From assembly GCF_036347055.1 (NCBI RefSeq), contig NZ_CP108882.1, forward strand, positions 1,178,001-1,242,000: a stretch of 64,000 bases of DNA, written 5' to 3'. The notes beneath the pieces were generated by a model. It was not told the origin of the DNA, ran no database searches, and saw only the letters and a program-made list of their open reading frames with translations. This stretch comes from Streptomyces sp. NBC_00820. GTDB taxonomy: Bacteria > Actinomycetota > Actinomycetes > Streptomycetales > Streptomycetaceae. Shown here piece after piece: positions 1 through 64,000 of this stretch; within the stretch, counting starts at the first letter, position 1; every line of letters begins with the position of its first letter. The translations under genes and the position numbers were made by a program.

Positions 1-3000
1 GGTCCGGCGACACAGCCGAAGTGGTCGCCGTCGATGTCGTGGACGCGCAGGTCGCCGAGGCAGACGTCCTGCCAGTAGGCGGTCATGTCCTGCTGGAGGC
101 CGGGCAGGAAACCGTACTGTCCGGTGTGCCGCAGGAACGTGATGTCGCCGGCGTAGGGCTGGGGCCGGTAGCGGGTCACCGCGAAGAGGCTGTGCCTGAA
201 GACGTCGTAGCGCCGGGCGAGCCGGTCGCGGTCCAGCGGGCCGGTGAACTGCTCGGCGGCACGGGCGAGGATGTCGAGGCGTTCCGCGGGGTGTTGTCCG
301 GCGAGGTCCTGGAAGTGCCGCGCGACCTTGTCGAAGGGGGCGCCGAGCCTGGCCAGGGCGCCGTTGCCCAGGCGGCCCGGGGTGGTTTCGAGCACGGCTG
401 CGATGGCCTCGCCCAGGGTGTACGAGTCGGCCGGGAAGCCGACCGTGGCCGGATCGACTCCCAGGGACAGCGCGAAGGTGTACTCGGCGATCAGGTCGTC
501 ATACACCTCGAAGGGCGGCCGGTAGCAGCTGATCACGGTCAGGTCGGTCACCTCGGCCCCGCCCTCGGCGAGAGCCCTGGCGACCTCGGTGGCGATCAGA
601 CCGCCCATGCAGTAGCCGATCACCCGCAGGCGCCGCCGGCCGTCGGCGAGCAGCGTCCGCGCGTACTCGCCGCCCAGGCGGCTGATGAGCAGGGCCGGTT
701 CCACCTCCAGATACCGGTCGGACGAGCCCGCCTCCAGGCCGATGAGCGCACCCCGCGCCGGTCGGCGCCGGTACTCGTCCAGCAGGGCCTGGTAGGGCAG
801 CAGGGTGCCACTGCCGTCGTGCACCAGTACCGTCGCGGGGCGGTCCTCGGGGCCGTCGGCGAGCAGTGTCGGCGTCATCCGGGCGCCGCCGGTGCCGGGC
901 CGCGGACTCGGCTCGGGCGAAGTCCGGGCTTCGCGAAGGAAGTTCGCGAGAGCGGCGATCGTCGGGCACTGGAGCATCTGCCGCAGCAGGTGCTCCCAGT
1001 CGATGCCGGCCGCCGCGGGTTCCTCCTCGCGCAGGCGCCCGACCAGCCGGGCCACCAGCAGTGAGTCGCCGCCGAGGCGGAAGAAGTCGTCGTCGCGGCC
1101 CACGTGGGGGCGTTCCAGCACCTGGGCCCAGAGCGCGGCCAGTCGGCGTTCGAGCTCGTCGGCGGGCCGCTGAGCGGCGGCGGTGCCCATGTCGGTCCGG
1201 CCGGACGCGGGCAGTCTGCGGCGCAGCCGGGCGCGGTCGGTCTTGCCGTTCGGGGTGAGCGGGAAGTCGTCGAGGATCTCCAGGTGGGACGGCAGCAGGT
1301 AGTCGGGCAGCCGCTGGGCGAGGTGGCGGGTGAGTTCCGCGTGGGTCAGCGCGGCGCGGTCGGTCTTCAGCCGGGTGAAGAACACCTGCTGCCCGGCGAG
1401 CGCCAGTGCGTCGTCCGGTGCGGGGAAGCACAGCTCCGGCTCGGCACCGGCCTGCGCCAGCAGGTCCGTCCACTGGCGGTGCGTCAGGAAGGTCTGGTCC
1501 CCGCTTCGTCGTACGTCGTCGAAGCCGGAGCTGAGTCCGTCGATGAACTCCATCGACACCAGCAGCGGATGACGCTCCAGCGTGGCCTCCATGAAGACCA
1601 GCCAGCCGCCCGGCGCGAGCAGTTCGCGCAGACGACGCAGGGTCTGCGCGGCGTCCTTGGAGTTGTGCAGGACGTTGGCGCACAGGACGACGTCGAAGGA
1701 GTTCGCGCCGAGCCCCTGCTCCGCGGCGTCCACGTTGATGTCGAAGAGCCCGTAGCGCACCCACGGGTACCGCTCGAAGCGTCTGCGCGCCTCTCCCAGG
1801 AAGAACCGGGAGATGTCGGTGAAGAGGTAGTCGACCTCGAACCCGGCCAGTTCGGGGATGAGGTCGATGCTGGTGCCGCCGACACCCGCGCCGACCTCCA
1901 GCACGCGCAGCGGTTCGCCGCCCTCGTGCCGGGCGGCCAGGGCGCGCAGCCCTGCCACGGCGACCCGGTTCAGTGAGCGGCTGACCAGGTTGTCGCGGTA
2001 GGTGGCCTCCGCCACGTCCAGGTTGCCCTGCGGGAAGAGAAGAGCCAGGGGGTCCTCCTCGCCGCGCAGCAGTTCGGGCAGGTGCTCGCTGCTGGTGCGC
2101 ACCAGCCTCAACAGGTCGGCGCCGTAGTCCAGGCGCTCTCCGAGTTCCTCCAGCCGCCGCCAGCCCTCGTGCGGGTCGGTGAATCCGTCGGTGGACAGGC
2201 CGGCGTACCGGTCGGCGGCCGCATCGTGGCGCAGTCGGCCGGCGCCGGTCAGGGCGCGCAGCCAGCGGCGGACGGCGCGCGTGTGCCGGGTGTGCGCGCC
2301 CAGGGCTGCGGCCGCCTCGTGGACGGTGTGTGCGGCGTCCGGACCGGCGAACAGGCCTGCCGCGCGCAGGGTTTGGGCGATCGCCGAGAGGGCGACCTCG
2401 TCCGCCAGGTCCAGGAAGGCGGTGAGCAGGGCGGGGTCGACGGCCGCGCCGATCTCGGCCCCGGCCGCGGCCGCCGCGTCGAGCGCGGCCCTGTCGGCGG
2501 GCAGGAGCGGCCGCGATCCGGGGGCGGTGGTGGCGAATGCCGCCAGGCGGCGGGCGGTGGGGTCGTCACCCGTCACGAGGGCCACCGCGGAGGCCACCGC
2601 CGGGTGCGTCTCGATGGCCGCGGCGAGTTCTCCGGGTTCGACGCGGTGGCCGCGGATCTTCACCTGGTCGTCGACGCGGCCGAGCAGTTCGATGGAGCCG
2701 TCGCGCAGGTACCGGCCGACGTCGCCGGTGCGGTACATCCGCTGCCCGGTGCCGGGGTGGGTCACGAATCGCTCGGCGGTGCGCGCCGGGTCGCCGAGAT
2801 AGCCGAGCGCCAGCCCGGCCCCGGTGATGTACAGCTCGCCGGGCACGAGGTCGGGGCAGTCCCGCAGCGCGGTGTCCAGCACGCGCCAGCCCTGGTTCGT
2901 CAGCGGGGTCCCGTAGGGCACGCTCGGTCCGGTCAGCGCCTTGGGGGCGATGGGGTGGACGATCGACCAGATGGCCGCCTCGGTGGCCCCGCCGAGGCTG

Positions 3001-5537
3001 GTCAGCGCGCAGCCGGGCAGCCGCGCGGCGATCCGGTGGACCAGGGGAACCGGGATCCAGTCGCCGGACAGCAGCGCGACGCGCAGCGAGGACAGCCGTT
3101 GCCCGGTGTCACCGGCCAGGTAGCTGTCGACCATCTGGAGCTGGGCCGGAACGGAGTTCCAGAGGGTGACGCCGTGCCGGTCCACCAGCTCCGCCCAGTG
3201 CGCGGGGTCGGCGTGACGGCCGGCGTCCGGCAGGACGAGGCAGCCGCCGTGGGCGAGCGGTCCGAAGACGTCGTAGACGGAGAGGTCGAAGCCGAGGCCG
3301 GACAGTCCGAGCACCCGGTCGTCCGGGCCCACCGCGAACCGCTCGTTGACGTCCGCCACGGTGTTCCACGCGGCCCGGTGGCTGATCACCACTCCCTTGG
3401 GAGTGCCCGTCGAGCCGGAGGTGTAGATCACGTAGGCAGGGTCGTCCGGGGTGGCCCGGGACAGCGGGGGCGCCTGCGTGTCCGCGCCCGGTACGGCGTC
3501 GACCGTCAGGGTCCGGACACCGGGCAGGTCGACGGTGAGCCACGGCTGGGTGAGCACCGCGCTCACCCCGGCGTCGGTCAGCACGGTGGTGCGTCGGGCG
3601 GCCGGCTGGTCCGTGTCGACCGGCAGGTAGGCCGCGCCGGCCAGCAGAGTGCCGAGGACGGCGGCGATCTGCTCCCAGCCCTTGTCCATCACGATGCCGA
3701 CGAGCCGGCCGGCCGGGTCGCCGTCGGCGGCCAGGCCGGCGGCCACCGAACGTGCCGCCGCCGCGAGTTGACCGTACGTCAGCTGCCTGTCGCCCGCGAT
3801 GACGGCGGGACGGTCCGGGGTGGTCAGGGCCTGGGCGAAGACGGCGTCGTGCAGCAGCCGTTCGGCCCGCGGACGCTCCGTTCGGCTGACCCGCTCGCGG
3901 CGCTCGCGCTGAGCTTCCGGCAGATCCACGACCGACGCCTGGCCCCAGGCCGCGTCGGAGTCGGCCAGCCGGCGCACTGCCGCCTCGAACGCGGCGAAGG
4001 CCTCCTCGGCGACACCCTCCGCGAGGACGTCGCAGCGCACGTCCCAGCCGAGCAGCAGGGCGTCACGGTGCTCCATCACCTGGCAGTCGATCCACACGTG
4101 GGGGGTACGGCTGTGGCCGAGGACGATCTCGCCCTCGCGCAGCCGCGGCGGATCGGTGTCGGCGCCGTCACCGAGTCCGACCGTGCTGGTGAACACGACG
4201 GGCATGAGCGCCGCGTCGCGGCCGCGGCGGCGGCCGAGTTCGCGCAGTACCTCGACGCCGGAGCACATGCCGTGGTCCAGGTCCTGCCACAGCCGGGCCT
4301 GCACCGCCTGCGCGCGAGCGGCGAAGGAACCGCCTGCGGACCCGTCGACGGTCAGCAGTTCCACCGAGGTGAAGTCGCCTACGAGAAGGGGGACTTCCGG
4401 GTGCAGGGGAAGCCGGTTGAACAGGGGCAGATCCAGGGTGAACGCGCTCTGCCCGCTCCATCGTCCGACCACCTCGGCGTACGCGGAGAGCAGTGCGACG
4501 GTCGGGGTGACTCCGTGTCCGGCGGCCCGTTGCCGCAGCTTCTGCCAGAGATCGGGGGGAAGTTGGCTCTGAAGCCGTTCGAATCGTGGGGTGTCCTCAG
4601 CCGGGGCGCCACGGTCCGCCGCCTCGTCGTCGGGCAGTGGGCCGCCGCCCCGTGCCTGGCCGGAGGGGGCGGCAAGCGGCAGTGCCGGGGCGGGTGCGAG
4701 CGGCACCGCTTCGGCGTCGGGGCTGTCCGCGTCGCCCCGGTCCGCCGCGTCCAGCCTGTTCCACCAGTAGGCGCGGTCGCGTTCGAACGTCTCGTCGCGC
4801 AGGCCGCGTTCGGCTGTGAGGTAGTCGCGGTAGCGGATCTCCGGTTCGGGCAGGCCGAGGTCCGGACGCAGGCACAGCTGCTCCAGTTCGCCCAGCAGCA
4901 GCTGGACGCTGGCGTAGTCACAGATCAGCAGGTCGATCGCGAGGTGGACCACCACCTCCCGCTCCCCCGCGGTGACACGCAGTTCGTGGAGCGGCCACTC
5001 CTCGGGGCGGAAGTCACGCGCGGACAGCTCGGTCCGGGCGCGTCCGGCCGCTTCCCGGCACTCGCCGGCGGGGGCGTCGCGCAGGTCCGCGATCTCGACG
5101 CGCTGCTCGGGGACCTCGCGCAGCACCTGCTGGTAGCCGTCGGGATGGATGACGGTCCGAAGGGCGTCGTGGCGTTCCACCAGTGTGCGCCAGGCCTCAC
5201 GCACCCGGCTCGGTTCGAACCGCGGAAACCGCACTTCGAGGTAGGCCTGGCAACCGACGCCGCCGTACTCGTAGGCGCGGCTGCGCCCGAGCAGATAGGA
5301 GGACTGGACGTCAGTGAGCGGGAAGGGTTCGTACCGGCTGCCGGGGTCGGCGGTGAGCCGGGGACCGGCGCCGGAGCGGCGCAGTTCCGCCAGGACGGCC
5401 TGTTTGTGTTCGCGGAGTTGTTCCAGCCGCTCCGGCGTCATCACGTGACGGGGTGCCCGGTAGCGCAGCAGGCCGTTCTCCTCCCACAGCCGTACGCCGA
5501 CGTTGTGAAGGTCATCGATGAGCTGGCTGGTGTTCAA
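1..5537 (-). CDS. NRPS, terminal module: docking-Cy-A(MT)-PCP-TE (3' end outside window)
   Basis: Second NRPS of the cluster, about 1845 codons visible and open to the window edge. Order: a TubC-type N-terminal docking domain (residues 1-55, with LHNVGVRLWEENGLLRYRAP); a heterocyclization domain with the Cy motif DLLICDYAS near 195; an A domain with core YVIYTSGSTG near 700 and pocket residues D-L-Y-N-S-I-W, a cysteine code; a methyltransferase inserted between A8 and A10 with an intact SAM loop VLEVGAGVGG near 1215; a carrier protein FRLGGDSLL near 1490; and a thioesterase. The TE elbow reads GYCMGG near 1640, so Cys replaces the usual Ser, and a likely catalytic His lies in DGDHFG at the edge. 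The start is TTG at 5537, overlapping the upstream TGA. This layout matches PchF of pyochelin synthesis. It should add and cyclise the last cysteine, possibly methylate it, and release the product. Domain order and frame are seen; substrate and product are inferred. Confidence 0.93.
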   Translation of the reverse strand, partial: MNTSQLIDDLHNVGVRLWEENGLLRYRAPRHVMTPERLEQLREHKQAVLAELRRSGAGPRLTADPGSRYEPFPLTDVQSSYLLGRSRAYEYGGVGCQAYLEVRFPRFEPSRVREAWRTLVERHDALRTVIHPDGYQQVLREVPEQRVEIADLRDAPAGECREAAGRARTELSARDFRPEEWPLHELRVTAGEREVVVHLAIDLLICDYASVQLLLGELEQLCLRPDLGLPEPEIRYRDYLTAERGLRDETFERDRAYWWNRLDAADRGDADSPDAEAVPLAPAPALPLAAPSGQARGGGPLPDDEAADRGAPAEDTPRFERLQSQLPPDLWQKLRQRAAGHGVTPTVALLSAYAEVVGRWSGQSAFTLDLPLFNRLPLHPEVPLLVGDFTSVELLTVDGSAGGSFAARAQAVQARLWQDLDHGMCSGVEVLRELGRRRGRDAALMPVVFTSTVGLGDGADTDPPRLREGEIVLGHSRTPHVWIDCQVMEHRDALLLGWDVRCDVLAEGVAEEAFAAFEAAVRRLADSDAAWGQASVVDLPEAQRERRERVSRTERPRAERLLHDAVFAQALTTPDRPAVIAGDRQLTYGQLAAAARSVAAGLAADGDPAGRLVGIVMDKGWEQIAAVLGTLLAGAAYLPVDTDQPAARRTTVLTDAGVSAVLTQPWLTVDLPGVRTLTVDAVPGADTQAPPLSRATPDDPAYVIYTSGSTGTPKGVVISHRAAWNTVADVNERFAVGPDDRVLGLSGLGFDLSVYDVFGPLAHGGCLVLPDAGRHADPAHWAELVDRHGVTLWNSVPAQLQMVDSYLAGDTGQRLSSLRVALLSGDWIPVPLVHRIAARLPGCALTSLGGATEAAIWSIVHPIAPKALTGPSVPYGTPLTNQGWRVLDTALRDCPDLVPGELYITGAGLALGYLGDPARTAERFVTHPGTGQRMYRTGDVGRYLRDGSIELLGRVDDQVKIRGHRVEPGELAAAIETHPAVASAVALVTGDDPTARRLAAFATTAPGSRPLLPADRAALDAAAAAGAEIGAAVDPALLTAFLDLADEVALSAIAQTLRAAGLFAGPDAAHTVHEAAAALGAHTRHTRAVRRWLRALTGAGRLRHDAAADRYAGLSTDGFTDPHEGWRRLEELGERLDYGADLLRLVRTSSEHLPELLRGEEDPLALLFPQGNLDVAEATYRDNLVSRSLNRVAVAGLRALAARHEGGEPLRVLEVGAGVGGTSIDLIPELAGFEVDYLFTDISRFFLGEARRRFERYPWVRYGLFDINVDAAEQGLGANSFDVVLCANVLHNSKDAAQTLRRLRELLAPGGWLVFMEATLERHPLLVSMEFIDGLSSGFDDVRRSGDQTFLTHRQWTDLLAQAGAEPELCFPAPDDALALAGQQVFFTRLKTDRAALTHAELTRHLAQRLPDYLLPSHLEILDDFPLTPNGKTDRARLRRRLPASGRTDMGTAAAQRPADELERRLAALWAQVLERPHVGRDDDFFRLGGDSLLVARLVGRLREEEPAAAGIDWEHLLRQMLQCPTIAALANFLREARTSPEPSPRPGTGGARMTPTLLADGPEDRPATVLVHDGSGTLLPYQALLDEYRRRPARGALIGLEAGSSDRYLEVEPALLISRLGGEYARTLLADGRRRLRVIGYCMGGLIATEVARALAEGGAEVTDLTVISCYRPPFEVYDDLIAEYTFALSLGVDPATVGFPADSYTLGEAIAAVLETTPGRLGNGALARLGAPFDKVARHFQDLAGQHPAERLDILARAAEQFTGPLDRDRLARRYDVFRHSLFAVTRYRPQPYAGDITFLRHTGQYGFLPGLQQDMTAYWQDVCLGDLRVHDIDGDHFGCVAG

Positions 5538-8500
5538 AGCGTCCCGTCCTCTGTGTCTTCGTCCTCGATGGCGAGGTGTTGGGGCTCGATGAGCTTCGCG
5601 AGGCCCGCGATGGTCGGCTCGCCCAGCAGTTGGCGCAGGGAGATGTCGCCGCCGAACTCATGGCGCAGTCGCTGTACCAGCCTGGTGGCCCGCAGGCTGT
5701 CACCGCCGAGCGCGAAGAAGGTGGCGTCGCGTGGTACCTCGGGCAGTCCGAGGACGCTGCTCCACAGCGCGGCGAGTGCGGTCTCGACGGGGCCGCGTGG
5801 CGCGTCGCCCGGCGGCAGGGTGGCCGGTCCGTCGGGGACCAGGGGGACGAGCGCGGCGCGGTCGACCTTCCCGTTGGCGGTGAGGGGCAGTTCGTCGAGC
5901 GGGGTGTACCCGGCCGGGCGGGCGTGGGCGGGGAGCCGGTCGGCCACGAAGAGGTCGAAGTCCGGCGTGAGGGCGGACGGCCGGATGGTCACGAAGGCGT
6001 GCAGGCGGCGGTCGTCACGTTCACCGACCGGCATCACGACGGCGTGGTGGACGGCGGGGTGGGTCTCCAGGACGGACTCGATCTCCCCGAGCTCGACCCG
6101 ATGACCACTGACCTTCAACTGATGGTCCCTGCGCCCCAGGAACTCCAGCGTCCCGTCCGCCCAGTACCGGCCCACATCACCCGTGCGATACCACCGGCCA
6201 CCATCCGCGCCGACAACGAACTTACGAGCCGTCAGCTCCGGCTCACCCCGATACCCCAACGCCAGACTCGCCCCACCGATCCACAACTCCCCCGCCACCA
6301 GATCAGGACAGTCCCGACCCTCACCATCCACCACCCGAAACCGCTGATTCCCGAGCGGCAACCCATACGGAACCGACACCCAATGCGCCGGAACCTCGGC
6401 CACCTCCCACCAGTTCGACCAGATCCCCGCCTCCGTCGCCCCACCCAAAGCCACCAGACGACACCCCGAACCCACCCGCACCAACCGCGACTTCAGATCC
6501 AGCCCCACCCAGTCACCCGACACCAACGCCAACCGCAACGAAGACGCCAACACACCAGCCGAACCCACCGCCGCCACCAACATCTCCAGCAACATCGGCA
6601 CGCTGTTCCACACCGTCACCCCGTGCTCGGCCACCAACCGCACCCAGCACTCCGCATCACGCCGCTCCCCCTCCCCCACCAACACCAACGCCCCACCCAC
6701 ACCCAACAACCCGAACACATCGAAAACCGACAGATCGAAATCAAGCGCCGACACCGCCAACACCCGATCCCCCACACCCACCCCGAACCGACGACACACA
6801 TCCACCACCGTGTTCATCGCCGCCCCATGCGACACCTCCACACCCTTCGGCACCCCCGTCGAACCCGACGTGAAAATCACATACGCCACCGCATCCACAC
6901 CCACTCCCACCAACCCCACCAAAGGCTCGAACGCGTCTGCCGCGTGCACCGTGGTGATGGTGTGCCGGACGCCGGCGGCGGCCAGCATCCGCTCGCGGCG
7001 CACCGCCGGCTGGTCGACGCCGACCGGGACGTACGCGGCACCGGCCGCGAGCACTCCGAGTACGGCGGCGATCTGCGCGGGCCCCTTCGGCAGCGTCACC
7101 GCCACCAGGTCGCCGGGCCGGACGCCCTCGGCCCGGAGCATCGCGGCGACGCGCAGGGCGCGGTCGGCCAGTTCCCCGTACGTCATGCGGCCGTCCTTGT
7201 CCCAGAGCAGCGCGGGACGGTCCGGCTCGGCGGCGGCACGGGTGAAGAAGGCGGCGTGCAGGAGCTGGTCGGGGAGCGGGCCGGTGGTGGCGTTGACGGC
7301 GTCCCGTACGGCCGATTGCCGGGACGGCAGCAGGGCGGGCGTCCGCTCGGACCAGTCGGCCCGGACGATCCAGTCGAGCAGTTCGCCGTGCGCCGCGAAC
7401 ATCGCGTCGAGCACTCCGGCGGGGAACAGTTCGTCCACGGCGTCCCAGGTGAGCTGAAGACCGCCGTCGCGCATCATCACCTGTTCGTCCAGCCAGACCT
7501 GCGGGGTCTGCGACACGCTCCAGACCGGCTTGCGCAGACCGTCGCTGAGGGTGTCGTTCACGCCGAGCGCGCTGGTGAACACCACGGGCAGCGCGCCCTC
7601 GGCTCCCCCGGCGGCCCCGGCGGACTCACGGAGCAGCCCGAGTACGGGAGCGCCTCGGTGGTCGAGGTCCTGCCACATCCGTTCCTGGAGACGGCGGACC
7701 CGGCTCTCGAAGGACTCCCCCGCCAGGGGCTGGTGCGCCACGGGGAGCAGCGAGGTGAAGTCGCCCAGCACCCGGTCGATGTGCGGGTGCGCGGCCCGGC
7801 GGTCGAACAGGGTCAGTCCCACGGTCAGTTCGAGATCGGCGCTCCACGTGCTCAGCACTTCCGCGTAGGCAGCCAGGAGGACCGCCGACGGCGTGAGCCC
7901 GCACTGCTTGGCACGGTCCTGGAGAGTGCTCCAACGCGCGGGGTCGAGCCATGTCTCACGGCGTGCGAAGCGGGGGCGGGCGATCGACGCGGGGTCGGCG
8001 GCGAGCGGCAGGGCCGGGGCCGGGGGCAGCTCCGGGACCCGTCGGCGCCAGTGGTCCAGCGCCGCCTCCGACTCCGTCCGGCTGGGCTTCGCCTGGCACA
8101 CGTAGTCGCGGAACGAGAAGTCCACGGGCGGGAGTTCGGCTGCCGGGTCGCGGTACAGCGTGTCCAGCTCGGCGAAGAGGATCATCATGCTCAGTCCGTC
8201 GACGAGCAGGTAGTCCAGTCCGATTCCGACGCGGGCGCGTCCCCCGCCGAGACGGACCGCGCGTACGTCGAAGAGCGGCCAGGTGCCAGGGTCGAGAACC
8301 TGGTGGGACATCTCTTCGCGCAGCCGCTCCAAAGCCTCCTCGGCCGCGCCGTCGGGGGCGTCGGTCACGGGGACGCGGAGGCGGGGCACTTCCGGCAGGA
8401 TGCGCTGGTCACCGTCTTCGTCGAAGACGGCACGCAGCATCTCGTGCCGGGCGATCAGCCGGTTCCAGGCGGCTTCGAGACGCTCCAGGTCGAAGCCGGA

Positions 8501-11500
8501 CTCGTCGAACTCGCAGTAGTAGTAGGAGCCGACGCCACCGAGGGTGAAGCCGGGCGAGCGGCCGACCCAGTAGGCGCGTTGCAGTTCGGTGGGGGCGAAA
8601 GGCTGATGGCGGTTCGCCGGGTCCGGCGCGATGGTGGGGAGTCGTTCCGCGTCCGGTGCCGGGCCGAGCGTCAGTGGTGCGGCGAAGTCGGCGAGTACCG
8701 GGGTGGTGAACAGCCCGCTGATCGCGGCGCCGTTCACGCCGGCCGCACGTAGCAGGGCGACCACCTTGGTGGCGAGCAGCGAGTCACCGCCGAGGAGGAA
8801 GAAGTTGCCGTCGCGCGGCGGTCGGGGCACGTCCAGAACCTCGGACCACACGTCGCTCACAAGGCGCTCGACGGGGGTGCGCGGGGCCTCGCCGCCGTCC
8901 GTCACCGGGGCCGCGGGTGCGGCGGCCGCCAGTGCGGCGCGGTCGACCTTCCCGTTGGCGGTGAGGGGCAGTTCGTCGAGCAGTCCGATCGCCGCGGGCA
9001 CCGCGTGTCCGGGCAGCCGGTCGCGGAGGAACGCGGTCAGTTCCGCTTCGGGGAGCGTGTGCCCGGAGACGACGTGGGCCACCAGCCGCCGTCGCGCGCC
9101 GGTGTCGTCGACGGTCACGACGGCGTGGTGGACGGAGGGGTGGGTCTCCAGGACGGACTCGATCTCCCCGAGCTCGACCCGATGACCACTGACCTTCAGC
9201 TGATGGTCCCTGCGCCCCAGGAACTCCAGCGTCCCGTCCGCCCAGTACCGGCCCACATCACCCGTGCGATACCAGCGGCCACCATCCGCGCCGACAACGA
9301 ACTTACGAGCCGTCAGCTCCGGCTCACCCCGATACCCCAACGCCAGACTCGCCCCACCGATCCACAACTCCCCCGCCACCAGATCAGGACAGTCCCGACC
9401 CTCACCATCCACCACCCGAAACCGCTGATTCCCGAGCGGCAACCCATACGGAACCGACACCCAATGCGCCGGAACCTCGGCCACCTCCCACCAGTTCGAC
9501 CAGATCCCCGCCTCCGTCGCCCCACCCAAAGCCACCAGACGACACCCCGAACCCACCCGCACCAACCGCGACTTCAGATCCAGCCCCACCCAGTCACCCG
9601 ACACCAACGCCAACCGCAACGAAGACGCCAACACACCAGCCGAACCCACCGCCGCCACCAACATCTCCAGCAACATCGGCACGCTGTTCCACACCGTCAC
9701 CCCGTGCTCGGCCACCAACCGCACCCAGCACTCCGCATCACGCCGCTCCCCCTCCCCCACCAACACCAACGCCCCACCCACACCCAACAACCCGAACACA
9801 TCGAAAACCGACAGATCGAAATCAAGCGCCGACACCGCCAACACCCGATCCCCCACACCCACCCCGAACCGACGACACACATCCACCACCGTGTTCATCG
9901 CCGCCCCATGCGACACCTCCACACCCTTCGGCACCCCCGTCGAACCCGACGTGAAAATCACATACGCCACCGCATCCACACCCACCCCCACCAACCCCAC
10001 CAAAGGCTCGGAGTCGGAGCAGTCCTCGACGGACAGGACGGTGACGCCTTCCGGCGCGGCTTCGGCGTGTGCCGCCGCGCCCGTCGCGGCGAGTACGCAG
10101 CCGACGCCCGCCGACCGGTACAACTCCGTACGGCGAAGGGGTGGTTGGTCGAGGCCAACCGGGACGTACGCCGCCCCCGCGGCCAGTACGCCCAGCACGC
10201 AGGCCAGTTGGTCCGGTCCCTTGGGCAGGTGCAGGGCGACCGAGTCGCCCTCGCGAACGCCGCTCGCGCGCAGCTTCCCGGCGACCCGCCGTGCCCTCAG
10301 GGCGAGTTCGCCGTAGCTGAGCCGGCCGAAGTCACCCACGCAGGCGGTGAGATGGGGCTCCTTCGCCGCACGCTCGAAGAACGGCTCGTGCAGGGTCAGG
10401 GACGGCAGCGGTCCGTCCGTGGCGTTGACGCGCTCCCGCACCCGGCGCTGGCCGGCGGGCAGCAGGTCGGAGAGCGGGGCGCTCCAGTCGGTTTCACCGA
10501 GCCGGTCCAGCAGGTGGCCGTACGCGTCGAACATCGGGTCCAGCACCGTGTCGGGGAGCAGTTGCTCCACCGCGTCCCAGTCGTAGTGCAGGCCGCGTGG
10601 GGAGTCGTACACCTGGTTGTCGAGCCAGGTCTGCGGGGTCTGGGAGATGCCCCAGACCTTGGGCAGCAGCCAGTCCGAGAGGTCGAGCGAGAGATCGCGC
10701 CGGGTGCCCAGGGCGCTGGTGAACACGACCGGCAGGGCCGCTTCCGCCGTGCCCTGTGCCCTGGCCAGCTCACGGCTCACCCGTACGGCCGACCAGGCCC
10801 GGTGGTCCAGGTCCTGCCCGAGGCGGCGCTGCAGGGCCTGGGCCCGGGCCAGAAACCCGGTGCCGGCCTCGGGCCGGTAGGCGAGCGGCAGCAGCGAGGT
10901 GAAGTCGCCCACGATGTCGTCCACGGCCGGGTGGACGTCCTGCCGGTCGAACAGCGTGAGGTTGACCGTGAGTTCGGGTCGGCCGCTCCAGCGGGCCAGC
11001 ACCTCCGCGTATGCGGTCAGGAGCACGACCGACGGGGTGAGACCGTGTCGCGCGGCCCGCTCGGTGAGCGCCCGCCAGCGGTCCGCCGGGAGCAGTCCCG
11101 AGCGCCGGACGAAGCGCGGGGTGCCCACGGCGGAGGGGTGGGCCGCGAGCGGGAGGGCCGGGGCCGGAGGCAGGTCGGCCAGGCGCTCGGTCCAGTACCG
11201 CCGCGCCGCCTTCGTCTCCTCTTCCGAAGGCGTGACCTGGATCAGGTAGTCGCGGAAGGACAGGCCTGCCACCGGCGGCAGGACGGCGTCCGGCGCGTGG
11301 TAGAGCTGTTCCAGCTCGGACAGCACGATCATCATGCTGCGGCCGTCCAGCACGATGTTCTCCAGGCTCACCCCGAGCCGTACGCGCTGCTCGCCGTCCT
11401 GCTCGTACACCACGGCACGCAGGTCGTTCAGCGGCCACCGCGCCGGGTCACGGACCTGGTGGGACATGCCCGCGCGCAGGTCCGCGAGGGCCTGTGCGGC

Positions 11501-14500
11501 ACGGTCGGCGGCCGCGTGCTCGACGGGGATCGTCGCCCTCGGCACCTCGGCCAGGATGCGCTGGCCGCCGTCCTCGTCGAAGACGGCGCGCAGCATCTCG
11601 TGGCGGGCGACGAGCTGGTTCCAGGCCCGCTCCAGGCGCTCCAGGTCGAGGCCGGTGCCGTCGAACTCCGTGTAGTAGTGAGCTCCCACCCCGCCGAGGG
11701 GCAATCCGGTGGCCCGGCCGGTCCAGTAGGCGCGCTGCACGTCGGTCGGCGGGAACGGGTCGTGGCGGTGGCCGGGGTCCGCACTGACGGTGAGGGGCGG
11801 GCGGCTGGGGGTTTCCTCAGCTTGTCGGGGCGACGACGCGTCGGGGCCCGAGCCGGCGTCCGGCTTCGCGCCCTGGGCCGGGCCCACGTTCCCGTACACC
11901 GCCTGTCCGCCGACGACGTGCGGTGCGAGGTGGGGTGCGAGGTCCTTCAGCACGGGCGTGGCGAACACGGCGGACAGATCGAGGGGCAGGCCGGCCTTCC
12001 GCAGGTGGCCGACCAGCCGGGTGGCCAGCAGCGAGTCGCCGCCGAGGCCGAAGAAGTTGTCGTCACGGCCCACTCGGGCCACTCCCAGCACCGCGCACCA
12101 GGCGGAGGCGAGCACGGATTCGGACGGACCGCGCGGCGGTTCTCCGGCCGCCCCGGTGTCCTCGGGGTCCGGCAGCAGACGCGCCAGGGCCGTGCGGTCC
12201 AGTTTGCCGTTGGCGGTGACGGGCAGCGCGGGTACGCCGTAGACGCGGTCGGGGAGCATCGCGGCCGGCAGCCTGTCCGCCAGCCAGTCGCGCATCTCCG
12301 GGCCGGAGGGCAGGCCCGCGTCGGCGGTGCGATGTGCGCGCAGCAGTACCTCGGCTCCGGGAGGGCAGTCGTCGGTGGCCGGACACGTCAGACCGTGGGC
12401 GGTCAGCAGACGCGACCACTCCTCCACCGGCAGGAGCGTTGTCCGGCGATCGCGGCGGACGGCGTCGAGTGTGGTGAAGCCGCGGGTGGGCAGGGCGGCG
12501 GCGATCAGGGCGAACGGTGGGAGTTCCGTCCGCTCCAGGGCGAGCAGCCGCCCCCCGGGAGCCAGCAGGAGCGCGGCGAGGCCGATGCCGGTGGTGGGGT
12601 CGGGGAAGGCGTGCAGGGCGTTGTCGGCCACGACCACGTCGAAGGCGGCCAGCAGGTCGTCGGGCAGCAGCCCGCCGCTCGTGCGGCACATCCGGATCCG
12701 GTCCTCGGGCAGCCGGCCGGCGACGTCCCGGGCGGCGGCGAGGCGTGCGGTGGACTCGTCGATCAGGGTGAGGCGGTGCCGCTGTCCGGGCGCGGTCAGG
12801 CGCGTGAGGGTGCGCGCGCCCACGGCGCCGAGCACGGCGATGTCCGAAGGTGCGGGGGCGTCCTGGATCTCCCGGACCAGTGCGTCGAGCGCGGTCGTGT
12901 TCCGGTCCGGTACGGCGTCCGCGAGTGCCGTGGGCGCGAGGACGGAGTCGTCGAGCAGGACGAGCGGGTCGAGCGCGCCCCGTACGATGGCGGCGATGTC
13001 GTCCATGCGCCCGTTCAACCGAGCGCTGATGCGTGCGAGTTCGCGGCCGGCATCATCCTGACCGGTGCCCCGCCCGAAGCCCGGACCGCTGCCCCCTGCG
13101 AAGCTCCGGCCGGTGTCCCCTACGGCCTCACCTCGATCGGCGCCCGCCGCGTCGCGGCACACCTCCGTCAATCGCGGACCGGCGGCGTAGCCGTGCCGGT
13201 CGCCGGTGAGGACTTCACGCGAGGTCAGCCAGTCGAACCAGAGCCGGAGCAGGGGGTGCCACTCGGCCGGAGCACCCCAGCGCCGTGCCAGCTCGGGCAG
13301 TGAGGTGGCCGTGCCGGTGATGCCCGCCTCACGCACGGCGAGGCGGGCGAGCAGGGACTCCACGGCCCGGGCCTCGGGGTCGGTTTCGCCGCGTACGGCC
13401 CAGTGGCCCGTCCCTGGCCCGCGATCCGTGCCGCCACCTGCCGCCCGGCCCGGCGATCCGCCGGGTGCGGGGAGGTTCGGGGCCGTCGCGTGCCTCGGGG
13501 TCGCGACCGCGACCAGGCGTTTGGCCCGGTCGGCGCCCACGGTGGTCACCACGCAGCCGCCGACGGCCGGGTGGGAGCCGAGCGCGGCCTCGATCTCGCC
13601 CGGTTCGGTACGTACGCCTCGGATCTTGACCTGCTGGTCGATCCGGCCGAGGAACTCCAGGGTGCCGTCCGGACGGTACCGTCCGCGGTCACCCGTCCGG
13701 TACCAGCGTCCTCCCTGACGGACGGGGAACCTCTCCGCCGTGAGTCCGGGGTCTCCCAGGTAACCGAGGGCGACACCGGCACCGCCGATCCACAGCTCGC
13801 CGGGGACCCAGTCCGGACGGTCTGCGCCGTCCGGGCCCACCACGCGGAACTCCTGGTTGGCGAGCGGGAAACCGTAGGGAATCGACGCCCAGCCGGCCGG
13901 AACCTCGGTCACCTCGTACAGGTTCGACCAGATGGCGGCTTCGGTGGCGCCCCCGAGGGCGAGGAAGCGGCAGGACCCGCCGCTCTGACCGGCGAGCCGG
14001 CCGGGCAGGTCGAGGCCGATCCAGTCACCCGACAGGAGCGCCACGCGCAGCCCTTCCAACGGGGTGCCCCGGCCGGTCGCCTCGGTGAGCAGCATGTCGA
14101 GCAGAAGCGGCACCGAGTTCCACACGGTCACCCGGTGACGGACGATCAGGTCGGCCCACGCCCGCGGGTCGCGTCGTTCGGCCTCGGCCACCAGAACCAG
14201 CGCGCCGCCGGTCGACAGCAGGCCGAAGACGTCGTACACCGACAGGTCGAAGTCCATGGCGGAGACGGCCAGCACACGGTCGGAGCCCGCGAGCGACAGG
14301 CGCGTGTTGATGTCGTCGACGGTGTTGGCCGCGGCGGCGTGCGCGACGGCGACGCCCTTGGGCTCTCCCGTCGTGCCCGAGGTGTAGATCACGTAGGCGG
14401 GGGTGCCGGGGTCGACGGACACCGGCGCGGCGAGCGGTCGCCGTGCGCAGGTGGTGGCGACGTCGAGTACGGCGACGTCCGCCGGGAGCCGTCCGGGCGC

Positions 14501-16699
14501 GTCGCCCGGCCGGCTCGCCGCGTCGCTCAGCATGAGCCGGGAGCCGGCACGGCGCAGGATGCGCCGCATGCGCTCGGCGGGCTGGTCGGCGCCGATCGGG
14601 ACGTACGCCCCTCCGGCCGCGAGGACGCCGAGCACCGCAGCGATCTGGTCCGGGCCCCGCCGCACGGAGACGGCGACCGGCTCGCCCGGCCGCAGGCCGC
14701 CCTCGACGAGGGCTCCGGCCACGCCGAGTGCGCGCCGCGCCAACTCGCCGTAGGTCATGGCCGACTGGCCCAAACCGCTGCCCCACAGCAGGGCGGGACG
14801 GTCCGGTTGCCGTCGTGCGCGGGCGAAGAAGGAGTCGTGCAGTGTCCTCGGGGTGAGCGGCCGCTGCGTGGAGTTGACCTTCTCCCGCACCACCCGCTGC
14901 GGTGCGGGCAGTGGCACCGACGCCGACGTGGTCCAGTCGGAGTCCTCCGCCGACAGACCGTCGACGAGCGTCCGGTAGGCGTCGAACATGTCGTCCATCA
15001 GACGCGGCGGGAACAGGTCGTCGACCGAGTCCCAGCACAGGTCGACCCCCTCGTCCGACTCGTACACCTGGTGGTCCAGCCAGACCTGGGGCGTCTGCGA
15101 GATCATCCAGTGGAGTTCTCCGAGCACCGTCCGCACAGGTGGCGGGACCAGTTCGGTGCCCAGGTTGCACGCGAACACCACGGGGGCGCGGCGGGGGCGG
15201 TCCGGGTCCGTTCGGGCCAGATCGCGCAGCACCTCCACGCCGGAGCAGGCTCGGTGGGCGACGTTGGCCCGGAACTCGGCCTGGAGGGCGTGAACGCGCT
15301 CGGCGAAGGACGCGCCGGCGGACAGGTCGACGGGAAGCAGCAGCAGATCGGTGAAGTCGGCCACCATGCCGTCGACGTCCGCGTGGGCCGGGTCACGGTC
15401 GAACATCGGCAGGCTGAGCAGGAACCGGCTGCTCTCGCTCCACGCTCCGAGCACCTGCGCGTACGCGGCGGCGAGGGCCATCGCCGGTGTCGTGCCGCCC
15501 TGCCGCGCGCGACGGCGGAACCGCTCCCAGGCCTGCGGTGCCACCCGGTACCTGCGCCGGGTGAAGCGCGGCGCGCCCAGGGTGCTCGGATCGGTGGCGA
15601 GCGGGAGGGCGGGCCCGTCGGGAAGGTCCGTCAGACGTTCACGCCAGTACCGGCGGGCCCGTTCGCGCGCGTCGGTCCGGTCGAGGTCGTGTTCGCGGTC
15701 GGCGAGATAACGCGGGAACCCGGATTCGCTCCCGGGCGGCGAGGTCCGCGAGGCCGTCTCGGCACCGGGGGCGCGTGCCTCGATACCGGGGGCGCCTACC
15801 TCGGTGCCGGGGTCGTCGAGGCACGCGCGGGCGAGGTCGGCCAGCAGGATCCTGATGCTCTCGACGTCCGCGACGAGGAGGTCGATCCCGAGATGGATCC
15901 GGGACGTCCCTCCGGGCAGGAGGGAGAGCTGGACGTCGAACACCTCGCCGTGTTCGACGCGCAGCCGGCGGTGCGACAGCGCTTCGCGTACGGCCGCCAG
16001 CCGGGGCCGCGGATCCTGTTCCGCGCAAAGGTCGTGGACGGTCAGGCCGCGCCACGGGCTCGTCGGCATGATCTGCTGCGTACCGTCGTCGAGGAACCGG
16101 GCGCGCAGCATGCCGTGGCGCGCGATGACAGCGTGCACCGCGTGTTCCAGTCGCCGCGGGGCCAGCCGGGCGCCGTCGAACTCGAAGTACGCGTGGCAGC
16201 CGACCCCGCCGAGCACCTGGTCGTCGCGGCGGCCGATCCAGTAGGCGTGCTGCATGGCCGTCAGCGGGAAGGGAGCGCCGGAGTCCGGGCTCCGGGCTCC
16301 ACTCGGCTCTGCCCGCTCCTGCGGGGGTGCCTCGGCCGACGGATGCGGGAGAGCCGGTGCGACGGCCGGCTGCCGTTCCCGGCGGGTGTGCGGCACGTGC
16401 GGTGGCCGGGTGGCGAGCAGAGCCGTCCAGGCCGCCAGGGTCGGACGCTCGGCCAGATCGAGGAAGTCGACGAACACGCCGTGCCGGCGCAGTCGGCCGG
16501 CCAGGCTCATGAACCGGATGGAGTCCATGCCGCACTCGGTCAGATCGTCGTCGTGCGGTACGTCCCGAGGCTCGCAGCCGAGCAGGCCGGCCACCTCGTT
16601 CCTGATGACGTCCTCGGTGAGTGCTCTGTACACGGACGACGACGGCTCGCATCCGGTCGCCGAAACCCCATGACCCGGTGAATTCATTCCACAACCCAT
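5534..16699 (-). CDS. NRPS, three cysteine modules with aryl carrier: ArCP-Cy-A(pseudoMT)-PCP-Cy-A-PCP-Cy-A-PCP
   Basis: 3721 residues. Aryl carrier protein with phosphopantetheine Ser60 (ECGMDSIRF). Cy1 has DLLVADVES near 271. A1 has core YVIYTSGTTG near 768 and pocket D-L-Y-N-S-I-W (cysteine), split by an inserted methyltransferase-like domain at about 1060-1480 whose SAM loop is degenerate (VLGAVGARTL near 1290), as in PchE/HMWP2-type epimerase domains. PCP1 is near 1555. Cy2 has ENIVLDGRS near 1780, with Glu for the first Asp. A2 core is near 2248 and PCP2 near 2638. Cy3 has DYLLVDGLS near 2830. A3 core is near 3277 and PCP3 near 3666. A2 and A3 share an almost identical core with pocket D-L-F-N-S-I-W, close to the cysteine code. 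The acidic tail EDEDTEDGTL suits docking to the TubC domain of the next protein. It should load salicylate and join three cyclised cysteines. Met5 (16687) is a possible alternative start; no strong Shine-Dalgarno precedes either. Confidence 0.95.
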   Translation of the reverse strand: MGCGMNSPGHGVSATGCEPSSSVYRALTEDVIRNEVAGLLGCEPRDVPHDDDLTECGMDSIRFMSLAGRLRRHGVFVDFLDLAERPTLAAWTALLATRPPHVPHTRRERQPAVAPALPHPSAEAPPQERAEPSGARSPDSGAPFPLTAMQHAYWIGRRDDQVLGGVGCHAYFEFDGARLAPRRLEHAVHAVIARHGMLRARFLDDGTQQIMPTSPWRGLTVHDLCAEQDPRPRLAAVREALSHRRLRVEHGEVFDVQLSLLPGGTSRIHLGIDLLVADVESIRILLADLARACLDDPGTEVGAPGIEARAPGAETASRTSPPGSESGFPRYLADREHDLDRTDARERARRYWRERLTDLPDGPALPLATDPSTLGAPRFTRRRYRVAPQAWERFRRRARQGGTTPAMALAAAYAQVLGAWSESSRFLLSLPMFDRDPAHADVDGMVADFTDLLLLPVDLSAGASFAERVHALQAEFRANVAHRACSGVEVLRDLARTDPDRPRRAPVVFACNLGTELVPPPVRTVLGELHWMISQTPQVWLDHQVYESDEGVDLCWDSVDDLFPPRLMDDMFDAYRTLVDGLSAEDSDWTTSASVPLPAPQRVVREKVNSTQRPLTPRTLHDSFFARARRQPDRPALLWGSGLGQSAMTYGELARRALGVAGALVEGGLRPGEPVAVSVRRGPDQIAAVLGVLAAGGAYVPIGADQPAERMRRILRRAGSRLMLSDAASRPGDAPGRLPADVAVLDVATTCARRPLAAPVSVDPGTPAYVIYTSGTTGEPKGVAVAHAAAANTVDDINTRLSLAGSDRVLAVSAMDFDLSVYDVFGLLSTGGALVLVAEAERRDPRAWADLIVRHRVTVWNSVPLLLDMLLTEATGRGTPLEGLRVALLSGDWIGLDLPGRLAGQSGGSCRFLALGGATEAAIWSNLYEVTEVPAGWASIPYGFPLANQEFRVVGPDGADRPDWVPGELWIGGAGVALGYLGDPGLTAERFPVRQGGRWYRTGDRGRYRPDGTLEFLGRIDQQVKIRGVRTEPGEIEAALGSHPAVGGCVVTTVGADRAKRLVAVATPRHATAPNLPAPGGSPGRAAGGGTDRGPGTGHWAVRGETDPEARAVESLLARLAVREAGITGTATSLPELARRWGAPAEWHPLLRLWFDWLTSREVLTGDRHGYAAGPRLTEVCRDAAGADRGEAVGDTGRSFAGGSGPGFGRGTGQDDAGRELARISARLNGRMDDIAAIVRGALDPLVLLDDSVLAPTALADAVPDRNTTALDALVREIQDAPAPSDIAVLGAVGARTLTRLTAPGQRHRLTLIDESTARLAAARDVAGRLPEDRIRMCRTSGGLLPDDLLAAFDVVVADNALHAFPDPTTGIGLAALLLAPGGRLLALERTELPPFALIAAALPTRGFTTLDAVRRDRRTTLLPVEEWSRLLTAHGLTCPATDDCPPGAEVLLRAHRTADAGLPSGPEMRDWLADRLPAAMLPDRVYGVPALPVTANGKLDRTALARLLPDPEDTGAAGEPPRGPSESVLASAWCAVLGVARVGRDDNFFGLGGDSLLATRLVGHLRKAGLPLDLSAVFATPVLKDLAPHLAPHVVGGQAVYGNVGPAQGAKPDAGSGPDASSPRQAEETPSRPPLTVSADPGHRHDPFPPTDVQRAYWTGRATGLPLGGVGAHYYTEFDGTGLDLERLERAWNQLVARHEMLRAVFDEDGGQRILAEVPRATIPVEHAAADRAAQALADLRAGMSHQVRDPARWPLNDLRAVVYEQDGEQRVRLGVSLENIVLDGRSMMIVLSELEQLYHAPDAVLPPVAGLSFRDYLIQVTPSEEETKAARRYWTERLADLPPAPALPLAAHPSAVGTPRFVRRSGLLPADRWRALTERAARHGLTPSVVLLTAYAEVLARWSGRPELTVNLTLFDRQDVHPAVDDIVGDFTSLLPLAYRPEAGTGFLARAQALQRRLGQDLDHRAWSAVRVSRELARAQGTAEAALPVVFTSALGTRRDLSLDLSDWLLPKVWGISQTPQTWLDNQVYDSPRGLHYDWDAVEQLLPDTVLDPMFDAYGHLLDRLGETDWSAPLSDLLPAGQRRVRERVNATDGPLPSLTLHEPFFERAAKEPHLTACVGDFGRLSYGELALRARRVAGKLRASGVREGDSVALHLPKGPDQLACVLGVLAAGAAYVPVGLDQPPLRRTELYRSAGVGCVLAATGAAAHAEAAPEGVTVLSVEDCSDSEPLVGLVGVGVDAVAYVIFTSGSTGVPKGVEVSHGAAMNTVVDVCRRFGVGVGDRVLAVSALDFDLSVFDVFGLLGVGGALVLVGEGERRDAECWVRLVAEHGVTVWNSVPMLLEMLVAAVGSAGVLASSLRLALVSGDWVGLDLKSRLVRVGSGCRLVALGGATEAGIWSNWWEVAEVPAHWVSVPYGLPLGNQRFRVVDGEGRDCPDLVAGELWIGGASLALGYRGEPELTARKFVVGADGGRWYRTGDVGRYWADGTLEFLGRRDHQLKVSGHRVELGEIESVLETHPSVHHAVVTVDDTGARRRLVAHVVSGHTLPEAELTAFLRDRLPGHAVPAAIGLLDELPLTANGKVDRAALAAAAPAAPVTDGGEAPRTPVERLVSDVWSEVLDVPRPPRDGNFFLLGGDSLLATKVVALLRAAGVNGAAISGLFTTPVLADFAAPLTLGPAPDAERLPTIAPDPANRHQPFAPTELQRAYWVGRSPGFTLGGVGSYYYCEFDESGFDLERLEAAWNRLIARHEMLRAVFDEDGDQRILPEVPRLRVPVTDAPDGAAEEALERLREEMSHQVLDPGTWPLFDVRAVRLGGGRARVGIGLDYLLVDGLSMMILFAELDTLYRDPAAELPPVDFSFRDYVCQAKPSRTESEAALDHWRRRVPELPPAPALPLAADPASIARPRFARRETWLDPARWSTLQDRAKQCGLTPSAVLLAAYAEVLSTWSADLELTVGLTLFDRRAAHPHIDRVLGDFTSLLPVAHQPLAGESFESRVRRLQERMWQDLDHRGAPVLGLLRESAGAAGGAEGALPVVFTSALGVNDTLSDGLRKPVWSVSQTPQVWLDEQVMMRDGGLQLTWDAVDELFPAGVLDAMFAAHGELLDWIVRADWSERTPALLPSRQSAVRDAVNATTGPLPDQLLHAAFFTRAAAEPDRPALLWDKDGRMTYGELADRALRVAAMLRAEGVRPGDLVAVTLPKGPAQIAAVLGVLAAGAAYVPVGVDQPAVRRERMLAAAGVRHTITTVHAADAFEPLVGLVGVGVDAVAYVIFTSGSTGVPKGVEVSHGAAMNTVVDVCRRFGVGVGDRVLAVSALDFDLSVFDVFGLLGVGGALVLVGEGERRDAECWVRLVAEHGVTVWNSVPMLLEMLVAAVGSAGVLASSLRLALVSGDWVGLDLKSRLVRVGSGCRLVALGGATEAGIWSNWWEVAEVPAHWVSVPYGLPLGNQRFRVVDGEGRDCPDLVAGELWIGGASLALGYRGEPELTARKFVVGADGGRWYRTGDVGRYWADGTLEFLGRRDHQLKVSGHRVELGEIESVLETHPAVHHAVVMPVGERDDRRLHAFVTIRPSALTPDFDLFVADRLPAHARPAGYTPLDELPLTANGKVDRAALVPLVPDGPATLPPGDAPRGPVETALAALWSSVLGLPEVPRDATFFALGGDSLRATRLVQRLRHEFGGDISLRQLLGEPTIAGLAKLIEPQHLAIEDEDTEDGTL
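6034..6929. repeat. Copy 1 of 896-bp near-identical repeat (A3 adenylation core)
   Basis: Matches 9115-10010 at a constant offset of 3081 with, by eye, four differences (6055/9136, 6118/9199, 6194/9275, 6905/9986). It covers the A-domain core from just before motif A3 to just after A8, including every specificity residue. On the coding strand its codons end mostly in G or T (GTG, TTG, GAT, GGT, TCG), unlike the C-ending flanks. Both ends are sharp. Confidence 0.97.
9115..10010. repeat. Copy 2 of 896-bp near-identical repeat (A2 adenylation core)
   Basis: Partner of 6034-6929. Sequence before and after diverges at once into ordinary module-specific code, which indicates recombination or gene conversion at subdomain boundaries rather than duplication of a whole module. 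Confidence 0.97.
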
Positions 16700-16914
16700 C
16701 GCCGACTGATTGTGCCTCGGAATTGATACACCAAAGTTCTCGCCAACGGCAAAGCGTTGCAGATGGCGGACGGCGTCTCACCCGCTGCTATGGTTGCGCA
16801 CGTCGCAGAGCCCTGGGCATACCCGGTCACGGGACGAGCTCAAGCACACTCGCTCCACACATCGACCGGCACTCGACCTAGAAAGTCCATCCATAAAATG
16901 TTCGGATTATCGGG
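16700..16914. promoter_or_regulatory. Divergent intergenic region between NRPS operon and salicyl-AMP ligase
   Basis: About 215 bp separate the two divergent arms. For the leftward arm a weak candidate promoter reads TTGCCG (complement of 16747-16752), 18 bp, then TATCAA (complement of 16723-16728), about 24 bp before ATG 16699. For the rightward arm TAAAAT at 16894-16899 lies only 15 bp before ATG 16915, which would give a very short leader. I looked for a DmdR/IdeR iron box and a Zur box and saw neither. Confidence 0.35.
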
Positions 16915-18564
16915 ATGAAATTCAGCGCCGACACGTTGGACTCCGTGCTGCACGAACGGGCCCGGCTGCACCCGGACCGGCCGGCCCTCGTCTCACCCGC
17001 CGGAGACGTCGTTACATACGACGAACTGCGCATTCTTGCCGAGCAGTTGACGTCACAGCTGCGCCGCATCGGCGTCACCGCCGGGGATCGGATCGTGGTC
17101 CAGCTCCCCAACCTTATGGAATTCACACTTCTGATCTTCGCGCTGGTGCGGATGCGGGCCATTCCGGTTCTGGCCCTCCCGGCACACCGGAAGAACGAAG
17201 TCAGCCACTTGTGCCGCATGACGGATGCCGTCGGTTACGTCATCCCGGACCGGCACATGGGTTTTGAATTCTCGGAACTCGCCGATTCCGTACGGGCAGA
17301 GAATCCGAATCTGCGTCACGTACTGATTGCCACCGGGGGGAACAGGCCGTGGCACAGCCTCGACGAAACATTTCTTCTACGGGACGGCACCCCTCTTTCC
17401 GAAGCCGCCGGGAATTGGCCGGACAATGCCTCCGAAGCACCCGGATCCTCGCGTCCCGACGGGGCGGAAACGGCCCTGCTCCTGCTGTCCGGCGGAACGA
17501 CCGGACTGCCCAAACTGATCGCCAGGACCCATCGGGACTACGCGTACAACATCCGGCACAGCGCGGCGGTGTGCGGGCTCGACCAGGACAGCGTGTACCT
17601 GACGGCCCTGCCGGCCGCTCATAATTTCGCCCTCGGCTGCCCCGGTGTGCTGGGCACCCTGGCGGCCGGCGGCAAGGTCGTCCTGGCCGAGGACGCCACA
17701 CCCGCCAGGACCTTCCCCCTGATCGAGCGCGAACGGGTGACGGTCACCGCGCTCACCCCTCCTCTGCTGAAGCTCTGGCTGGACGAGGCGGCCTGGACCG
17801 AGCACGACCTGTCGAGCCTCGCCCTGCTGCAGGTGGGAGGCGCCCGGCTGAGCCGGGCGGACGCCGAACGGGTCGGGCCCGAACTGGGCTGCCGGCTCCA
17901 GCAGGTGTTCGGCATGGCCGAGGGACTGCTCTGCTTCACCCGGGCCGACGACCCGGAGGACATCGTGCTCTCCACCCAGGGCCGTCCGCTCTCCGGGGAC
18001 GACGAGCTGCGTGTGGTGGACGGCGACGAGCGCGAGGTCGCCCCCGGCGAGGTGGGGCACCTGCTGGTGCGCGGCCCCTACACGGTGCGCGGCTACTACC
18101 GGGCGCCCGAGTACGACGCCATCGCCTTCACCTCCGACGGTTTCTACCGGACCGGCGACCTCGTCCGGATCACCCCGACCGGCCACGTGATCGTCGAGGG
18201 CCGGATCAAGGACGTCATCAACCGCGGCGGCGAGAAGGTTCCGGCCACGGAGGTGGAGAGCCATCTGGCCGAGCACACCCGGGTGGCCGAGGTCGCGGTC
18301 GTCGGGATGCCGGATCCGCTGCTCGGTGAACGCACGTGTACGTATGTGGTACCGCGGGCCGAACCACCCACGCTGAGGGAGCTGAACGGCTTCCTGCGCG
18401 AGCGGGGACTGGCCGCGCACAAGCTGCCCGACCGGCTGGAGATCGTGGCCACGCTGCCGCGTACCGGCGCGGGCAAGGTGGACAAGCGTGAGCTCGCCGA
18501 AGACGTCGCCGCGCGGCTGTGCGCGGAACGCGACGCGCGCCGGCGTACGGCAGCGAGCCTGTAG
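16915..18564 (+). CDS. Salicyl-AMP ligase (aryl acid-activating enzyme, YbtE/PchD/DhbE family)
   Basis: 549 residues, stand-alone aryl-acid adenylation enzyme. It should activate salicylate with ATP and load it on the ArCP of the NRPS at 5534-16699. Visible: ATP loop LLLSGGTTGLPK near 182-193, the aryl-acid-ligase-like ALPAAHNFALGCPG, the A5 region QQVFGMAEGL, hinge GRIKDVINRGGEKV, and catalytic Lys in TGAGKVDKREL. The N-terminus is shorter than EntE; an in-frame stop at 16894-16896 rules out an upstream ATG or GTG. It is followed 18 bp later by the salicylate synthase, so the two form one operon. Salicylate rather than dihydroxybenzoate is inferred from that neighbour. Confidence 0.93.
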   Translation: MKFSADTLDSVLHERARLHPDRPALVSPAGDVVTYDELRILAEQLTSQLRRIGVTAGDRIVVQLPNLMEFTLLIFALVRMRAIPVLALPAHRKNEVSHLCRMTDAVGYVIPDRHMGFEFSELADSVRAENPNLRHVLIATGGNRPWHSLDETFLLRDGTPLSEAAGNWPDNASEAPGSSRPDGAETALLLLSGGTTGLPKLIARTHRDYAYNIRHSAAVCGLDQDSVYLTALPAAHNFALGCPGVLGTLAAGGKVVLAEDATPARTFPLIERERVTVTALTPPLLKLWLDEAAWTEHDLSSLALLQVGGARLSRADAERVGPELGCRLQQVFGMAEGLLCFTRADDPEDIVLSTQGRPLSGDDELRVVDGDEREVAPGEVGHLLVRGPYTVRGYYRAPEYDAIAFTSDGFYRTGDLVRITPTGHVIVEGRIKDVINRGGEKVPATEVESHLAEHTRVAEVAVVGMPDPLLGERTCTYVVPRAEPPTLRELNGFLRERGLAAHKLPDRLEIVATLPRTGAGKVDKRELAEDVAARLCAERDARRRTAASL

Positions 18565-18582
18565 AGCAGTGAGGGAGAAGCC

Positions 18583-19953
18583 ATGACGTCGCGTCCGTGT
18601 TACCGGGAGACCGAAGCCGACGCACCGCACGACCCGCTGCTCACCGTGGCGAACCTCGCCGCGGCCCATCGCGGCGAGACCCACTTCGTGTACGAGCGCG
18701 GTGAGACCTGGACCTTCTGCGCCGGAGCGCTGGCGGAGCTCACCGTCGACGCTCACCATGTCCACTACGTCTGCGGGAGCGAACGGCGCAGTGTCGCCTG
18801 GCGCGACCAGCCGCTGCGGACCGTGGCCGAACTGCTAGGCACCCTGCCGACGCGTTCCTGGCGCGCCTACGGCTGGGCCGCCTTCGAGCTGGCCGCGCGG
18901 TTCGCACACCCGGCAGGCGAGGTCCTTCCGGCGGCGCGCACCCCCCACGACACGCGAGGCCCGCTGCTGAAGCTGGTCGTGCCGCGCGACGAGATCCGGA
19001 TCACCGCCGGACGTGCGCTGCTGAACTGCGTGGACGAGGCCAGGTCGGCCGAGCTGACCGCCCTGCTCGGTGCCCTGCCGATGCGCTCCGAACCAGCCCG
19101 TGGAACGGTCGAGTCGGACCTCGCCGTCACGGGTGGCCAGTACCGCGAGCGGGTGAGCGAGGCCGTGGCCGAGATCGCCGCGGGGCTGCTGGACAAGGTC
19201 GTCCTGAGCCGGGTCGTACCGGTGCCCCACGAGATCGACCTGATCGACTCCTTCGTGCTGGGCCGCCGCCACAACACGCCCGCACGCTCGTTCCTGCTCC
19301 ATATGGGCGGGTTGCGCGCGGCCGGCTTCAGCCCGGAGGTGGTGCTCTCGGTCTGCGCCGACGGACGGGTACGGACCCAGCCGCTGGCCGGGACCAGGGC
19401 GCTGACGCCGTCCGCCGTCGAGAACCGGCGACTGCGCGCCGAACTGCTCGGTGACGCCAAGGAGATCCACGAACACGAGATCTCGGTGACCGCCGCGCTG
19501 GAGGAGATGCGCACGGTCTGCGAGGCGGCCGGGGTCGGTGTCGACGAGTACATGGCCGTCAAGGAACGCGGCAGCGTGCAGCACCTGGCCTCCCAGGTCT
19601 CCGGCCGGCTCGCACCCGGTCGCGACCGCTGGGACGCCTTCGCCGCCCTGTTCCCGGCGATCACCGCGTCCGGGGTGCCCAAGTCCGCCGCCATGGAGGC
19701 GATCCGACGGCACGAGCAGGAGGCGCGCGGGATGTACGGGGGTGCGGTGCTGACCCTCGGCAGCGACGGTTCGCTCGATGCCGGCCTGGTGCTCCGCGCG
19801 GTCTTCGCGCAGGCCGGACGCGTATGGCTGCGGGCCGGGGCGGGGGTCGTACGGGACTCGGTGCCGGCACGTGAGTTGGAGGAGACCTGCGAGAAGCTGC
19901 GCAGCGTCGCGGCCTATCTGGTCCCGGCGCGAGCCCTCGCGGAGGTGCCGTGA
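18583..19953 (+). CDS. Salicylate synthase (MbtI/Irp9/YbtS family)
   Basis: 456 residues, chorismate-utilising enzyme converting chorismate via isochorismate to salicylate plus pyruvate. Visible: DKVVLSRVV with the general-base Lys, LAGTRAL, the Mg-binding GDAKEIHEHEISV, and the C-terminal GMYGGAVLTL and WLRAGAGVV blocks of chorismate-binding enzymes. A single-polypeptide MbtI-type enzyme makes salicylate directly and needs no separate isochorismate-pyruvate lyase; none is visible. ATG 18583 has GAGGGAGAAG upstream. It supplies the starter unit for the NRPS. Confidence 0.93.
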   Translation: MTSRPCYRETEADAPHDPLLTVANLAAAHRGETHFVYERGETWTFCAGALAELTVDAHHVHYVCGSERRSVAWRDQPLRTVAELLGTLPTRSWRAYGWAAFELAARFAHPAGEVLPAARTPHDTRGPLLKLVVPRDEIRITAGRALLNCVDEARSAELTALLGALPMRSEPARGTVESDLAVTGGQYRERVSEAVAEIAAGLLDKVVLSRVVPVPHEIDLIDSFVLGRRHNTPARSFLLHMGGLRAAGFSPEVVLSVCADGRVRTQPLAGTRALTPSAVENRRLRAELLGDAKEIHEHEISVTAALEEMRTVCEAAGVGVDEYMAVKERGSVQHLASQVSGRLAPGRDRWDAFAALFPAITASGVPKSAAMEAIRRHEQEARGMYGGAVLTLGSDGSLDAGLVLRAVFAQAGRVWLRAGAGVVRDSVPARELEETCEKLRSVAAYLVPARALAEVP

Positions 19954-20248
19954 CCCGCGGCCGGCCGCGCGTTCCGGCCCGCCACCCCGAGATCGAGCGG
20001 AGGCCGCACACCGAGGTCGGCACCGTCCGGCGCGAAGTCCTCAGGTAGGCGCGGTCACTTGGGGTGGGGAGCCGGTCCAGCGGCGGGATCAGGCACATGC
20101 ACCGGACTCCCCCGCCAAGAGTTCGACTGTGACACAGGCCACTCGTGACCCTTGACATGGATCAGACACCACTGCACTCTTCCACCATTCGGTTGGTGTC
20201 TACCGAGTAGCGGAATCGACCTCGTCGCCAATACCCCGGAGTACCCGC
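19954..20248. promoter_or_regulatory. Intergenic region with TTGACA and an inverted repeat
   Basis: No gene seen. A consensus -35 TTGACA lies at 20152-20157 without a convincing -10. An 8-bp inverted repeat AGACACCA (20164-20171) / TGGTGTCT (20194-20201) follows. It could be the promoter and operator of the former lactate/glycolate operon (Fe-S fragment plus permease). The regulator is not in the window. Confidence 0.35.
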
Positions 20249-20509
20249 ATGGGACGCCGCATCAGATCCCGCACAGCCGCCAGGGGAACAGGCTCCGGAA
20301 CGTGCGGCCTGCCGCATCCCGAGTCTGCCCGCGAACTCGGCGCGCACACGGCGATGTCGGGGCCGGCCACCGGCGACGAGGTCGTGGCGGCCGCCGGCCC
20401 CGGGTGCCGGCTGCGGGTCGCGACGCCCCTCGCCCGCCTGGGCAAGGACATGCCCCTCGCCCACACCGTGCGGGCACTCGACGCCGCCTTCCGCGCGGCG
20501 CCCCCATAA
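20249..20509 (+). pseudogene. Remnant of glycolate/lactate oxidase Fe-S subunit (C-terminal CCG domain only)
   Basis: An 86-codon frame whose second half reads like the last CCG (cysteine-rich) domain of GlcF/LutA-type Fe-S oxidoreductases: a CG...HPE..RELG block, AAAGPGCRLRV, and the closing MPLAHTVRALDAAF. The ferredoxin and first CCG domains are absent and the first 20 residues are not recognisable. A GGAG lies upstream of ATG 20249, so it may still be translated. Its place directly before the lactate permease supports an origin in a lactate or glycolate oxidation operon that has been deleted. Degradation is inferred from missing domains. Confidence 0.6.
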
Positions 20510-20542
20510 GGCGGTCGCTCGGACCGGCGCCCGTCCGCCACT

Positions 20543-20607
20543 GCACCGTCGTCACGCACACCGTCGTCACGCACACGGTCGTCGCGCACACCGTCGTCAT
20601 GCACACC
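20543..20607. repeat. 15-bp tandem repeat, about 4 copies
   Basis: Units of the form CACCGTCGTCACGCA start at 20543, 20558, 20573 and 20588 with one or two substitutions each, then a partial unit. They lie between the Fe-S remnant and the lactate permease. The period is a multiple of three, but no supported gene crosses them. Confidence 0.85.
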
Positions 20608-20680
20608 GCCCCACAGCCCGCCACGGTGCCGGCCCGTGGCACGGCCCCCTCCTCTCCGGCGCCGCAGGAAAGGGTGCTAG

Positions 20681-22492
20681 ATGATCCTCGCCAACTACCA
20701 GCAGAACTACAGTCCGGTGGGGCATTCGCTCGGGCTGTCGTCCATCGTCGCGATCCTTCCGCTGCTCGTCCTGTTCGTGCTGCTCGGCGCGGTGCGGATG
20801 AAGGCGTGGCTCGCCTCGCTGATCTCCCTCGTCGTCGCCGTGGTGCTCGCGGTCGCCGTGTACTCGATGCCGCTCGCCGACGCGCTCAACAGCGGGCTGC
20901 TGGGAGCCGCGTTCGGTTTCTTCCCGATCATGTGGATCGTCATCAACGCGATCTGGGTCTACAACCTCACCGTCGAAACCGGTCACTTCGACGTCCTGCG
21001 CAGGTCGTTCGCGTCCATCAGCGACGACCAGCGGGTGCAAGCGATCATCATCGCCTTCTCCTTCGGTGCACTCATGGAGGCGCTGGCCGGCTTCGGCACG
21101 CCCGTCGCGATCAGTTCGGTCATGCTGATCGCCCTGGGCTTCAAGCCGCTCAAGGCGGCCACCGTCGCCCTGGTCGCCAACACCGCGCCCGTGGCGTTCG
21201 GCGCGATAGCCGTGCCGATCACCACACTGGCGGGCGTCACCGGCCTGCCCGTGGAGGATCTCGGCGCGATGGTCGGCCGGCAGACGCCGATCCTGGCGCT
21301 GTTCGTGCCGCTGGCCCTGGTGTTCATCGTGGACGGCCGAAGAGGGCTGCGGCAGGCGTGGCCGCCGGCGGTGGTGTGCGGTGTGTCCTTCGGGGTCTTC
21401 CAGTACCTGTCCTCGAACTTCTGGTCCGTGCAGCTCGCCGACATCATCGCCGCGCTCGCCTCCGCGCTGGCGGTCCTGGCATTCACCCGGGTGTGGCACG
21501 CCGAGGAGACGTACCAGGAGAACAACGAGAACAACAAGGACGCCGAGGACGACGGCCTCGACGGCGACCTCGGCGACGCCGACGACGGCTCCCGCCGGTC
21601 ACGGACCCCCGGCCAACCGGCCTCCGCCGGCGGCGAGTTCGTGGACACCCGGGTGGTGGCCCGGGCCCGCGCGGACGCCGACCGCGACACGCGCGACTCG
21701 CCTCTGGACGTCTTCAAGGCGTACGCGCCCTACCTGGCCGTCATCGTGGTCTTCGTGCTGGCCACACGGGTACCGGCGATCACCGGAAAGGCTCCGGCCA
21801 AGGTCGGCGCGACGGGTACCGGCCTGGAGTCGGTGACGCATATCGTCAACTGGCCGGGGCTGCATGTCCTCAGACCGAACGGTGACCCGGTCGCCACCAC
21901 CTTCAAACTCAACTACCTCTCGGCGGCCGGGAGTCTGCTGCTGATAGCCGGCCTGATCAGCGTGGTCCTGCTCCAGGTCGCCCCGCGCCGTGCACTGCGC
22001 GCCTACGGACGCACCCTCGACCAGCTGAAGTTCGCGGTGCTCACCGTCATGCTGGTGATAGGGCTCGGCTACATCATGAACGAGTCCGGGCAGACCACCA
22101 CGCTGGGTCTGTGGGTGGCCGGTGCCGGCGGGGCCTTCGCCTTCCTCTCCCCGATCCTCGGCTGGCTGGGCGTCGCCGTCACCGGATCCGACACCTCCTC
22201 CAACTCCCTGTTCGGCGCCCTCCAGATCACCGCCGCCCACCAGGCGGGCCTGTCGCCCACCCTCATGGCCGCGGCCAACTCCTCCGGTGGAGTGCTCGGC
22301 AAGATGATCTCCCCGCAGAACCTCGCCATCGCCGCGGCCGCGGTCGGTTTCGAGGGCCGCGAGGGGATCCTCTTCCGCCGGGTCATCGTGTGGAGCGTGG
22401 TCTTCATGCTCTTCATGTGCGTACTGGTCTACCTGCAGAGCACCCCCGTGCTCGACTGGATGGTCGTGCGCACGTCGGCAACCACCCCCTGA
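20681..22492 (+). CDS. lldP: L-lactate permease (LctP/LldP family)
   Basis: 603 residues, polytopic inner-membrane symporter for lactate and probably glycolate. Family signatures include FGALMEALAGFGTPVAISS, a long conserved C-terminal half with NSLFGALQ and an SSGGVLGKMISPQNLAI stretch. Many hydrophobic helices are obvious. Odd feature: residues about 272-338 form a long hydrophilic, Asp/Glu/Asn-rich loop (ENNENNKDAEDDGLDGDLGD) followed by an Arg/Asp stretch, placed between helices and larger than in classic LldP. ATG 20681 is preceded by AGGAAAGG. The only linked catabolic gene is the decayed Fe-S fragment upstream, so lactate oxidation must be encoded elsewhere. Confidence 0.92.
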   Translation: MILANYQQNYSPVGHSLGLSSIVAILPLLVLFVLLGAVRMKAWLASLISLVVAVVLAVAVYSMPLADALNSGLLGAAFGFFPIMWIVINAIWVYNLTVETGHFDVLRRSFASISDDQRVQAIIIAFSFGALMEALAGFGTPVAISSVMLIALGFKPLKAATVALVANTAPVAFGAIAVPITTLAGVTGLPVEDLGAMVGRQTPILALFVPLALVFIVDGRRGLRQAWPPAVVCGVSFGVFQYLSSNFWSVQLADIIAALASALAVLAFTRVWHAEETYQENNENNKDAEDDGLDGDLGDADDGSRRSRTPGQPASAGGEFVDTRVVARARADADRDTRDSPLDVFKAYAPYLAVIVVFVLATRVPAITGKAPAKVGATGTGLESVTHIVNWPGLHVLRPNGDPVATTFKLNYLSAAGSLLLIAGLISVVLLQVAPRRALRAYGRTLDQLKFAVLTVMLVIGLGYIMNESGQTTTLGLWVAGAGGAFAFLSPILGWLGVAVTGSDTSSNSLFGALQITAAHQAGLSPTLMAAANSSGGVLGKMISPQNLAIAAAAVGFEGREGILFRRVIVWSVVFMLFMCVLVYLQSTPVLDWMVVRTSATTP

Positions 22493-22504
22493 CATCTGCG
22501 CGGC

Positions 22505-22532
22505 CCGGCTCCGTCAATCCACAAGGAGCCGG
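22505..22532. terminator. Inverted repeat between convergent genes
   Basis: CCGGCTCC (22505-22512) and GGAGCCGG (22525-22532) form a perfect 8-bp stem with a 12-nt loop, 12 bp after the lldP stop. No T tract follows, as is common in high-GC actinobacteria. Confidence 0.5.
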
Positions 22533-22682
22533 CTCCGTAACTCCACAGGAGAGCCAGCCTCGTTCAGTCGGTCGACGCAGCAAGTCGCCGTCGGTTGCGC
22601 AGTGTTTGTCGGCGTACCACGCGATGATCGCCCTGAACCCCGGGCAGTCAGCGGTGCGTTCCGCCGCGCCCGACCTGGGCGA

Positions 22683-24110
22683 TCACCCGGTCGGGCGCCT
22701 TCCGGCGCTGCCTCGGCCGTCGGCGGCCAGGGCGGTGAACAGGGCGTCGAGGGCGGCGGGGTAGGCGCGTTCGGAAGGGGCTGCGAAGCCGATCAGCAGC
22801 CCCTGCGGACGGTCGGCGGGGTCGTGGTGGAGTTCGGTGAGGCCACGCAGGGCGACACCGTGACGGGCGCACCTGGCCAGGAGTCGGTCCTCGCCGGGGC
22901 CGTCGGCGGGGAGGGTGACGAGGGTATGGAGGCCGGCGGGTACTCCGTGGGCGGTGAGGCCGGGTCGGGCGGTCAGGCGGTCGAGGAGGAGTTCGCGGCG
23001 CCGGCGGTAGCGCAGGCGGGCGGCGCGGATGTGGCGGTCGTAGGCGTGCGTGGTGATCAGGTCGGCGAGGACGAGCTGGCCCAGCGTCTCGGTGTACAGG
23101 TCGGCTTGCTGTCTGGCCCGCGTCACCGGCCGCACCAGAGGCGACGGCAGGACCATCCAGGCCAGTCGGAGGGCGGGGCCGAGGGTCTTGGACGCGGTAC
23201 CGCAGTAGACGACATGGTCGGGTGCCATGCCCTGGAGGGCGCCGACGGGTTGGCGGTCGTAGCGGTACTCGCCGTCGTAGTCGTCCTCGACGATCAGGCC
23301 GCCTGTGGAGCGCGCCCAGGCGCACAGTGTCCGGCGGCGGCCCGGATGCAGCGGAACGCCGGTCGGGTACTGGTGCGAGGGGGTGAGGAACACCGCGCCT
23401 GTGCGCTGTGTCAGCGCTTCCACGCGGGCGCCGTGGGCGTCGACGGGCAGGGCGACGGTGTTCAGTCCGGCACGCCGGACGACATCGCGGAAGACGTTGT
23501 GACCGGGGTCCTCCACGGCCGCGGTGCGGATGCCGCTCGTGGCCAGTACCCCGCTGAGCAGGCCGAGTCCCTGGTAGTAGCCGGAGGTGATCACGATTCG
23601 GTCCGGGTCCGTGATCACGCCGCGCGTGCGGCCCAGGTAGTCGGCGAGGGCGACGCGCAGTTCGATCCGGCCCTGCGGGTCTCCGCTGCCGAAGACCTCG
23701 GGGCGGGCGTGTGTGAGCACACGGCGGGTGGAGGCGAGCCAGGCCCGGGTCGGGAAGGCGCTGACGTCGGGGCGCCCGGGGCGAAGGTCGTGGCGGGGAG
23801 TGGCGGGAGCGGGTGCGGGGCCCGCGGGGGCCTGGGCGCGTTGTGCCGCGTCGGCCACTTTGGTGCCCGAACCCGGGCGCGTGGTGAGGTAACCCTCCTC
23901 GACGAGTTGGCCGTAGGCGGCGCTGACGGTGCCCCGCGAGAGTCCGAGTTCCTGGGCCAGCCCGCGGGTGGACGGCAGGAGCGTCCCGGTGGGCAGACGT
24001 CCCTGTCGGATCGCCGTCCGCAGCGCGGACTCCAGGCCGGCGCGCCGTCCGCCCGCGGTATCGAGAGCGATGTGCAGGTCGAGTCGGGAACTGGACCAGG
24101 AATTCGGCAT
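22683..24110 (-). CDS. MocR-type GntR/aminotransferase transcription regulator
   Basis: 475 residues. An N-terminal GntR winged helix (about 15-85, with LPSTRGLAQELGLSRGTVSA) is joined to a fold-type I aminotransferase-like domain containing VEDDYDGEYRY and CGTASKTLGPALRLAW, whose Lys (about 307) should bind PLP. Family members such as PdxR sense PLP or amino-type ligands and regulate the divergent neighbour or themselves. Here the divergent gene is a phosphodiesterase, which is not a typical PdxR target, so the ligand and regulon are unknown. A perfect 11-bp inverted repeat overlaps its start codon and suggests autoregulation. Confidence 0.92.
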   Translation of the reverse strand: MPNSWSSSRLDLHIALDTAGGRRAGLESALRTAIRQGRLPTGTLLPSTRGLAQELGLSRGTVSAAYGQLVEEGYLTTRPGSGTKVADAAQRAQAPAGPAPAPATPRHDLRPGRPDVSAFPTRAWLASTRRVLTHARPEVFGSGDPQGRIELRVALADYLGRTRGVITDPDRIVITSGYYQGLGLLSGVLATSGIRTAAVEDPGHNVFRDVVRRAGLNTVALPVDAHGARVEALTQRTGAVFLTPSHQYPTGVPLHPGRRRTLCAWARSTGGLIVEDDYDGEYRYDRQPVGALQGMAPDHVVYCGTASKTLGPALRLAWMVLPSPLVRPVTRARQQADLYTETLGQLVLADLITTHAYDRHIRAARLRYRRRRELLLDRLTARPGLTAHGVPAGLHTLVTLPADGPGEDRLLARCARHGVALRGLTELHHDPADRPQGLLIGFAAPSERAYPAALDALFTALAADGRGSAGRRPTG

Positions 24111-24134
24111 GGAACTGGATCTTATTCCTGGTCC
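24093..24134. promoter_or_regulatory. 11-bp perfect inverted repeat over the MocR start (candidate operator)
   Basis: GGACCAGGAAT (24093-24103) and ATTCCTGGTCC (24124-24134) are exact reverse complements separated by 20 bp; the MocR ATG (24108-24110) lies between them. The spacing puts the half-sites about three helical turns apart on one face. It sits in the divergent region shared with the phosphodiesterase gene. That the MocR protein is the ligand is inferred. Confidence 0.6.
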
Positions 24135-24352
24135 GGTGTCCCTCTACGTTCGATACCGAAGGCCCGGACGAAGGGGGTCGTGGGCGTGAAACGGGTTGCC
24201 GCGAACGGACCCGGCGCACCGACCGCTGCGGTCCGGCACCGGTTCACCAGGGCCGGGCGCGCTGGGCGCGTCTGGCACACCTGGCACACGGGCCAGGGCT
24301 GCCCGGCCGTCCTCGGCCACATCCTGCACACCGCGACGAAAGGACCCCAGCG

Positions 24353-25108
24353 GTGATCGTGATCGCTCACCTCAGCGACATCCACATCGACGACGGGCAC
24401 CGCAGCTCCGCGCGCACCCGGGCTGTCATGGACTACCTCGAAGACCTCCCCTACGACCTGGACGCGGTCCTGGTCACCGGAGACATCGCCGACCACGCGC
24501 TGCCCGCCGAGTACGAGCAGGCACGCCGGCTACTGGCCTCCCGGCACCCGGTCCTGGTCTGCCCCGGCAACCACGACGACCGTGCGGCATTCCGGCAGTC
24601 CCTGCTGGGGCAGCCGCCGTCGACGGCACCGGTCAACCAGGTGCTACGCACCGACGACTTCGTCATCGCCCTGTGCGACTCCTCGGTGCCCGGCAAGAAC
24701 GAGGGCTTCCTCGAGGACGAGACCCTGGCGTGGCTGGAGGACGTCCTGGCGCAGGCCCCGGCCGGGGTGCCGGTGCTCGTCGGCTTCCACCACCCGCCGG
24801 CCGTGCTGCATCAACCCTTCGTCGACGGCATCCGCCAGTTCGGCGTGGAACGACTCGCCGACCTGACGGCCCGTCACCCCAACCTCACCGCCTTCCTGTG
24901 CGGACACGCCCACACCTCGGCGGCGACCACCTTCGCCGGACGGCCCCTGCTGGTGGCACCCGGAGTGGTCTCCACGCTCCGGTTCCCCTGGGAGCATCAC
25001 GCACACCCCGAGGACTACGTCCACCTCGACCAGCAGCCCGCGCTCGCCTTCCACGTCCTGGACGACGAGGGCCGGCTGACCACCCATTTCCGCTGCGTCA
25101 CCACCTGA
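24353..25108 (+). CDS. Calcineurin-like metallophosphoesterase (CpdA/Icc-type)
   Basis: 251 residues. The five metallophosphoesterase motifs are in order: SDIHID (D-x-H), VTGDIAD (GD), CPGNHDD (GNHD), GFHHPP, and CGHAHTS (GHxH). The GTG start at 24353 follows GAAAGGA at about 8 nt. Relatives hydrolyse cyclic nucleotides or other phosphodiesters using two metal ions in the cytoplasm. No signal peptide is seen. The exact substrate cannot be read from sequence. Gene divergent from the MocR regulator. Confidence 0.88.
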   Translation: MIVIAHLSDIHIDDGHRSSARTRAVMDYLEDLPYDLDAVLVTGDIADHALPAEYEQARRLLASRHPVLVCPGNHDDRAAFRQSLLGQPPSTAPVNQVLRTDDFVIALCDSSVPGKNEGFLEDETLAWLEDVLAQAPAGVPVLVGFHHPPAVLHQPFVDGIRQFGVERLADLTARHPNLTAFLCGHAHTSAATTFAGRPLLVAPGVVSTLRFPWEHHAHPEDYVHLDQQPALAFHVLDDEGRLTTHFRCVTT

Positions 25109-25214
25109 TCACGCGGCCACGGCAGAACGCAGGGGCCCACGTCGTCACGGTCCTCCTCACCGGAAGCCGGCAGGAGCAGTCGGTGAGTTGCTCCCGGCGT
25201 CGGCCCCTCGGCGT

Positions 25215-25841
25215 TCACCAGCCGACCAGGTCCATGGACTTTCGAGCGAGCCAGTCCATGAACGACACGGGCCGGCCGGCCAGGTTCAGGGGAAGGATCC
25301 GGTCGCAGGTGGCACGGCCGTCGAACCACAGGGAGCCCTGGTGCGGACCCGTGACAACGAGCAGGGTCGAGAAACCACAGCCGTTCTCCTGGATGAACAC
25401 GGCGCCAGAGGTCTTGCGCTCCTGGAACACCTCGCACTCGGCGTCCCACTGCTTCCACGCCGCCCGGTAGGCGTCGTGGTCCGGGAAGTCCTCCGCCAAC
25501 GGCTCGCGTGCGTCCAGCTCGTCCTCATCAGCACGGTAGGAGTCGGGATGCGGGAAGGCAGTGGTGAGCAGGCCGTAGTTGGTGCTCGTATCCCCATGCC
25601 AGCCCCAGCCCGCCGTGGATCGGCACAGGCGGTTCACCGCACCGCCGGCGCTCTGCCGGAGCAGGTAATCCCGGTACTGGTGCGGGAACACGATGCCCAG
25701 CTCCGCCTCCGCTTCGAGGATCTCCGCTTCGGACAGCGGCGGCGCCGGACAGGCGTCTCGCCCCGAGGGCGGACAGCCGCATTCGTCAAAGCGCCGCCCC
25801 CGGGCCACGCGTTGGGCTTCCGCTGTCCAGTCGGTCGTCAT
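25215..25841 (-). CDS. SMI1/KNR4 (SUKH) family protein
   Basis: 208 residues from Met 25841; the frame stays open to 26006, but the extra residues are low-complexity Arg-rich sequence, so the inner ATG is preferred despite a poor ribosome site. The SUKH opening reads LSEAEILEAEAELGIVFPHQ followed by YRDYLLRQSAGG, and a Trp/Gly-rich middle follows. The N-terminus has a CGCPPSG segment with several cysteines. SUKH proteins are often immunity proteins of polymorphic toxins, but no toxin gene is adjacent, so it may be an orphan immunity or housekeeping protein. Confidence 0.75.
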   Translation of the reverse strand: MTTDWTAEAQRVARGRRFDECGCPPSGRDACPAPPLSEAEILEAEAELGIVFPHQYRDYLLRQSAGGAVNRLCRSTAGWGWHGDTSTNYGLLTTAFPHPDSYRADEDELDAREPLAEDFPDHDAYRAAWKQWDAECEVFQERKTSGAVFIQENGCGFSTLLVVTGPHQGSLWFDGRATCDRILPLNLAGRPVSFMDWLARKSMDLVGW

Positions 25842-26393
25842 ACGGGGGAGGGTAGACGCGAGTGCCGCGGGGAGGACGGCGTTGTCGCCCCGGGCACGGC
25901 GCCGCCCCCAGCCCACAGCTCTGGACGCGGCATGTGCGACCCAACCGGCCGGCCCCTGCAAGCCCTGCCTGGAGCGACCGCGCTTCGGTCGGCAGCGTTT
26001 CGACACTCCGAAGACACCCGACGCCGATGGCCTCCTGTTCCAGTACGGGCCCCACTCCTTCGGCGGTCGTTCGTGACCTCAGTCCGATGCAGATCAGCAT
26101 CTGTCGAGAGCAGGTGTGACGGCTGCTCGAACAGCGTCCTGTCGAGCGAGGGAAGACTGGATCGCGTGCCTGGCCCACGGGAATTGCGGGCCCGGGGGCA
26201 CGGTCGGTCCGGGGGCGCTCCGTCCGGGTACGTCTGTCCGGTGCATCCGTCCGGGGTGTGAGCGGTGTCCGGTATGGCGGCTGTTGGCAGGTCGCGCAGG
26301 TGGGGGCGCGTGGCGCTGTTACGGTCGGCCGGTCCTCTCTCTTCCGGTCCTGTCGGGGGCCGCAGACCTCGCGGCGGTTTCAGGAGGCGGCGT
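25842..26393. other. Gene-free divergent spacer with GTCCGG-rich stretch
   Basis: About 550 bp between the leftward SUKH gene and the rightward oxidoreductase. Overlapping frames here have no family-like sequence. From about 26195 to 26275 the motif GTCCGG recurs at short irregular intervals. A strong AGGAGG at about 26382 serves the downstream start. Confidence 0.5.
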
Positions 26394-27266
26394 ATGCGGG
26401 TGGGACTGCATGCTCTGGGTATCGCGAACGGTGCTCGCCCGGAGATCGTCCGGGCGGTGGCACGGGCAGCCGAGGCCCACGGGTTCAGCAGGTTGTGGGC
26501 GGGCGAGCATGTCGTGCTGGTCGACGCCCCGGTCTCGCGTTACCCGTACTCCGACGACGGCCGGATCGCCGTACCGGCCGACGCCGACTGGCTCGATCCG
26601 CTGCTCGCGCTGAGTTTCGCGGCGGGTGTGACGGATGAGATCGGGCTCGCCACGGGAGTGCTGCTGCTTCCTGAGCACAATCCGGTGGTGGTGGCCAAGC
26701 AGGTGGCGACCCTGGACGTCCTTTCGGCGGGGCGGTTCACGCTCGGGGTCGGAATCGGCTGGTCTGCCGACGAGTTCGCCGCGCTCGGTGTTCCGTTCGC
26801 ACGACGTGGGCGGCGGACCGAGGAGTACCTCGCCGCGATGCGTACGTTGTGGCGGGAGGACGTGGCCACGTTCGAGGGGCACTTCACACACTTCCGGAAC
26901 GCGCGCGTCAACCCCAAGCCGGTGCGCGACCGCTCGATCCCCGTCGTGATGGGCGGCAACGGTGACGAGGCGCTGCGCCGGGCCGCGACGGTCGCGGACG
27001 GATGGTACGGCTTCAACCTCCCGGCCGCGGAGGCGGTGGAGCGTGTCTCCGTGCTGGCCGGGCTCTGCGCGGAGCACGACCGCCCGATGGAGGAGCTCAC
27101 CGTGGCGGTCGCGCTGACCGACGCGTCCCCGGAGATGCTGCCGGAGCTGGCCAGGGCGGGGGTGACCGAACTGGTCGTCGTCGACGCACCGCCCGCGACG
27201 CCGGACGAGGCCGGTGACTGGGTCGCCGCCCTCGCCGGCCGATGGCTGGCGCCCGCTGGTTCCTGA
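26394..27266 (+). CDS. LLM-class (luciferase-like) F420/flavin-dependent oxidoreductase
   Basis: 290 residues from ATG 26394, chosen because AGGAGG stands about 7 nt upstream; the open frame extends to 26265 without family sequence. It has the TIGR03619-like pattern: MRVGLHALGI start, WAGEHVVL, GLATGVLLLPEHNPVVVAKQ, RFTLGVGIGWSADEF and the glycine loop VVMGGNGDEALRRAA. The family uses reduced F420 or FMN in the cytoplasm; the cofactor and substrate are not decidable here. Single gene with a strong hairpin directly after its stop. Confidence 0.88.
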   Translation: MRVGLHALGIANGARPEIVRAVARAAEAHGFSRLWAGEHVVLVDAPVSRYPYSDDGRIAVPADADWLDPLLALSFAAGVTDEIGLATGVLLLPEHNPVVVAKQVATLDVLSAGRFTLGVGIGWSADEFAALGVPFARRGRRTEEYLAAMRTLWREDVATFEGHFTHFRNARVNPKPVRDRSIPVVMGGNGDEALRRAATVADGWYGFNLPAAEAVERVSVLAGLCAEHDRPMEELTVAVALTDASPEMLPELARAGVTELVVVDAPPATPDEAGDWVAALAGRWLAPAGS

Positions 27267-27277
27267 GCGACCGTCTC

Positions 27278-27316
27278 CGGCCGGTCCCTGGCAGAGCCGC
27301 ACCCAGGAACCGGCCG
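27278..27316 (+). terminator. Hairpin after the LLM oxidoreductase
   Basis: CGGCCGGTCCCTGG (27278-27291) pairs with CCAGGAACCGGCCG (27303-27316) with one mismatch and an 11-nt loop, 12 bp after the stop. Confidence 0.75.
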
Positions 27317-27318
27317 AT

Positions 27319-27400
27319 GTGGACGGGCTCGCGTGCACAGGCCGGCGTGGACGGGCTCGCATGGACGGGCTCGCATGGACGGGCTCGCATGGACGGACTG
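27319..27400. repeat. 14-bp tandem repeat
   Basis: Units like ATGGACGGGCTCGC start at 27319, 27347, 27361, 27375 and 27389 (last partial); the unit at 27333 is degenerate. It lies in the spacer between convergent genes, directly after the hairpin. Confidence 0.9.
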
Positions 27401-27422
27401 CTTTCGCGGTCCGGCCCTGCGA

Positions 27423-29018
27423 TCAGCGGCCGGCCTGCAACGCGCTCCAGGTCGCGGGACCGACCTGGCCGTCTACGCCCAGGGCGCGACTGCTCTGGTA
27501 GTCCCGGACGGCCTGGTCGGTGCCGGGTCCGAACTCGCCGTCCGCGGAGACGGTGCGTCCCAGGGCGGCGGTGAGAGCCCTCTGCAGGCGCTCGACGTCG
27601 GAGCCCGTGCTGCCCTGGCGGAGCCCCGGCGTGCTGCCGGCCGAGAGCAGCGCGGTCCAGGTGCGGGCGCCCACCACTCCGTCGGCGCCGAGTCCGCGGT
27701 CCCGCTGGAAGGCGGTCACGGCGGCGGTGGTCTTCGAGCCGAAGCTGCCGTCCACGGTGCCCGCGTCGAACCCCTGCTGGTTGAGGAGCGACTGCGCGGC
27801 CGACACCTGGGGGCCGGTGGAACCGGAGCGCAGGGTGTCGTACGACGGGAAGGACAGCTGGACACCGCCGCCCCCGGTGCTGCCGCCCACCAGCTGCATG
27901 TAGTAGGTCCAGTTCCAGTTCGGCCCCGGGTCCGTGTGGTCGTTGCCGGGTACCTCGGAGTGGCCGACGATGTGGGCGCGGTCCTTGGGGATTCCGTAGC
28001 GGTCGCAGAGATACGCCGTCAACGCCGCGGAGGAGCGGTACATCGCGTCGGTGAACCAGCTCGGATTGTCGATGTACCCCTCGTGCTCGATGCCGATGCC
28101 GGACGCGTTGCCCGAACGGGCGTGCCAGGCGGTGTCCTTGTCGCGCACCATCTGGGTGATCTGGCCGTCGGAGGAGCGCACCACGTAGTGGGCGCTGACC
28201 TCGGCCGACGGGTTCTGGAACCAGCTGATCGTCCCCGCGTACGAGCCCTGGGTGACGTGGATGACGACCTTGCTGATCGACGCCGTGCGGCCGACGGCGT
28301 AGTTGGCGGGGTCGGCCGGGACCCAGAGGGCGGACGGGTAGTCCGGGCTCTGGGCCACCGGTGCCGCGGCGGCCTCGTAGCGGCCGCGTTCGGGTGCGAC
28401 CGGGCGGGCGGGGACGGTCAGCCTCTCGCCGTCCCGGGTGCGGGCCGTGACGCCCTCGGCCAGGAAGGTGTAGACGGTGTCGGCGTAGAGCCGCGCGCTG
28501 GAGGGATCGGCAGCGCCCCCGTACTGGGCGATCAGGGGGTACCAGGCGTCGGTGTCGCGCCGCTGGGCCCGGCCGAGTCCGGCGTCGTCGGCGTAGGCGC
28601 GCAGGAGGGCCGCGCCACCGCGGATGTTCGCCGCGGTGTCCGTGCGCAGCTCGCGTGGCGTCTCACCGGTGAGCCGGGCCGCCAGTTCCAGGGTGTGCCG
28701 GTCGGGGTTGCTCACCAGGTGCATCACCCCGTAGCCGCCTGCCTGGCTGAGCTGACCGGCGTGGTCGTCGAGGTGGGTCTCGGCGTATCCGAGGGCGACC
28801 AGGATGTCGCGCGGCACTCCGTACTCGGCCGCCGCGCCGCTGAAGGCGTGGCTGACGGGGCCCGGGGCCGGGGAGCCCGCGGAGCGGGGCGCTGCTGCGG
28901 CGGGCTGCACGGTGGCGACCAGTACGGCGAGGAGGCCGAGACCGGACAGGGCCGCGCGCCCCAGGGGAACGCGGGGCAGGTGAGCTGTGCGGGGCATGTG
29001 GGGGGATCTGCGGAACAT
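27423..29018 (-). CDS. Secreted N-acetylmuramoyl-L-alanine amidase with two peptidoglycan-binding domains
   Basis: 531 residues. A Sec signal peptide ends near 43 (AVLVATVQPAAAAP). A lysozyme/SLT-like helical region (about 55-190, with ALGYAETHLDDH and YGVMHLVSNP) is followed by an Amidase_2/AmpD domain (about 240-385): VVIHVTQGSYAG, SAHYVVRSSDGQI, GIGIEHEGYID and a HSEVPGNDHTDPG zinc and catalytic block. Two peptidoglycan-binding type 1 domains close the protein (about 405-460 and 475-530). It should cleave the sugar-peptide bond of cell-wall peptidoglycan outside the cell. ATG 29018 has GGAGG 9-13 nt upstream. Confidence 0.93.
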   Translation of the reverse strand: MFRRSPHMPRTAHLPRVPLGRAALSGLGLLAVLVATVQPAAAAPRSAGSPAPGPVSHAFSGAAAEYGVPRDILVALGYAETHLDDHAGQLSQAGGYGVMHLVSNPDRHTLELAARLTGETPRELRTDTAANIRGGAALLRAYADDAGLGRAQRRDTDAWYPLIAQYGGAADPSSARLYADTVYTFLAEGVTARTRDGERLTVPARPVAPERGRYEAAAAPVAQSPDYPSALWVPADPANYAVGRTASISKVVIHVTQGSYAGTISWFQNPSAEVSAHYVVRSSDGQITQMVRDKDTAWHARSGNASGIGIEHEGYIDNPSWFTDAMYRSSAALTAYLCDRYGIPKDRAHIVGHSEVPGNDHTDPGPNWNWTYYMQLVGGSTGGGGVQLSFPSYDTLRSGSTGPQVSAAQSLLNQQGFDAGTVDGSFGSKTTAAVTAFQRDRGLGADGVVGARTWTALLSAGSTPGLRQGSTGSDVERLQRALTAALGRTVSADGEFGPGTDQAVRDYQSSRALGVDGQVGPATWSALQAGR

Positions 29019-29219
29019 CGGTGTGGCCTCCGGGGTGCTGGACGGTGACGTCGTGCCTCGGTCGCGAGGTGGCCGGCCCGGGACGGGGAGCCGGGCCGGG
29101 CCGAGCCGCGCCGCGCCGGCACGAGTTGGAGCGCCCCGGCGGGGACGAGTCGGGGGACCCTCCGGTACGGGCGGCGGAGCTTCTCGCCGGCCCGGAGGGC
29201 TGCCCGTGCCGGCGGTCGG

Positions 29220-29960
29220 TCAGACGGTGCCGTTCTCCCACCACCAGGCGCGGCCGAGGTCCGCGCGGCTGTCGACGTGCTGGTGGTCGGCGGTGTACGT
29301 CTCCAGACCGGAGAACCCGCAGGTCTCCGCCTTCTGGTAGACCGTGCGGTTGCTGACCCCGGGGACATTCAGGTCGGCCGCGGTGCCGTACAGGTGCATG
29401 CTGTCGCTGGCCCCGCCGATCTCGGCGTTGTGCGCGATGCTGCGGAAGCCGGAGTTGACGGTGATGGCGGTGTTGCCGAGCTTCTTGCGCAGGGCCTCCA
29501 GCTTGTACATGGCCCGGCGGACGTTCTCCTTGACGGCTGTCGCGCTCACCTTGCCACCGTCGAAGTTGCCACTGGAACGGTCGGTGAACTCACTCCAGTT
29601 GAAGTGGACCGTCGAACCGTCGGACTGCTCGAGGGCGTTGAGCTGCGCCTGAGTGGCGGGTCCGGCACTGCCGTCGGCCGACAGGCCGTAGGCCGCCTGG
29701 AACCGGCGGACGGCGGCGGCCGTACCGGGCCCGAAGTCGCCGTCTATGCTCACCCGCGACTGGGAGGCGGAGTCCGCGGCCCAGCCGGCGACGCGGATCT
29801 GGAGCTCCGTCACATCCGCGCCGGTCGCACCCTGGTTCATGGTGCGCGTCCAGTTGTAGGCATGCGCGGTGCCCGTCAGGAGCAGGGGGCCGGCGAAGGC
29901 GCCCACGGTCGCGGCGAGGGTTCCGCGCAGGATCGCGCGGCGGTTCAAAGAAGCGGTCAC
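29220..29960 (-). CDS. Tat-exported Zn D-Ala-D-Ala carboxypeptidase (peptidase M15) with peptidoglycan-binding domain
   Basis: 246 residues. A Tat-type signal (SLNRRAILRG then a hydrophobic stretch to TAHA near 33) leads into a peptidoglycan-binding domain (about 35-110, SIDGDFGPGTAAAVRRFQ) and an M15 metallopeptidase domain (about 115-246) with VNSGFRS, the zinc motif HLYGTAADLNV and HQHVDSR. The order matches the Streptomyces albus G type DD-peptidase. Role: trimming or cross-link editing of peptidoglycan outside the cell. It lies about 200 bp upstream of the amidase in the same orientation, so the two are likely functional partners. Confidence 0.92.
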   Translation of the reverse strand: MTASLNRRAILRGTLAATVGAFAGPLLLTGTAHAYNWTRTMNQGATGADVTELQIRVAGWAADSASQSRVSIDGDFGPGTAAAVRRFQAAYGLSADGSAGPATQAQLNALEQSDGSTVHFNWSEFTDRSSGNFDGGKVSATAVKENVRRAMYKLEALRKKLGNTAITVNSGFRSIAHNAEIGGASDSMHLYGTAADLNVPGVSNRTVYQKAETCGFSGLETYTADHQHVDSRADLGRAWWWENGTV

Positions 29961-30005
29961 GGTGACTCCCTGGGGATGTGGGCGGGCGCTCGGGCGAGGG
30001 GGGTG

Positions 30006-30425
30006 TCAGTAGGCGAGCTGGAACGGCACGACCTGGGCGTCGGTGTCGTAGGCGTGCACGCGCAGCTTGAAGTGGGTGCCGTCCTTGACGTCGGTGGCGA
30101 CGGTCGCCCACTGGGGGCCGAACGTCGAGTAGGTGTTGTCGTGGTTGCACAGCGAGGTGTGGTCGACGAAGACGACGCAGGCGTCCAGGTAGCCGGTGGC
30201 CGAGCTGCTGAGCTTGATGTTGATGTCGGAGCACCGCGAACTGGTCGTGTAGGTGCCGAACTCCACCGCGGCGGTCGAGTAGTGGTACGTGTGCGACGTG
30301 GCGCCGTCGTAGCAGGAGGTGGCGGCAGCCGTGGTGGACTGTGCGAGGGCCGGTGCGGTGGCGCCGCCGGTGAGGAGCGCGGTCGCGGCCGCGAGGACAG
30401 CCGCCGTTCGCCGGGTGCGGGTCAT
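30006..30425 (-). CDS. Small secreted protein, paralogue of 30495-30914
   Basis: 139 residues, unknown function. The signal peptide ends near ALAQ (28). The mature part has SCYDGA, FGTYTTSSRCSDINIKL, ACVVFV, LCNHDN and ATVATDVKDGTHFKL. Four cysteines suggest two disulphides and a small beta-rich fold. The same ordered motifs recur in the next gene, so these are diverged tandem duplicates. Confidence 0.8.
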   Translation of the reverse strand: MTRTRRTAAVLAAATALLTGGATAPALAQSTTAAATSCYDGATSHTYHYSTAAVEFGTYTTSSRCSDINIKLSSSATGYLDACVVFVDHTSLCNHDNTYSTFGPQWATVATDVKDGTHFKLRVHAYDTDAQVVPFQLAY

Positions 30426-30494
30426 CTGAACTCTCCGATCGTTGGAGTGGGCAGAGCGGTGGCCCTGGCCGTGGTCCGGTGGATCCCGCTGGGT

Positions 30495-30914
30495 TCAGAA
30501 GGCGATCTGGACGTGCGCGGTGGCACCTTCCAGGTCGACGCCGAGGGGAACGGTGAACTCGCTGCCGTCCTTGACGTCGGTCGCGATGGTCTTCCAGCTC
30601 CAGCCGATGGTGGTCCAGTAGTTGCACCGGCCGTAACGGGTGAACTTCACGCACGCGTTCACCGAGCCGGCGTCTCCGCCGATGATGCGGACGTTGATGT
30701 CGGCGCAGCGGGACGATGCCGTGTAGGGCCCGAATTCGAGGGAGTCGCCGGTGTTCACGGTGACGGCGCCGCCGTAGCAACTGGTGGCGGCCGCCGAGGC
30801 CGTGGACACCGGTGCGGGAGCCGCCGACGCGGTGGTGGGTGGCGTGACGGCGAGGGCGAGGGGGAGGGCGACGAGCAGGGCCGCCGCGGCCCGGTGGGCG
30901 AGGATCTTCACCAT
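30495..30914 (-). CDS. Small secreted protein, paralogue of 30006-30425
   Basis: 139 residues from ATG 30914, chosen for GGAGAAGGAA just upstream; the frame runs on to 31019 but without signal-like sequence. The signal peptide ends near ASAAP. The mature part has SCYGGA, FGPYTASSRCADINVRI, ACVKFT, RCNYWT and IATDVKDGSEFTV, the same order and cysteine spacing as its neighbour. Function unknown. Confidence 0.8.
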   Translation of the reverse strand: MVKILAHRAAAALLVALPLALAVTPPTTASAAPAPVSTASAAATSCYGGAVTVNTGDSLEFGPYTASSRCADINVRIIGGDAGSVNACVKFTRYGRCNYWTTIGWSWKTIATDVKDGSEFTVPLGVDLEGATAHVQIAF

Positions 30915-31121
30915 CGACTTCCTTCTCCGTGCGGGAGCATGCGGAAGGTGCGGGGTTCGCGGGCCGAGTCGCCGTAGTGCCGTAGTGCCGTAAGTGGTCC
31001 CTGGAAACGGGGATGCCACGGGGATCGCTGTGACGGCGCGAGTTCATGCTCCGTGGAACGCCCCCGCCTGTCATGCTCATTTGAACTGAGTGAAATGTCG
31101 CAGGCGGAAGGGGTGTTGGCC

Positions 31122-32138
31122 GTGCTTCGCATCCATTTCTCGGCCGAGGATCTGGCCAGGACGAGGGTCGCCTCCGCTCCGCACCCGCTGTGGGAGATCG
31201 CCGCCAGCCTTCACCGTTTCCAGACCCCCGCCGGCCGCTGGGCATACGCGCACTGGTACCGCACGGCGCGTGAGCGGCTCCGGGAGGCGGGGCTCGAGGG
31301 CGTGGTGCGACAGGTCCTGCTGCCTCTCTTCCCGCGCGCGTCGTACTGGCCCGACTTCCTGACACCGCTGGAGGGGGCGGACGGGCTGGAAGCCGGGCTG
31401 GAGGCGATCCTCGCCACGCCCCCGGACCGGGTGGCGGCGGAACTCGCCGCCCTCACGCGGGTCAGCCGGGTGCCGGCCCGGCTCGGCCGGCTGCCGGGGA
31501 GGGAGGCCCGCGGCGAACTGGTCGGCATTCTGCGCGCCTACCACCGGACCGTCATCGAACCCCATGAGGAGTGGGTGCACGAGAGCGTGCACACCGAACG
31601 GATGCGACTGGCCCGGCATCTGCTCGACGGCGGCGCCGAGGGCCTCCTCGAAGGGCTCGGCCCGGCGATGCGCTGGCGACACCCGCGCCTGGAGATCGAC
31701 ACGTACCCGACGGAACACGACATCCGGCTGAGGGGCCGCGGGCTGCTGCTCATACCGTCGTACTTCTGCTGGAAGGGGCCGGTCTCCCTCGCCGATCCAG
31801 GATTACCCCCCGTCCTCGTCTACTCGCTCCACCACAAGGTGCCCACCGGGCCGGCCCGGACCGCCGCGGAGGCCGCCGGCTCACCGTCTCTGGAGGCCCT
31901 GCTGGGCCGGGCCCGAGCCGCCGTCCTGCGCGCCACGGCGGCCGGGGCGACCACCACCGAAGCCGCCCGCCGGGCCGGAGTCACCCCGGCGACCGCCACC
32001 CATCACACCGCGGCGCTGCGCGACGCCGGCCTGATCACCAGCCACCGCCATGCCAACACGGTCGTCCACACGCTGACGCTGCTGGGGGCGACGATGCTGA
32101 GCAGGAACCTGAGGGGCGCCCCGCCGGGGATCGAATAG
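31122..32138 (+). CDS. DUF5937-type regulator with C-terminal ArsR-like winged helix
   Basis: 338 residues from GTG 31122, where the family start VLRIHFSAEDLARTRVA begins; GGAAGGGG lies upstream. The long N-terminal part (about 1-240) matches the DUF5937 region of streptomycete regulators, and the C-terminus (about 260-325, ATTTEAARRAGVTPATATHH) is a helix-turn-helix. It is probably a DNA-binding repressor or activator of unknown signal, divergent from the small secreted protein genes, which may be its target. Confidence 0.8.
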   Translation: MLRIHFSAEDLARTRVASAPHPLWEIAASLHRFQTPAGRWAYAHWYRTARERLREAGLEGVVRQVLLPLFPRASYWPDFLTPLEGADGLEAGLEAILATPPDRVAAELAALTRVSRVPARLGRLPGREARGELVGILRAYHRTVIEPHEEWVHESVHTERMRLARHLLDGGAEGLLEGLGPAMRWRHPRLEIDTYPTEHDIRLRGRGLLLIPSYFCWKGPVSLADPGLPPVLVYSLHHKVPTGPARTAAEAAGSPSLEALLGRARAAVLRATAAGATTTEAARRAGVTPATATHHTAALRDAGLITSHRHANTVVHTLTLLGATMLSRNLRGAPPGIE

Positions 32139-32203
32139 AGCCCAGCCGGGGATCGGACAGAGGAGCCGCATGGAAAGCGGCCGGATCCGCCGCGGCCCCG
32201 GGG

Positions 32204-32773
32204 TCAGACGGCGGGGCGGCGCGAGACGTCGGTCGGTTCCCAGTCGCGATTCCAGAAGGCTTCGAGCCCCTGCTCGTCGATGAACCGCCGTTCCACCTCG
32301 TGGATGGGGTAAATCCCCTGAATGTTGATCACGTCGTGCCCTTCGTCTCCCGGAACGCCGACGTCGATTCCCAGGTGGTCGTCCCTGTCGAGGACGATCG
32401 GCGCGAAAACACAGAAAGCGGTCATCTCCGATGCGGGCGTGATGCGTTCGCCGAAGTCGATGGTGTTGCCGTAAGCGAACGGGACGGTGCCGCGGAGCTG
32501 TTCGGCGAGGTAGCCCACGGCGTGGGCCCAGATCACGTCGGCCGAGTTCACGCTGATGCAGAGTTCCGGCGAGCCGTGCCGCCAGTCCGGGTGCTCCGCC
32601 AGGGACAGGCCGTAGGTGAGCGTCGTGGAGAGTCCGTCCGGCAGGTCGTCGTACACGATCTCCGTCACACCGTTCAGGCCCTGTTTCGTCGACTCGACCG
32701 GGAAGAAGCGGGGTTCCCTTCCCCTGGACAGCCGGTCAAGGTGGGCGAGGTACTTCTCTATGCGACTGACCAT
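32204..32773 (-). CDS. Suppressor-of-fused (SUFU) domain protein
   Basis: 189 residues from Met 32773 (GTG 32794 is also possible). Visible SUFU-like features: LTYGLSLAEHPDW, PELCISVNS, a FCVFAPI strand and a Trp-rich C-terminus. Bacterial SUFU-like proteins occur as immunity-like partners in polymorphic toxin loci, yet none is adjacent here. Converges with the DUF5937 regulator. Confidence 0.72.
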   Translation of the reverse strand: MVSRIEKYLAHLDRLSRGREPRFFPVESTKQGLNGVTEIVYDDLPDGLSTTLTYGLSLAEHPDWRHGSPELCISVNSADVIWAHAVGYLAEQLRGTVPFAYGNTIDFGERITPASEMTAFCVFAPIVLDRDDHLGIDVGVPGDEGHDVINIQGIYPIHEVERRFIDEQGLEAFWNRDWEPTDVSRRPAV

Positions 32774-32794
32774 GCCGTCAGCCTGCACGATCAC

Positions 32795-33146
32795 TCACCC
32801 GTGGACGCCGCCGGGGTCCCTCCGGGGCCCTCCTCGACGGGTCCGTGGGAAACAGGTCTGTAACAGGCCCCCACAGAAATCGAGCCAGATGCCGGGCGGC
32901 GTACGGCCGTGCACGGAGCCGGGCCGGCGCCGCCGGCGGGGACCACCGGGGACCGGCGTCGTCACCGGCCGGACCAGCGCCTCGGGCCCTGCGCGCGGCC
33001 CCTGCCGGCGGACCGGGGACGAGCGTGACCGTCCGCCCCGCCGGGCGGCCTGTGCGGGGTGCGCCGGTTCATCGTCCCCACAACGGCGATACCGTGTGCG
33101 GCAGTCGATCGTCTGTTCTGCGATCACTGACCCACTAGGGGGTTCC
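32795..33146. promoter_or_regulatory. Upstream region of the secreted esterase
   Basis: About 350 bp without a supported gene. It must carry the promoters for the divergent SUFU and esterase genes, but no clear -35/-10 pair was found. AGGGGG at 33138-33143 is the ribosome site for ATG 33147. Confidence 0.4.
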
Positions 33147-34490
33147 ATGAAACACCGACGCCCGCGCGAACGTCGCAGAGCCATCGCCAAAGCGGCAGGT
33201 ACGGCGAGTGCGGTCGCTGTCGCGCTGGCCGCGGGGATGACGCCGGCGATGGCCGCCGGGACGACACAGGGCAAGCCCACGGCCACCGAGGGCTCGCCCA
33301 CTCCGAAGGCGCCCTGGGCGCCCGAGAACGACGAGCTGACCGGCAGGCGCAACGCCGCCCACGCCGCGACCGCCGCGCCCAACAGCCTGCGCTCGTCGTC
33401 CCCGCTCAAGCTCACCATGCCCGCGCCGACCGGGCGCTCCAGCGTGGGCATGGTCGGCCTGCACCTCGTCGACAAGTCCCGTACGGACCCGTACGTGTCC
33501 GGCAAGAAGTCCCGCGAGCTGATGGTCTCGCTCTGGTACCCGACCGCCGCGCCGTCCGGGCACTACCAGGCGCCGTGGATGCCGTCGCTCTCGGGCGCCC
33601 ACTTCCTCGCCACGCGCGGCCTGTCGCCGCAGCAGGTGACCCTGCCGACGACGGCGGGCCACGTGCTCGCCCCGGTGGACACCAAGCTCGGCAAGCTGCC
33701 CGTCCTGCTGTACTCGACCGGGCTGCACTCCGACCGCGCGATGGGCACCGTGCTCGCCCAGGACCTCGCCAGCCGCGGCTACCTCGTCGTCACCGTGGAC
33801 CACACCCACGACGCCAACGAGGTGCAGTTCCCGGGCAACCGGGTCGAGGTGAACACGATGCCGGCGGGCTCGCACTCCTCGGACACGCTGAACGTGCGCG
33901 CGGCCGACATGCGGTTCGTCATCGACCAGCTCGGCACGCTCAGCAAGGGCGGCAACCCGGACGCCGGTCACGCCACGCTCCCCACCGGTCTGACGAAGTC
34001 CGTGGACATGTCCCGGATCGGCATGTTCGGCTGGTCGCTGGGCGGCGCCGCGGTCGACACCGCCATGCAGCTCGACCACCGCATCGCCGCCGGGGCCAAC
34101 CTGGACGGGCAGTTCTTCGGCTCGGCGCCCAGCAAGAACCTGGACCGCCCCTTCATGCTGTTCAGCTCCGGCACCCACAACCGCAACACCGACGGCTCGT
34201 GGCGCACCCTGTGGTCACACCTCAAGGGCTACCGGGTCGACATCCAGCTGCACGGCGCGGCGCACCTGTCGTTCAGCGACAACGAGTGGATGGTGGCGCA
34301 GGAGGCCAACCTGCTCGGGCTCTCCAAGAGCCAGCTCCAGCAGCAGTACGGGACGATCGACCCGAACCGCGCGATCGAGATCCAGCGCGTCTACCTCGCC
34401 GCCTTCTTCGACCAGACGCTGCGCAAGCAGCACAGCACCCTGCTCGACGGGCCCTCCAAGAAGTACTCGGAGATCTCCTTCGTCCGCTGA
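33147..34490 (+). CDS. Secreted alpha/beta hydrolase, platelet-activating factor acetylhydrolase-like
   Basis: 447 residues. ATG 33147 follows AGGGGG; the longer open frame upstream lacks family sequence. The signal peptide ends near MAAGT (37). The hydrolase part shows LMVSLWYPTAAPSG, a PVLLYSTGLHSDRAM oxyanion region, VDHTHDA, the nucleophile elbow GWSLGG, and HGAAHLSFSD with a candidate catalytic His. It resembles secreted esterases of the PAF-AH II or polyester-lipase type. It probably hydrolyses short acyl esters outside the cell; the natural substrate is unknown. Confidence 0.88.
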   Translation: MKHRRPRERRRAIAKAAGTASAVAVALAAGMTPAMAAGTTQGKPTATEGSPTPKAPWAPENDELTGRRNAAHAATAAPNSLRSSSPLKLTMPAPTGRSSVGMVGLHLVDKSRTDPYVSGKKSRELMVSLWYPTAAPSGHYQAPWMPSLSGAHFLATRGLSPQQVTLPTTAGHVLAPVDTKLGKLPVLLYSTGLHSDRAMGTVLAQDLASRGYLVVTVDHTHDANEVQFPGNRVEVNTMPAGSHSSDTLNVRAADMRFVIDQLGTLSKGGNPDAGHATLPTGLTKSVDMSRIGMFGWSLGGAAVDTAMQLDHRIAAGANLDGQFFGSAPSKNLDRPFMLFSSGTHNRNTDGSWRTLWSHLKGYRVDIQLHGAAHLSFSDNEWMVAQEANLLGLSKSQLQQQYGTIDPNRAIEIQRVYLAAFFDQTLRKQHSTLLDGPSKKYSEISFVR

Positions 34491-34499
34491 CCGGGCGTT

Positions 34500-34535
34500 C
34501 GAAGGGCGGGCCCCGTCTCGCGGGGCCGCCCTTCG
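34500..34535 (+). terminator. Strong hairpin after the secreted esterase
   Basis: CGAAGGGCGGGCCCCG (34500-34515) pairs with CGGGGCCGCCCTTCG (34521-34535) with a single bulge and a 5-nt loop. It is GC-rich with no T tract and begins 10 bp after the stop. Confidence 0.8.
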
Positions 34536-34617
34536 ATGTGGCCGGAAAACGCACCTCGCCCGGACAACGCCGGTACGAAAGTGTGATGGACATGTGATCG
34601 GATGCGACTAAAGTGTT

Positions 34618-34640
34618 CGTTCGCCCTATCGAACGTTTTT
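34618..34640 (+). promoter_or_regulatory. Inverted repeat with T5 tail upstream of the poly-gamma-glutamate operon
   Basis: CGTTCG (34618-34623) and CGAACG (34630-34635) flank CCCTAT and are followed by TTTTT (34636-34640). It could be an operator or a weak attenuator in the leader. The stem is only 6 bp, so the call is tentative. Confidence 0.3.
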
Positions 34641-34728
34641 GCGCTAGGCGACCTTCGAGAGAGGAACCGCTGTCCTGCCCACCGAGTCCCGGGCGCCGCG
34701 CCGACACCGCATTCGCCGCCGCGCCGAC

Positions 34729-37002
34729 ATGCCGCTGCTCGGCGGTGTACGCCCGCCGATCGCCTCGCTCATCCTGCTGCTGCTCCTGGTCGCCGCCCTG
34801 ACCGTCGTCGGCCTCGGCGGCATCCATGCCGAGCACGTGCCGCAGGCCGTGCGGACTTCGGAACAGCGGATCGCCGCGGACACCGCGCTGTCGGTGCGCA
34901 CCACGATCGACGCCGAGGCCGGCGCGGTCCGCCGTACGGCCGCCGCCTACACCGCGACGAGCACATCGACCCCCGCGAGCACCCTCAAGGCGCTGACCGC
35001 CGCGAGCAAGGCGGACCGCGGCGCCGTGCTGCTCGACGCGCACACCGGCCGACTGCTGGCGTCCGGTGGCGGGCCGGTGACGCTGGCCGGCGTGAAGGCC
35101 GCCGAAATGACGTCCGGACACGGTCCGATCCCGCCCCGGCTGGTGACCTCGGCCGGCGCGCGGCAGCTGCTGTACTTCGCCAGGGTCACGCTGCCCGCGC
35201 AGAAGGTGGACGCCAACCAGGACCAGAACCAGGTCCCGAGCGGGACCGAGCGGCAGTGGCTGCTGGCGGTCTCCGAGGCGCTCCCCGCCGTCACCACCTA
35301 CGGTGACGGGCGCACGGCCGTGGTACTGGACGCGAGCGGCAAGGCCCTCGTCACCGCGTCCCACGGCACGCCGTCACCCGACGCGGCCGGCGGCGCTCTG
35401 CCCATGGCGACGGCCCGCGCGGTGAGCGCGTCGGGGCAGGGCACCGACGCCTCCGGAAACCTGCTGGGCGCCGCCACGGGCGCTCGGCGCACCGTGGCCG
35501 GCTGGGCCCAGGTCGCCTCGGCGACCGGTCCGGGCGACACCGACGGCCTCGGCCTGGTGGTGCTCACCTCCCGCGCGGTGCCCACCACGACCGCGGACGC
35601 CGCCGACTACTGGAGCTTCGCGCTCGCGGCCGCCGCGGCCCTGGTCGTGGTCGTGCTGCTGCTCTGGTCGGCGCTGCACTTCCTCGTGCAGCGTCCGCTG
35701 CTGCGGCTGTACCTGTCCGCCGGCCGGCTGGCCAGGGGCGCGAGCGAGAGCGGCCCGGCCGCGGCGGCGGAGCTCGCCCGGCCCGTGCCCGTGCACGGCT
35801 TCGGGGAACTCGCCCGGATCGGAAGGCTGCTGGAGTCGCTGCGCCGGCAGTTGCTGGGCGAGAGCGGCCCGCAGGAGTTCCCGGCCCGCCGCGGACCGGG
35901 CTACCGGGCGCTGGCCGCGCTCGGCGTGCTGCTGGTGGCCTGCTGGGCGGTCCCGATGATCTTCATGCTGAACCGGGCGGACACCGCGACCGCGGTGCCC
36001 GCTCCGGTCCTCGCCGACCAGCAGACGCGCGCCGAACTCGCGGCGAACCGCGTCCGGCAGTCGCTCGACCAGTCGTACGCCGACCTGAGCGACGTGGCCG
36101 GAAACCTGCCGGGCCGGAGCCGGGACGCGCAGACCGAGCTCCTGCGGCACACCCTCGCCGAGCACAAGCAGTACCGCTCGCTGTATCTCCTGGACCGCTC
36201 CGGTGCCATCACGCTGCGGGTCGGGGACACGCCGCTGCGGACCCTCGTCCACGTGCCCGGCGGCGGTGGGGTCACCACCGTCAACACCTCGGGCCGCATC
36301 CCGGCCATCGCCTCCTACACCCAGGTCCGCGCGGTCAAGGGCGCGTCCCCGGCCGCCGGGGTGGTCCTGTTCGGCGAGATCGACGTGAAATCGCTCAACT
36401 CCATCCTGAACAGGCCCGATCTGGGCAGCGTCTGGGTGACGGACGCCGACTGCAAGGTGCTGGCGGCGAGCGTGGGCTACCGCGCCTTCCAGTCGCTGCC
36501 CGACGCCGGTCTGACCCGTCTCGCCCGCGCCGCCCAGAGCGCGCCGGGCACCGCGGGCACCGCGACCTCGACGGTGCTCTCCTCGTCGTCCGGTCCGTCG
36601 GTGGACGCCGCCGCGCCGCTGGCACAGAGCGGCCCGACGGCGCACCTCGGCTGGCGTGTGGTGACCGCGGAGCCCGCGGCGGCGCTCCGGCTCCCCGCGG
36701 TGCAGGCCCAGCAGCGCACCATGCTCGCCGGGATCCTGGCCCTCGCGTTCAGCACCGCCTGCCTGGGCTGGCTGCACGTCGTGGTGATCCGGCCGCTGCG
36801 CGCGGTCGCCGTGCTCGGCGAGAAGCTCGCGAGCGGGGACCGCCGTACCGTGCTGCACCCGGTCAACCACGACGAGGTCGGCTCGGTCACCCGCGGCCTG
36901 GAGCTGATGCGCCAGGCCCTCGCCGAACGCGGCCGGGCGGGCAGGTCCGGACAGACCGCCGATCCCGGCCGGTCGCGGCGCGAGAACACACTCCAGCGGT
37001 AG
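34729..37002 (+). CDS. Membrane protein with two extracytoplasmic sensor domains and a HAMP-like end, no kinase
   Basis: 757 residues from ATG 34729. The real start may be the in-frame CTG at 34675, because the only good ribosome site (AGAGGA, 34660-34665) fits that position and would add an Arg-rich stretch. Four helices are obvious at about 8-32, 294-320, 391-413 and 663-686. They bracket two extracytoplasmic regions (about 33-293 and 414-662); the second resembles a Cache fold (SLYLLDRSGAITLRVG, VVLFGEIDV). The last helix leads to a HAMP-like segment (VIRPLRAVAVLGEKLASGD). No kinase, cyclase or methyl-accepting domain follows. It heads the poly-gamma-glutamate operon, 16 bp from pgsB, so it may regulate or scaffold the synthase. 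Confidence 0.8.
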   Translation: MPLLGGVRPPIASLILLLLLVAALTVVGLGGIHAEHVPQAVRTSEQRIAADTALSVRTTIDAEAGAVRRTAAAYTATSTSTPASTLKALTAASKADRGAVLLDAHTGRLLASGGGPVTLAGVKAAEMTSGHGPIPPRLVTSAGARQLLYFARVTLPAQKVDANQDQNQVPSGTERQWLLAVSEALPAVTTYGDGRTAVVLDASGKALVTASHGTPSPDAAGGALPMATARAVSASGQGTDASGNLLGAATGARRTVAGWAQVASATGPGDTDGLGLVVLTSRAVPTTTADAADYWSFALAAAAALVVVVLLLWSALHFLVQRPLLRLYLSAGRLARGASESGPAAAAELARPVPVHGFGELARIGRLLESLRRQLLGESGPQEFPARRGPGYRALAALGVLLVACWAVPMIFMLNRADTATAVPAPVLADQQTRAELAANRVRQSLDQSYADLSDVAGNLPGRSRDAQTELLRHTLAEHKQYRSLYLLDRSGAITLRVGDTPLRTLVHVPGGGGVTTVNTSGRIPAIASYTQVRAVKGASPAAGVVLFGEIDVKSLNSILNRPDLGSVWVTDADCKVLAASVGYRAFQSLPDAGLTRLARAAQSAPGTAGTATSTVLSSSSGPSVDAAAPLAQSGPTAHLGWRVVTAEPAAALRLPAVQAQQRTMLAGILALAFSTACLGWLHVVVIRPLRAVAVLGEKLASGDRRTVLHPVNHDEVGSVTRGLELMRQALAERGRAGRSGQTADPGRSRRENTLQR

Positions 37003-37017
37003 AAGGACGGATTCGGC

Positions 37018-38475
37018 GTGCTCTTCCTCTATGTCATTGTCCTGCTGTGCTGCGCCGCACTGTGGGTCGCCGGAATCCTGGAGCAGAAGCGGCACTTCGC
37101 TTCGCTGGACCAGATACCGACGCGGGTGCTGGTCAACGGCATCCGCGGCAAGAGCTCGATCACCAGGCTGTGCGCGGGCGCGCTGCGCGGCGGCGGCCTG
37201 GTCACGGTGGGCAAGACCACCGGCACCGCGGCCAGGTTCATCCATCCGGACGCCACCGAGGAGCCGGTGTACCGCAAGTTCGGACTGGCCAACGTCGTCG
37301 AGCAGATCGGCATCGTGCGCCGGGCGGCGACCTACCGTCCGGACGCGCTGGTGATCGAGTGCATGGCGGTGATGCCCGCGCTGCAGGAGATCAACCAGGA
37401 GAAACTGATCCGCTCCACCATCGGCGTCCTGTGCAACGTCCGCGAGGACCACCTGGAGGAGATGGGGCCGACGCTGGACGACGTGGCCCGCTCGCTCTCC
37501 CGCTCGATGCCGGTCGGCGGGGTGTGTGTGACGGCGGAGAAGGACCGTCTGCACATCCTCCAGAAGGAGGCCGACAAGCGGAACTGCCGTCTGATCGCGG
37601 TCGATCCGGAGTCGGTGAGCGACGCCGAACTGCGCGGCTTCAGCTGGTTCACCTTCAAGGAGAACGTGGCGATCGCGCTCGCCGTCGCCGAACTGCTCGG
37701 TGTGGAGCGGCAGACCGCGCTGCAGGGCATGTGGGACGCGCCGCCCGACCCGGGCGTGCTGTCGGTGGAGCGGTACGTCACCCCCGAGGGCAAGCGGCTG
37801 CGCTTCGCCAACGTCTTCGCGGCCAACGACCCCGAGTCGACGCTGATGAACGTCAAGCAGCTGGAGGACCTGGGCGCGATCAAGCGGCCGCTCAACGTGC
37901 TCATCAACTGCCGCCCGGACCGGGTGGAACGCAACGGTCAGATGGGCGCGATCATCCCCGACCTCGCCCCCGAGGGGGTCTTCCTGATCGGCCACCCGAC
38001 CAAGAGCGCCCGCGACGCCATTCCGGCGGCCTTCACCGGGCGGGTGGTGGATCTCGGCGGCGACCGCCGGGACCCCGAGGAGCTGACCGAGGCGATCCTC
38101 GCGGAACTCGGCCCCACCTCCTCGCTGGTGGCGATCGGCAACATCCACGGCCAGGGCGAGCTGTTCCTGGAGTGCCTCGCCGAACTGCCGCTGGACGTCT
38201 CCGAGGAGGAACTCGTCGCCGTTCCCGCCGGGGACGGCCTGGACCAGGAGACGATGCAGATCGCGGTGCCCCGGCAGATGGCGGTGTCCCCGCCCCCCGC
38301 TCCCGAGCCCTACAGCTGGGTGGCGCCGCTGGAGACGCCGGCGAACGGCTTCCACGTCCCGGGACAGCGCGAGCTCGCCCGCCGGCTCGCCGCCCGCCAC
38401 GACCGGCTCGACGGCCGGCGAACCGAAGACGACTACCAGTCGTACGATCCCCACCAGTCCCCGAGGAACCGTTAG
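37018..38475 (+). CDS. pgsB: Poly-gamma-glutamate synthase catalytic subunit PgsB/CapB
   Basis: 485 residues. It starts with one membrane helix, then the ATP loop NGIRGKSSITRL, GKTTGTAA, IECMAVMPALQEIN, VCNVREDHLEE-like GVLCNVREDHLEEMGPTLDD, and INCRPDRVERNGQM, all characteristic of PgsB/CapB, an amide ligase related to Mur ligases that joins glutamate residues through the gamma-carboxyl with ATP. It has an extra C-terminal tail of about 80 residues rich in Pro and Arg. GTG 37018 is preceded by GAAGGACGG. Stop and next start overlap (TAGTG), so it is translationally coupled to pgsC. Confidence 0.93.
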   Translation: MLFLYVIVLLCCAALWVAGILEQKRHFASLDQIPTRVLVNGIRGKSSITRLCAGALRGGGLVTVGKTTGTAARFIHPDATEEPVYRKFGLANVVEQIGIVRRAATYRPDALVIECMAVMPALQEINQEKLIRSTIGVLCNVREDHLEEMGPTLDDVARSLSRSMPVGGVCVTAEKDRLHILQKEADKRNCRLIAVDPESVSDAELRGFSWFTFKENVAIALAVAELLGVERQTALQGMWDAPPDPGVLSVERYVTPEGKRLRFANVFAANDPESTLMNVKQLEDLGAIKRPLNVLINCRPDRVERNGQMGAIIPDLAPEGVFLIGHPTKSARDAIPAAFTGRVVDLGGDRRDPEELTEAILAELGPTSSLVAIGNIHGQGELFLECLAELPLDVSEEELVAVPAGDGLDQETMQIAVPRQMAVSPPPAPEPYSWVAPLETPANGFHVPGQRELARRLAARHDRLDGRRTEDDYQSYDPHQSPRNR

Positions 38476-38957
38476 TGATCCCCGCTCACCTCACCGCACA
38501 GACCGCCGCGCTCGGGATCGCCCTCGGGCTGGTCTTCTCGCTCGTCTGCTACCTGACCACCAACCTCTCGCCCGGAGGGATGATCACCCCCGGCTGGATC
38601 GCCCTCACGCTCGTCACCGACGTGCAGATGGCGGCGCTGATGGTCGGTGTCGCGGCGGTCACCTACTTCATGACGAAGCTGCTGCAGCGCACGGTGATCC
38701 TCTACGGCAAGCGGCTGTTCGCCGCCGTGGTGCTGTGCGCGGTACTCATACAGACCACCGTGATGCTCGCCCTCAACCACGAGTTCCCGCTGCTGTACAC
38801 GTCGCAGACGCTCGGCTTCATCGTCCCCGGCCTGGTCTCCTACCAGATGGTCCGCCAGCCGCTGGGGGCCACGCTCATCTCGACCACCGCGGTGACGCTG
38901 GCCACGTACGTGGTGCTGGTCGTCGGGCTGCTGCTCGGCGCGCTGCCCGTCGCCTGA
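38475..38957 (+). CDS. pgsC: Poly-gamma-glutamate synthase membrane subunit PgsC/CapC
   Basis: 160 residues from GTG 38475, overlapping the pgsB TAG. It is hydrophobic with about five helices and the PgsC signature NLSPGGMITPGWIAL near the N-terminus, TVILYGKRLFA in the middle and GFIVPGLVSYQMVRQPLG near 120. PgsC forms the membrane part of the poly-gamma-glutamate synthase with PgsB. Confidence 0.92.
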   Translation: MIPAHLTAQTAALGIALGLVFSLVCYLTTNLSPGGMITPGWIALTLVTDVQMAALMVGVAAVTYFMTKLLQRTVILYGKRLFAAVVLCAVLIQTTVMLALNHEFPLLYTSQTLGFIVPGLVSYQMVRQPLGATLISTTAVTLATYVVLVVGLLLGALPVA

Positions 38958-39001
38958 TCCGCTCCCCGCCCTTCACCCCGCATCCTCAAGGAGTACCCGC
39001 C

Positions 39002-40081
39002 ATGCATTCTGAACCCGTCGGCAGGCGCAACCGCCCCAATCGCCGTGCCGTGCTCGGGACGATCGCGGGCGTGGCGGTCGCCGGGGTGGCCGGCGGTTAC
39101 GCCTGGAACCGCCACGAGCACGGCGGCGGCAGTGGCAGCGGCGGCGACGACCTCGGCGGCGGCGCGGGCACCGGGTCCGGGTCCGGGGCCCACACCTTCG
39201 AGCGGCTGTCCGAGCCCGGCCGTACCGTCGTCCGCGGCTCCGACGGCGACACTCTCGCGACCTTCACCGACGGCGCCCGTACCGCCGTGCTCGCCGGGCC
39301 CACCCGCAGCTTCAGCGAGCCGCGGACCACCACCGCCACGGTGACCACGAACGCGTGGGTGCGGGTGCTGCCGCACGCGTGGCAGGCGGGCATGGAGAAG
39401 TCCGCCTGGTTCAAGAGCTGGTTCGGCAAGGCGCTCGGCGACACCAAGCCGGACGTCTTCGCGGTGGCGTTCCAGTACAGCAGCGCCGGGGCGCCCGACA
39501 AGCGCGACGGATCGGGCGTGCGCTACGCGGGCACCGCGCACTTCGGACCGCGCAACCAGGAGGTCGACAACCCCCTGGACTTCGCCTACCACGACGAACA
39601 GTCCGACTTCTACGACTATCTGGGCACCCCCTGGACCTTCTCGGACGGCACGCGCGCGCAGCCGGAGCAGGCCCGCTACGGTGACGTCGACTGCTCCGGC
39701 TTCCAGCGCCTGGTGTGGGGCTACCGCATGGGTCTCCCCCTGCACAACACCAACACCAAGGGCGCCGGCATGCCGCGCCGTGCCTTCGCCATCGCCGACT
39801 ACGGTCCCGGCCGTCTGGTGATCCCCCACACCAACCAGCAGCCCACCGAGCTGGGCGTCCTGCAGCCCGGGGACCTGGTCTTCTTCGCCATCATCAAGGA
39901 CCGGCCGAACTTCATCGACCACTGCGGGATGTACCTGGGTCTCGACGACCAGGGCCGGCACCGCTTCTACTCCAGCCGCTCCGCCGCCAACGGGCCGACC
40001 ATGGGCGACATGTCGGGCCGCTCGCTGCTGGACGGAACCGACTTCTACGCCCGCGGGTTCAGGGCTGCCCGCCGCCTGTGA
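39002..40081 (+). CDS. NlpC/P60-family cysteine peptidase, Tat-like signal
   Basis: 359 residues. The N-terminus RRNRPNRRAVLGTIAGVA looks like a twin-arginine signal, followed by a Gly/Ser-rich linker. The C-terminal half is NlpC/P60-like: DVDCSGFQRLVWGY with the catalytic Cys near 230 and FIDHCGMYLG with the His near 306, plus LQPGDLVFFA. Such enzymes cut peptidoglycan stem peptides or gamma-glutamyl bonds. Within this operon a role as depolymerase or in attachment of poly-gamma-glutamate is plausible. ATG 39002 follows AAGGAG. Confidence 0.85.
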   Translation: MHSEPVGRRNRPNRRAVLGTIAGVAVAGVAGGYAWNRHEHGGGSGSGGDDLGGGAGTGSGSGAHTFERLSEPGRTVVRGSDGDTLATFTDGARTAVLAGPTRSFSEPRTTTATVTTNAWVRVLPHAWQAGMEKSAWFKSWFGKALGDTKPDVFAVAFQYSSAGAPDKRDGSGVRYAGTAHFGPRNQEVDNPLDFAYHDEQSDFYDYLGTPWTFSDGTRAQPEQARYGDVDCSGFQRLVWGYRMGLPLHNTNTKGAGMPRRAFAIADYGPGRLVIPHTNQQPTELGVLQPGDLVFFAIIKDRPNFIDHCGMYLGLDDQGRHRFYSSRSAANGPTMGDMSGRSLLDGTDFYARGFRAARRL

Positions 40082-40122
40082 ACACGCCGCCTCACCCGTC
40101 CGCTGATCCGAGGACCACTGCC

Positions 40123-42027
40123 ATGGCCGCCATCCCCGATTCCCAGTTCACCAGCACCCTCCAGATCCGACGGGTGGACGACCGTCCCTCCGGCCGGCCT
40201 GAGGCCGTCCAGCGCTGGGAGCGCCCGGCGCTCGCCGCGGTGCTGGCCGTCGCCGCGGTGCTGTACTCCTGGGGCATCGGGACCGCCGCGCTCCACCCCT
40301 TCTACGGCGCGGCGATACGGTCGATGGCCGGCAGCTGGCGTGCCTTCTTCTACGGCGGGCTCGACACCGCCGGCTCGATCACCCTGGACAAGCTTCCCGG
40401 TGCCTTCTGGCCCGAGGCCGCCTCCGTCTGGCTCTTCGGCCCGCACACGTGGGCGGCCGTGCTGCCCCAGGTCGTCGAGGGCGTCCTCACCGTGTGGCTG
40501 CTGCACCGGATCGTACGGGTCTGGGCCGGGCCGTTCGCCGCGCTGATCGCCGCGCTGGCCCTCACCGTCACCCCGGTCACCGTGGCCCTCAACCGGGCCA
40601 CCATCCCGGACACCGCGCTCACGCTGCTGCTGGTCGCGGCCGCCGGAGCGCTGCAGAAGGCGGTGCGCACCGAGCGGCTGCTGCCGCTGATCACCTGCGG
40701 GATCTGGGTCGGGCTCGCTTTCCAGGCGAAGATGCTGCAGGCGTGGCTGGTGCTGCCGGTCTTCGCCCTGGTGTACCAGATCGCCGCGCCCGGAACCCCG
40801 TTGAAGAGGTTCCTGCGGTCCCTGTCCGCCGGTGCGGTCGCCCTGGTGGTCTCCTGTTCCTGGGTGCTGATCGCCTGGGCGACACCGGCCGGCTCCCGCC
40901 CGTACCTCGACGGTACGTCCAACAACAGCCCGTTCACCCTGGTCTTCGGCTACAACGGCATGAGCCGCTTCAGCGGCGACGCCACCGCGTTCGGCGCCGT
41001 CGCGGGAACCGCCGCCAGCCGCACCTCCGGCAACACCGGCTGGACGATGCTGATCAACCACACGGTCGGTCCCCAGATCGCCTGGTTCCTGCCGCTCGCC
41101 GTGCTCGCCGCGGTGCTGGGCGTCCTGTGGCGCTCCGGGAAGCCGCGGACCGACCCGCTGCGCACGGGGTTCCTGCTGTGGGGCGGCTGGCTGGCCGTGC
41201 ACACCCTGGTGTTCAGCTCCTCCAACGGCAACCACGCCTACTACACCGCCGTCATCGCCCCGGCACTCGCCGCGCTGGCCGGCGGCGGCCTCGCGGTCTT
41301 CCGTACGGAGTACGAGGCGTGCGGCCCGCGGCGCCTGGTGCTGCCGGCGTCGATCGCGCTGACGGTGGTGTGGGCGCTCGTGCTCGACTGGCCCACCCGC
41401 TTCGTCTCCTGGCTGCTGCCGGTCGCCGTGATGCTCGCGGTGTGCGGCGCGGTGGGTCTGTGGGTCAGCGGGCCCCGCACCTCCCCACGCAGGGTCCACA
41501 GCGCCCTCGCCGCCGGGATCGCGGCCACGCTGGTCCTCCCGGCCGGCTGGGCCTTCGCCTGCTTCGACCCGCTGTACGCGGGCGCCTCCACCTCGCCGCA
41601 GGCCGGTCCGGTCGGCCTCGCGTACGAGGCGGCCGTCCGGGACCACCACTCCATCGCCAGGGTGGGGCTCGACCGGCCGAGCACCCGTGACACCGCTCTG
41701 CTGCGTTACCTCACCGCGCACCGCCACGGCGAGAAGTACCTGCTGGCCACCCAGGCCGCCTACGCCGCCGAGCCCCTGCTGCGCGCGAAGTCCGAGCCCA
41801 TGTTCGTCATGGGCGGCTTCACCGGTCTCACCCCCTACCCGTCGGCCCAGCAGATGGGCACCCTCGTCGCCACCCACCAGGTGCGCTACGCGCTGCTCAC
41901 CACGCGGCGTCCCACCACCGCCGCCACCACCTGGGTGAAGTCCCACTGCACCCGCGTCCGTCCGGCCGCCTACGGCCGCCGCGCCGACGGCAGCCTCTCC
42001 CTGTACGACTGCGCTCCGAAGAAGTGA
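40123..42027 (+). CDS. GT39/ArnT-like membrane glycosyltransferase
   Basis: 634 residues, polytopic with about a dozen helices. The first extracytoplasmic loop GGLDTAGSITLDKLPGAFW corresponds to the GT39/PMT-type lipid-linked sugar transferases of actinobacteria, which usually read a D-P-A-G...DKPP pattern. The C-terminal soluble part contains a TTRRPTTAATTWVKSHC segment. It would transfer a sugar from a polyprenyl phosphate to an extracytoplasmic acceptor. ATG 40123 has GAGG about 9 nt upstream. Last gene of the operon; the acceptor could be the polymer, its anchor or a surface protein. Confidence 0.82.
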   Translation: MAAIPDSQFTSTLQIRRVDDRPSGRPEAVQRWERPALAAVLAVAAVLYSWGIGTAALHPFYGAAIRSMAGSWRAFFYGGLDTAGSITLDKLPGAFWPEAASVWLFGPHTWAAVLPQVVEGVLTVWLLHRIVRVWAGPFAALIAALALTVTPVTVALNRATIPDTALTLLLVAAAGALQKAVRTERLLPLITCGIWVGLAFQAKMLQAWLVLPVFALVYQIAAPGTPLKRFLRSLSAGAVALVVSCSWVLIAWATPAGSRPYLDGTSNNSPFTLVFGYNGMSRFSGDATAFGAVAGTAASRTSGNTGWTMLINHTVGPQIAWFLPLAVLAAVLGVLWRSGKPRTDPLRTGFLLWGGWLAVHTLVFSSSNGNHAYYTAVIAPALAALAGGGLAVFRTEYEACGPRRLVLPASIALTVVWALVLDWPTRFVSWLLPVAVMLAVCGAVGLWVSGPRTSPRRVHSALAAGIAATLVLPAGWAFACFDPLYAGASTSPQAGPVGLAYEAAVRDHHSIARVGLDRPSTRDTALLRYLTAHRHGEKYLLATQAAYAAEPLLRAKSEPMFVMGGFTGLTPYPSAQQMGTLVATHQVRYALLTTRRPTTAATTWVKSHCTRVRPAAYGRRADGSLSLYDCAPKK

Positions 42028-43071
42028 GGCCGGGGCCGTCCCGTGGTCGCCGATCGTGTCCCGGCGGCATGGGTGGAGGCCCCGCTCGTTCGCGCGGGCA
42101 CAGCGCTGTGCCGAGGTGACACGCGCCGACCCCGTCGTCCACAGACGCCCCCTTTCCCGGGGGGCGTCCGGATGCCGGGGTCGCCCGCTTTTCCGGGAGG
42201 CGTCGTCAGGATGCCGGGGGCTCCGGCACTCCCCGGCCGTCCGGATGCCGGGGTCGCACCGCTCACACAGGCGGCGGGAAGCGCCGGGGTCCTGCGTGCG
42301 CGAAAGCGCCGGGCGGGTGACTCCCTCGGCCGCCTCTGAACAACTGCCTCCGCGATACAGGGGCATCACGCCGGAGTGCGACGGCGCACGTGCCGGAGTT
42401 TCCGCACCACCCCGCACGCCCCCAAAGCTTCGTTTGCCCATCGGCTCGACGAATCACGGACAGCGCCGTCCCCGGCAGGACGCTCCGGTGTCCCCGACGG
42501 CTGCGCTGCGCCGTCGCGGCGCCTCCACCTGCGGCGGAACACCGCCGGCGAGCCGAAACGCCAACTGGGCCTGCGATACACAAAGTTCAGAAGGCAACCC
42601 GAGTGGCGTCCGCTCTCCCGGCCGGGCCGCCCGCGCCGGTGGCCCTCTGGCGGAGAACCGCCGTCGGCGGGGACCATGGCGGAGACCGGTCGGGTGAAAC
42701 CCTGCCCAACGGTCCGCTCACTCGTGTCACGACCTGACCCGGCCACCGACGACCCGCTCGCACGGCGCAGTGCCGTCCGAGAAGCATCCGCCCCCTGACG
42801 GTCCCGTCCCCCGCCCACCGGACATCGGCGCTCCCGGCCACCCGCACGGGACGCGTGCGGCCACTCGACGACCCCGATCCCACCGGCACCGCGGCCCCGC
42901 ACCACCACGCCTCGCGCGTCGAACGGGGCCGGAAACGGCACAGCGCGCGACCAGGAAGTCCCGCGGAAGTCCCTTCGTACGGTTCCCCACCCGCGCGGCG
43001 GCGGCCCTCGTACCGCTTCCCGCACCCGGGGGTCCGGCCGTTTCGGGTCAGGTCCTCTCAGGAGATCCGGT
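42028..43071. other. About 1 kb without a supported gene
   Basis: Frames here on both strands look like composition artefacts (Arg/Pro/Gly rich, no family resemblance). The left part carries three imperfect GC-rich repeats. A tRNA-like or conserved RNA signature was not recognised. It may hold promoters for the downstream DUF485/symporter pair. Confidence 0.55.
42155..42256. repeat. Three imperfect repeats around GGATGCCGGGG
   Basis: Copies near 42155-42185, 42193-42219 and 42232-42256 share CCGGG...GGCGTC..GGATGCCGGGG(TCGC). Spacing is irregular at 38-39 bp. Inverted pairs within them could fold and act as the operon terminator. Confidence 0.6.
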
Positions 43072-43503
43072 ATGCCGCACGAAAGTCCCGAGTCACCGCA
43101 CGGCCGCCACGCCGCGAACGGGGAGAGCCGCCGCCCCGCCCCCGCGTGGTCGACCGGCCACGAGCCGCCGGACGCCCACCCACCCCATGCGCGCTCCGGC
43201 CCGAACCGCACGCTGCGCCTGCTGCGGCGCGCCCACCGGTGGCAGCGGCGCGTGGCGACGTTCACCGCGCTCGGCTACTTCGCCGCCTTCCTCACGCTGA
43301 CGGTGAAGGCTCCCGGGTTCATGACCCGCCCCGGCCCCGGCGGTCTTCCGACCGGCCTGGTCCTGGCCCTCGTCCAGATCCCCGTCACCTGGGTGGCCGT
43401 CGTACTCTACGAGGCCACCGCGCACCGCCTCGTCGACCCGCTGGCACGCCGCGCCCGTCGTCAGGCGCACCCGGCCGCCGCGACCGGGGAGCGGGCATCG
43501 TGA
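43072..43503 (+). CDS. DUF485-like small membrane protein
   Basis: 143 residues. A Pro/His-rich hydrophilic N-terminus (about 1-45) precedes two helices separated by PGFMTRPGPGG, followed by an Arg-rich tail. DUF485 proteins pair with SSS-family acetate or monocarboxylate symporters (YjcH with ActP). The stop overlaps the GTG start of the symporter (GTGA), supporting a two-subunit unit. Confidence 0.75.
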   Translation: MPHESPESPHGRHAANGESRRPAPAWSTGHEPPDAHPPHARSGPNRTLRLLRRAHRWQRRVATFTALGYFAAFLTLTVKAPGFMTRPGPGGLPTGLVLALVQIPVTWVAVVLYEATAHRLVDPLARRARRQAHPAAATGERAS

Positions 43504-45116
43504 CGGTGTTCAGCGGACCCGCGCAGTCCTGGTCCCTCGTCGCCTTCTGTTCCGTCGTGGCCCTGACCCTGCTGCTGTGCGTGATCACCGGCCCCGAGGG
43601 AGACGACCTGGCCGAGTTCTACACCGGCTACAGATCCCTCTCGCCGCTGCGCAACGGGCTGGCCGTCGCCGGCGACTACATCTCCGCCGCCACCGTCCTG
43701 ACCATCGGCGGGATCATCGCCCTGTGCGGTTACGACGGCGTCGTCCTGGCGCTCAGCGCGCTGCTGTCGCTGCTCCTGCTGATGTTCCTGCTCGCCGAAC
43801 CCCTGCACAACACCGGCCGCTACACCATGGGCGACGTCCTCGCCCGGCGCCACCCCTCACGTTCCGTACGGGTCACCGCCTGTGCCGTCACCCTCGTCGC
43901 ACTGGTCCCGATGATGGTCGTGCAGCTCGCCGGCGTCGGTGAACTCCTCGCCTACGTCCTCGGTTTCAGCGATGCCGCCATGAAGAGCGGCTGCGTGGCC
44001 GGGGCCGGAATCCTCATGATCAGTTACGCGGCCCTCGGCGGGATGCGGGGCACCGCGCTGGTCCAGATCCTCAAGACCGTCATGCTCCTCGCCTCGGGAC
44101 TGGTCGTCAGCGTCCTGATCCTGCGTACCTTCGGCTGGAGCCCCGAGACCCTGTTCCGCACCGCGGCACGGCAGAGCGGCGCGGGACCCGGCTATCTGAG
44201 CTGGGGTCTGCAGTACTCCAGCAGCCCCCACCCCGCCCTGGACATGGCCAGCACACAGTGCGCCATCGTGCTGGGCGGCGCCTGCCTGCCGCACGTGACC
44301 ATGCGGATGTACACCGCCGGCACACCGCGCCAGGTGCGCCGTGCCATGTCCTGGGCGGTCTCGTCGGTGACCCTGTTCATCCTGATGCTCACGCTGGTCT
44401 GCACGGGCGCCACCGCCCTCCTCGGCAGCGCCCGCGTCTCCGCCGCCGACCGCCACGGCTCCACGGCGTATCTCCTCGGCGCCCGCGCCGCGTTCGGGAC
44501 CGATCTCTCCCGGCCCGAGAGCCTGCTCTTCGCCGCCGTCACCACGGCTGTCTTCCTCACCCTCCTCGCCTCCGTCGCGAGCATGACGCTCGCCTGCGCC
44601 AACGCCCTCGCCCACGACCTGACGGCCTCCCGCCCCACTCCCCCGGCGCCGGGACGCGAACTCACGCTGGCCCGCGCGAGCGCCCTCGCGGTCGGTGTCC
44701 CGGTCATCCTCCTGGCCGCCCTCGCGCAGCACCGCAGTCTTCAGCCGCTGGCCACCGTCTCCTTCACCCTCGGTGCCTCCGCCATCGCCCCCGCGCTGCT
44801 CTACACGCTCTTCTGGCGCCGCTACACCCGCGCGGCGCTCCTCGCCACGCTCATCGTGGGCACGCTGAGCGTCCTCGCGCTGACCCCGGGCACCACCCTT
44901 GTCTCCGGAACGCCGTTGTCGGCCTTCCCCGAAGCCGACTTCGCCTGGTTCCCCTACAACACGCCCGCCCTCGCCTCCGTCCCCGCGGGCTTCATCGCGG
45001 GGTGGATCACGACGCTGCTGTCGGGCAGGCGCGCCGGTGAGAGGGAGCGCGCCCGCTACGAGACGCACGAGCGGCGTCTCCTCACCGGCCCTCCGCCCCC
45101 GAACCAAGCACCCTGA
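43500..45116 (+). CDS. Sodium:solute symporter (SSS family, ActP-like)
   Basis: 538 residues from GTG 43500. About 13 helices. SSS hallmarks: AEFYTGYRSLSPLRNGLAVAGDY, SAATVLTIGGIIALCGYDG, ISYAALGGMRGTALVQI-type GGM segment and LPHVTMRMYT. ActP relatives import acetate and other short monocarboxylates with Na+; the substrate is not certain here. Translationally coupled to the DUF485 gene. Confidence 0.88.
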   Translation: MTVFSGPAQSWSLVAFCSVVALTLLLCVITGPEGDDLAEFYTGYRSLSPLRNGLAVAGDYISAATVLTIGGIIALCGYDGVVLALSALLSLLLLMFLLAEPLHNTGRYTMGDVLARRHPSRSVRVTACAVTLVALVPMMVVQLAGVGELLAYVLGFSDAAMKSGCVAGAGILMISYAALGGMRGTALVQILKTVMLLASGLVVSVLILRTFGWSPETLFRTAARQSGAGPGYLSWGLQYSSSPHPALDMASTQCAIVLGGACLPHVTMRMYTAGTPRQVRRAMSWAVSSVTLFILMLTLVCTGATALLGSARVSAADRHGSTAYLLGARAAFGTDLSRPESLLFAAVTTAVFLTLLASVASMTLACANALAHDLTASRPTPPAPGRELTLARASALAVGVPVILLAALAQHRSLQPLATVSFTLGASAIAPALLYTLFWRRYTRAALLATLIVGTLSVLALTPGTTLVSGTPLSAFPEADFAWFPYNTPALASVPAGFIAGWITTLLSGRRAGERERARYETHERRLLTGPPPPNQAP

Positions 45117-45185
45117 GCGGCAAAGGACGTGGCCCAGGGGGAAGGGCCGGTTGCGGGCGGCGCGTCGTCCGTGGCTCCGTGGTCC

Positions 45186-45923
45186 CTACCGGTGTTCGGG
45201 GTTCTCGTAGTCGCGGCGGCAGCCGGCGTCCCAGGCGGTGCGCTGGTTGCCGTAGGCGGGAAAGCCGCCGAGGTCCTTCAGCGCCCGGGCCATGTGCAGC
45301 AGGTTCCAGGTCATGAAGGTGGTGTTGCGGTTGGTGAAGTCGTTCTCCGGACCGCCGGAGCCGGGATCGAGGTACGAGGCACCGGGGCCCGCCTCGCCGA
45401 TCCACCCGGCGTCCGCCTGGGGCGGGACGGTGTAGCCCAGGTGCTGCAGGCTGTAGAGGACGTTCATGGCGCAGTGCTTGACGCCGTCCTCGTTGCCGGT
45501 GATCAGACAGCCGCCCACCCGGCCGTAATAGGTGTACTGCCCCTCTTCGTTGAGCAGGCTGGAGCAGGCGTAGAGGCGTTCGATCACCCGCTTCATCACC
45601 GAGCTGTTGTCGCCCAGCCAGATGGGGCCGGCCAGTACCAGGATGTCGGCCGCCAGGACCTGCCGGTACAGGTCGGGCCAGGCGTCCCGCTCCCAGCCGT
45701 GCTCCGTCATGTCGGGCCACACGCCGGTGGCGATGTCGTGATCCACCGCCCGTACGACGTCGACGTGCACGCCCTGGGCGTCCATGATGGCGGTGCTGCG
45801 GTCGATCAGCCCCTGGGTGTTGCTCGTCTGCGGCGAGCGCTTGAGGGTGCAGTTGATCACCATGGCCCGCAGGTCGTCGTACCTGGCCGGCGGTGCGTCG
45901 GTGGCGGGCGACGAAGCAGTCAC
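45186..45923 (-). CDS. Flavodoxin-like NAD(P)H-dependent FMN reductase family protein
   Basis: 245 residues from GTG 45923, which has GGGAGG about 5 nt upstream; ATG 45953 is possible. The FMN-binding loop TLKRSPQTSNT, WLGDNSSVMKRVIERLYA and GGCLITGNEDGVKH fit the family of flavodoxin-like reductases. Role in quinone or metal reduction is possible but unproven. Converges with the symporter. Confidence 0.85.
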   Translation of the reverse strand: MTASSPATDAPPARYDDLRAMVINCTLKRSPQTSNTQGLIDRSTAIMDAQGVHVDVVRAVDHDIATGVWPDMTEHGWERDAWPDLYRQVLAADILVLAGPIWLGDNSSVMKRVIERLYACSSLLNEEGQYTYYGRVGGCLITGNEDGVKHCAMNVLYSLQHLGYTVPPQADAGWIGEAGPGASYLDPGSGGPENDFTNRNTTFMTWNLLHMARALKDLGGFPAYGNQRTAWDAGCRRDYENPEHR

Positions 45924-46074
45924 ACGGTCCTCCCAGAGCCCCTGCCGCCGCACGGATCACGGCGGTGCGTCCACATCCGGACCCAGCGTGCGAGCCGACC
46001 GCGGCAGCTGCCACCGCACGCCTCCGAATGGCCCCGGAGGTGCGGCTGCGGCTGCGCCGCACGGTGGGACGCGC

Positions 46075-46752
46075 TCAGGAGCGGGCGCGCAGGACCACGA
46101 AGTGGCGGTCCGCCGGGGAGGTGGTCCACTCCTCGACGGCCGTCCAGCCCGACAGCCGACCGTGCCGAATCAGGGCGCGGGTGCCGACGACGGCCCAGGA
46201 GAAGACGGGGCTCGCGGCCCGCTGCCCGACGTGGATACGGACGCGCCGGCGTTCGTCCACGTCGTCGCGGGAGGTTTCCACGATCAGCAGCCCATGCTCA
46301 TGCACGAGGTCCCGGACCCGTCGCAGGAGCCGGCGCGGTTCGCCGCCGATGCCGATGTTCCCGTCCATGAGCAGCGCCGTGTCCCACCTGCCCTCCTCCG
46401 GCAGCGGACCGAACACCGACCCGCTGCGTGCGGCCCCGCCCCGGGAGACCGTCGCGACGACGGCCGAGGGACACACGTCGATCCCCAGCGCGCTGTGCCC
46501 GCGCAGGGTCAGGGCCTCGACGATCCGCCCGGCCCCGCAGCCGATGTCCAGCACCCGGCCCTCGCACCGCTCCACGACCGACCGGTCCCCGGTGTCCGCC
46601 CGCCGGCACCACCTCCCGACGTCGAGAGGCAGGCACCACCCCTCCCCGTCGCGCAGTGACAGATCGCCCTCCCGCGCGTCGACCGCCTGCGCGTAGAGGC
46701 CGCTGTTCCAGGGCTCCGGGGGGCTTGCCCCGGCCGAACCGGCAATGCTCAC
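46075..46752 (-). CDS. SAM-dependent class I methyltransferase
   Basis: 225 residues from GTG 46752 (GGGGAG just upstream); ATG 46800 is an alternative. The SAM loop VLDIGCGAGRIVEAL, then GIDVCPSAVV, ALLMDGNIGIGG and LLIVETSRDD mark a Rossmann methyltransferase. The substrate is unknown; no biosynthetic neighbour gives a clue. Confidence 0.82.
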   Translation of the reverse strand: MSIAGSAGASPPEPWNSGLYAQAVDAREGDLSLRDGEGWCLPLDVGRWCRRADTGDRSVVERCEGRVLDIGCGAGRIVEALTLRGHSALGIDVCPSAVVATVSRGGAARSGSVFGPLPEEGRWDTALLMDGNIGIGGEPRRLLRRVRDLVHEHGLLIVETSRDDVDERRRVRIHVGQRAASPVFSWAVVGTRALIRHGRLSGWTAVEEWTTSPADRHFVVLRARS

Positions 46753-47095
46753 ACGCGCTCCCCGCTGCCCCGGCCCGACAGGCCACGTCTTCTCCCACAT
46801 CCTGACCGACTCGCACGCGCCAGGAGATCAGCTCGGCTCCCGTTGTACTGCGACCGGCCGACCGAGCGGTGCGTACGACACCGGGCGCCCCCTGTTCCGG
46901 GCTGACCCGGCGCCGCGCCGCCCGCCACGCCGTCGCGGCGGACACGGGGAATCCGCTCCCGCCCCGGCCGCGGATGGGTGAAGCCCCTCCCGTTCGCCCG
47001 AAAGGAGCAGGGTGGGTCGAACGCGTGTCGCCCCGAGTACGACGACCAGGCGATGCCGAGCGTTGCCGAGCCCGAGCGATGCCGAGCCCGGGCGG

Positions 47096-47482
47096 TCAGG
47101 GCTGGACGAGGCGGTGGAGGGCGAGGCGCGCGAGGGGGGCGTAGGCGGCGAGCAGGGGCGCGGGTCCCTGCAGGACGAGGCTCGTCTCGCTTCCTTCGGC
47201 ATGGGCGCGCACGTCGTGTCGCAGCCGAAGCCGGGCCGGGCCCAGGCGCACGCGCCAGGTCCAGCTGCGCTCTTCCTCGTCGACATCCTCGACGAGGAAG
47301 GCGATGCGGATGCCCGCGAAGGTCTGGACCGTGCCGCTCAGCCCGGGAGACACCTCCCGGCGGTCCGCGTGCACGGCCCTGATCTGCGGCGACCACGACG
47401 CCCACTGGTCGAGGCACGTGTAGCGACGCCAGACGGTGTCCGGCCGAGCCGGTCCGACGGCTCGGAGGGTCATGCGGCCCAT
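47096..47482 (-). CDS. SRPBCC (START/polyketide cyclase-like) protein
   Basis: 128 residues from ATG 47482 (ATG 47473 also fits). It begins with MTLRAVGPARPDTVW, then WSPQIRAVHADRREVSPG, RIAFLVEDVDEEERSWTW and a C-terminal amphipathic helix, the helix-grip layout of SRPBCC proteins that bind hydrophobic ligands. A 24-codon frame starting at 47546 overlaps its start and could be a leader, but nothing else supports it. Confidence 0.75.
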   Translation of the reverse strand: MGRMTLRAVGPARPDTVWRRYTCLDQWASWSPQIRAVHADRREVSPGLSGTVQTFAGIRIAFLVEDVDEEERSWTWRVRLGPARLRLRHDVRAHAEGSETSLVLQGPAPLLAAYAPLARLALHRLVQP

Positions 47483-47654
47483 GGCCGACTGGTGTCCTCG
47501 GTGGCGCGGCGAACGGTCGTCTCGACGTGTCGCGGCTGCTCCATGACGGCACTCCCACCCGTCGCGTCGGCTCGGCGGTGCCCCACCCCCTTCCACCATC
47601 ACGGCAGACCGCACCGCCCGCATCCTCAAGGCGCTTGCCCGGTACGGGCCGGAC

Positions 47655-47689
47655 GGCGTGCGGCGCGTACCGGGCACGCGCCGTACGCC
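47655..47689 (-). terminator. Hairpin downstream of the GH32 gene
   Basis: GGCGTGCGGCGCGT (47655-47668) pairs with ACGCGCCGTACGCC (47676-47689), one mismatch, 7-nt loop, about 48 bp past the GH32 stop. Confidence 0.65.
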
Positions 47690-47736
47690 GCGTCCGACCG
47701 TGCGCTCCGGGCCGTCGCGCGGAGCCGCGGCGGCGC

Positions 47737-50151
47737 TCAGCCGACGGTCAGGTTCTGCGCCACCGTGTTCCCCGCGAAGGCGTTCACGCCGAACAGGCCG
47801 CTCGGGTAGGTGTCGTCGGTGGCGTCGATGACCGGGTCGGCGCCGTTGCCGAGCCAGACCCGGATGCGGTCGCCGGCCGTCTGCACCTTCAGGTGGTAGG
47901 TGCGGCCCTCGACGACGGTCGTCCTGAACACCGCTATGTCCCTGCCGGGACGCCAGAGTTTCACCACGCCACTGGTGTCGATGTTCGCCGTGTAGCCCGC
48001 GCCACCGGACTCGGCGCGGAAGGTGAGACCGGTGGCGGTGCCGTTGGTGACCGACAGGTCGCCCTGGTAGGTGAAGTCCGTGCCGGTGCGGTCGCTGAGG
48101 TAGAAGCCGTCCTGCGCGCCGCTGCCGTGCAGCCCGTCGGGCTCGACCGTCCAGGTGCCGCCCCGCGGGGTCCACCGTCCCGCGGGGAACGCCGCGAAGC
48201 CGCCGGATCCGGTGTCGAGGTTCCGCACCGTCGCCGTACCGTTGTAGACGTTGGCGCCGAACAGGCCGCTCGGGTAGGTGGCGTCGGTCGCGTCGATGAC
48301 CGGATCCGTACCGTTGTCGAGCCAGACCCGGATGCGGTCACCGGCCGTCTGCACCTTCAGGTGGTGGGTGCTGCCCGCCGCGATGGGTGTGGCGTACGTG
48401 GCGATGTCCTTGCCGGGACGCCACAGTTTGACGACGCCGCCGGTGTCGATGTTCGCCGTGTACCCGGCGCCCGCCGCGTTCGCGCGGAAGGTGAGACCGC
48501 CGGCCCGCGCGGAGTCGAGGCTGATGTCGCCCTGGTAGGTCGCGTCGCTCCCGCCGGTCGCGCTGAGGTAGAAGGCGTCACCGGAGGCGGAGACCCGCTT
48601 CCCGCCGCTGACGTCGCTCCAGGTCCCGCCCGAGGCGTGCCAGGGGCCCTTCAGGTTGCTCGACAGCGTCGACTGGCCGGTGCCCCAGCTGGTGTTGAGG
48701 CGTGTGAAGGTCGCGCTGTCCAGCCTCACCCTGCCCCCGAGGGAGAAGAGTCCGATTCCCTGGCTGTCGGCGGAGGAGTCGAAGTCGGCGTTGTCGGACA
48801 GGGAGTACAGACCGCCGTCGGCGAAGATCTCCAGCTGTCCCCGGTCCACGAGGACGCGCATCGTGACCTTGCCGTTCCTCGGCTTGAGCGGCTTGCCCTG
48901 GAGCGTCTGGGCCTTGGTGTCGTAGACCACCCTGCGGTCGGCGGTGCCGTCCGAGCGCAGATGCAGGTCGAAGCCGAACTGCGCGGCCGTGGCGCCCGTG
49001 ACGTCGAACTGCGCGTTCAGTTCGTAGGTGTCGGCCCTGACCCCGGACAGGAGGTTGCCCGTCCCGGCGGTGTCGAGCGTCCGGTCCTTCCAGGTCTGGC
49101 TGTCCGAGGCGAGGGATTCCAGCTCGGCGACGGGCGTACGGGTGACGCGGGGGCCGTCGGGGGTGGTCACCAGGGCGAGGGCCGCCGGGAAGGTGGCGTT
49201 GCCCGTCCAGGTGCTGCCGTGGTTTCCGCCCTGCCAGGCCATCTGCACGGTACGCCCGTCGGGCATGCCGGTGAACGTCTCGGCCGCGTAGAAGCCGCCG
49301 CCCGCGTAGGTGGTGCCGAGGTCCATCTGCCGCGGCTGCGTCCAGTCCGTGGCGAAGGTATTGCCGTCGAAGGAACCGACGACGTACTGGCTGGACGCGG
49401 ACGTCATGACCCACTTCTGCCGGCCGGCGTCGCCGTCCAGGGCGAGGGGGTACAGGTCGGGGCACTCGAAGAGCCACGGCGCGGCGAAACGGCTGGCGAA
49501 GGTCCAGTCCAGCAGGTTCGCCGAGGTGTAGATGTTCACCCCGTTGCCGCCCTGGGAGGACCACACCACCATCGCCCAGCGGTGCCTGGCCGCGTCCCAG
49601 AAGACCTTCGGGTCACGGCTCTCGTCCGGGATGTCGATGACCTTGCGTCCTTTGTCGTACGCCTGGAAGGTCCGCCCGTCGTCGTTGCTGTAGAAGACGC
49701 TCACGCCGTCGGTGTTGGAGAACACGACGATCGGGTCGAGCGAACCGGTCCTGAGGCCTGAGGTGTTGTCCTTGTCGACGACGCCGCCGCCGGAGAACAG
49801 CGTGCCCGGATGGACTCCGGGTTCCAGGGCCACCGGCTTCTGCGTCCAGTGGACCAGGTCGGGGCTGGTGGCGTGGCCCCAGTGCATGGTGTCCCAGGCC
49901 AGGCCGTGCGGGTTGTGCTGGTAGAAGAAGTGATAGAGCCCGTTGGCGTGGACGAGGCCGTTGGGATCGTTCATCCAGCCGGACCGGGAACTGAAGTGGA
50001 ACTGGCCCCGGTACGGCTCGCTGTAGGTGGTCGGCGGGTAGGGGAACTCCGGATAGTCCTGCACGGTCCCGGCGACCGCCGGCGTGCTCGGAACGATCGC
50101 GGCCAGGACCGCGGCCAGGGAGACGAGCAGGGCCCAGGCTCTTCGACGCAT
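47737..50151 (-). CDS. Secreted GH32 fructanase (levanase/inulinase-like) with two C-terminal repeat domains
   Basis: 804 residues. The signal peptide ends near AVAG (28). The five-bladed GH32 propeller (about 45-350) shows WMNDPNG with nucleophile Asp62, RDPK near 180 and FECPDL with acid/base Glu near 232. A beta-sandwich module follows to about 500. Two tandem ~145-residue concanavalin A-like domains end the protein; both contain GLTFRA, GYTANID, VVKLWRPG, HLKVQTAGDRIRVWL and DPVIDAT. It should hydrolyse levan or inulin outside the cell, with the repeats binding or positioning substrate. A LacI-type operator sits in the promoter. Confidence 0.93.
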   Translation of the reverse strand: MRRRAWALLVSLAAVLAAIVPSTPAVAGTVQDYPEFPYPPTTYSEPYRGQFHFSSRSGWMNDPNGLVHANGLYHFFYQHNPHGLAWDTMHWGHATSPDLVHWTQKPVALEPGVHPGTLFSGGGVVDKDNTSGLRTGSLDPIVVFSNTDGVSVFYSNDDGRTFQAYDKGRKVIDIPDESRDPKVFWDAARHRWAMVVWSSQGGNGVNIYTSANLLDWTFASRFAAPWLFECPDLYPLALDGDAGRQKWVMTSASSQYVVGSFDGNTFATDWTQPRQMDLGTTYAGGGFYAAETFTGMPDGRTVQMAWQGGNHGSTWTGNATFPAALALVTTPDGPRVTRTPVAELESLASDSQTWKDRTLDTAGTGNLLSGVRADTYELNAQFDVTGATAAQFGFDLHLRSDGTADRRVVYDTKAQTLQGKPLKPRNGKVTMRVLVDRGQLEIFADGGLYSLSDNADFDSSADSQGIGLFSLGGRVRLDSATFTRLNTSWGTGQSTLSSNLKGPWHASGGTWSDVSGGKRVSASGDAFYLSATGGSDATYQGDISLDSARAGGLTFRANAAGAGYTANIDTGGVVKLWRPGKDIATYATPIAAGSTHHLKVQTAGDRIRVWLDNGTDPVIDATDATYPSGLFGANVYNGTATVRNLDTGSGGFAAFPAGRWTPRGGTWTVEPDGLHGSGAQDGFYLSDRTGTDFTYQGDLSVTNGTATGLTFRAESGGAGYTANIDTSGVVKLWRPGRDIAVFRTTVVEGRTYHLKVQTAGDRIRVWLGNGADPVIDATDDTYPSGLFGVNAFAGNTVAQNLTVG

Positions 50152-50231
50152 GCGAACCCACTCTCGGCGCTTGGGCGGACGGGCAGGACGGCAGTGACGG
50201 CAGGACGGGCAGGACGGACGGGCACCGACAG

Positions 50232-50268
50232 ATGAGTCAGGGACATGACATCCATGACAACGTTATCG
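50232..50268 (-). promoter_or_regulatory. Promoter with LacI-type operator for the GH32 gene
   Basis: On the minus strand -35 TTGTCA (complement of 50255-50260), 17 bp, -10 ACTCAT (complement of 50232-50237). The -35 lies inside a LacI/GalR-like site TGACAACGTTATCG (50255-50268), with the AACGTT core typical of the family. The site is about 105 bp upstream of the GH32 ATG and would repress by blocking RNA polymerase; no LacI gene is in the window. Confidence 0.55.
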
Positions 50269-50418
50269 CCCGCGACCGCCCGATGTCCGATGATGGGACC
50301 GCACGCCCGACTCGTCAACGCCGCGCGGTTCGCGCCGACCGGCCAAGGGCGCCGGGCATTGAGCCGCGGGCCCGTCGGCGCATGGCCTGACGAGGAACGA
50401 CGCGGCAAGTGGGAGACG

Positions 50419-50640
50419 GTGAGCCGGGTGTCCACGCTCGAACGCCTCCTGGTGGTGCGTACCTCGGACATCGACGAGTTCCGGGTGAACTTCGCCCAGC
50501 ACCTCACCCGCACAAGCTGACGCCGGTCGGCCCCTCGGGTGTCGTACACACCGGCCTGTCCGTGGTCGACCTCGGGCCGGTACGCCTGATCCACGGGAGC
50601 AACGCCGGGCCCGATCCGGTTCCGCGCCGGTATGGACCCG
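50419..50640 (+). pseudogene. AraC-family regulator remnant (N-terminal domain, frameshifted and truncated)
   Basis: Frame 1 from GTG 50419 reads STLERLLVVRTSDIDEFRVNFAQHLT and then hits TGA at 50518-50520. The next frame continues with PHKLTPVGPSGVVHTGLSVV and LGPVRLIHGSNAG, which is the onward sequence of an AraC_binding_2 domain. One missing C in the run at 50507-50509 would restore the frame. The similarity stops near 50640 and no AraC DNA-binding domain follows. It lies divergent to GH32. Confidence 0.7.
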
Positions 50641-50826
50641 CGTCGCCGTTGCCGAAGGCGGCCTTGCGCTCCTCGGTGAGGCCGGTCCGCGTGTCGACGA
50701 CGTCCGCCCCCTCCACCTCTCGACGGGACCGACCGTGCGCGGGCAGCCTTCACGGCAGGGCCCTCGTGACCAGGTAAAGAAGAGGTACTTTCGGCCGCCG
50801 GCCCTTGAAGAGAGAGTGAAGTTCCT
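50641..50826. other. Spacer after the AraC remnant
   Basis: No gene supported. A minus-strand frame within 50504-50716 carries VVDTRTGLTEERKAAFGNG, which looks protein-like but was not recognised; it may be another gene fragment. Confidence 0.35.
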
Positions 50827-53800
50827 GTGAGCATCCACTGGACTCCACACTTTGATCAAGGAATGCACTTGCCCGCTCTCAGAGCTGCGAGACGCACGGC
50901 GGTCCTGGCCGCCGCGGCGCTCACGCTGAACATCACGCTCGCCGCCGGGATCGCCGGCTCCGCGGTGGCCGCCCCGGCCCTGTCACGGTCCGACGCGCAG
51001 GCGGACGGCACGACGGGGGACGGCACGGCGGGGGACGCGGCATCCGCCCTGTCCGAGGCCTCGGACACCGGCGAACCGGTCCACATCACCGGACTGGACG
51101 ACGAGTTCTCGACCACCTACGCCAACCCCGACGGCACGCTCACCACGCAGCTGTCCGAGGGCCAGCAGCGCATCGCGCACGCGGACGGCACCTACGCCCC
51201 CGTCGACCTCACCCTCCGACGCGTCGGCAAGCACGGCTGGATGCCGAGGAACTCGCCGGTCCCCGTGGTGATATCCGGCGGCGGTTCGCGCACCGCCGCC
51301 ACCATGACCAAGAGCGACGGCTCGAAGGTCGGCGTCGGCTGGCCCTCGCGGCTGCCGGCGCCCAAGGTCCACGGCGGTGTGGCGACCTACCGGGTGTCCG
51401 CCGCCGAGAACCTGGTGGTGTCGACCACCGCGAGCGGCTTCACGGCCCATGTCGTGCTCACCGCCCGGCCGTCCAGGAACCTCGCGCTCAAGCTTCCGCT
51501 CGTCCTCGGCGGCAAGGTCGGCGTCCGCCAGACCAGGAACGGCGCGCTCGCCATGCGCAGCGGCACGTCCGGCGTCACCGTGGCATCGGCCCACCAGTTC
51601 ACGATGTGGGACTCCGCGCACGGAGCCGAGGCCGTCCCGGACGACGAGCACAAGGTCGCCACCACGCTGGCCAAGGGCCCGGACGGCAGCACCCTGATGC
51701 AGCTGCGCCCGTCCATGAAGTTCCTGACCAGCCCCCGCACGGTCTACCCGGTCACCATCGACCCGGACATCTCCTCGCTCAGCCGCGTCGGCGACACGTA
51801 CGTCTACACCGGCAACACCACGCCCGAGATCAGCAGTTACCGCCTGATGGTCGGAACGTGGGACAGCGGCACCACGAACTACCGCTCGTACCTGAACTGG
51901 AAGCTCGACGCGATCCTCGGCAAGCACGTGGTCAGCGCCCAGCTGAAGCTCTACCAGTACGACGCCAACACCTGCACGCCGCAGCCGATATCCATCCATC
52001 CGCTCGACTCCGGCTTCTCCTCGTCGACCGTGTGGGCCAACAAGCCGGTCTCCGACTACACCGCGAGCTGGTGGGTCAGCGACAGCTTCAACCACGGTGA
52101 CGAGACCGACGGGTGCGCCAACGCCTCCGAGACCGTCGACATCACCAAGATCATCAAGGGCTGGGTGGACGGCACCCACGACCAGCACGGCATCGTGATG
52201 AACAACGCCGGCGACGACCTCACCTACGGCAAGCGCTTCTGCTCGATGAACCCGGATTCGTCGCACAGCTCCTGCAACACCGCCACGCGTGAGCCCACTC
52301 TCGCCGTCACCTACAACACCCTGCCCGCCAAGCCTTCCGGCCTCCAGGCCACCCCGGGCAGCACCTCCGGCAGCGCCGCCTACGTCACCTCCACCACCCC
52401 GGCACTGGCCGCCCTGGTCAAGGACGCCGACGCCAACAGCCTCACCACGCAGTTCTCCCTCGCCACCAGCGCCGGCACCGTCGTCGCCACGGGCTCCGGA
52501 GCCTCGGTGGCGTCCGGCGCCAAGGCCGCCTGGTCGGTCCCCGCGGGTGTCCTCTCCGACCGTACGGCGTACAAGTTCCAGGTCCGCAGCAGTGACGGCA
52601 CCGACTACTCGGCCTGGTCCAGCTGGCTGAACTTCACCGTGGACACGTCCAAGGCGCCCAAGCCCCCCGCCGACCTTCCCACCGCGCTCCAGAGCGGCGC
52701 GACCCAGACGCTCACCCCCATCCTGTCCGGCGTGGCCTCCGCTCCGTCCGGCAACACCGTCCAGGCCGACTTCCTGCTCTACGACTCCACCGGCGCGGCC
52801 CTCGGCGGCAGCCCGCTGGCCACGATCGGCACGGGCAACGGCGAACGGGCCGCGGTGCAGGTCCCCGCGGGTCTGCTCAACGACGGGTCCACGTACACCT
52901 GGAAGATGCGGGCCTGCTCCAACAGCCGCTGCTCCGGCTACACCGACCCGCAGAGCTTCACCGTCCACCTCCCGGGTGCGCCGGCCACGCCCACCACCAC
53001 CACGACGGTGATCGGCAGCTCGGCAATGACCCAGGCGACCGTGGACACGGGAGCCACCGACTGCTCCGGTTCCGCGTGCACCGGCACGAAGGCGAGCACG
53101 CTGAAGGTCGGCGCCTCCGGCACCACGCACTGGCGCGGTTACGTCCTGCCCGACCTGTCCTCGATCCCCTCCGGCGCCCAGGTCACCTCGGCGACCCTGA
53201 GCATGGGCACCGCCGGCTGCATGGGCGGCTGCGAGGCACACGACATCGAGGTCCATCCCCTCAACGCCGACTGGGCCACCGACGGCACCGGCACCGACCT
53301 GGTCGCCGCGGCCAGCGGCGACACGCTGGACGTGAGCGCCGCCGACCCGGCCGCGCTCGACGTCACCTCAGCCGTCCAGCTCTGGCTCGACGGCTCGAAT
53401 CCCGATGAGGGACTCGCGCTGCAGGCCGCGGACGAGGGCTCCGACACCACCACCGGCGCCACCTACCCGGCCTCCGGCACCAAGCTCACCGTCACCTACC
53501 TCGTACCCGGTGCCCCCGACGCGCCCACCGCCGTCACCGCCACGCCGGCCTCCTCCGGACTGCTGGTCCACTGGAACGCCCCGGAGAACACCGGCTACTC
53601 CGGCGACATCACCTCGTACACCGTGACCGCCTACACGGCCGGCACCACGCAGGCCGCGCAGACCACGGTCGACGCCGCGACCGTCGGCACCACGGCCGTG
53701 CTCTCCGGTCTCGTCAACGGCGGCGGATACACCGTCACGGTCACCGCGACCACCTCCCACGGCACCAGCGCCCCCGCGACGTCCGCGCTGACCAGGCCCG

Positions 53801-54858
53801 CCGCGACCCACTCCGCGAGCGGCACCACCTACCAGTCGATCCTCCAGCAGTACCTCGACGCGCGGAGCGGGCTGCTCACCGGCACCTACGCGAGCGCGGA
53901 CGCCGCCGTCGCCGGCAGCGCCAACGGGGCGTCGTTCAGCACCCAGTTGCACACCGACGAGGACGACCTGCTCGCAGAGAAGGCCCGTTTCGCCGGTGAC
54001 GGACTCGGCTACTCCACCATCACCACGACCCTGGCCGGCACCACCGCCGGACCACTGAGCAGCACCTCCGACCTGGTGTACACCCACCACACGGGCACCA
54101 GCACCATGACCGACGGCAGCGACCAGAACGAAGAGGACGCGTACGAGGTCTACACCTTCGACACCAGCGGTCCGGCGCCCGTCCTCACCCAGCGGCTGTC
54201 CGCCGACGACTTCCTGACGAACCTGTCCGCCTCCGACACCGCGGCCGCGCAGGTCCCGCTCGACAGCGACGACACCGACACCACGGCGCCCGGCATGGAC
54301 GCCTTCTACACCGACGGAGACGCCCTCCCCGCGGACAGCGCGCCCTCGGGCGTCGCCAAGCGCGCTTCCTTCAGCCACGGCGGCACCGCCTCCTGGGCCG
54401 CGCAGCACTACAAGGACAAGGACGAACTGCGCACCGACTGCACCAACTTCGCCTCCAAGTCCCTGAACAGGGGAGGCGGCGCGCACATGGAGTACGGATC
54501 GGTCGTCGACATCAAGCGCAGCCCGTACGAATGGTGGCGCAAGTCGAAGTCGGACATGACCTACTCCTGGTCGGCCGCCAACAACTTCGCCAACTTCATG
54601 GGCAAGGAGAACAGCGTCACCTGGGTCAAGAAGCTCAGCAGCGTCTCGGCCGGCGACATCATGCTGCTCGAGTACGCGGGCGACGGGGACTCCAACCTCG
54701 ACCACGCCGGAGTGATCTACGCCGCCGGCTCCTCGACCGGCTCCATCAAGGTCTACCAGCACTCGAGCCACTACCGTAAGACGAACCTCGCCGCCATCAT
54801 CAAGCGCCGTCCGGGCGTCACGGTCTACATCGCCCACATCACACCCCACTGGTACTGA
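50827..54858 (+). CDS. Large secreted DNRLRE/fibronectin-like protein with C-terminal amidase (Amidase_6-type) domain
   Basis: 1343 residues from GTG 50827 (ATG 50863 possible). The signal peptide ends near AVAAP (about 51). An RHS-element-like N-terminal region includes TVYPVTIDPD. Two DNRLRE-like carbohydrate or surface-adhesion domains lie at about 316-490 and 726-890, with Ig/fibronectin-like repeats between and after them. The C-terminal ~140 residues form an amidase-like domain: TDCTNFASKSLNRGGG with a candidate nucleophile Cys (about 1203) and NLDHAGVIYAAG with His (about 1290), a papain-like Cys-His order. This modular plan matches secreted surface proteins or polymorphic effectors. 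The downstream gene begins one base after its stop. Confidence 0.82.
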   Translation: MSIHWTPHFDQGMHLPALRAARRTAVLAAAALTLNITLAAGIAGSAVAAPALSRSDAQADGTTGDGTAGDAASALSEASDTGEPVHITGLDDEFSTTYANPDGTLTTQLSEGQQRIAHADGTYAPVDLTLRRVGKHGWMPRNSPVPVVISGGGSRTAATMTKSDGSKVGVGWPSRLPAPKVHGGVATYRVSAAENLVVSTTASGFTAHVVLTARPSRNLALKLPLVLGGKVGVRQTRNGALAMRSGTSGVTVASAHQFTMWDSAHGAEAVPDDEHKVATTLAKGPDGSTLMQLRPSMKFLTSPRTVYPVTIDPDISSLSRVGDTYVYTGNTTPEISSYRLMVGTWDSGTTNYRSYLNWKLDAILGKHVVSAQLKLYQYDANTCTPQPISIHPLDSGFSSSTVWANKPVSDYTASWWVSDSFNHGDETDGCANASETVDITKIIKGWVDGTHDQHGIVMNNAGDDLTYGKRFCSMNPDSSHSSCNTATREPTLAVTYNTLPAKPSGLQATPGSTSGSAAYVTSTTPALAALVKDADANSLTTQFSLATSAGTVVATGSGASVASGAKAAWSVPAGVLSDRTAYKFQVRSSDGTDYSAWSSWLNFTVDTSKAPKPPADLPTALQSGATQTLTPILSGVASAPSGNTVQADFLLYDSTGAALGGSPLATIGTGNGERAAVQVPAGLLNDGSTYTWKMRACSNSRCSGYTDPQSFTVHLPGAPATPTTTTTVIGSSAMTQATVDTGATDCSGSACTGTKASTLKVGASGTTHWRGYVLPDLSSIPSGAQVTSATLSMGTAGCMGGCEAHDIEVHPLNADWATDGTGTDLVAAASGDTLDVSAADPAALDVTSAVQLWLDGSNPDEGLALQAADEGSDTTTGATYPASGTKLTVTYLVPGAPDAPTAVTATPASSGLLVHWNAPENTGYSGDITSYTVTAYTAGTTQAAQTTVDAATVGTTAVLSGLVNGGGYTVTVTATTSHGTSAPATSALTRPAATHSASGTTYQSILQQYLDARSGLLTGTYASADAAVAGSANGASFSTQLHTDEDDLLAEKARFAGDGLGYSTITTTLAGTTAGPLSSTSDLVYTHHTGTSTMTDGSDQNEEDAYEVYTFDTSGPAPVLTQRLSADDFLTNLSASDTAAAQVPLDSDDTDTTAPGMDAFYTDGDALPADSAPSGVAKRASFSHGGTASWAAQHYKDKDELRTDCTNFASKSLNRGGGAHMEYGSVVDIKRSPYEWWRKSKSDMTYSWSAANNFANFMGKENSVTWVKKLSSVSAGDIMLLEYAGDGDSNLDHAGVIYAAGSSTGSIKVYQHSSHYRKTNLAAIIKRRPGVTVYIAHITPHWY

Positions 54859-54859
54859 C

Positions 54860-55330
54860 ATGACACGAACACGCACGACCACTCCGTGGGTCGCTCTCGG
54901 GGTCGCCGTCCTGCTGGCCGGAGGTGCCGGACTGGCCTGGGGCGCGCCTCGCGACCAGTGGGACTACCGCGGGGCGAGCCGGTCCGGGCTGCCCGCCGTG
55001 ACGTACACGGGCGACCGCGGCGCCCCCGGCGCGCTCAAGCTGTATCTCCGGCTCTATGTGCGGGGTCTGCGCGACGGTGAGGCGGACCGGCTGACGGACC
55101 TGTCCTGGCACCGCCGCTGGTTCGCCCGCCGTGCCGAGGACGCGGCCGCCCACCGGGTCATCGACACCTACGGCAAGGGGGCGGCGGGACCGGTCTCCGT
55201 CGACCTGACTCCCGAGGACCCGTACGACGTGCGCGGCGGCACGATCCACTTCCGCCGCACCGGACAGCAGCAGGCCTTCACCGTCTTCAAGCGCGACGGG
55301 CTGTGGCTGTTCGTCATCGGGTCGGACTAG
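54860..55330 (+). CDS. Small membrane-anchored or exported protein coupled to the amidase protein
   Basis: 156 residues; no family recognised. One N-terminal hydrophobic segment (about 10-30) may be a signal or an anchor. The rest is basic and acidic, with LYLRLYVRGLRDGEADRL, a SWHRRWFARRAEDAA stretch and a C-terminal IHFRRTGQQQAFTVFKR. It starts one base after the upstream stop, so the two are co-translated. Possible immunity or chaperone partner of the amidase; this is inferred only from position. Confidence 0.7.
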   Translation: MTRTRTTTPWVALGVAVLLAGGAGLAWGAPRDQWDYRGASRSGLPAVTYTGDRGAPGALKLYLRLYVRGLRDGEADRLTDLSWHRRWFARRAEDAAAHRVIDTYGKGAAGPVSVDLTPEDPYDVRGGTIHFRRTGQQQAFTVFKRDGLWLFVIGSD

Positions 55331-55364
55331 GTCCTGTCGTCAGGCTCCCGTCCGGACGCGACGA

Positions 55365-55393
55365 GGGCGCCCCGGCTCGCTGCCGGGGCGCCC
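55365..55393. terminator. Perfect 12-bp hairpin between convergent units
   Basis: GGGCGCCCCGGC (55365-55376) and GCCGGGGCGCCC (55382-55393), 5-nt loop, serving the amidase operon and probably the leftward transporter gene. Confidence 0.85.
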
Positions 55394-55454
55394 GGCCGGC
55401 CTTCGGTCGGCGTGCCGTCGTACGGTCGCGCCCCTCGAAGGTGAGAACGCGTTG

Positions 55455-56837
55455 TCAGGCCGCTGCCGGAGCGCCGCTTCGGCGCAGGCGCAGCGGGGCG
55501 TACACGGCGACCGAGGCCACGAACGCGGCGTAGTAGGCCAGGTCGCCGCCGTGCAGAGCGGTGGCGACCGGCCCGACGTACAGCGTGGTGTTCATGAACG
55601 GCACCGCCGCGGCGAACGCGGCCGCGAAGGCGAGCACGGCCGGCCACCACGGCCGCGGACGGTCCAGTTCGGCCCGCAGGTCCAGCGGGCGGCCGCCGCG
55701 TGAGCGGGCCCGGGCGAGCCAGTCGACCAGGACGACGCCGACGAAGCCGGGGATCCAGTACCCCACGAACAGAAGCACGTTCTGGAAGCGGGCCGTGGTG
55801 TCGGCGGCGTGCATCCACAGCACGAGCGCGAAGCCGAGCACGGCCGCGACGGCCGCGGCGAGCGGCCGGGGCAGGCGCACCCCGGCGGTCTGCAGGGCGA
55901 GCGAACCGCTGTAGTCGTTCATCGCGTTGCTGCACACCGAGGAGACCACGACGGCCAGCAGGCCGAACGCGCCGGCCGCCCCGCCGCCCAGCAGTCGCTG
56001 CACGCCCGCCGCGGTCTGGTCGGTCAGCAGCCGCCCGGCCCACAGGCCCAGCGTCTCCACCCCCACGTAGGCGGCGGTGAGGCCGAGCAGCGTGTACCAG
56101 AACATCCGCGGCCGGGAGGAGCCGGTGGGCAGGTAGCGGCTGAAGTCGGAGGCGTACGGCGCCCACGACAGCGACAGGCTCAGCGCGACGGTGCTGGTCA
56201 GCAGGAACGCCCCGACCTGGTCCGGGCCGTGGACAGTGCCGGAGACGGGCAGCGGCACCCCGCGCAGGAGGGCTACGCCAAGGGCGGCGAACGCGGCCCC
56301 CAGCACGAACGTCATCACGCTCTGGAGCCGGTGGATGACCTCGTACCCGAAGATGCCGACCACGCCCTGCAGCACCAGCACCCCGAGCACGCCCGCCCAG
56401 AACGGCCAGCCCAGCAGCCGGGCGAGCGCGTCCCCGCCGAACAGCCCGATCAGCGCGTCCCAGGCGATGGACGACAGCCACTGCAGCACCCCGGGGAGCG
56501 CGACCGCCCGGCCGAACGCGAGCCGTGACAGCGGGAGTTGGCCGGCTCCGGTGAGACTGCCCCACGTGCCCAGGTAGGCGGCCGGCAGCGCGCCGAGCAC
56601 GGTGCCCAGCGCCATGGCGGTGAAGGCCGGCCAGAAGCCGAGGCCCAGCGCGATCCCGATGGTGCCGGAGAACACCCCGGTCATGGTCAGGTTCGGTGCG
56701 AACCAGACGGTGAACAGCCGCGCGGGCCGGCCGTACCGGTTGTCCTCGGGCACCGGGCCGATGCCGTGCCGTTCGACGGAAAGGTCGCGGGAGCCCGTGG
56801 GCATGCGCCCGTCGAACACGGCGTGGTCGATGGTCAT
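55455..56837 (-). CDS. NCS1 transporter, likely hydroxymethylpyrimidine/thiamine precursor permease (CytX-like)
   Basis: 460 residues from ATG 56837 (AGGAAG upstream); the frame runs on to 57011 but without family sequence. Twelve helices. NCS1 signature: APNLTMTGVFSGTIGIALGL in helix 1, LSLSWAPYASDFSRYLP, and VCSNAMNDYSGSLALQTAG. Divergent from thiM-thiE across a TPP riboswitch. The riboswitch lies on the other strand, so the transporter itself is not obviously under its control, but the context suggests uptake of a pyrimidine precursor. Confidence 0.85.
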   Translation of the reverse strand: MTIDHAVFDGRMPTGSRDLSVERHGIGPVPEDNRYGRPARLFTVWFAPNLTMTGVFSGTIGIALGLGFWPAFTAMALGTVLGALPAAYLGTWGSLTGAGQLPLSRLAFGRAVALPGVLQWLSSIAWDALIGLFGGDALARLLGWPFWAGVLGVLVLQGVVGIFGYEVIHRLQSVMTFVLGAAFAALGVALLRGVPLPVSGTVHGPDQVGAFLLTSTVALSLSLSWAPYASDFSRYLPTGSSRPRMFWYTLLGLTAAYVGVETLGLWAGRLLTDQTAAGVQRLLGGGAAGAFGLLAVVVSSVCSNAMNDYSGSLALQTAGVRLPRPLAAAVAAVLGFALVLWMHAADTTARFQNVLLFVGYWIPGFVGVVLVDWLARARSRGGRPLDLRAELDRPRPWWPAVLAFAAAFAAAVPFMNTTLYVGPVATALHGGDLAYYAAFVASVAVYAPLRLRRSGAPAAA

Positions 56838-57014
56838 GAACGCTTCCTGGGATCGGGGACAGGACCGGCGGGACAGGTGCCCGCAGGTTCCACAGTGCCA
56901 TCGCACGGCACACGGCATTGTCGTCGTACGGAAGGCGGCCGCCGCCACCGGGTCGCCGCGGCCACGGCCCGGAGGTCCGCGTCCACCACCGTCCCACCAG
57001 GGCGTTAGCATGTT

Positions 57015-57097
57015 CGACGAGACACGGGGTGCCCCCGCCGGGGGCTGAGATCACACCCGTCGAACCTGATCTGGCTCGTACCAGCGAAGGGATGTCG
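57015..57097 (+). ncRNA. TPP riboswitch (THI element)
   Basis: The conserved core is readable: ACACGGGGTGC, CCGGGGGCTGAGA, ACCCGTCGAACCTGATCTGG and ACCAGCGAAGGGA, in the order of the thi-box aptamer. CGAC (57015-57018) can pair with GTCG (57094-57097) as P1. The conserved AAGGGA (57087-57092) is also the ribosome site for thiM at 57101, so ligand binding would occlude it and repress translation. Confidence 0.95.
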
Positions 57098-57100
57098 CGC

Positions 57101-57925
57101 ATGACGCGCCCTGCCGACGATCTGTCCGCCCTCTGTGCCGAGGCGCTCACGCGACTGCGGGAGACCGGCCCGCTGGTGCAGTGCCTCACCAACAACGTGG
57201 TCACCAATTTCACCGCCAACGTGCTGCTCGCGCTCGGCGCGACCCCGGCGATGGTGGACATCCCCCAGGAGGCGGGACCGTTCGCGAAGGTGGCCTCCGG
57301 GGTGCTGGTGAACCTCGGCACCCCGCACGCCGAGCAGCGGGCGGCGATGACGGAGGCGGCCGGGGCCGCGGCCGGCTCCGGCACGCCCTGGGTCCTCGAC
57401 CCGGTGGCCGTCGGATCGCTGCCGGTGCGCACCGCGCTCGCCCGGGACCTGCTCGCGTTCGCCCCGACCGTGGTGCGCGGCAACGCCTCGGAGATCATCG
57501 CGGTGGCCGGGAACGGCTCCGGCGGGCGCGGCGTGGACACGACCGACGACGTCGAGGCCGCCGCGTCCGCCGCGGCCTCCCTGGCCCGGTCCACCGGCGG
57601 CGTCGTCGCCGTCTCGGGCCCCGTCGACCTGCTCACCGACGGGCGCCGGACCGTGCGGGTCGCCAACGGCGACGCCCTGCTGACGCGGGTGACCGGCGGC
57701 GGGTGCGCCCTGGGGGCGGTCATGGCCGCCTTCGCGTCGCTCGTTCCCGCGGACGGCGACCGGCTCGCCGCCACCGCCGCGGCCGTCACCGTCTACACCG
57801 TCGCCGCCGAAGTGGCCGCGGCGCGCGCCACGGGGCCCGGCAGCTTCGCCGTCGCCTTCCTCGACGCGCTCGCCGGTCTCGACGAGGCCGCGCTCACCGC
57901 CCGGGCCGCGGTCTCGTGGGCGTGA
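57101..57925 (+). CDS. thiM: Hydroxyethylthiazole kinase
   Basis: 274 residues. It phosphorylates the thiazole moiety 4-methyl-5-(2-hydroxyethyl)thiazole in the salvage pathway. Visible: [39 protein letters not shown] and the anion-hole loop [18 protein letters not shown] 57101 fits the AAGGGA at 57087-57092; the ATG at 57092 is too close to it. Coupled to thiE by a GTGA overlap. Confidence 0.95.
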
Positions 57926-58599
57926 CCCCCGCCGGTCCGGGCCGGCCGGACTACTCCGTCTACCTGGTCACCGACACCGCGCAGTGCGCCGCCCGGGGCC
58001 GGGATGCGGTGGCGACGGTCGCCGAGGCCGTGGCCGGTGGCGCCACCGCCGTCCAGGTGCGCGAGAAGGACACCTCCGCCCGCGCCTTCCTCGACACGGT
58101 GCTGCGGATCTCCGTGGTGCTTCCGGAGCGGGTCGCGCTGTTCGTCAACGACCGGGTGGACGTCTTCCTCGCCGCCCGCGCGGCAGGCGCCCGCGTCACC
58201 GGCGTCCATGTCGGGCAGTCCGACCTGCCGCCCGGTGCCGTCCGCGCGCTGATCGGAGCGGACGCCGTGCTCGGTCTGAGCGCCGCGACCCCGGCCGAGC
58301 TGCGGGCCGCCGCCGAGGACCCGGCCCGGGTGGACTACGTGGGCATCGGGGCCCTGCACGCGACGCGCACCAAGACCGACGCGCCGCCCGCCCTGGGGCA
58401 CGAGGGGTTCGCCGCGCTGGTGCGCGCCACGCCTCTGCCCGCCGTCGCGATCGGCGGGGTCCTCGTGGCCGACATGCCGTCATTGCGCGCGTCCGGTGCG
58501 GCGGGGGGCGCGATCGTCTCCGGCATCTGCGCCGCCGCCGACCCGCGCGCCGCCGCACGGTCCTACGCGGACGCGTGGGCCTCGGGAGTGCGGGCCTGA
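57922..58599 (+). CDS. thiE: Thiamine-phosphate synthase
   Basis: 225 residues from GTG 57922. It joins HMP-PP and thiazole phosphate to thiamine phosphate. Motifs: [43 protein letters not shown] and VAIGGV, a (beta/alpha)8 barrel. It ends the riboswitch-controlled operon. Confidence 0.95.
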
Positions 58600-58611
58600 G
58601 CCTCGGCTCCC

Positions 58612-59784
58612 CTACGGGGCGTTGCCGGGGCCGTACCAGTCCAGGCACAGCACGGTGGCGTCGTCGGCCAGGCGCCCTTCGCAGGCTTCGGTGACCGCTG
58701 CGGTCAGGGTGCGCACGACCTCGCGGGGGTGGTCGGTGGCGGTGTCATGGATCAGGCCGGGCAGGTCGACGGCCGCCGCCCGGCGTTCCCGCATCCCGTC
58801 GGTGTGCAGTACGAGGCGGTCGCCGGGCCGCAGGTCGAGGTTCTGCACCCGGTAGGGGCCGGGCGCCGGGACGCCGAAGGGCAGGTCGACGTTCAGGCCC
58901 ACCTCGCCGACCGTGCCGTCGCGCAGGCGCAGCGGCCAGGGATGGCCCGCGTTGACGACCTGTGCGCCCCGGCCGTCGAGGGCGATGCGCAGCAGCTGGC
59001 CGGTGGCGTGGGTGCCGTGTCCGTGGTCGAGGAGGGCCTGGTGGGTGCGGCGGGCCTGTTCGGCCAGGTCGGTCCCTTCGCGGCGGGCGCCGCGTGAGGC
59101 GTTGACCAGGAGGGTGGCCATGAGGGACGCGGCGACGTCGTGGCCCATGGCGTCCGTGACGGACAGATGCAGGGTGCCGGGGTCGAGGGAGTAGTCGTAG
59201 GTGTCACCGGCGACGCTCTCGGCCGGCACCAGGGCCGCGGCGAGCGCGAACTCGGCCGCCTCGTGGGACGCCGCCGACGGCAGGAGCTGGTGCTGGATCT
59301 CGGCGGCCAGGGTCAGCGGGGCGGTGCGCCGGCTCCACTGGTAGACGTCGGTGAAGCGGCGGTCGGTCACGATGACGTACGCCAGCGCGTGCGCGGTCTC
59401 CTCGATCTGCTCCAGCACGTCCTGCGGCGCGTGCGGGAGGAAGAGTTCGAGCACGCCGATGGTGTCGCCCCGGTGGCTGACGGGTACGAGCACCCGCTCC
59501 GCCCGCTCGCCGTCCGGCACCCGCAGCGGTCTCTGGGTGCGCAGGACCTCGTCGTAGGCGCTGCCGGCCAGCGGGGTCTCGCCGGCGCGCCTGTCCTGGT
59601 CCGGGGTGGCCTCCTCGCTGATCCGCACCACCCGGCGGCCGGCCACGTCGAGGAGCAGGAACGACACGTACCACGCGCCGAACCGGTCACGCAGACCACG
59701 CGCGACGACGTCGAGGGACCTCATCGGGGCGACCGCCTCCGCCCTCGCCAGCACCCCGGCCAGTCCGATCCGATCACGCGCCAC
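58612..59784 (-). CDS. GAF-PP2C (SpoIIE-type) serine phosphatase
   Basis: 390 residues from GTG 59784, with AGGGAGG upstream; the frame runs to 59886. A GAF-like domain (about 20-150, with [17 protein letters not shown]) is followed by a PP2C-type phosphatase domain: [53 protein letters not shown] and [10 protein letters not shown] with metal-binding Asp residues. Typical of RsbU-like regulators of anti-anti-sigma proteins; no anti-sigma or STAS gene is adjacent. Ends next to thiE, convergent. Confidence 0.9.
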
Positions 59785-59987
59785 GACAGCCTCCCTGGGT
59801 CTCACCGACTCTTTCTCACAGCCGGCCGGGGCATCGGCGGTACGACACGCCTCCTCACGGGAGAACCGGATCGGCACGCCTGTCACGCAGAGTCACTTTC
59901 GGTCCTGTTTTGCCGGGGATCGGCGCAGGTAGGACGCGTATGCGGGGCGAGTAGCCGCCGCGGACACGACTCGACGAGACAACACAC

Positions 59988-60350
59988 ATGGAGTCGAAGG
60001 TGAACCACAGGAGCCACCTCTCCCGGGCCGTCACCGTGACGGCCGTCCTCCTCCTCGGTCCGGGCCTCCCGGGCACCCAGGCGCTGGCCGCCCCGTCGCG
60101 GGCCGCGGCCGCCACCCCGCCCGGCCTGTCCTGCACCACCGGGAAGCACAACAACGACGAATACACCGGCTTCGCCCTGTGCGAGAACCGGGGGTCCCAG
60201 ACCCAGACCTTCTGGGTGCACCTCGTGTGCGGCTGGTCACCCGACGTCGACGGCGACCATGTCACGGTCCCGCCCGGCGGCGTCAACCAGTCCACCGCCC
60301 ACTGTTCCGTCCTCGGTTCGGGCATCGGGGAGATCAGCGTGCAGCCGTAG
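59988..60350 (+). CDS. Small secreted protein
   Basis: 120 residues, unknown. The signal peptide ends near ALAAP (about 34). The mature part has LSCTTGKHNNDE, FALCENRGS, LVCGWSPDVDGD and a TAHCSVLGSG end; four cysteines probably form two disulphides. ATG 59988 lacks a strong ribosome site, and GTG 60000 is also possible. Confidence 0.65.
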   Translation: MESKVNHRSHLSRAVTVTAVLLLGPGLPGTQALAAPSRAAAATPPGLSCTTGKHNNDEYTGFALCENRGSQTQTFWVHLVCGWSPDVDGDHVTVPPGGVNQSTAHCSVLGSGIGEISVQP

Positions 60351-60598
60351 TCCGCGGGGCCGCCGTACCGGCTGTACTCGCCGTACCTGCCGAGGCCGCC
60401 ATGGCCGGCAACGCCCGGCCCGACGGCACCTTTTGGCCGATACAGCGCATTAGCGAGGATCCGGGTGAGCCCGGACGTTACGGTGGACCCGGATCTTTCC
60501 CAGGAGCGCCGCCGGGCCGAAGTCCGGCTGCGCTCCTGAGAGTTGTCGCGGGTCCGCGTCCGTCGCCGTACGCCTCCGTTCGCTGGAAAGGTGTCGCC
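60351..60598. promoter_or_regulatory. Spacer before the second secreted protein
   Basis: No gene seen. Its last bases contain GGAAAGG, the ribosome site for ATG 60599. No clear promoter pair. Confidence 0.35.
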
Positions 60599-61156
60599 AT
60601 GACCGGAAAGAAGCGGCTCACCACTCTGGTCGGCCTGCTCGCGCTCGCTCTGGGAAACGTCGCCCTCGTCTCCACCCCCGCGCACGCCGCGGCCGGCACC
60701 ATCTCCTGCACCGGCTGGAGCCATACGACCTACAGCCCCGGCCTGACCAACACCGTGCGCCCCACGACGGTGACCGTGGCCGGCCGGCTGAACGTCATCG
60801 ACGAGCACAGCCCGACCGGCAGTTGCCTGGCGCTCGGCTCCAGCGCCTCGGCCGGCGTACGGAACGTGACCGCGCTGCTGAACCTGAGCTGCAACGCCGT
60901 CCTGACCGAGACGGGCACGGAGACGATCGAGTGGAACGACGGGCGGTCCACGTCCTTCTCCTTCACCGCGACCGCCGCGCACGTCGGCTCCAACACCGTG
61001 CTGACCGAGACCGGCACGGTCACCTCCGGCGAGTTCCTCGGCGAGAAGGTGGTGGAGACGTTCACCGCGGCCAACCTGGCCTTCACCGACTGCGCCACCG
61101 AGACCGGGGTCACCAGCCTCGACTACGCGACGGTGCTCACCGTCCTGCCGCTGTAG
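60599..61156 (+). CDS. Secreted protein of unknown function
   Basis: 185 residues. The signal peptide ends at about THAHA-like STPAHA (29). The mature part has an alternating Thr/Ser-rich beta pattern: ISCTGWSH, GSCLALGSSA, LLNLSCNAVLTETGTETIEW, then LTETGTVTSGEFLGEKVVET. Cysteines at four positions. Weak internal repeat around TETGT. No domain recognised. Confidence 0.75.
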   Translation: MTGKKRLTTLVGLLALALGNVALVSTPAHAAAGTISCTGWSHTTYSPGLTNTVRPTTVTVAGRLNVIDEHSPTGSCLALGSSASAGVRNVTALLNLSCNAVLTETGTETIEWNDGRSTSFSFTATAAHVGSNTVLTETGTVTSGEFLGEKVVETFTAANLAFTDCATETGVTSLDYATVLTVLPL

Positions 61157-61174
61157 GGGAGTTCGTCACGCCGG

Positions 61175-62170
61175 TCAGAACACGCGGATCGGGATCTCCG
61201 CCGGGTCGGCGAGCAGTTCGGTGATCTCGTCGTCCAGCCGGACCAGCGTGACGGAGGCACCGGCCATGTCGAGCGAGGTGCAGTACTCCCCCACGTAGCT
61301 GCGCCAGATCTCGATGCCTCGCTCGGCCAGTTGCCTGTGGACCCGCCCGTACACGAGGTAGAGCTCACCGATGGGTGTGCCGCCGAGGCCGTTGACCATC
61401 AGCGCGACACGGTCACCGGCCGAGAACGGCAGGTCGTCCACCACCGCCTCGACGAGTTCGCCCACCATCTCGTCCGCCGACCGCAGCTCCTCCCGTCTGC
61501 GGCCCGGCTCCCCGTGGATGCCGACGCCCATCTCGACCGCGTCGTCGGGAAGTTCGAAGAGCGGCGAACCCTTCGCGGGCGGGGTGCAGGCGGTGAGCGC
61601 CATGCCCATCGTCCGGGTGACGGAGTTGACCTTCTCCCCGATCCGGTACACCTCGTCGAGGTCCGCGCCCCGCTCGGCGGCCGCGCCGACGGCCTTCATC
61701 ACGAAGAAGTTGCCGGCGACCCCGCGTCTGCCGACGGTGTACGTCGAGTCCTGTACGGCCACGTCGTCGTCGATGAACAGCGTCCGCACGCTCACCCCGT
61801 CGGCCTGGGACAGCTCCTCGGCCATCTCGAAGGCCATCCGGTCGCCGGTGTAGTTGTTGACCAGCAGCAGGACACCCTTCGGGGAGGCGACCAGTCTGAC
61901 CGTCTCGTAGACCGACTCGGCCGGCGGGGCGGAGAACACGTCGCCGGGGCAGGCGGCGTCGAGCATCCCCTTGCCGACGGTCATCACATGCGCCGGCTCG
62001 TGACCGGACCCGGACCCCTGGACGATGGAGACCTTGTCCTCCCGCGGGGCGTCGGCACGCATGATCAGGTTGTACTCGGGGACGTACCTCAGCGTGTCGG
62101 GGTTGGCCAGGGCGAGCCCCTCCAGCATCTGCGCCACGTAGTCCCGCGGGTCGTTGACGAACTTCTTCAT
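61175..62170 (-). CDS. dhaK: Dihydroxyacetone kinase, substrate-binding subunit DhaK
   Basis: 331 residues. Substrate His lies in GVGIHGEPGRR; GSGSGHEPAH and NNYTGDRMAFEMA are conserved. It binds dihydroxyacetone or a related ketose as a hemiaminal. Downstream of dhaL. DhaM is not visible, so the phosphoryl donor (ATP or PEP chain) is undetermined; a related role with erythrulose is possible. Confidence 0.92.
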   Translation of the reverse strand: MKKFVNDPRDYVAQMLEGLALANPDTLRYVPEYNLIMRADAPREDKVSIVQGSGSGHEPAHVMTVGKGMLDAACPGDVFSAPPAESVYETVRLVASPKGVLLLVNNYTGDRMAFEMAEELSQADGVSVRTLFIDDDVAVQDSTYTVGRRGVAGNFFVMKAVGAAAERGADLDEVYRIGEKVNSVTRTMGMALTACTPPAKGSPLFELPDDAVEMGVGIHGEPGRRREELRSADEMVGELVEAVVDDLPFSAGDRVALMVNGLGGTPIGELYLVYGRVHRQLAERGIEIWRSYVGEYCTSLDMAGASVTLVRLDDEITELLADPAEIPIRVF

Positions 62171-62239
62171 CCCGTCGCTCCTTCGTGGTACCGGTCCGGG
62201 TGCCGGAGGCGGCCCGGGAACCAGGCCCGGCGTCAGCCG

Positions 62240-62896
62240 TCAGTCGCGGGCGTCCCAGTCCGCCGCGACCCGCTCCGCCATGACGGCGACCGCCACCGCG
62301 CCCGGGTCCGGCGAGCCGATGCTGCGCTCGCCGGTGTAGCTCTGGCGCCCGCGCCGGGCCTGCATGGATGTCGTCGCGTCGGCCGCGGCACGGGCCGAAG
62401 TGGCGGCCAGCCGGGCCAGTTCCGCCGCGCTGTCCCCCTGTTCGCCGTCGGCCAGCCGCTGCTCCAGGGCGTCGGTCATCGGTATCAGCGCGTCCAGCAG
62501 CGTCTTGTCTCCCAGGCCGGACTTTCCCCGCGTCCCTATTCCCTCGGCCGCGGCCCGCAGCATGGCCACCGCGTCCCGGGCGTCCGGTTCCGGCCGGTCC
62601 TTCACGGCCCCGGACGCCCGCAGGAACGCCGTGCCCCACAGCGGCCCCGACGTGCCGCCCACCCGCTTGGAGATCACCAGAGCGACGTTCTTGAGGAGGT
62701 CGGCCGGCGTGCCCGTCGCGAGGGTGTCCCAGTCGGCGAGCACGATCTCGAAGCCGCGGGCGAGCGAGAACCCGAAGTCCCCGTCGCCCGCGACGGCGTC
62801 GAGGTCGCTGAAGGCCTTCTCGTTGTCGACCGCCGTCCGGGCCATGGTCCGGACGACGAAGGCGAGGTCGTCGGCGGGGGTCGATGGCGATGACAT
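62240..62896 (-). CDS. dhaL: Dihydroxyacetone kinase, nucleotide-binding subunit DhaL
   Basis: 218 residues from ATG 62896 (AGGAG upstream). The Mg/ADP site reads VAGDGDFGFSLARG, with KRVGGTSGPLWG and GKSGLGDKTLLDAL after it. DhaL transfers phosphate to the DhaK-bound ketose. Lies 22 bp after the HAD stop and about 70 bp before dhaK, one operon. Confidence 0.92.
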   Translation of the reverse strand: MSSPSTPADDLAFVVRTMARTAVDNEKAFSDLDAVAGDGDFGFSLARGFEIVLADWDTLATGTPADLLKNVALVISKRVGGTSGPLWGTAFLRASGAVKDRPEPDARDAVAMLRAAAEGIGTRGKSGLGDKTLLDALIPMTDALEQRLADGEQGDSAAELARLAATSARAAADATTSMQARRGRQSYTGERSIGSPDPGAVAVAVMAERVAADWDARD

Positions 62897-62918
62897 GACT
62901 CTCCTGACTGCGGCGGCT

Positions 62919-63830
62919 TCAGCGGGAACGCGGATCGGCACCGGGCGGAGCGGAGTCGGATGAACCGGCCGCGGACACTCCCGACGGAGTGGTCACCGAG
63001 CGGCCGTCGCCGGTGGTTCCCGAGCGGCCGCCGGCAGTGGCCCCCGCGCGGGCGCCGGCGTCGAGCAGCGCGGCCAGGTCCGCGAGCACCACCCACGGCC
63101 CCGGGTGGACGCCGGCCGGATCGCTCAGCACCCGGCTGACGGTCTCCCGCGGCGGCGGGTCGCCGAGCGAGGTGACCACCAGGGAGGCCCCGGTGAAGTC
63201 CTCCTCCTCGGTGTAGGCGCTGGTCGTGACGGCACAGGTCAGCCCGGCGCCGAGCGCGGCCAGCATTCCGTTGCGGCTGTCCTCGATCGCGACGGCGTCC
63301 GACGGATCGACACCCAGCCGGTCCACGGCGAGGGCGTATATGTCGGGAGCGGGCTTCTTCCGTCGGACCACGTCCCCGGCGAACACGCCGAAGTGAGCGG
63401 CCAGTTCCGGGCCCATGGCCAGTTCGAGCACGGCGCGGACGGACGCCTCCGCGGAGGTGGAGGCTACCGCGAGCGTCCACCCGGCCTCGTACGCCTGCGC
63501 CGCGACCCGTCGCACGCCGGGCCTGGGCGGTATGCGCCCGCCGCGGATGATCCCGGTGTAGATCTCGGTCTTGCGCCGGTGCCAGCCGGCAAGTTGCTCC
63601 TCCAGCGCGGCAGGGTCGGCGGGGAGACCGGCGGCAGCGACGAAGTCCGGGGTCAGCAGTGTCCGCATCCGCTCCTTGCCGCCGCCGACCTTCAGCTTCT
63701 CCGCGTACTCCGCGTCGGTCCACCGTACGGGGAGGCCGAATTCCGCGAACGTCTCGTTGAACGCGGGCAGGTGTCCGTCGCGTTCGGTGTCGGCGAGGAC
63801 GCCGTCGCAGTCGAAGACGAGCGCGGGCAT
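62919..63830 (-). CDS. HAD-superfamily phosphatase (CbbY/beta-phosphoglucomutase-like)
   Basis: 303 residues. The HAD motif I reads FDCDGVLADTE, motif II VASTSAEAS, motif III KKPAPDIY, and motif IV EDSRNGMLAA with the acidic pair. The tail of about 55 residues is Ala/Gly/Ser-rich and unusual. In this operon it may dephosphorylate sugar phosphates or remove dead-end products. Stop at 62919, start ATG 63830. Confidence 0.88.
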   Translation of the reverse strand: MPALVFDCDGVLADTERDGHLPAFNETFAEFGLPVRWTDAEYAEKLKVGGGKERMRTLLTPDFVAAAGLPADPAALEEQLAGWHRRKTEIYTGIIRGGRIPPRPGVRRVAAQAYEAGWTLAVASTSAEASVRAVLELAMGPELAAHFGVFAGDVVRRKKPAPDIYALAVDRLGVDPSDAVAIEDSRNGMLAALGAGLTCAVTTSAYTEEEDFTGASLVVTSLGDPPPRETVSRVLSDPAGVHPGPWVVLADLAALLDAGARAGATAGGRSGTTGDGRSVTTPSGVSAAGSSDSAPPGADPRSR

Positions 63831-63834
63831 GGTC

Positions 63835-64000
63835 TCAGCCCGCCCGCCCGGCGCTGCCGAAGAGCCGCATCAGGGAACCGGCCAGGTCGACGACGTCCTG
63901 GCGTACGGCCCGGAAGAGCGACGGCGGGTCCCACTTCTGCCGCTCCGCCGCCGTTTCGAGGAAGGCCAGGTTCGACTTCATGTACGTCTCCTTGAGGGCG
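63835..64000 (-). CDS. Partial CDS, C-terminal end of an unknown protein
   Basis: 54 codons visible, stop at 63835-63837. Sequence reads ALKETYMKSNLAFLETAAER, then QKWDPPSLFRAVRQDVVDLA and a short tail. No family was recognised. It lies 4 bp before the HAD gene start, so it is the upstream member of the dha operon. Confidence 0.55.
   Translation of the reverse strand, partial: ALKETYMKSNLAFLETAAERQKWDPPSLFRAVRQDVVDLAGSLMRLFGSAGRAG

Follow-up and report, generated by a model that had tools for sequence, protein, structure and literature searches.

Which compound is made by an assembly line that starts from salicylate and continues with four cysteine-type modules, and does it serve as a metallophore? 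The question is raised by a locus at the left end of a 64,000-nt window, the whole stretch of DNA analysed here (positions 1,178,001 to 1,242,000 of contig NZ_CP108882.1 from Streptomyces sp. NBC_00820). We consider it probable that this is a cluster of the coelibactin/pyochelin type, whose two NRPS subunits make a decorated salicyl-(cysteine-derived ring)4 through the steps proposed below.

Organization of the assembly line and of its cluster

The module order, adenylation (A) codes, motifs and conserved gene set are read from the sequence. According to the ORF listing, Pfam and NCBIfam, the line is ordered ArCP-Cy-A(insert)-PCP-Cy-A-PCP-Cy-A-PCP, plus Cy-A(MT)-PCP-TE, and is encoded by two genes on the reverse strand. 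Subunit NRPS-A (3721 aa; 5534..16699), with the plan ArCP-Cy1-A1(E-like)-PCP-Cy2-A2-PCP-Cy3-A3-PCP, begins with an aryl carrier protein (ca. 16406..16627, GMDSI; ca. marks approximate limits), followed by Cy1 (ca. 14975..16276, DLLVAD), A1 (ca. 13400..14830), the module 1 insert (ca. 12230..13207), PCP1 (ca. 11930..12127), Cy2 (ca. 10460..11767), A2 (8930..10402), PCP2 (ca. 8690..8902), Cy3 (ca. 7370..8632, DYLLVD), A3 (ca. 5840..7327) and PCP3 (5588..5779). Subunit NRPS-B (1860 aa; 1..5537) starts at 5537, has 46 of its bases to the left of the window and shows a PchF-like order: a TubC_N docking domain (5382..5525), Cy4 (ca. 3948..5342, DLLICD), A4 (ca. 2388..3836), a methyltransferase (MT) insert (ca. 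1413..1970), a PCP (936..1145) and a terminal thioesterase (ca. 3..860) with the nucleophile motif GYCMGG, in which Cys replaces Ser. The four Cy domains, four A domains, ArCP and single TE given in a preliminary description of this DNA were thus all recovered, and the Pfam scan identified no PKS domain in either subunit. Modification inserts had also been proposed for modules 1 and 4, and both are present; that of module 4 retains the SAM motif VLEVGAGVGG, whereas that of module 1 is a degenerate MT that has lost this motif, aligns to the epimerase insert of PchE and keeps the His equivalent to H1204.

Two genes for the starter unit lie on the forward strand, beyond a divergent promoter region (16700..16914). 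The second of them (18583..19953) encodes the salicylate synthase that the preliminary description had named, with 448.1 bits against TIGR03494 (cut-off 325.15). The first (16915..18564) had been taken for a salicyl-AMP ligase: it does encode an aryl-AMP ligase (Pfam, NCBIfam), but the NCBIfam model that fits it best is that of 2,3-dihydroxybenzoyl-AMP ligase, with a score below the cut-off, and salicylate is its probable substrate because the salicylate synthase gene adjoins it.

The conserved cluster extends ca. 9 kb to the left of the window start (1,178,001), to genome position 1,169,236, and this flank holds genes for an imine reductase, a saccharopine-dehydrogenase-like oxidoreductase, a type II TE, a methyltransferase, a flavin halogenase and a cobalamin radical-SAM enzyme. 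The halogenase appears to be of the CmlS/CndH type, carrying GxGxxG, WxWxIP and FxxPxxSxG, motifs that we take to characterize such enzymes, and the catalytic Lys, matched by hand count to CndH residue 76; it scored 243.7 bits against its best NCBIfam family, CmlS, below the cut-off of 900. The radical-SAM protein is nearest to KedN5, TokK and CysS, and scored 304.1 bits against its best family, NF033712 (KedN5-family, NCBIfam), below the cut-off of 700. As a query against the genome contigs it matched one locus, at 55%; around nine stretches (L055–L063) with relatives at ca. 42–51%, and around L015, there was no NRPS match above 600 bits. An uncharacterised halogenase-bearing cluster scored as 45% coelibactin appears in an extract of PMC13238742.

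Cysteine-type modules and a repeat in two adenylation domains

At the positions that we take to form the code, every A domain fits DL[YF]NLSLIWK (DLYNLSLIWK in A1 and A4, DLFNLSLIWK in A2 and A3), the final K being assumed. This agrees with the cysteine-type pockets described previously. It is unlikely that module 1 incorporates serine, because the first A domain of coelibactin-like loci has another code, of the type ..G..H (DLWQLGLVHK and DLFNLGLIHK, in P0033 and P0042; readable in two of three loci), and the putative Ser/Thr-like code of that first elongation module is absent here. The code does not have the force of proof, however, since a sorangibactin module predicted by antiSMASH to use cysteine takes serine, as described in part of PMC10127202.

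The Cy domains separate into clades, with the first Cy domains, including Cy1, grouping together (10/10) and those of the PchF type in another clade (11/11). The motif GDFT and one of the type SQTPQ.WLD (SQTPQTWLD in Cy2) are present in all four Cy domains of the line, but Cy2 has ENIVLD in place of DxxxxD, and the first position of this motif is E (8) or P (1) in each of nine proteins compared from the NRPS-A family (our own, P0002, P0004–P0009 and the partial P0048). Cy2 might consequently condense without cyclising, and an inactive Cy2, or the skipping of a module, would lead to a shorter or partly uncyclised chain. We regard this outcome as rather improbable, because variants (E, N) occur at this position in other multi-cysteine lines as well, and because the intact SQTPQ.WLD-type motif contains the Asp that is catalytic in PchE, as interpreted from a part of PMC8807600. 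Equally, the extra module would be spurious if the repeat in A2 and A3, with 99.9% identity between the cores along 0.70 kb, were an artefact of assembly. This is hardly credible, given that independent assemblies show the same plan and that Cy2 and Cy3 share only 66% DNA identity and belong to separate clades recurring across species.

The A2 and A3 cores are homogenised, strongly skewed GRINS-like repeats. Their skewed blocks (9151–10110 in A2 and 6091–7020 in A3) have GC skews of 0.44 and 0.45 and an AT skew of -0.42 on the coding strand, and A2 and A3 are 94.5% identical over 1085 aligned bases. GRINS are described, in an excerpt of PMC10394414, as regions of ca. 1 kb, often more than 90% identical to a second stretch of the synthase that holds them, with GC and TA skews above 25%; A2 and A3 agree with them in size, internal identity and skew but, unlike the GRINS of assembly-line PKSs, lie within the adenylation domains of an NRPS that has no PKS. 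Gene conversion and skews are treated jointly for PKSs and NRPSs in the portion of PMC11915812 used here. The repeats in A2 and A3 show GRINS-like homogenisation at work on adenylation domains of an NRPS, keeping two modules on one substrate code.

Relationship to known clusters and occurrence in other genomes

Judging from gene and domain content, coelibactin and sorangibactin appear to be the nearest kind, with one module fewer than here, where the first module is pyochelin-like instead. This supports the earlier choice of coelibactin as closest relative, in view of the coelibactin-like gene set: salicylate synthase, aryl-AMP ligase, PchF-like subunit, saccharopine-dehydrogenase-like enzyme, TIR, MT and TEII lie in one locus. 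The features in common, judged by the published description of sorangibactin, are a salicylate start, a free aryl-AMP ligase, a Cys-nucleophile TE, saccharopine-dehydrogenase-like and Irp3-like enzymes, and MTs. Three coelibactin-like loci, so named by their content, share with our cluster the order NRPS-B, saccharopine-dehydrogenase-like gene, TIR, TEII, MT, although only they have an extra MT between TIR and TEII. The coelibactin and sorangibactin lines have three modules, the first Ser/Thr-like, as opposed to four cysteine-type modules here, and our cluster adds the epimerase-like insert of module 1, the halogenase, the radical-SAM enzyme and a small secreted protein.

With pyochelin, the line shares an ArCP-Cy-A(E)-PCP first module, whose ArCP-Cy-A part and insert can both be aligned with PchE, and a Cy-A(MT)-PCP-TE last module, which is the domain order of PchF. 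It has four cysteine modules rather than exactly two, the two additional ones being situated between the PchE-like and PchF-like ends, and more tailoring enzymes. The yersiniabactin line (HMWP2/HMWP1), after which some relatives are named in databases, likewise has a salicyl start, a Cy chain and a thiazolinyl imine reductase, but incorporates three cysteines with one A domain and contains a PKS module, whereas our line has four A domains and, by Pfam, no PKS domain. Watasemycin and thiazostatin involve radical-SAM C-methylation and two cysteines. Their clusters also contain PchK genes and a Na+/H+ antiporter, according to an extract of PMC11626248. An activity of thiazohalostatin is reported in part of PMC10951976. 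The tetroazolemycins, considered because of their name, were discarded: the structure given in a portion of PMC3707159 is an oxazoline-thiazolidine dimer of another plan.

The cluster recurs in six other genomes, and strains of Kitasatospora, Actinacidiphila and Streptomyces carry it. The gene set is conserved in G361, G383, G381, G237 and G616; G308, in which a contig end cuts the cluster, retains it from the start of the contig onward. The halogenase and the radical-SAM enzyme are retained in all six. Seven other proteins (P0002, whose PCP1 was missed by a simple scan, and P0004–P0009) match NRPS-A in size and plan; P0003 contains one additional module. The four-cysteine plan is thus probably not unique to our line. 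A plasmid search returned 19 records with partial matches, none covering 80%, and we found no description of a salicyl tetra-cysteine product in the open-access literature searched.

Proposed product and its possible role

All of the chemistry is inferred, as are the state of each ring, how many modifications are made and where, the form in which the chain is released, and any binding of metal. The pathway would begin with the conversion of chorismate to salicylate, which would be activated and loaded onto the ArCP. Cy1 to Cy4 would each condense and cyclise one cysteine, and the first thiazoline would probably be epimerised by the module 1 insert. The Irp3-type imine reductase, perhaps together with the saccharopine-dehydrogenase-like enzyme, may reduce one or two rings to thiazolidines, to be methylated by the MT of module 4 and the free MT. 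The cobalamin radical-SAM enzyme would probably be responsible for C-methylation and the flavin halogenase for halogenation of the phenol, before release of the chain by the Cys-type TE. The preliminary description had likewise predicted a chain of salicylate and four cyclised cysteines, possibly C- or N-methylated, a scaffold supported by the A codes, the Cy motifs, the recurrence in six other genomes and the coelibactin-like gene set. The undecorated acid would be C19H18N4O3S4 (computed [M+H]+ 479.0335); reduction of two rings and addition of two methyl groups would give 511.0961. The predicted molecule can be searched for by mass, and would be longer than the salicyl-thiazoline metallophores that we can name, which have two or three cysteines.

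The product was previously called a metallophore. This is plausible by analogy: a chelator pathway, represented by the salicylate synthase, lies beside the NRPS, and chelator-based calls matched manual annotation with 97% precision in the section of PMC12971057 consulted; metal binding is, moreover, a property of phenol-thiazoline scaffolds. We detected no metal-linked regulation. Zur-like sites (up to three mismatches) were found in none of six divergent promoters of four-cysteine loci, our own included and G308 excluded, versus three of three coelibactin-like loci. In the four-cysteine loci, Zur-like matches fell only outside the core (four in G237, one in G308), and a consensus scan, with DmdR/IdeR and Zur consensus sequences that we presume to be correct, detected neither type of site in the window or in the cluster cores. 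The DmdR/IdeR scan has no positive control, since it gave no match at any place scanned. It is hence quite possible that the line works as described but that its product serves as an antibiotic, in cytoprotection or in signalling rather than in metal uptake, with the secreted protein handling it outside the cell; the retention of the halogenase and the radical-SAM enzyme in the other loci also points this way. In six genomes there was no FecCD match above cut-off near the cluster and no Peripla_BP_2 match within 30 kb, but this absence of an importer says little, because the coelibactin-like loci, too, have no Peripla_BP_2 close by.

The small protein encoded beside the NRPS cluster has a signal peptide and is apparently secreted. 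It had strong matches in six cluster genomes and none elsewhere among 394 searched, suggesting an undescribed family found so far only with such clusters. A few of 21 members gave weak, scattered Pfam matches (Invasin_D3, 3; Diphtheria_C, 2; DUF5627, TrwC and C6, 1 each; best E 0.00078), which we attribute to chance because the members concerned are few and do not include the sequence modelled. An earlier alignment yielded a model with a pLDDT of only 53.2 and a Foldseek list that was noise. From an alignment of ten untrimmed database proteins with eleven locus sequences shortened to their mature portion, a lipocalin/avidin-like, eight-stranded barrel of ca. 120 residues was predicted, with a pLDDT of 86.6 at best, but below 58 in three of five models. 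The likeness to calycins (lipocalin, avidin/streptavidin) consists of the signal peptide and this modelled fold; quinohemoprotein amine dehydrogenase and designed barrels scored as high, and there was no convincing sequence match to calycins, the PDB sequence search giving one match (E 0.36). We tentatively suggest that this family, present in one or two copies per cluster, could bind the poly-thiazoline extracellularly as a carrier, as a solubiliser or for self-protection, and the system offers a clean test of the role of a cluster-bound secreted barrel. If so, the protein would play a part in bacteria comparable to that of siderocalin, or to that of streptavidin, which is encoded beside an antimetabolite pathway.

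Domain organisation and substrate prediction

The window covers bases 1,178,001–1,242,000 of a single source contig of 8.1 Mb, and its positions 1–19953 are occupied by two NRPS genes, a ligase gene and a salicylate synthase gene. NRPS-A (window 5534–16699, minus strand) reads ArCP-Cy1-A1[insert]-PCP-Cy2-A2-PCP-Cy3-A3-PCP, and NRPS-B (minus strand, from window 5537 and with 46 bases outside the window) reads TubC_N-Cy4-A4[MT]-PCP-TE. The aligned substrate codes are DLYNLSLIWK for A1 and A4, and DLFNLSLIWK for A2 and A3. Since the first module of sorangibactin is called as cysteine but takes serine (available text of PMC10127202), these codes were set against those of three loci, G118, G661 and G622, classed as coelibactin-like by gene content. 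Their first A domain, readable in two of the three, gave DLWQLGLVHK and DLFNLGLIHK, and the first A domains of proteins P0033 and P0042 gave DLYNLGLIHK and DLFNLGLIHK. All four of A1–A4 keep S and W at the positions where the coelibactin-like first A domains have G and H; this ..G..H code would specify serine or threonine, and the best reading of the A1–A4 codes is four cysteines.

GDFT-type and SQTPQ.WLD-type motifs occur in all four Cy domains, with variants in Cy4, and Cy2 carries ENIVLD, the first position of which is E in eight and P in one of nine family proteins. Among 42 Cy domains placed in a tree (the anchor missed some domains, including one Cy per coelibactin-like A subunit), the first Cy domains formed one clade (10/10, support 100/100), the PchF-type Cy domains formed a separate one (11/11), and Cy2 and Cy3 were not sisters. 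The scaffold of salicylate plus four cysteines proposed in the preliminary description stands, and so does coelibactin as the nearest named compound.

No SAM motif is present in the module 1 insert. In an ungapped alignment with the insert of PchE it has a His equivalent to H1204, and the partner residue E1234 is displaced by one position (reference pair from the available text of PMC8807600). This insert is probably an epimerase.

Homogenised A2 and A3 cores

Strand-skewed, repeated A-domain cores lie at window 6091–7020 and 9151–10110, within an NRPS without PKS. Over a core of 0.67–0.70 kb, A2 and A3 of the same genome are 82.8–100 % identical in all six genomes (99.9 % in the source); between genomes, identity of the same core is 50.9–78.4 % for A2 and 54.6–85.4 % for A3, the pair G361/G383 being the only one with an A3 value (85.4 %) near those found within genomes. 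The adjoining Cy2 and Cy3 are 74.8–88.9 % identical between genomes and 66.4–70.7 % within them. The residue at position 239 (F, Y or W) depends on the species and is shared by A2 and A3 in all nine lines. The direction of the skew varies between species: the blocks are G/T-rich in the source, G381 and G616 (both copies above 25 %); those of G383 are rich in C/A, with one value at 22 %, and in G361 and G237 the skew is weak or mixed. No skewed blocks were found in the three coelibactin-like A subunits. The A2/A3 repeats fit the definition of GRINS in the available text of PMC10394414, although GRINS were defined for PKSs and the source blocks sit in A domains of a PKS-free NRPS. The same scan returned further strand-skewed blocks at window 53341–54450, 42721–43230 and 26101–26520.

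Flanking genes, tailoring and the metallophore reading

The left flank encodes, on the minus strand, a saccharopine-dehydrogenase-like oxidoreductase (genome 1176663–1177958), which we take to be PchK-like, a thiazolinyl imine reductase (1175515–1176666; TIGR01761, 356.7 bits, cut-off 188.8), a type II TE (1174719–1175468), a SAM methyltransferase (1173927–1174634), a flavin halogenase (1171338–1173023) and a B12 radical-SAM enzyme (1169236–1171341). Aligned with CndH, RadH and CmlS, the halogenase shows the motifs WYWVIP and FLDPLLSSG; by hand count a lysine, presumably catalytic, falls at CndH residue 76. The radical-SAM enzyme is closest to KedN5, TokK and CysS, with a score below the NCBIfam cut-off. 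The oxidoreductase shares its domain type with SrbE of sorangibactin (available text of PMC10127202). Among 99 listed PchF-like proteins no longer than 2100 aa, 96, including that of the source, have cysteine as the TE nucleophile (the other three had no motif match), so that this residue does not by itself predict a sorangibactin-style thiolactone.

A small protein encoded on the plus strand left of the window (G000:C1:1173223–1173681, equivalent to L005:15223–15681 in the source stretch) belongs to a cluster-bound family with a predicted signal peptide, for which modelling gives a lipocalin/avidin-like barrel; this protein and the GRINS-like A domains go beyond the preliminary description. 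Left of the radical-SAM gene are genes for a CPA2 antiporter (L005:8892–10208, minus strand), an HTH/cupin protein and a PLP lyase. The antiporter lies inside the stretches covered in three of seven loci, at varying positions, and one is also recorded in watasemycin clusters (available text of PMC11626248). Right of the cluster the first gene encodes a lactate permease, and none of five right-flank proteins tested recurs in the relatives' loci.

A metallophore is a plausible product. The salicylate synthase adjoining the NRPS is a chelator marker and counts in favour; chelator-based calls reach 97 % precision against manual annotation (available text of PMC12971057). A Zur-like site (up to three mismatches) lies upstream of NRPS-A in all three coelibactin-like loci but in none of six NRPS-A promoters of four-cysteine loci (G308 left out of the count), which counts against it. 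Importer searches are neutral: FecCD was not found near the cluster in six genomes, except for a match under the cut-off in G237, 8 kb past the core, and Peripla_BP_2 had no match less than 30 kb away in any of the six four-cysteine genomes searched, nor one close to the three coelibactin-like controls. The divergent promoter contains a stretch resembling AACTAATACACCA, conserved in part. In G237, Zur-like sites occur just outside the cluster, at about 15500–16130 and 19000 of L054 (G237:C47, about 35.5–36.1 kb and 39.0 kb); together with the FecCD match they perhaps mark an adjoining zinc-uptake locus.

Distribution of the cluster

The cluster is rare. Its radical-SAM protein was found at 70 % identity or more in six of 394 family genomes and its MT at 79 % or more in two of 392 genus genomes, both counts including the source, and the salicylate synthase exceeded 54 % identity in the source only, among 199 genomes. 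The gene set is retained in G361, G383, G381, G237 and G616, and in G308 only from the contig start onward; both NRPS subunits also occur in NPDC058067, NPDC020983 and K. kazusensis. Proteins P0002 and P0004–P0009 share the size and plan of NRPS-A (63–87 % identity), and P0003, from Pseudonocardia endophytica, has an NRPS-A-like plan plus one extra module. Further four-cysteine lines probably exist, two in Nonomuraea (P0011/P0174; P0012/P0196) and one in Herbihabitans (P0022/P0211). P0003, P0011, P0012 and P0022 represent other long lines of the salicyl type whose A domains bear cysteine codes, and one of them carries four such A domains in a single subunit.
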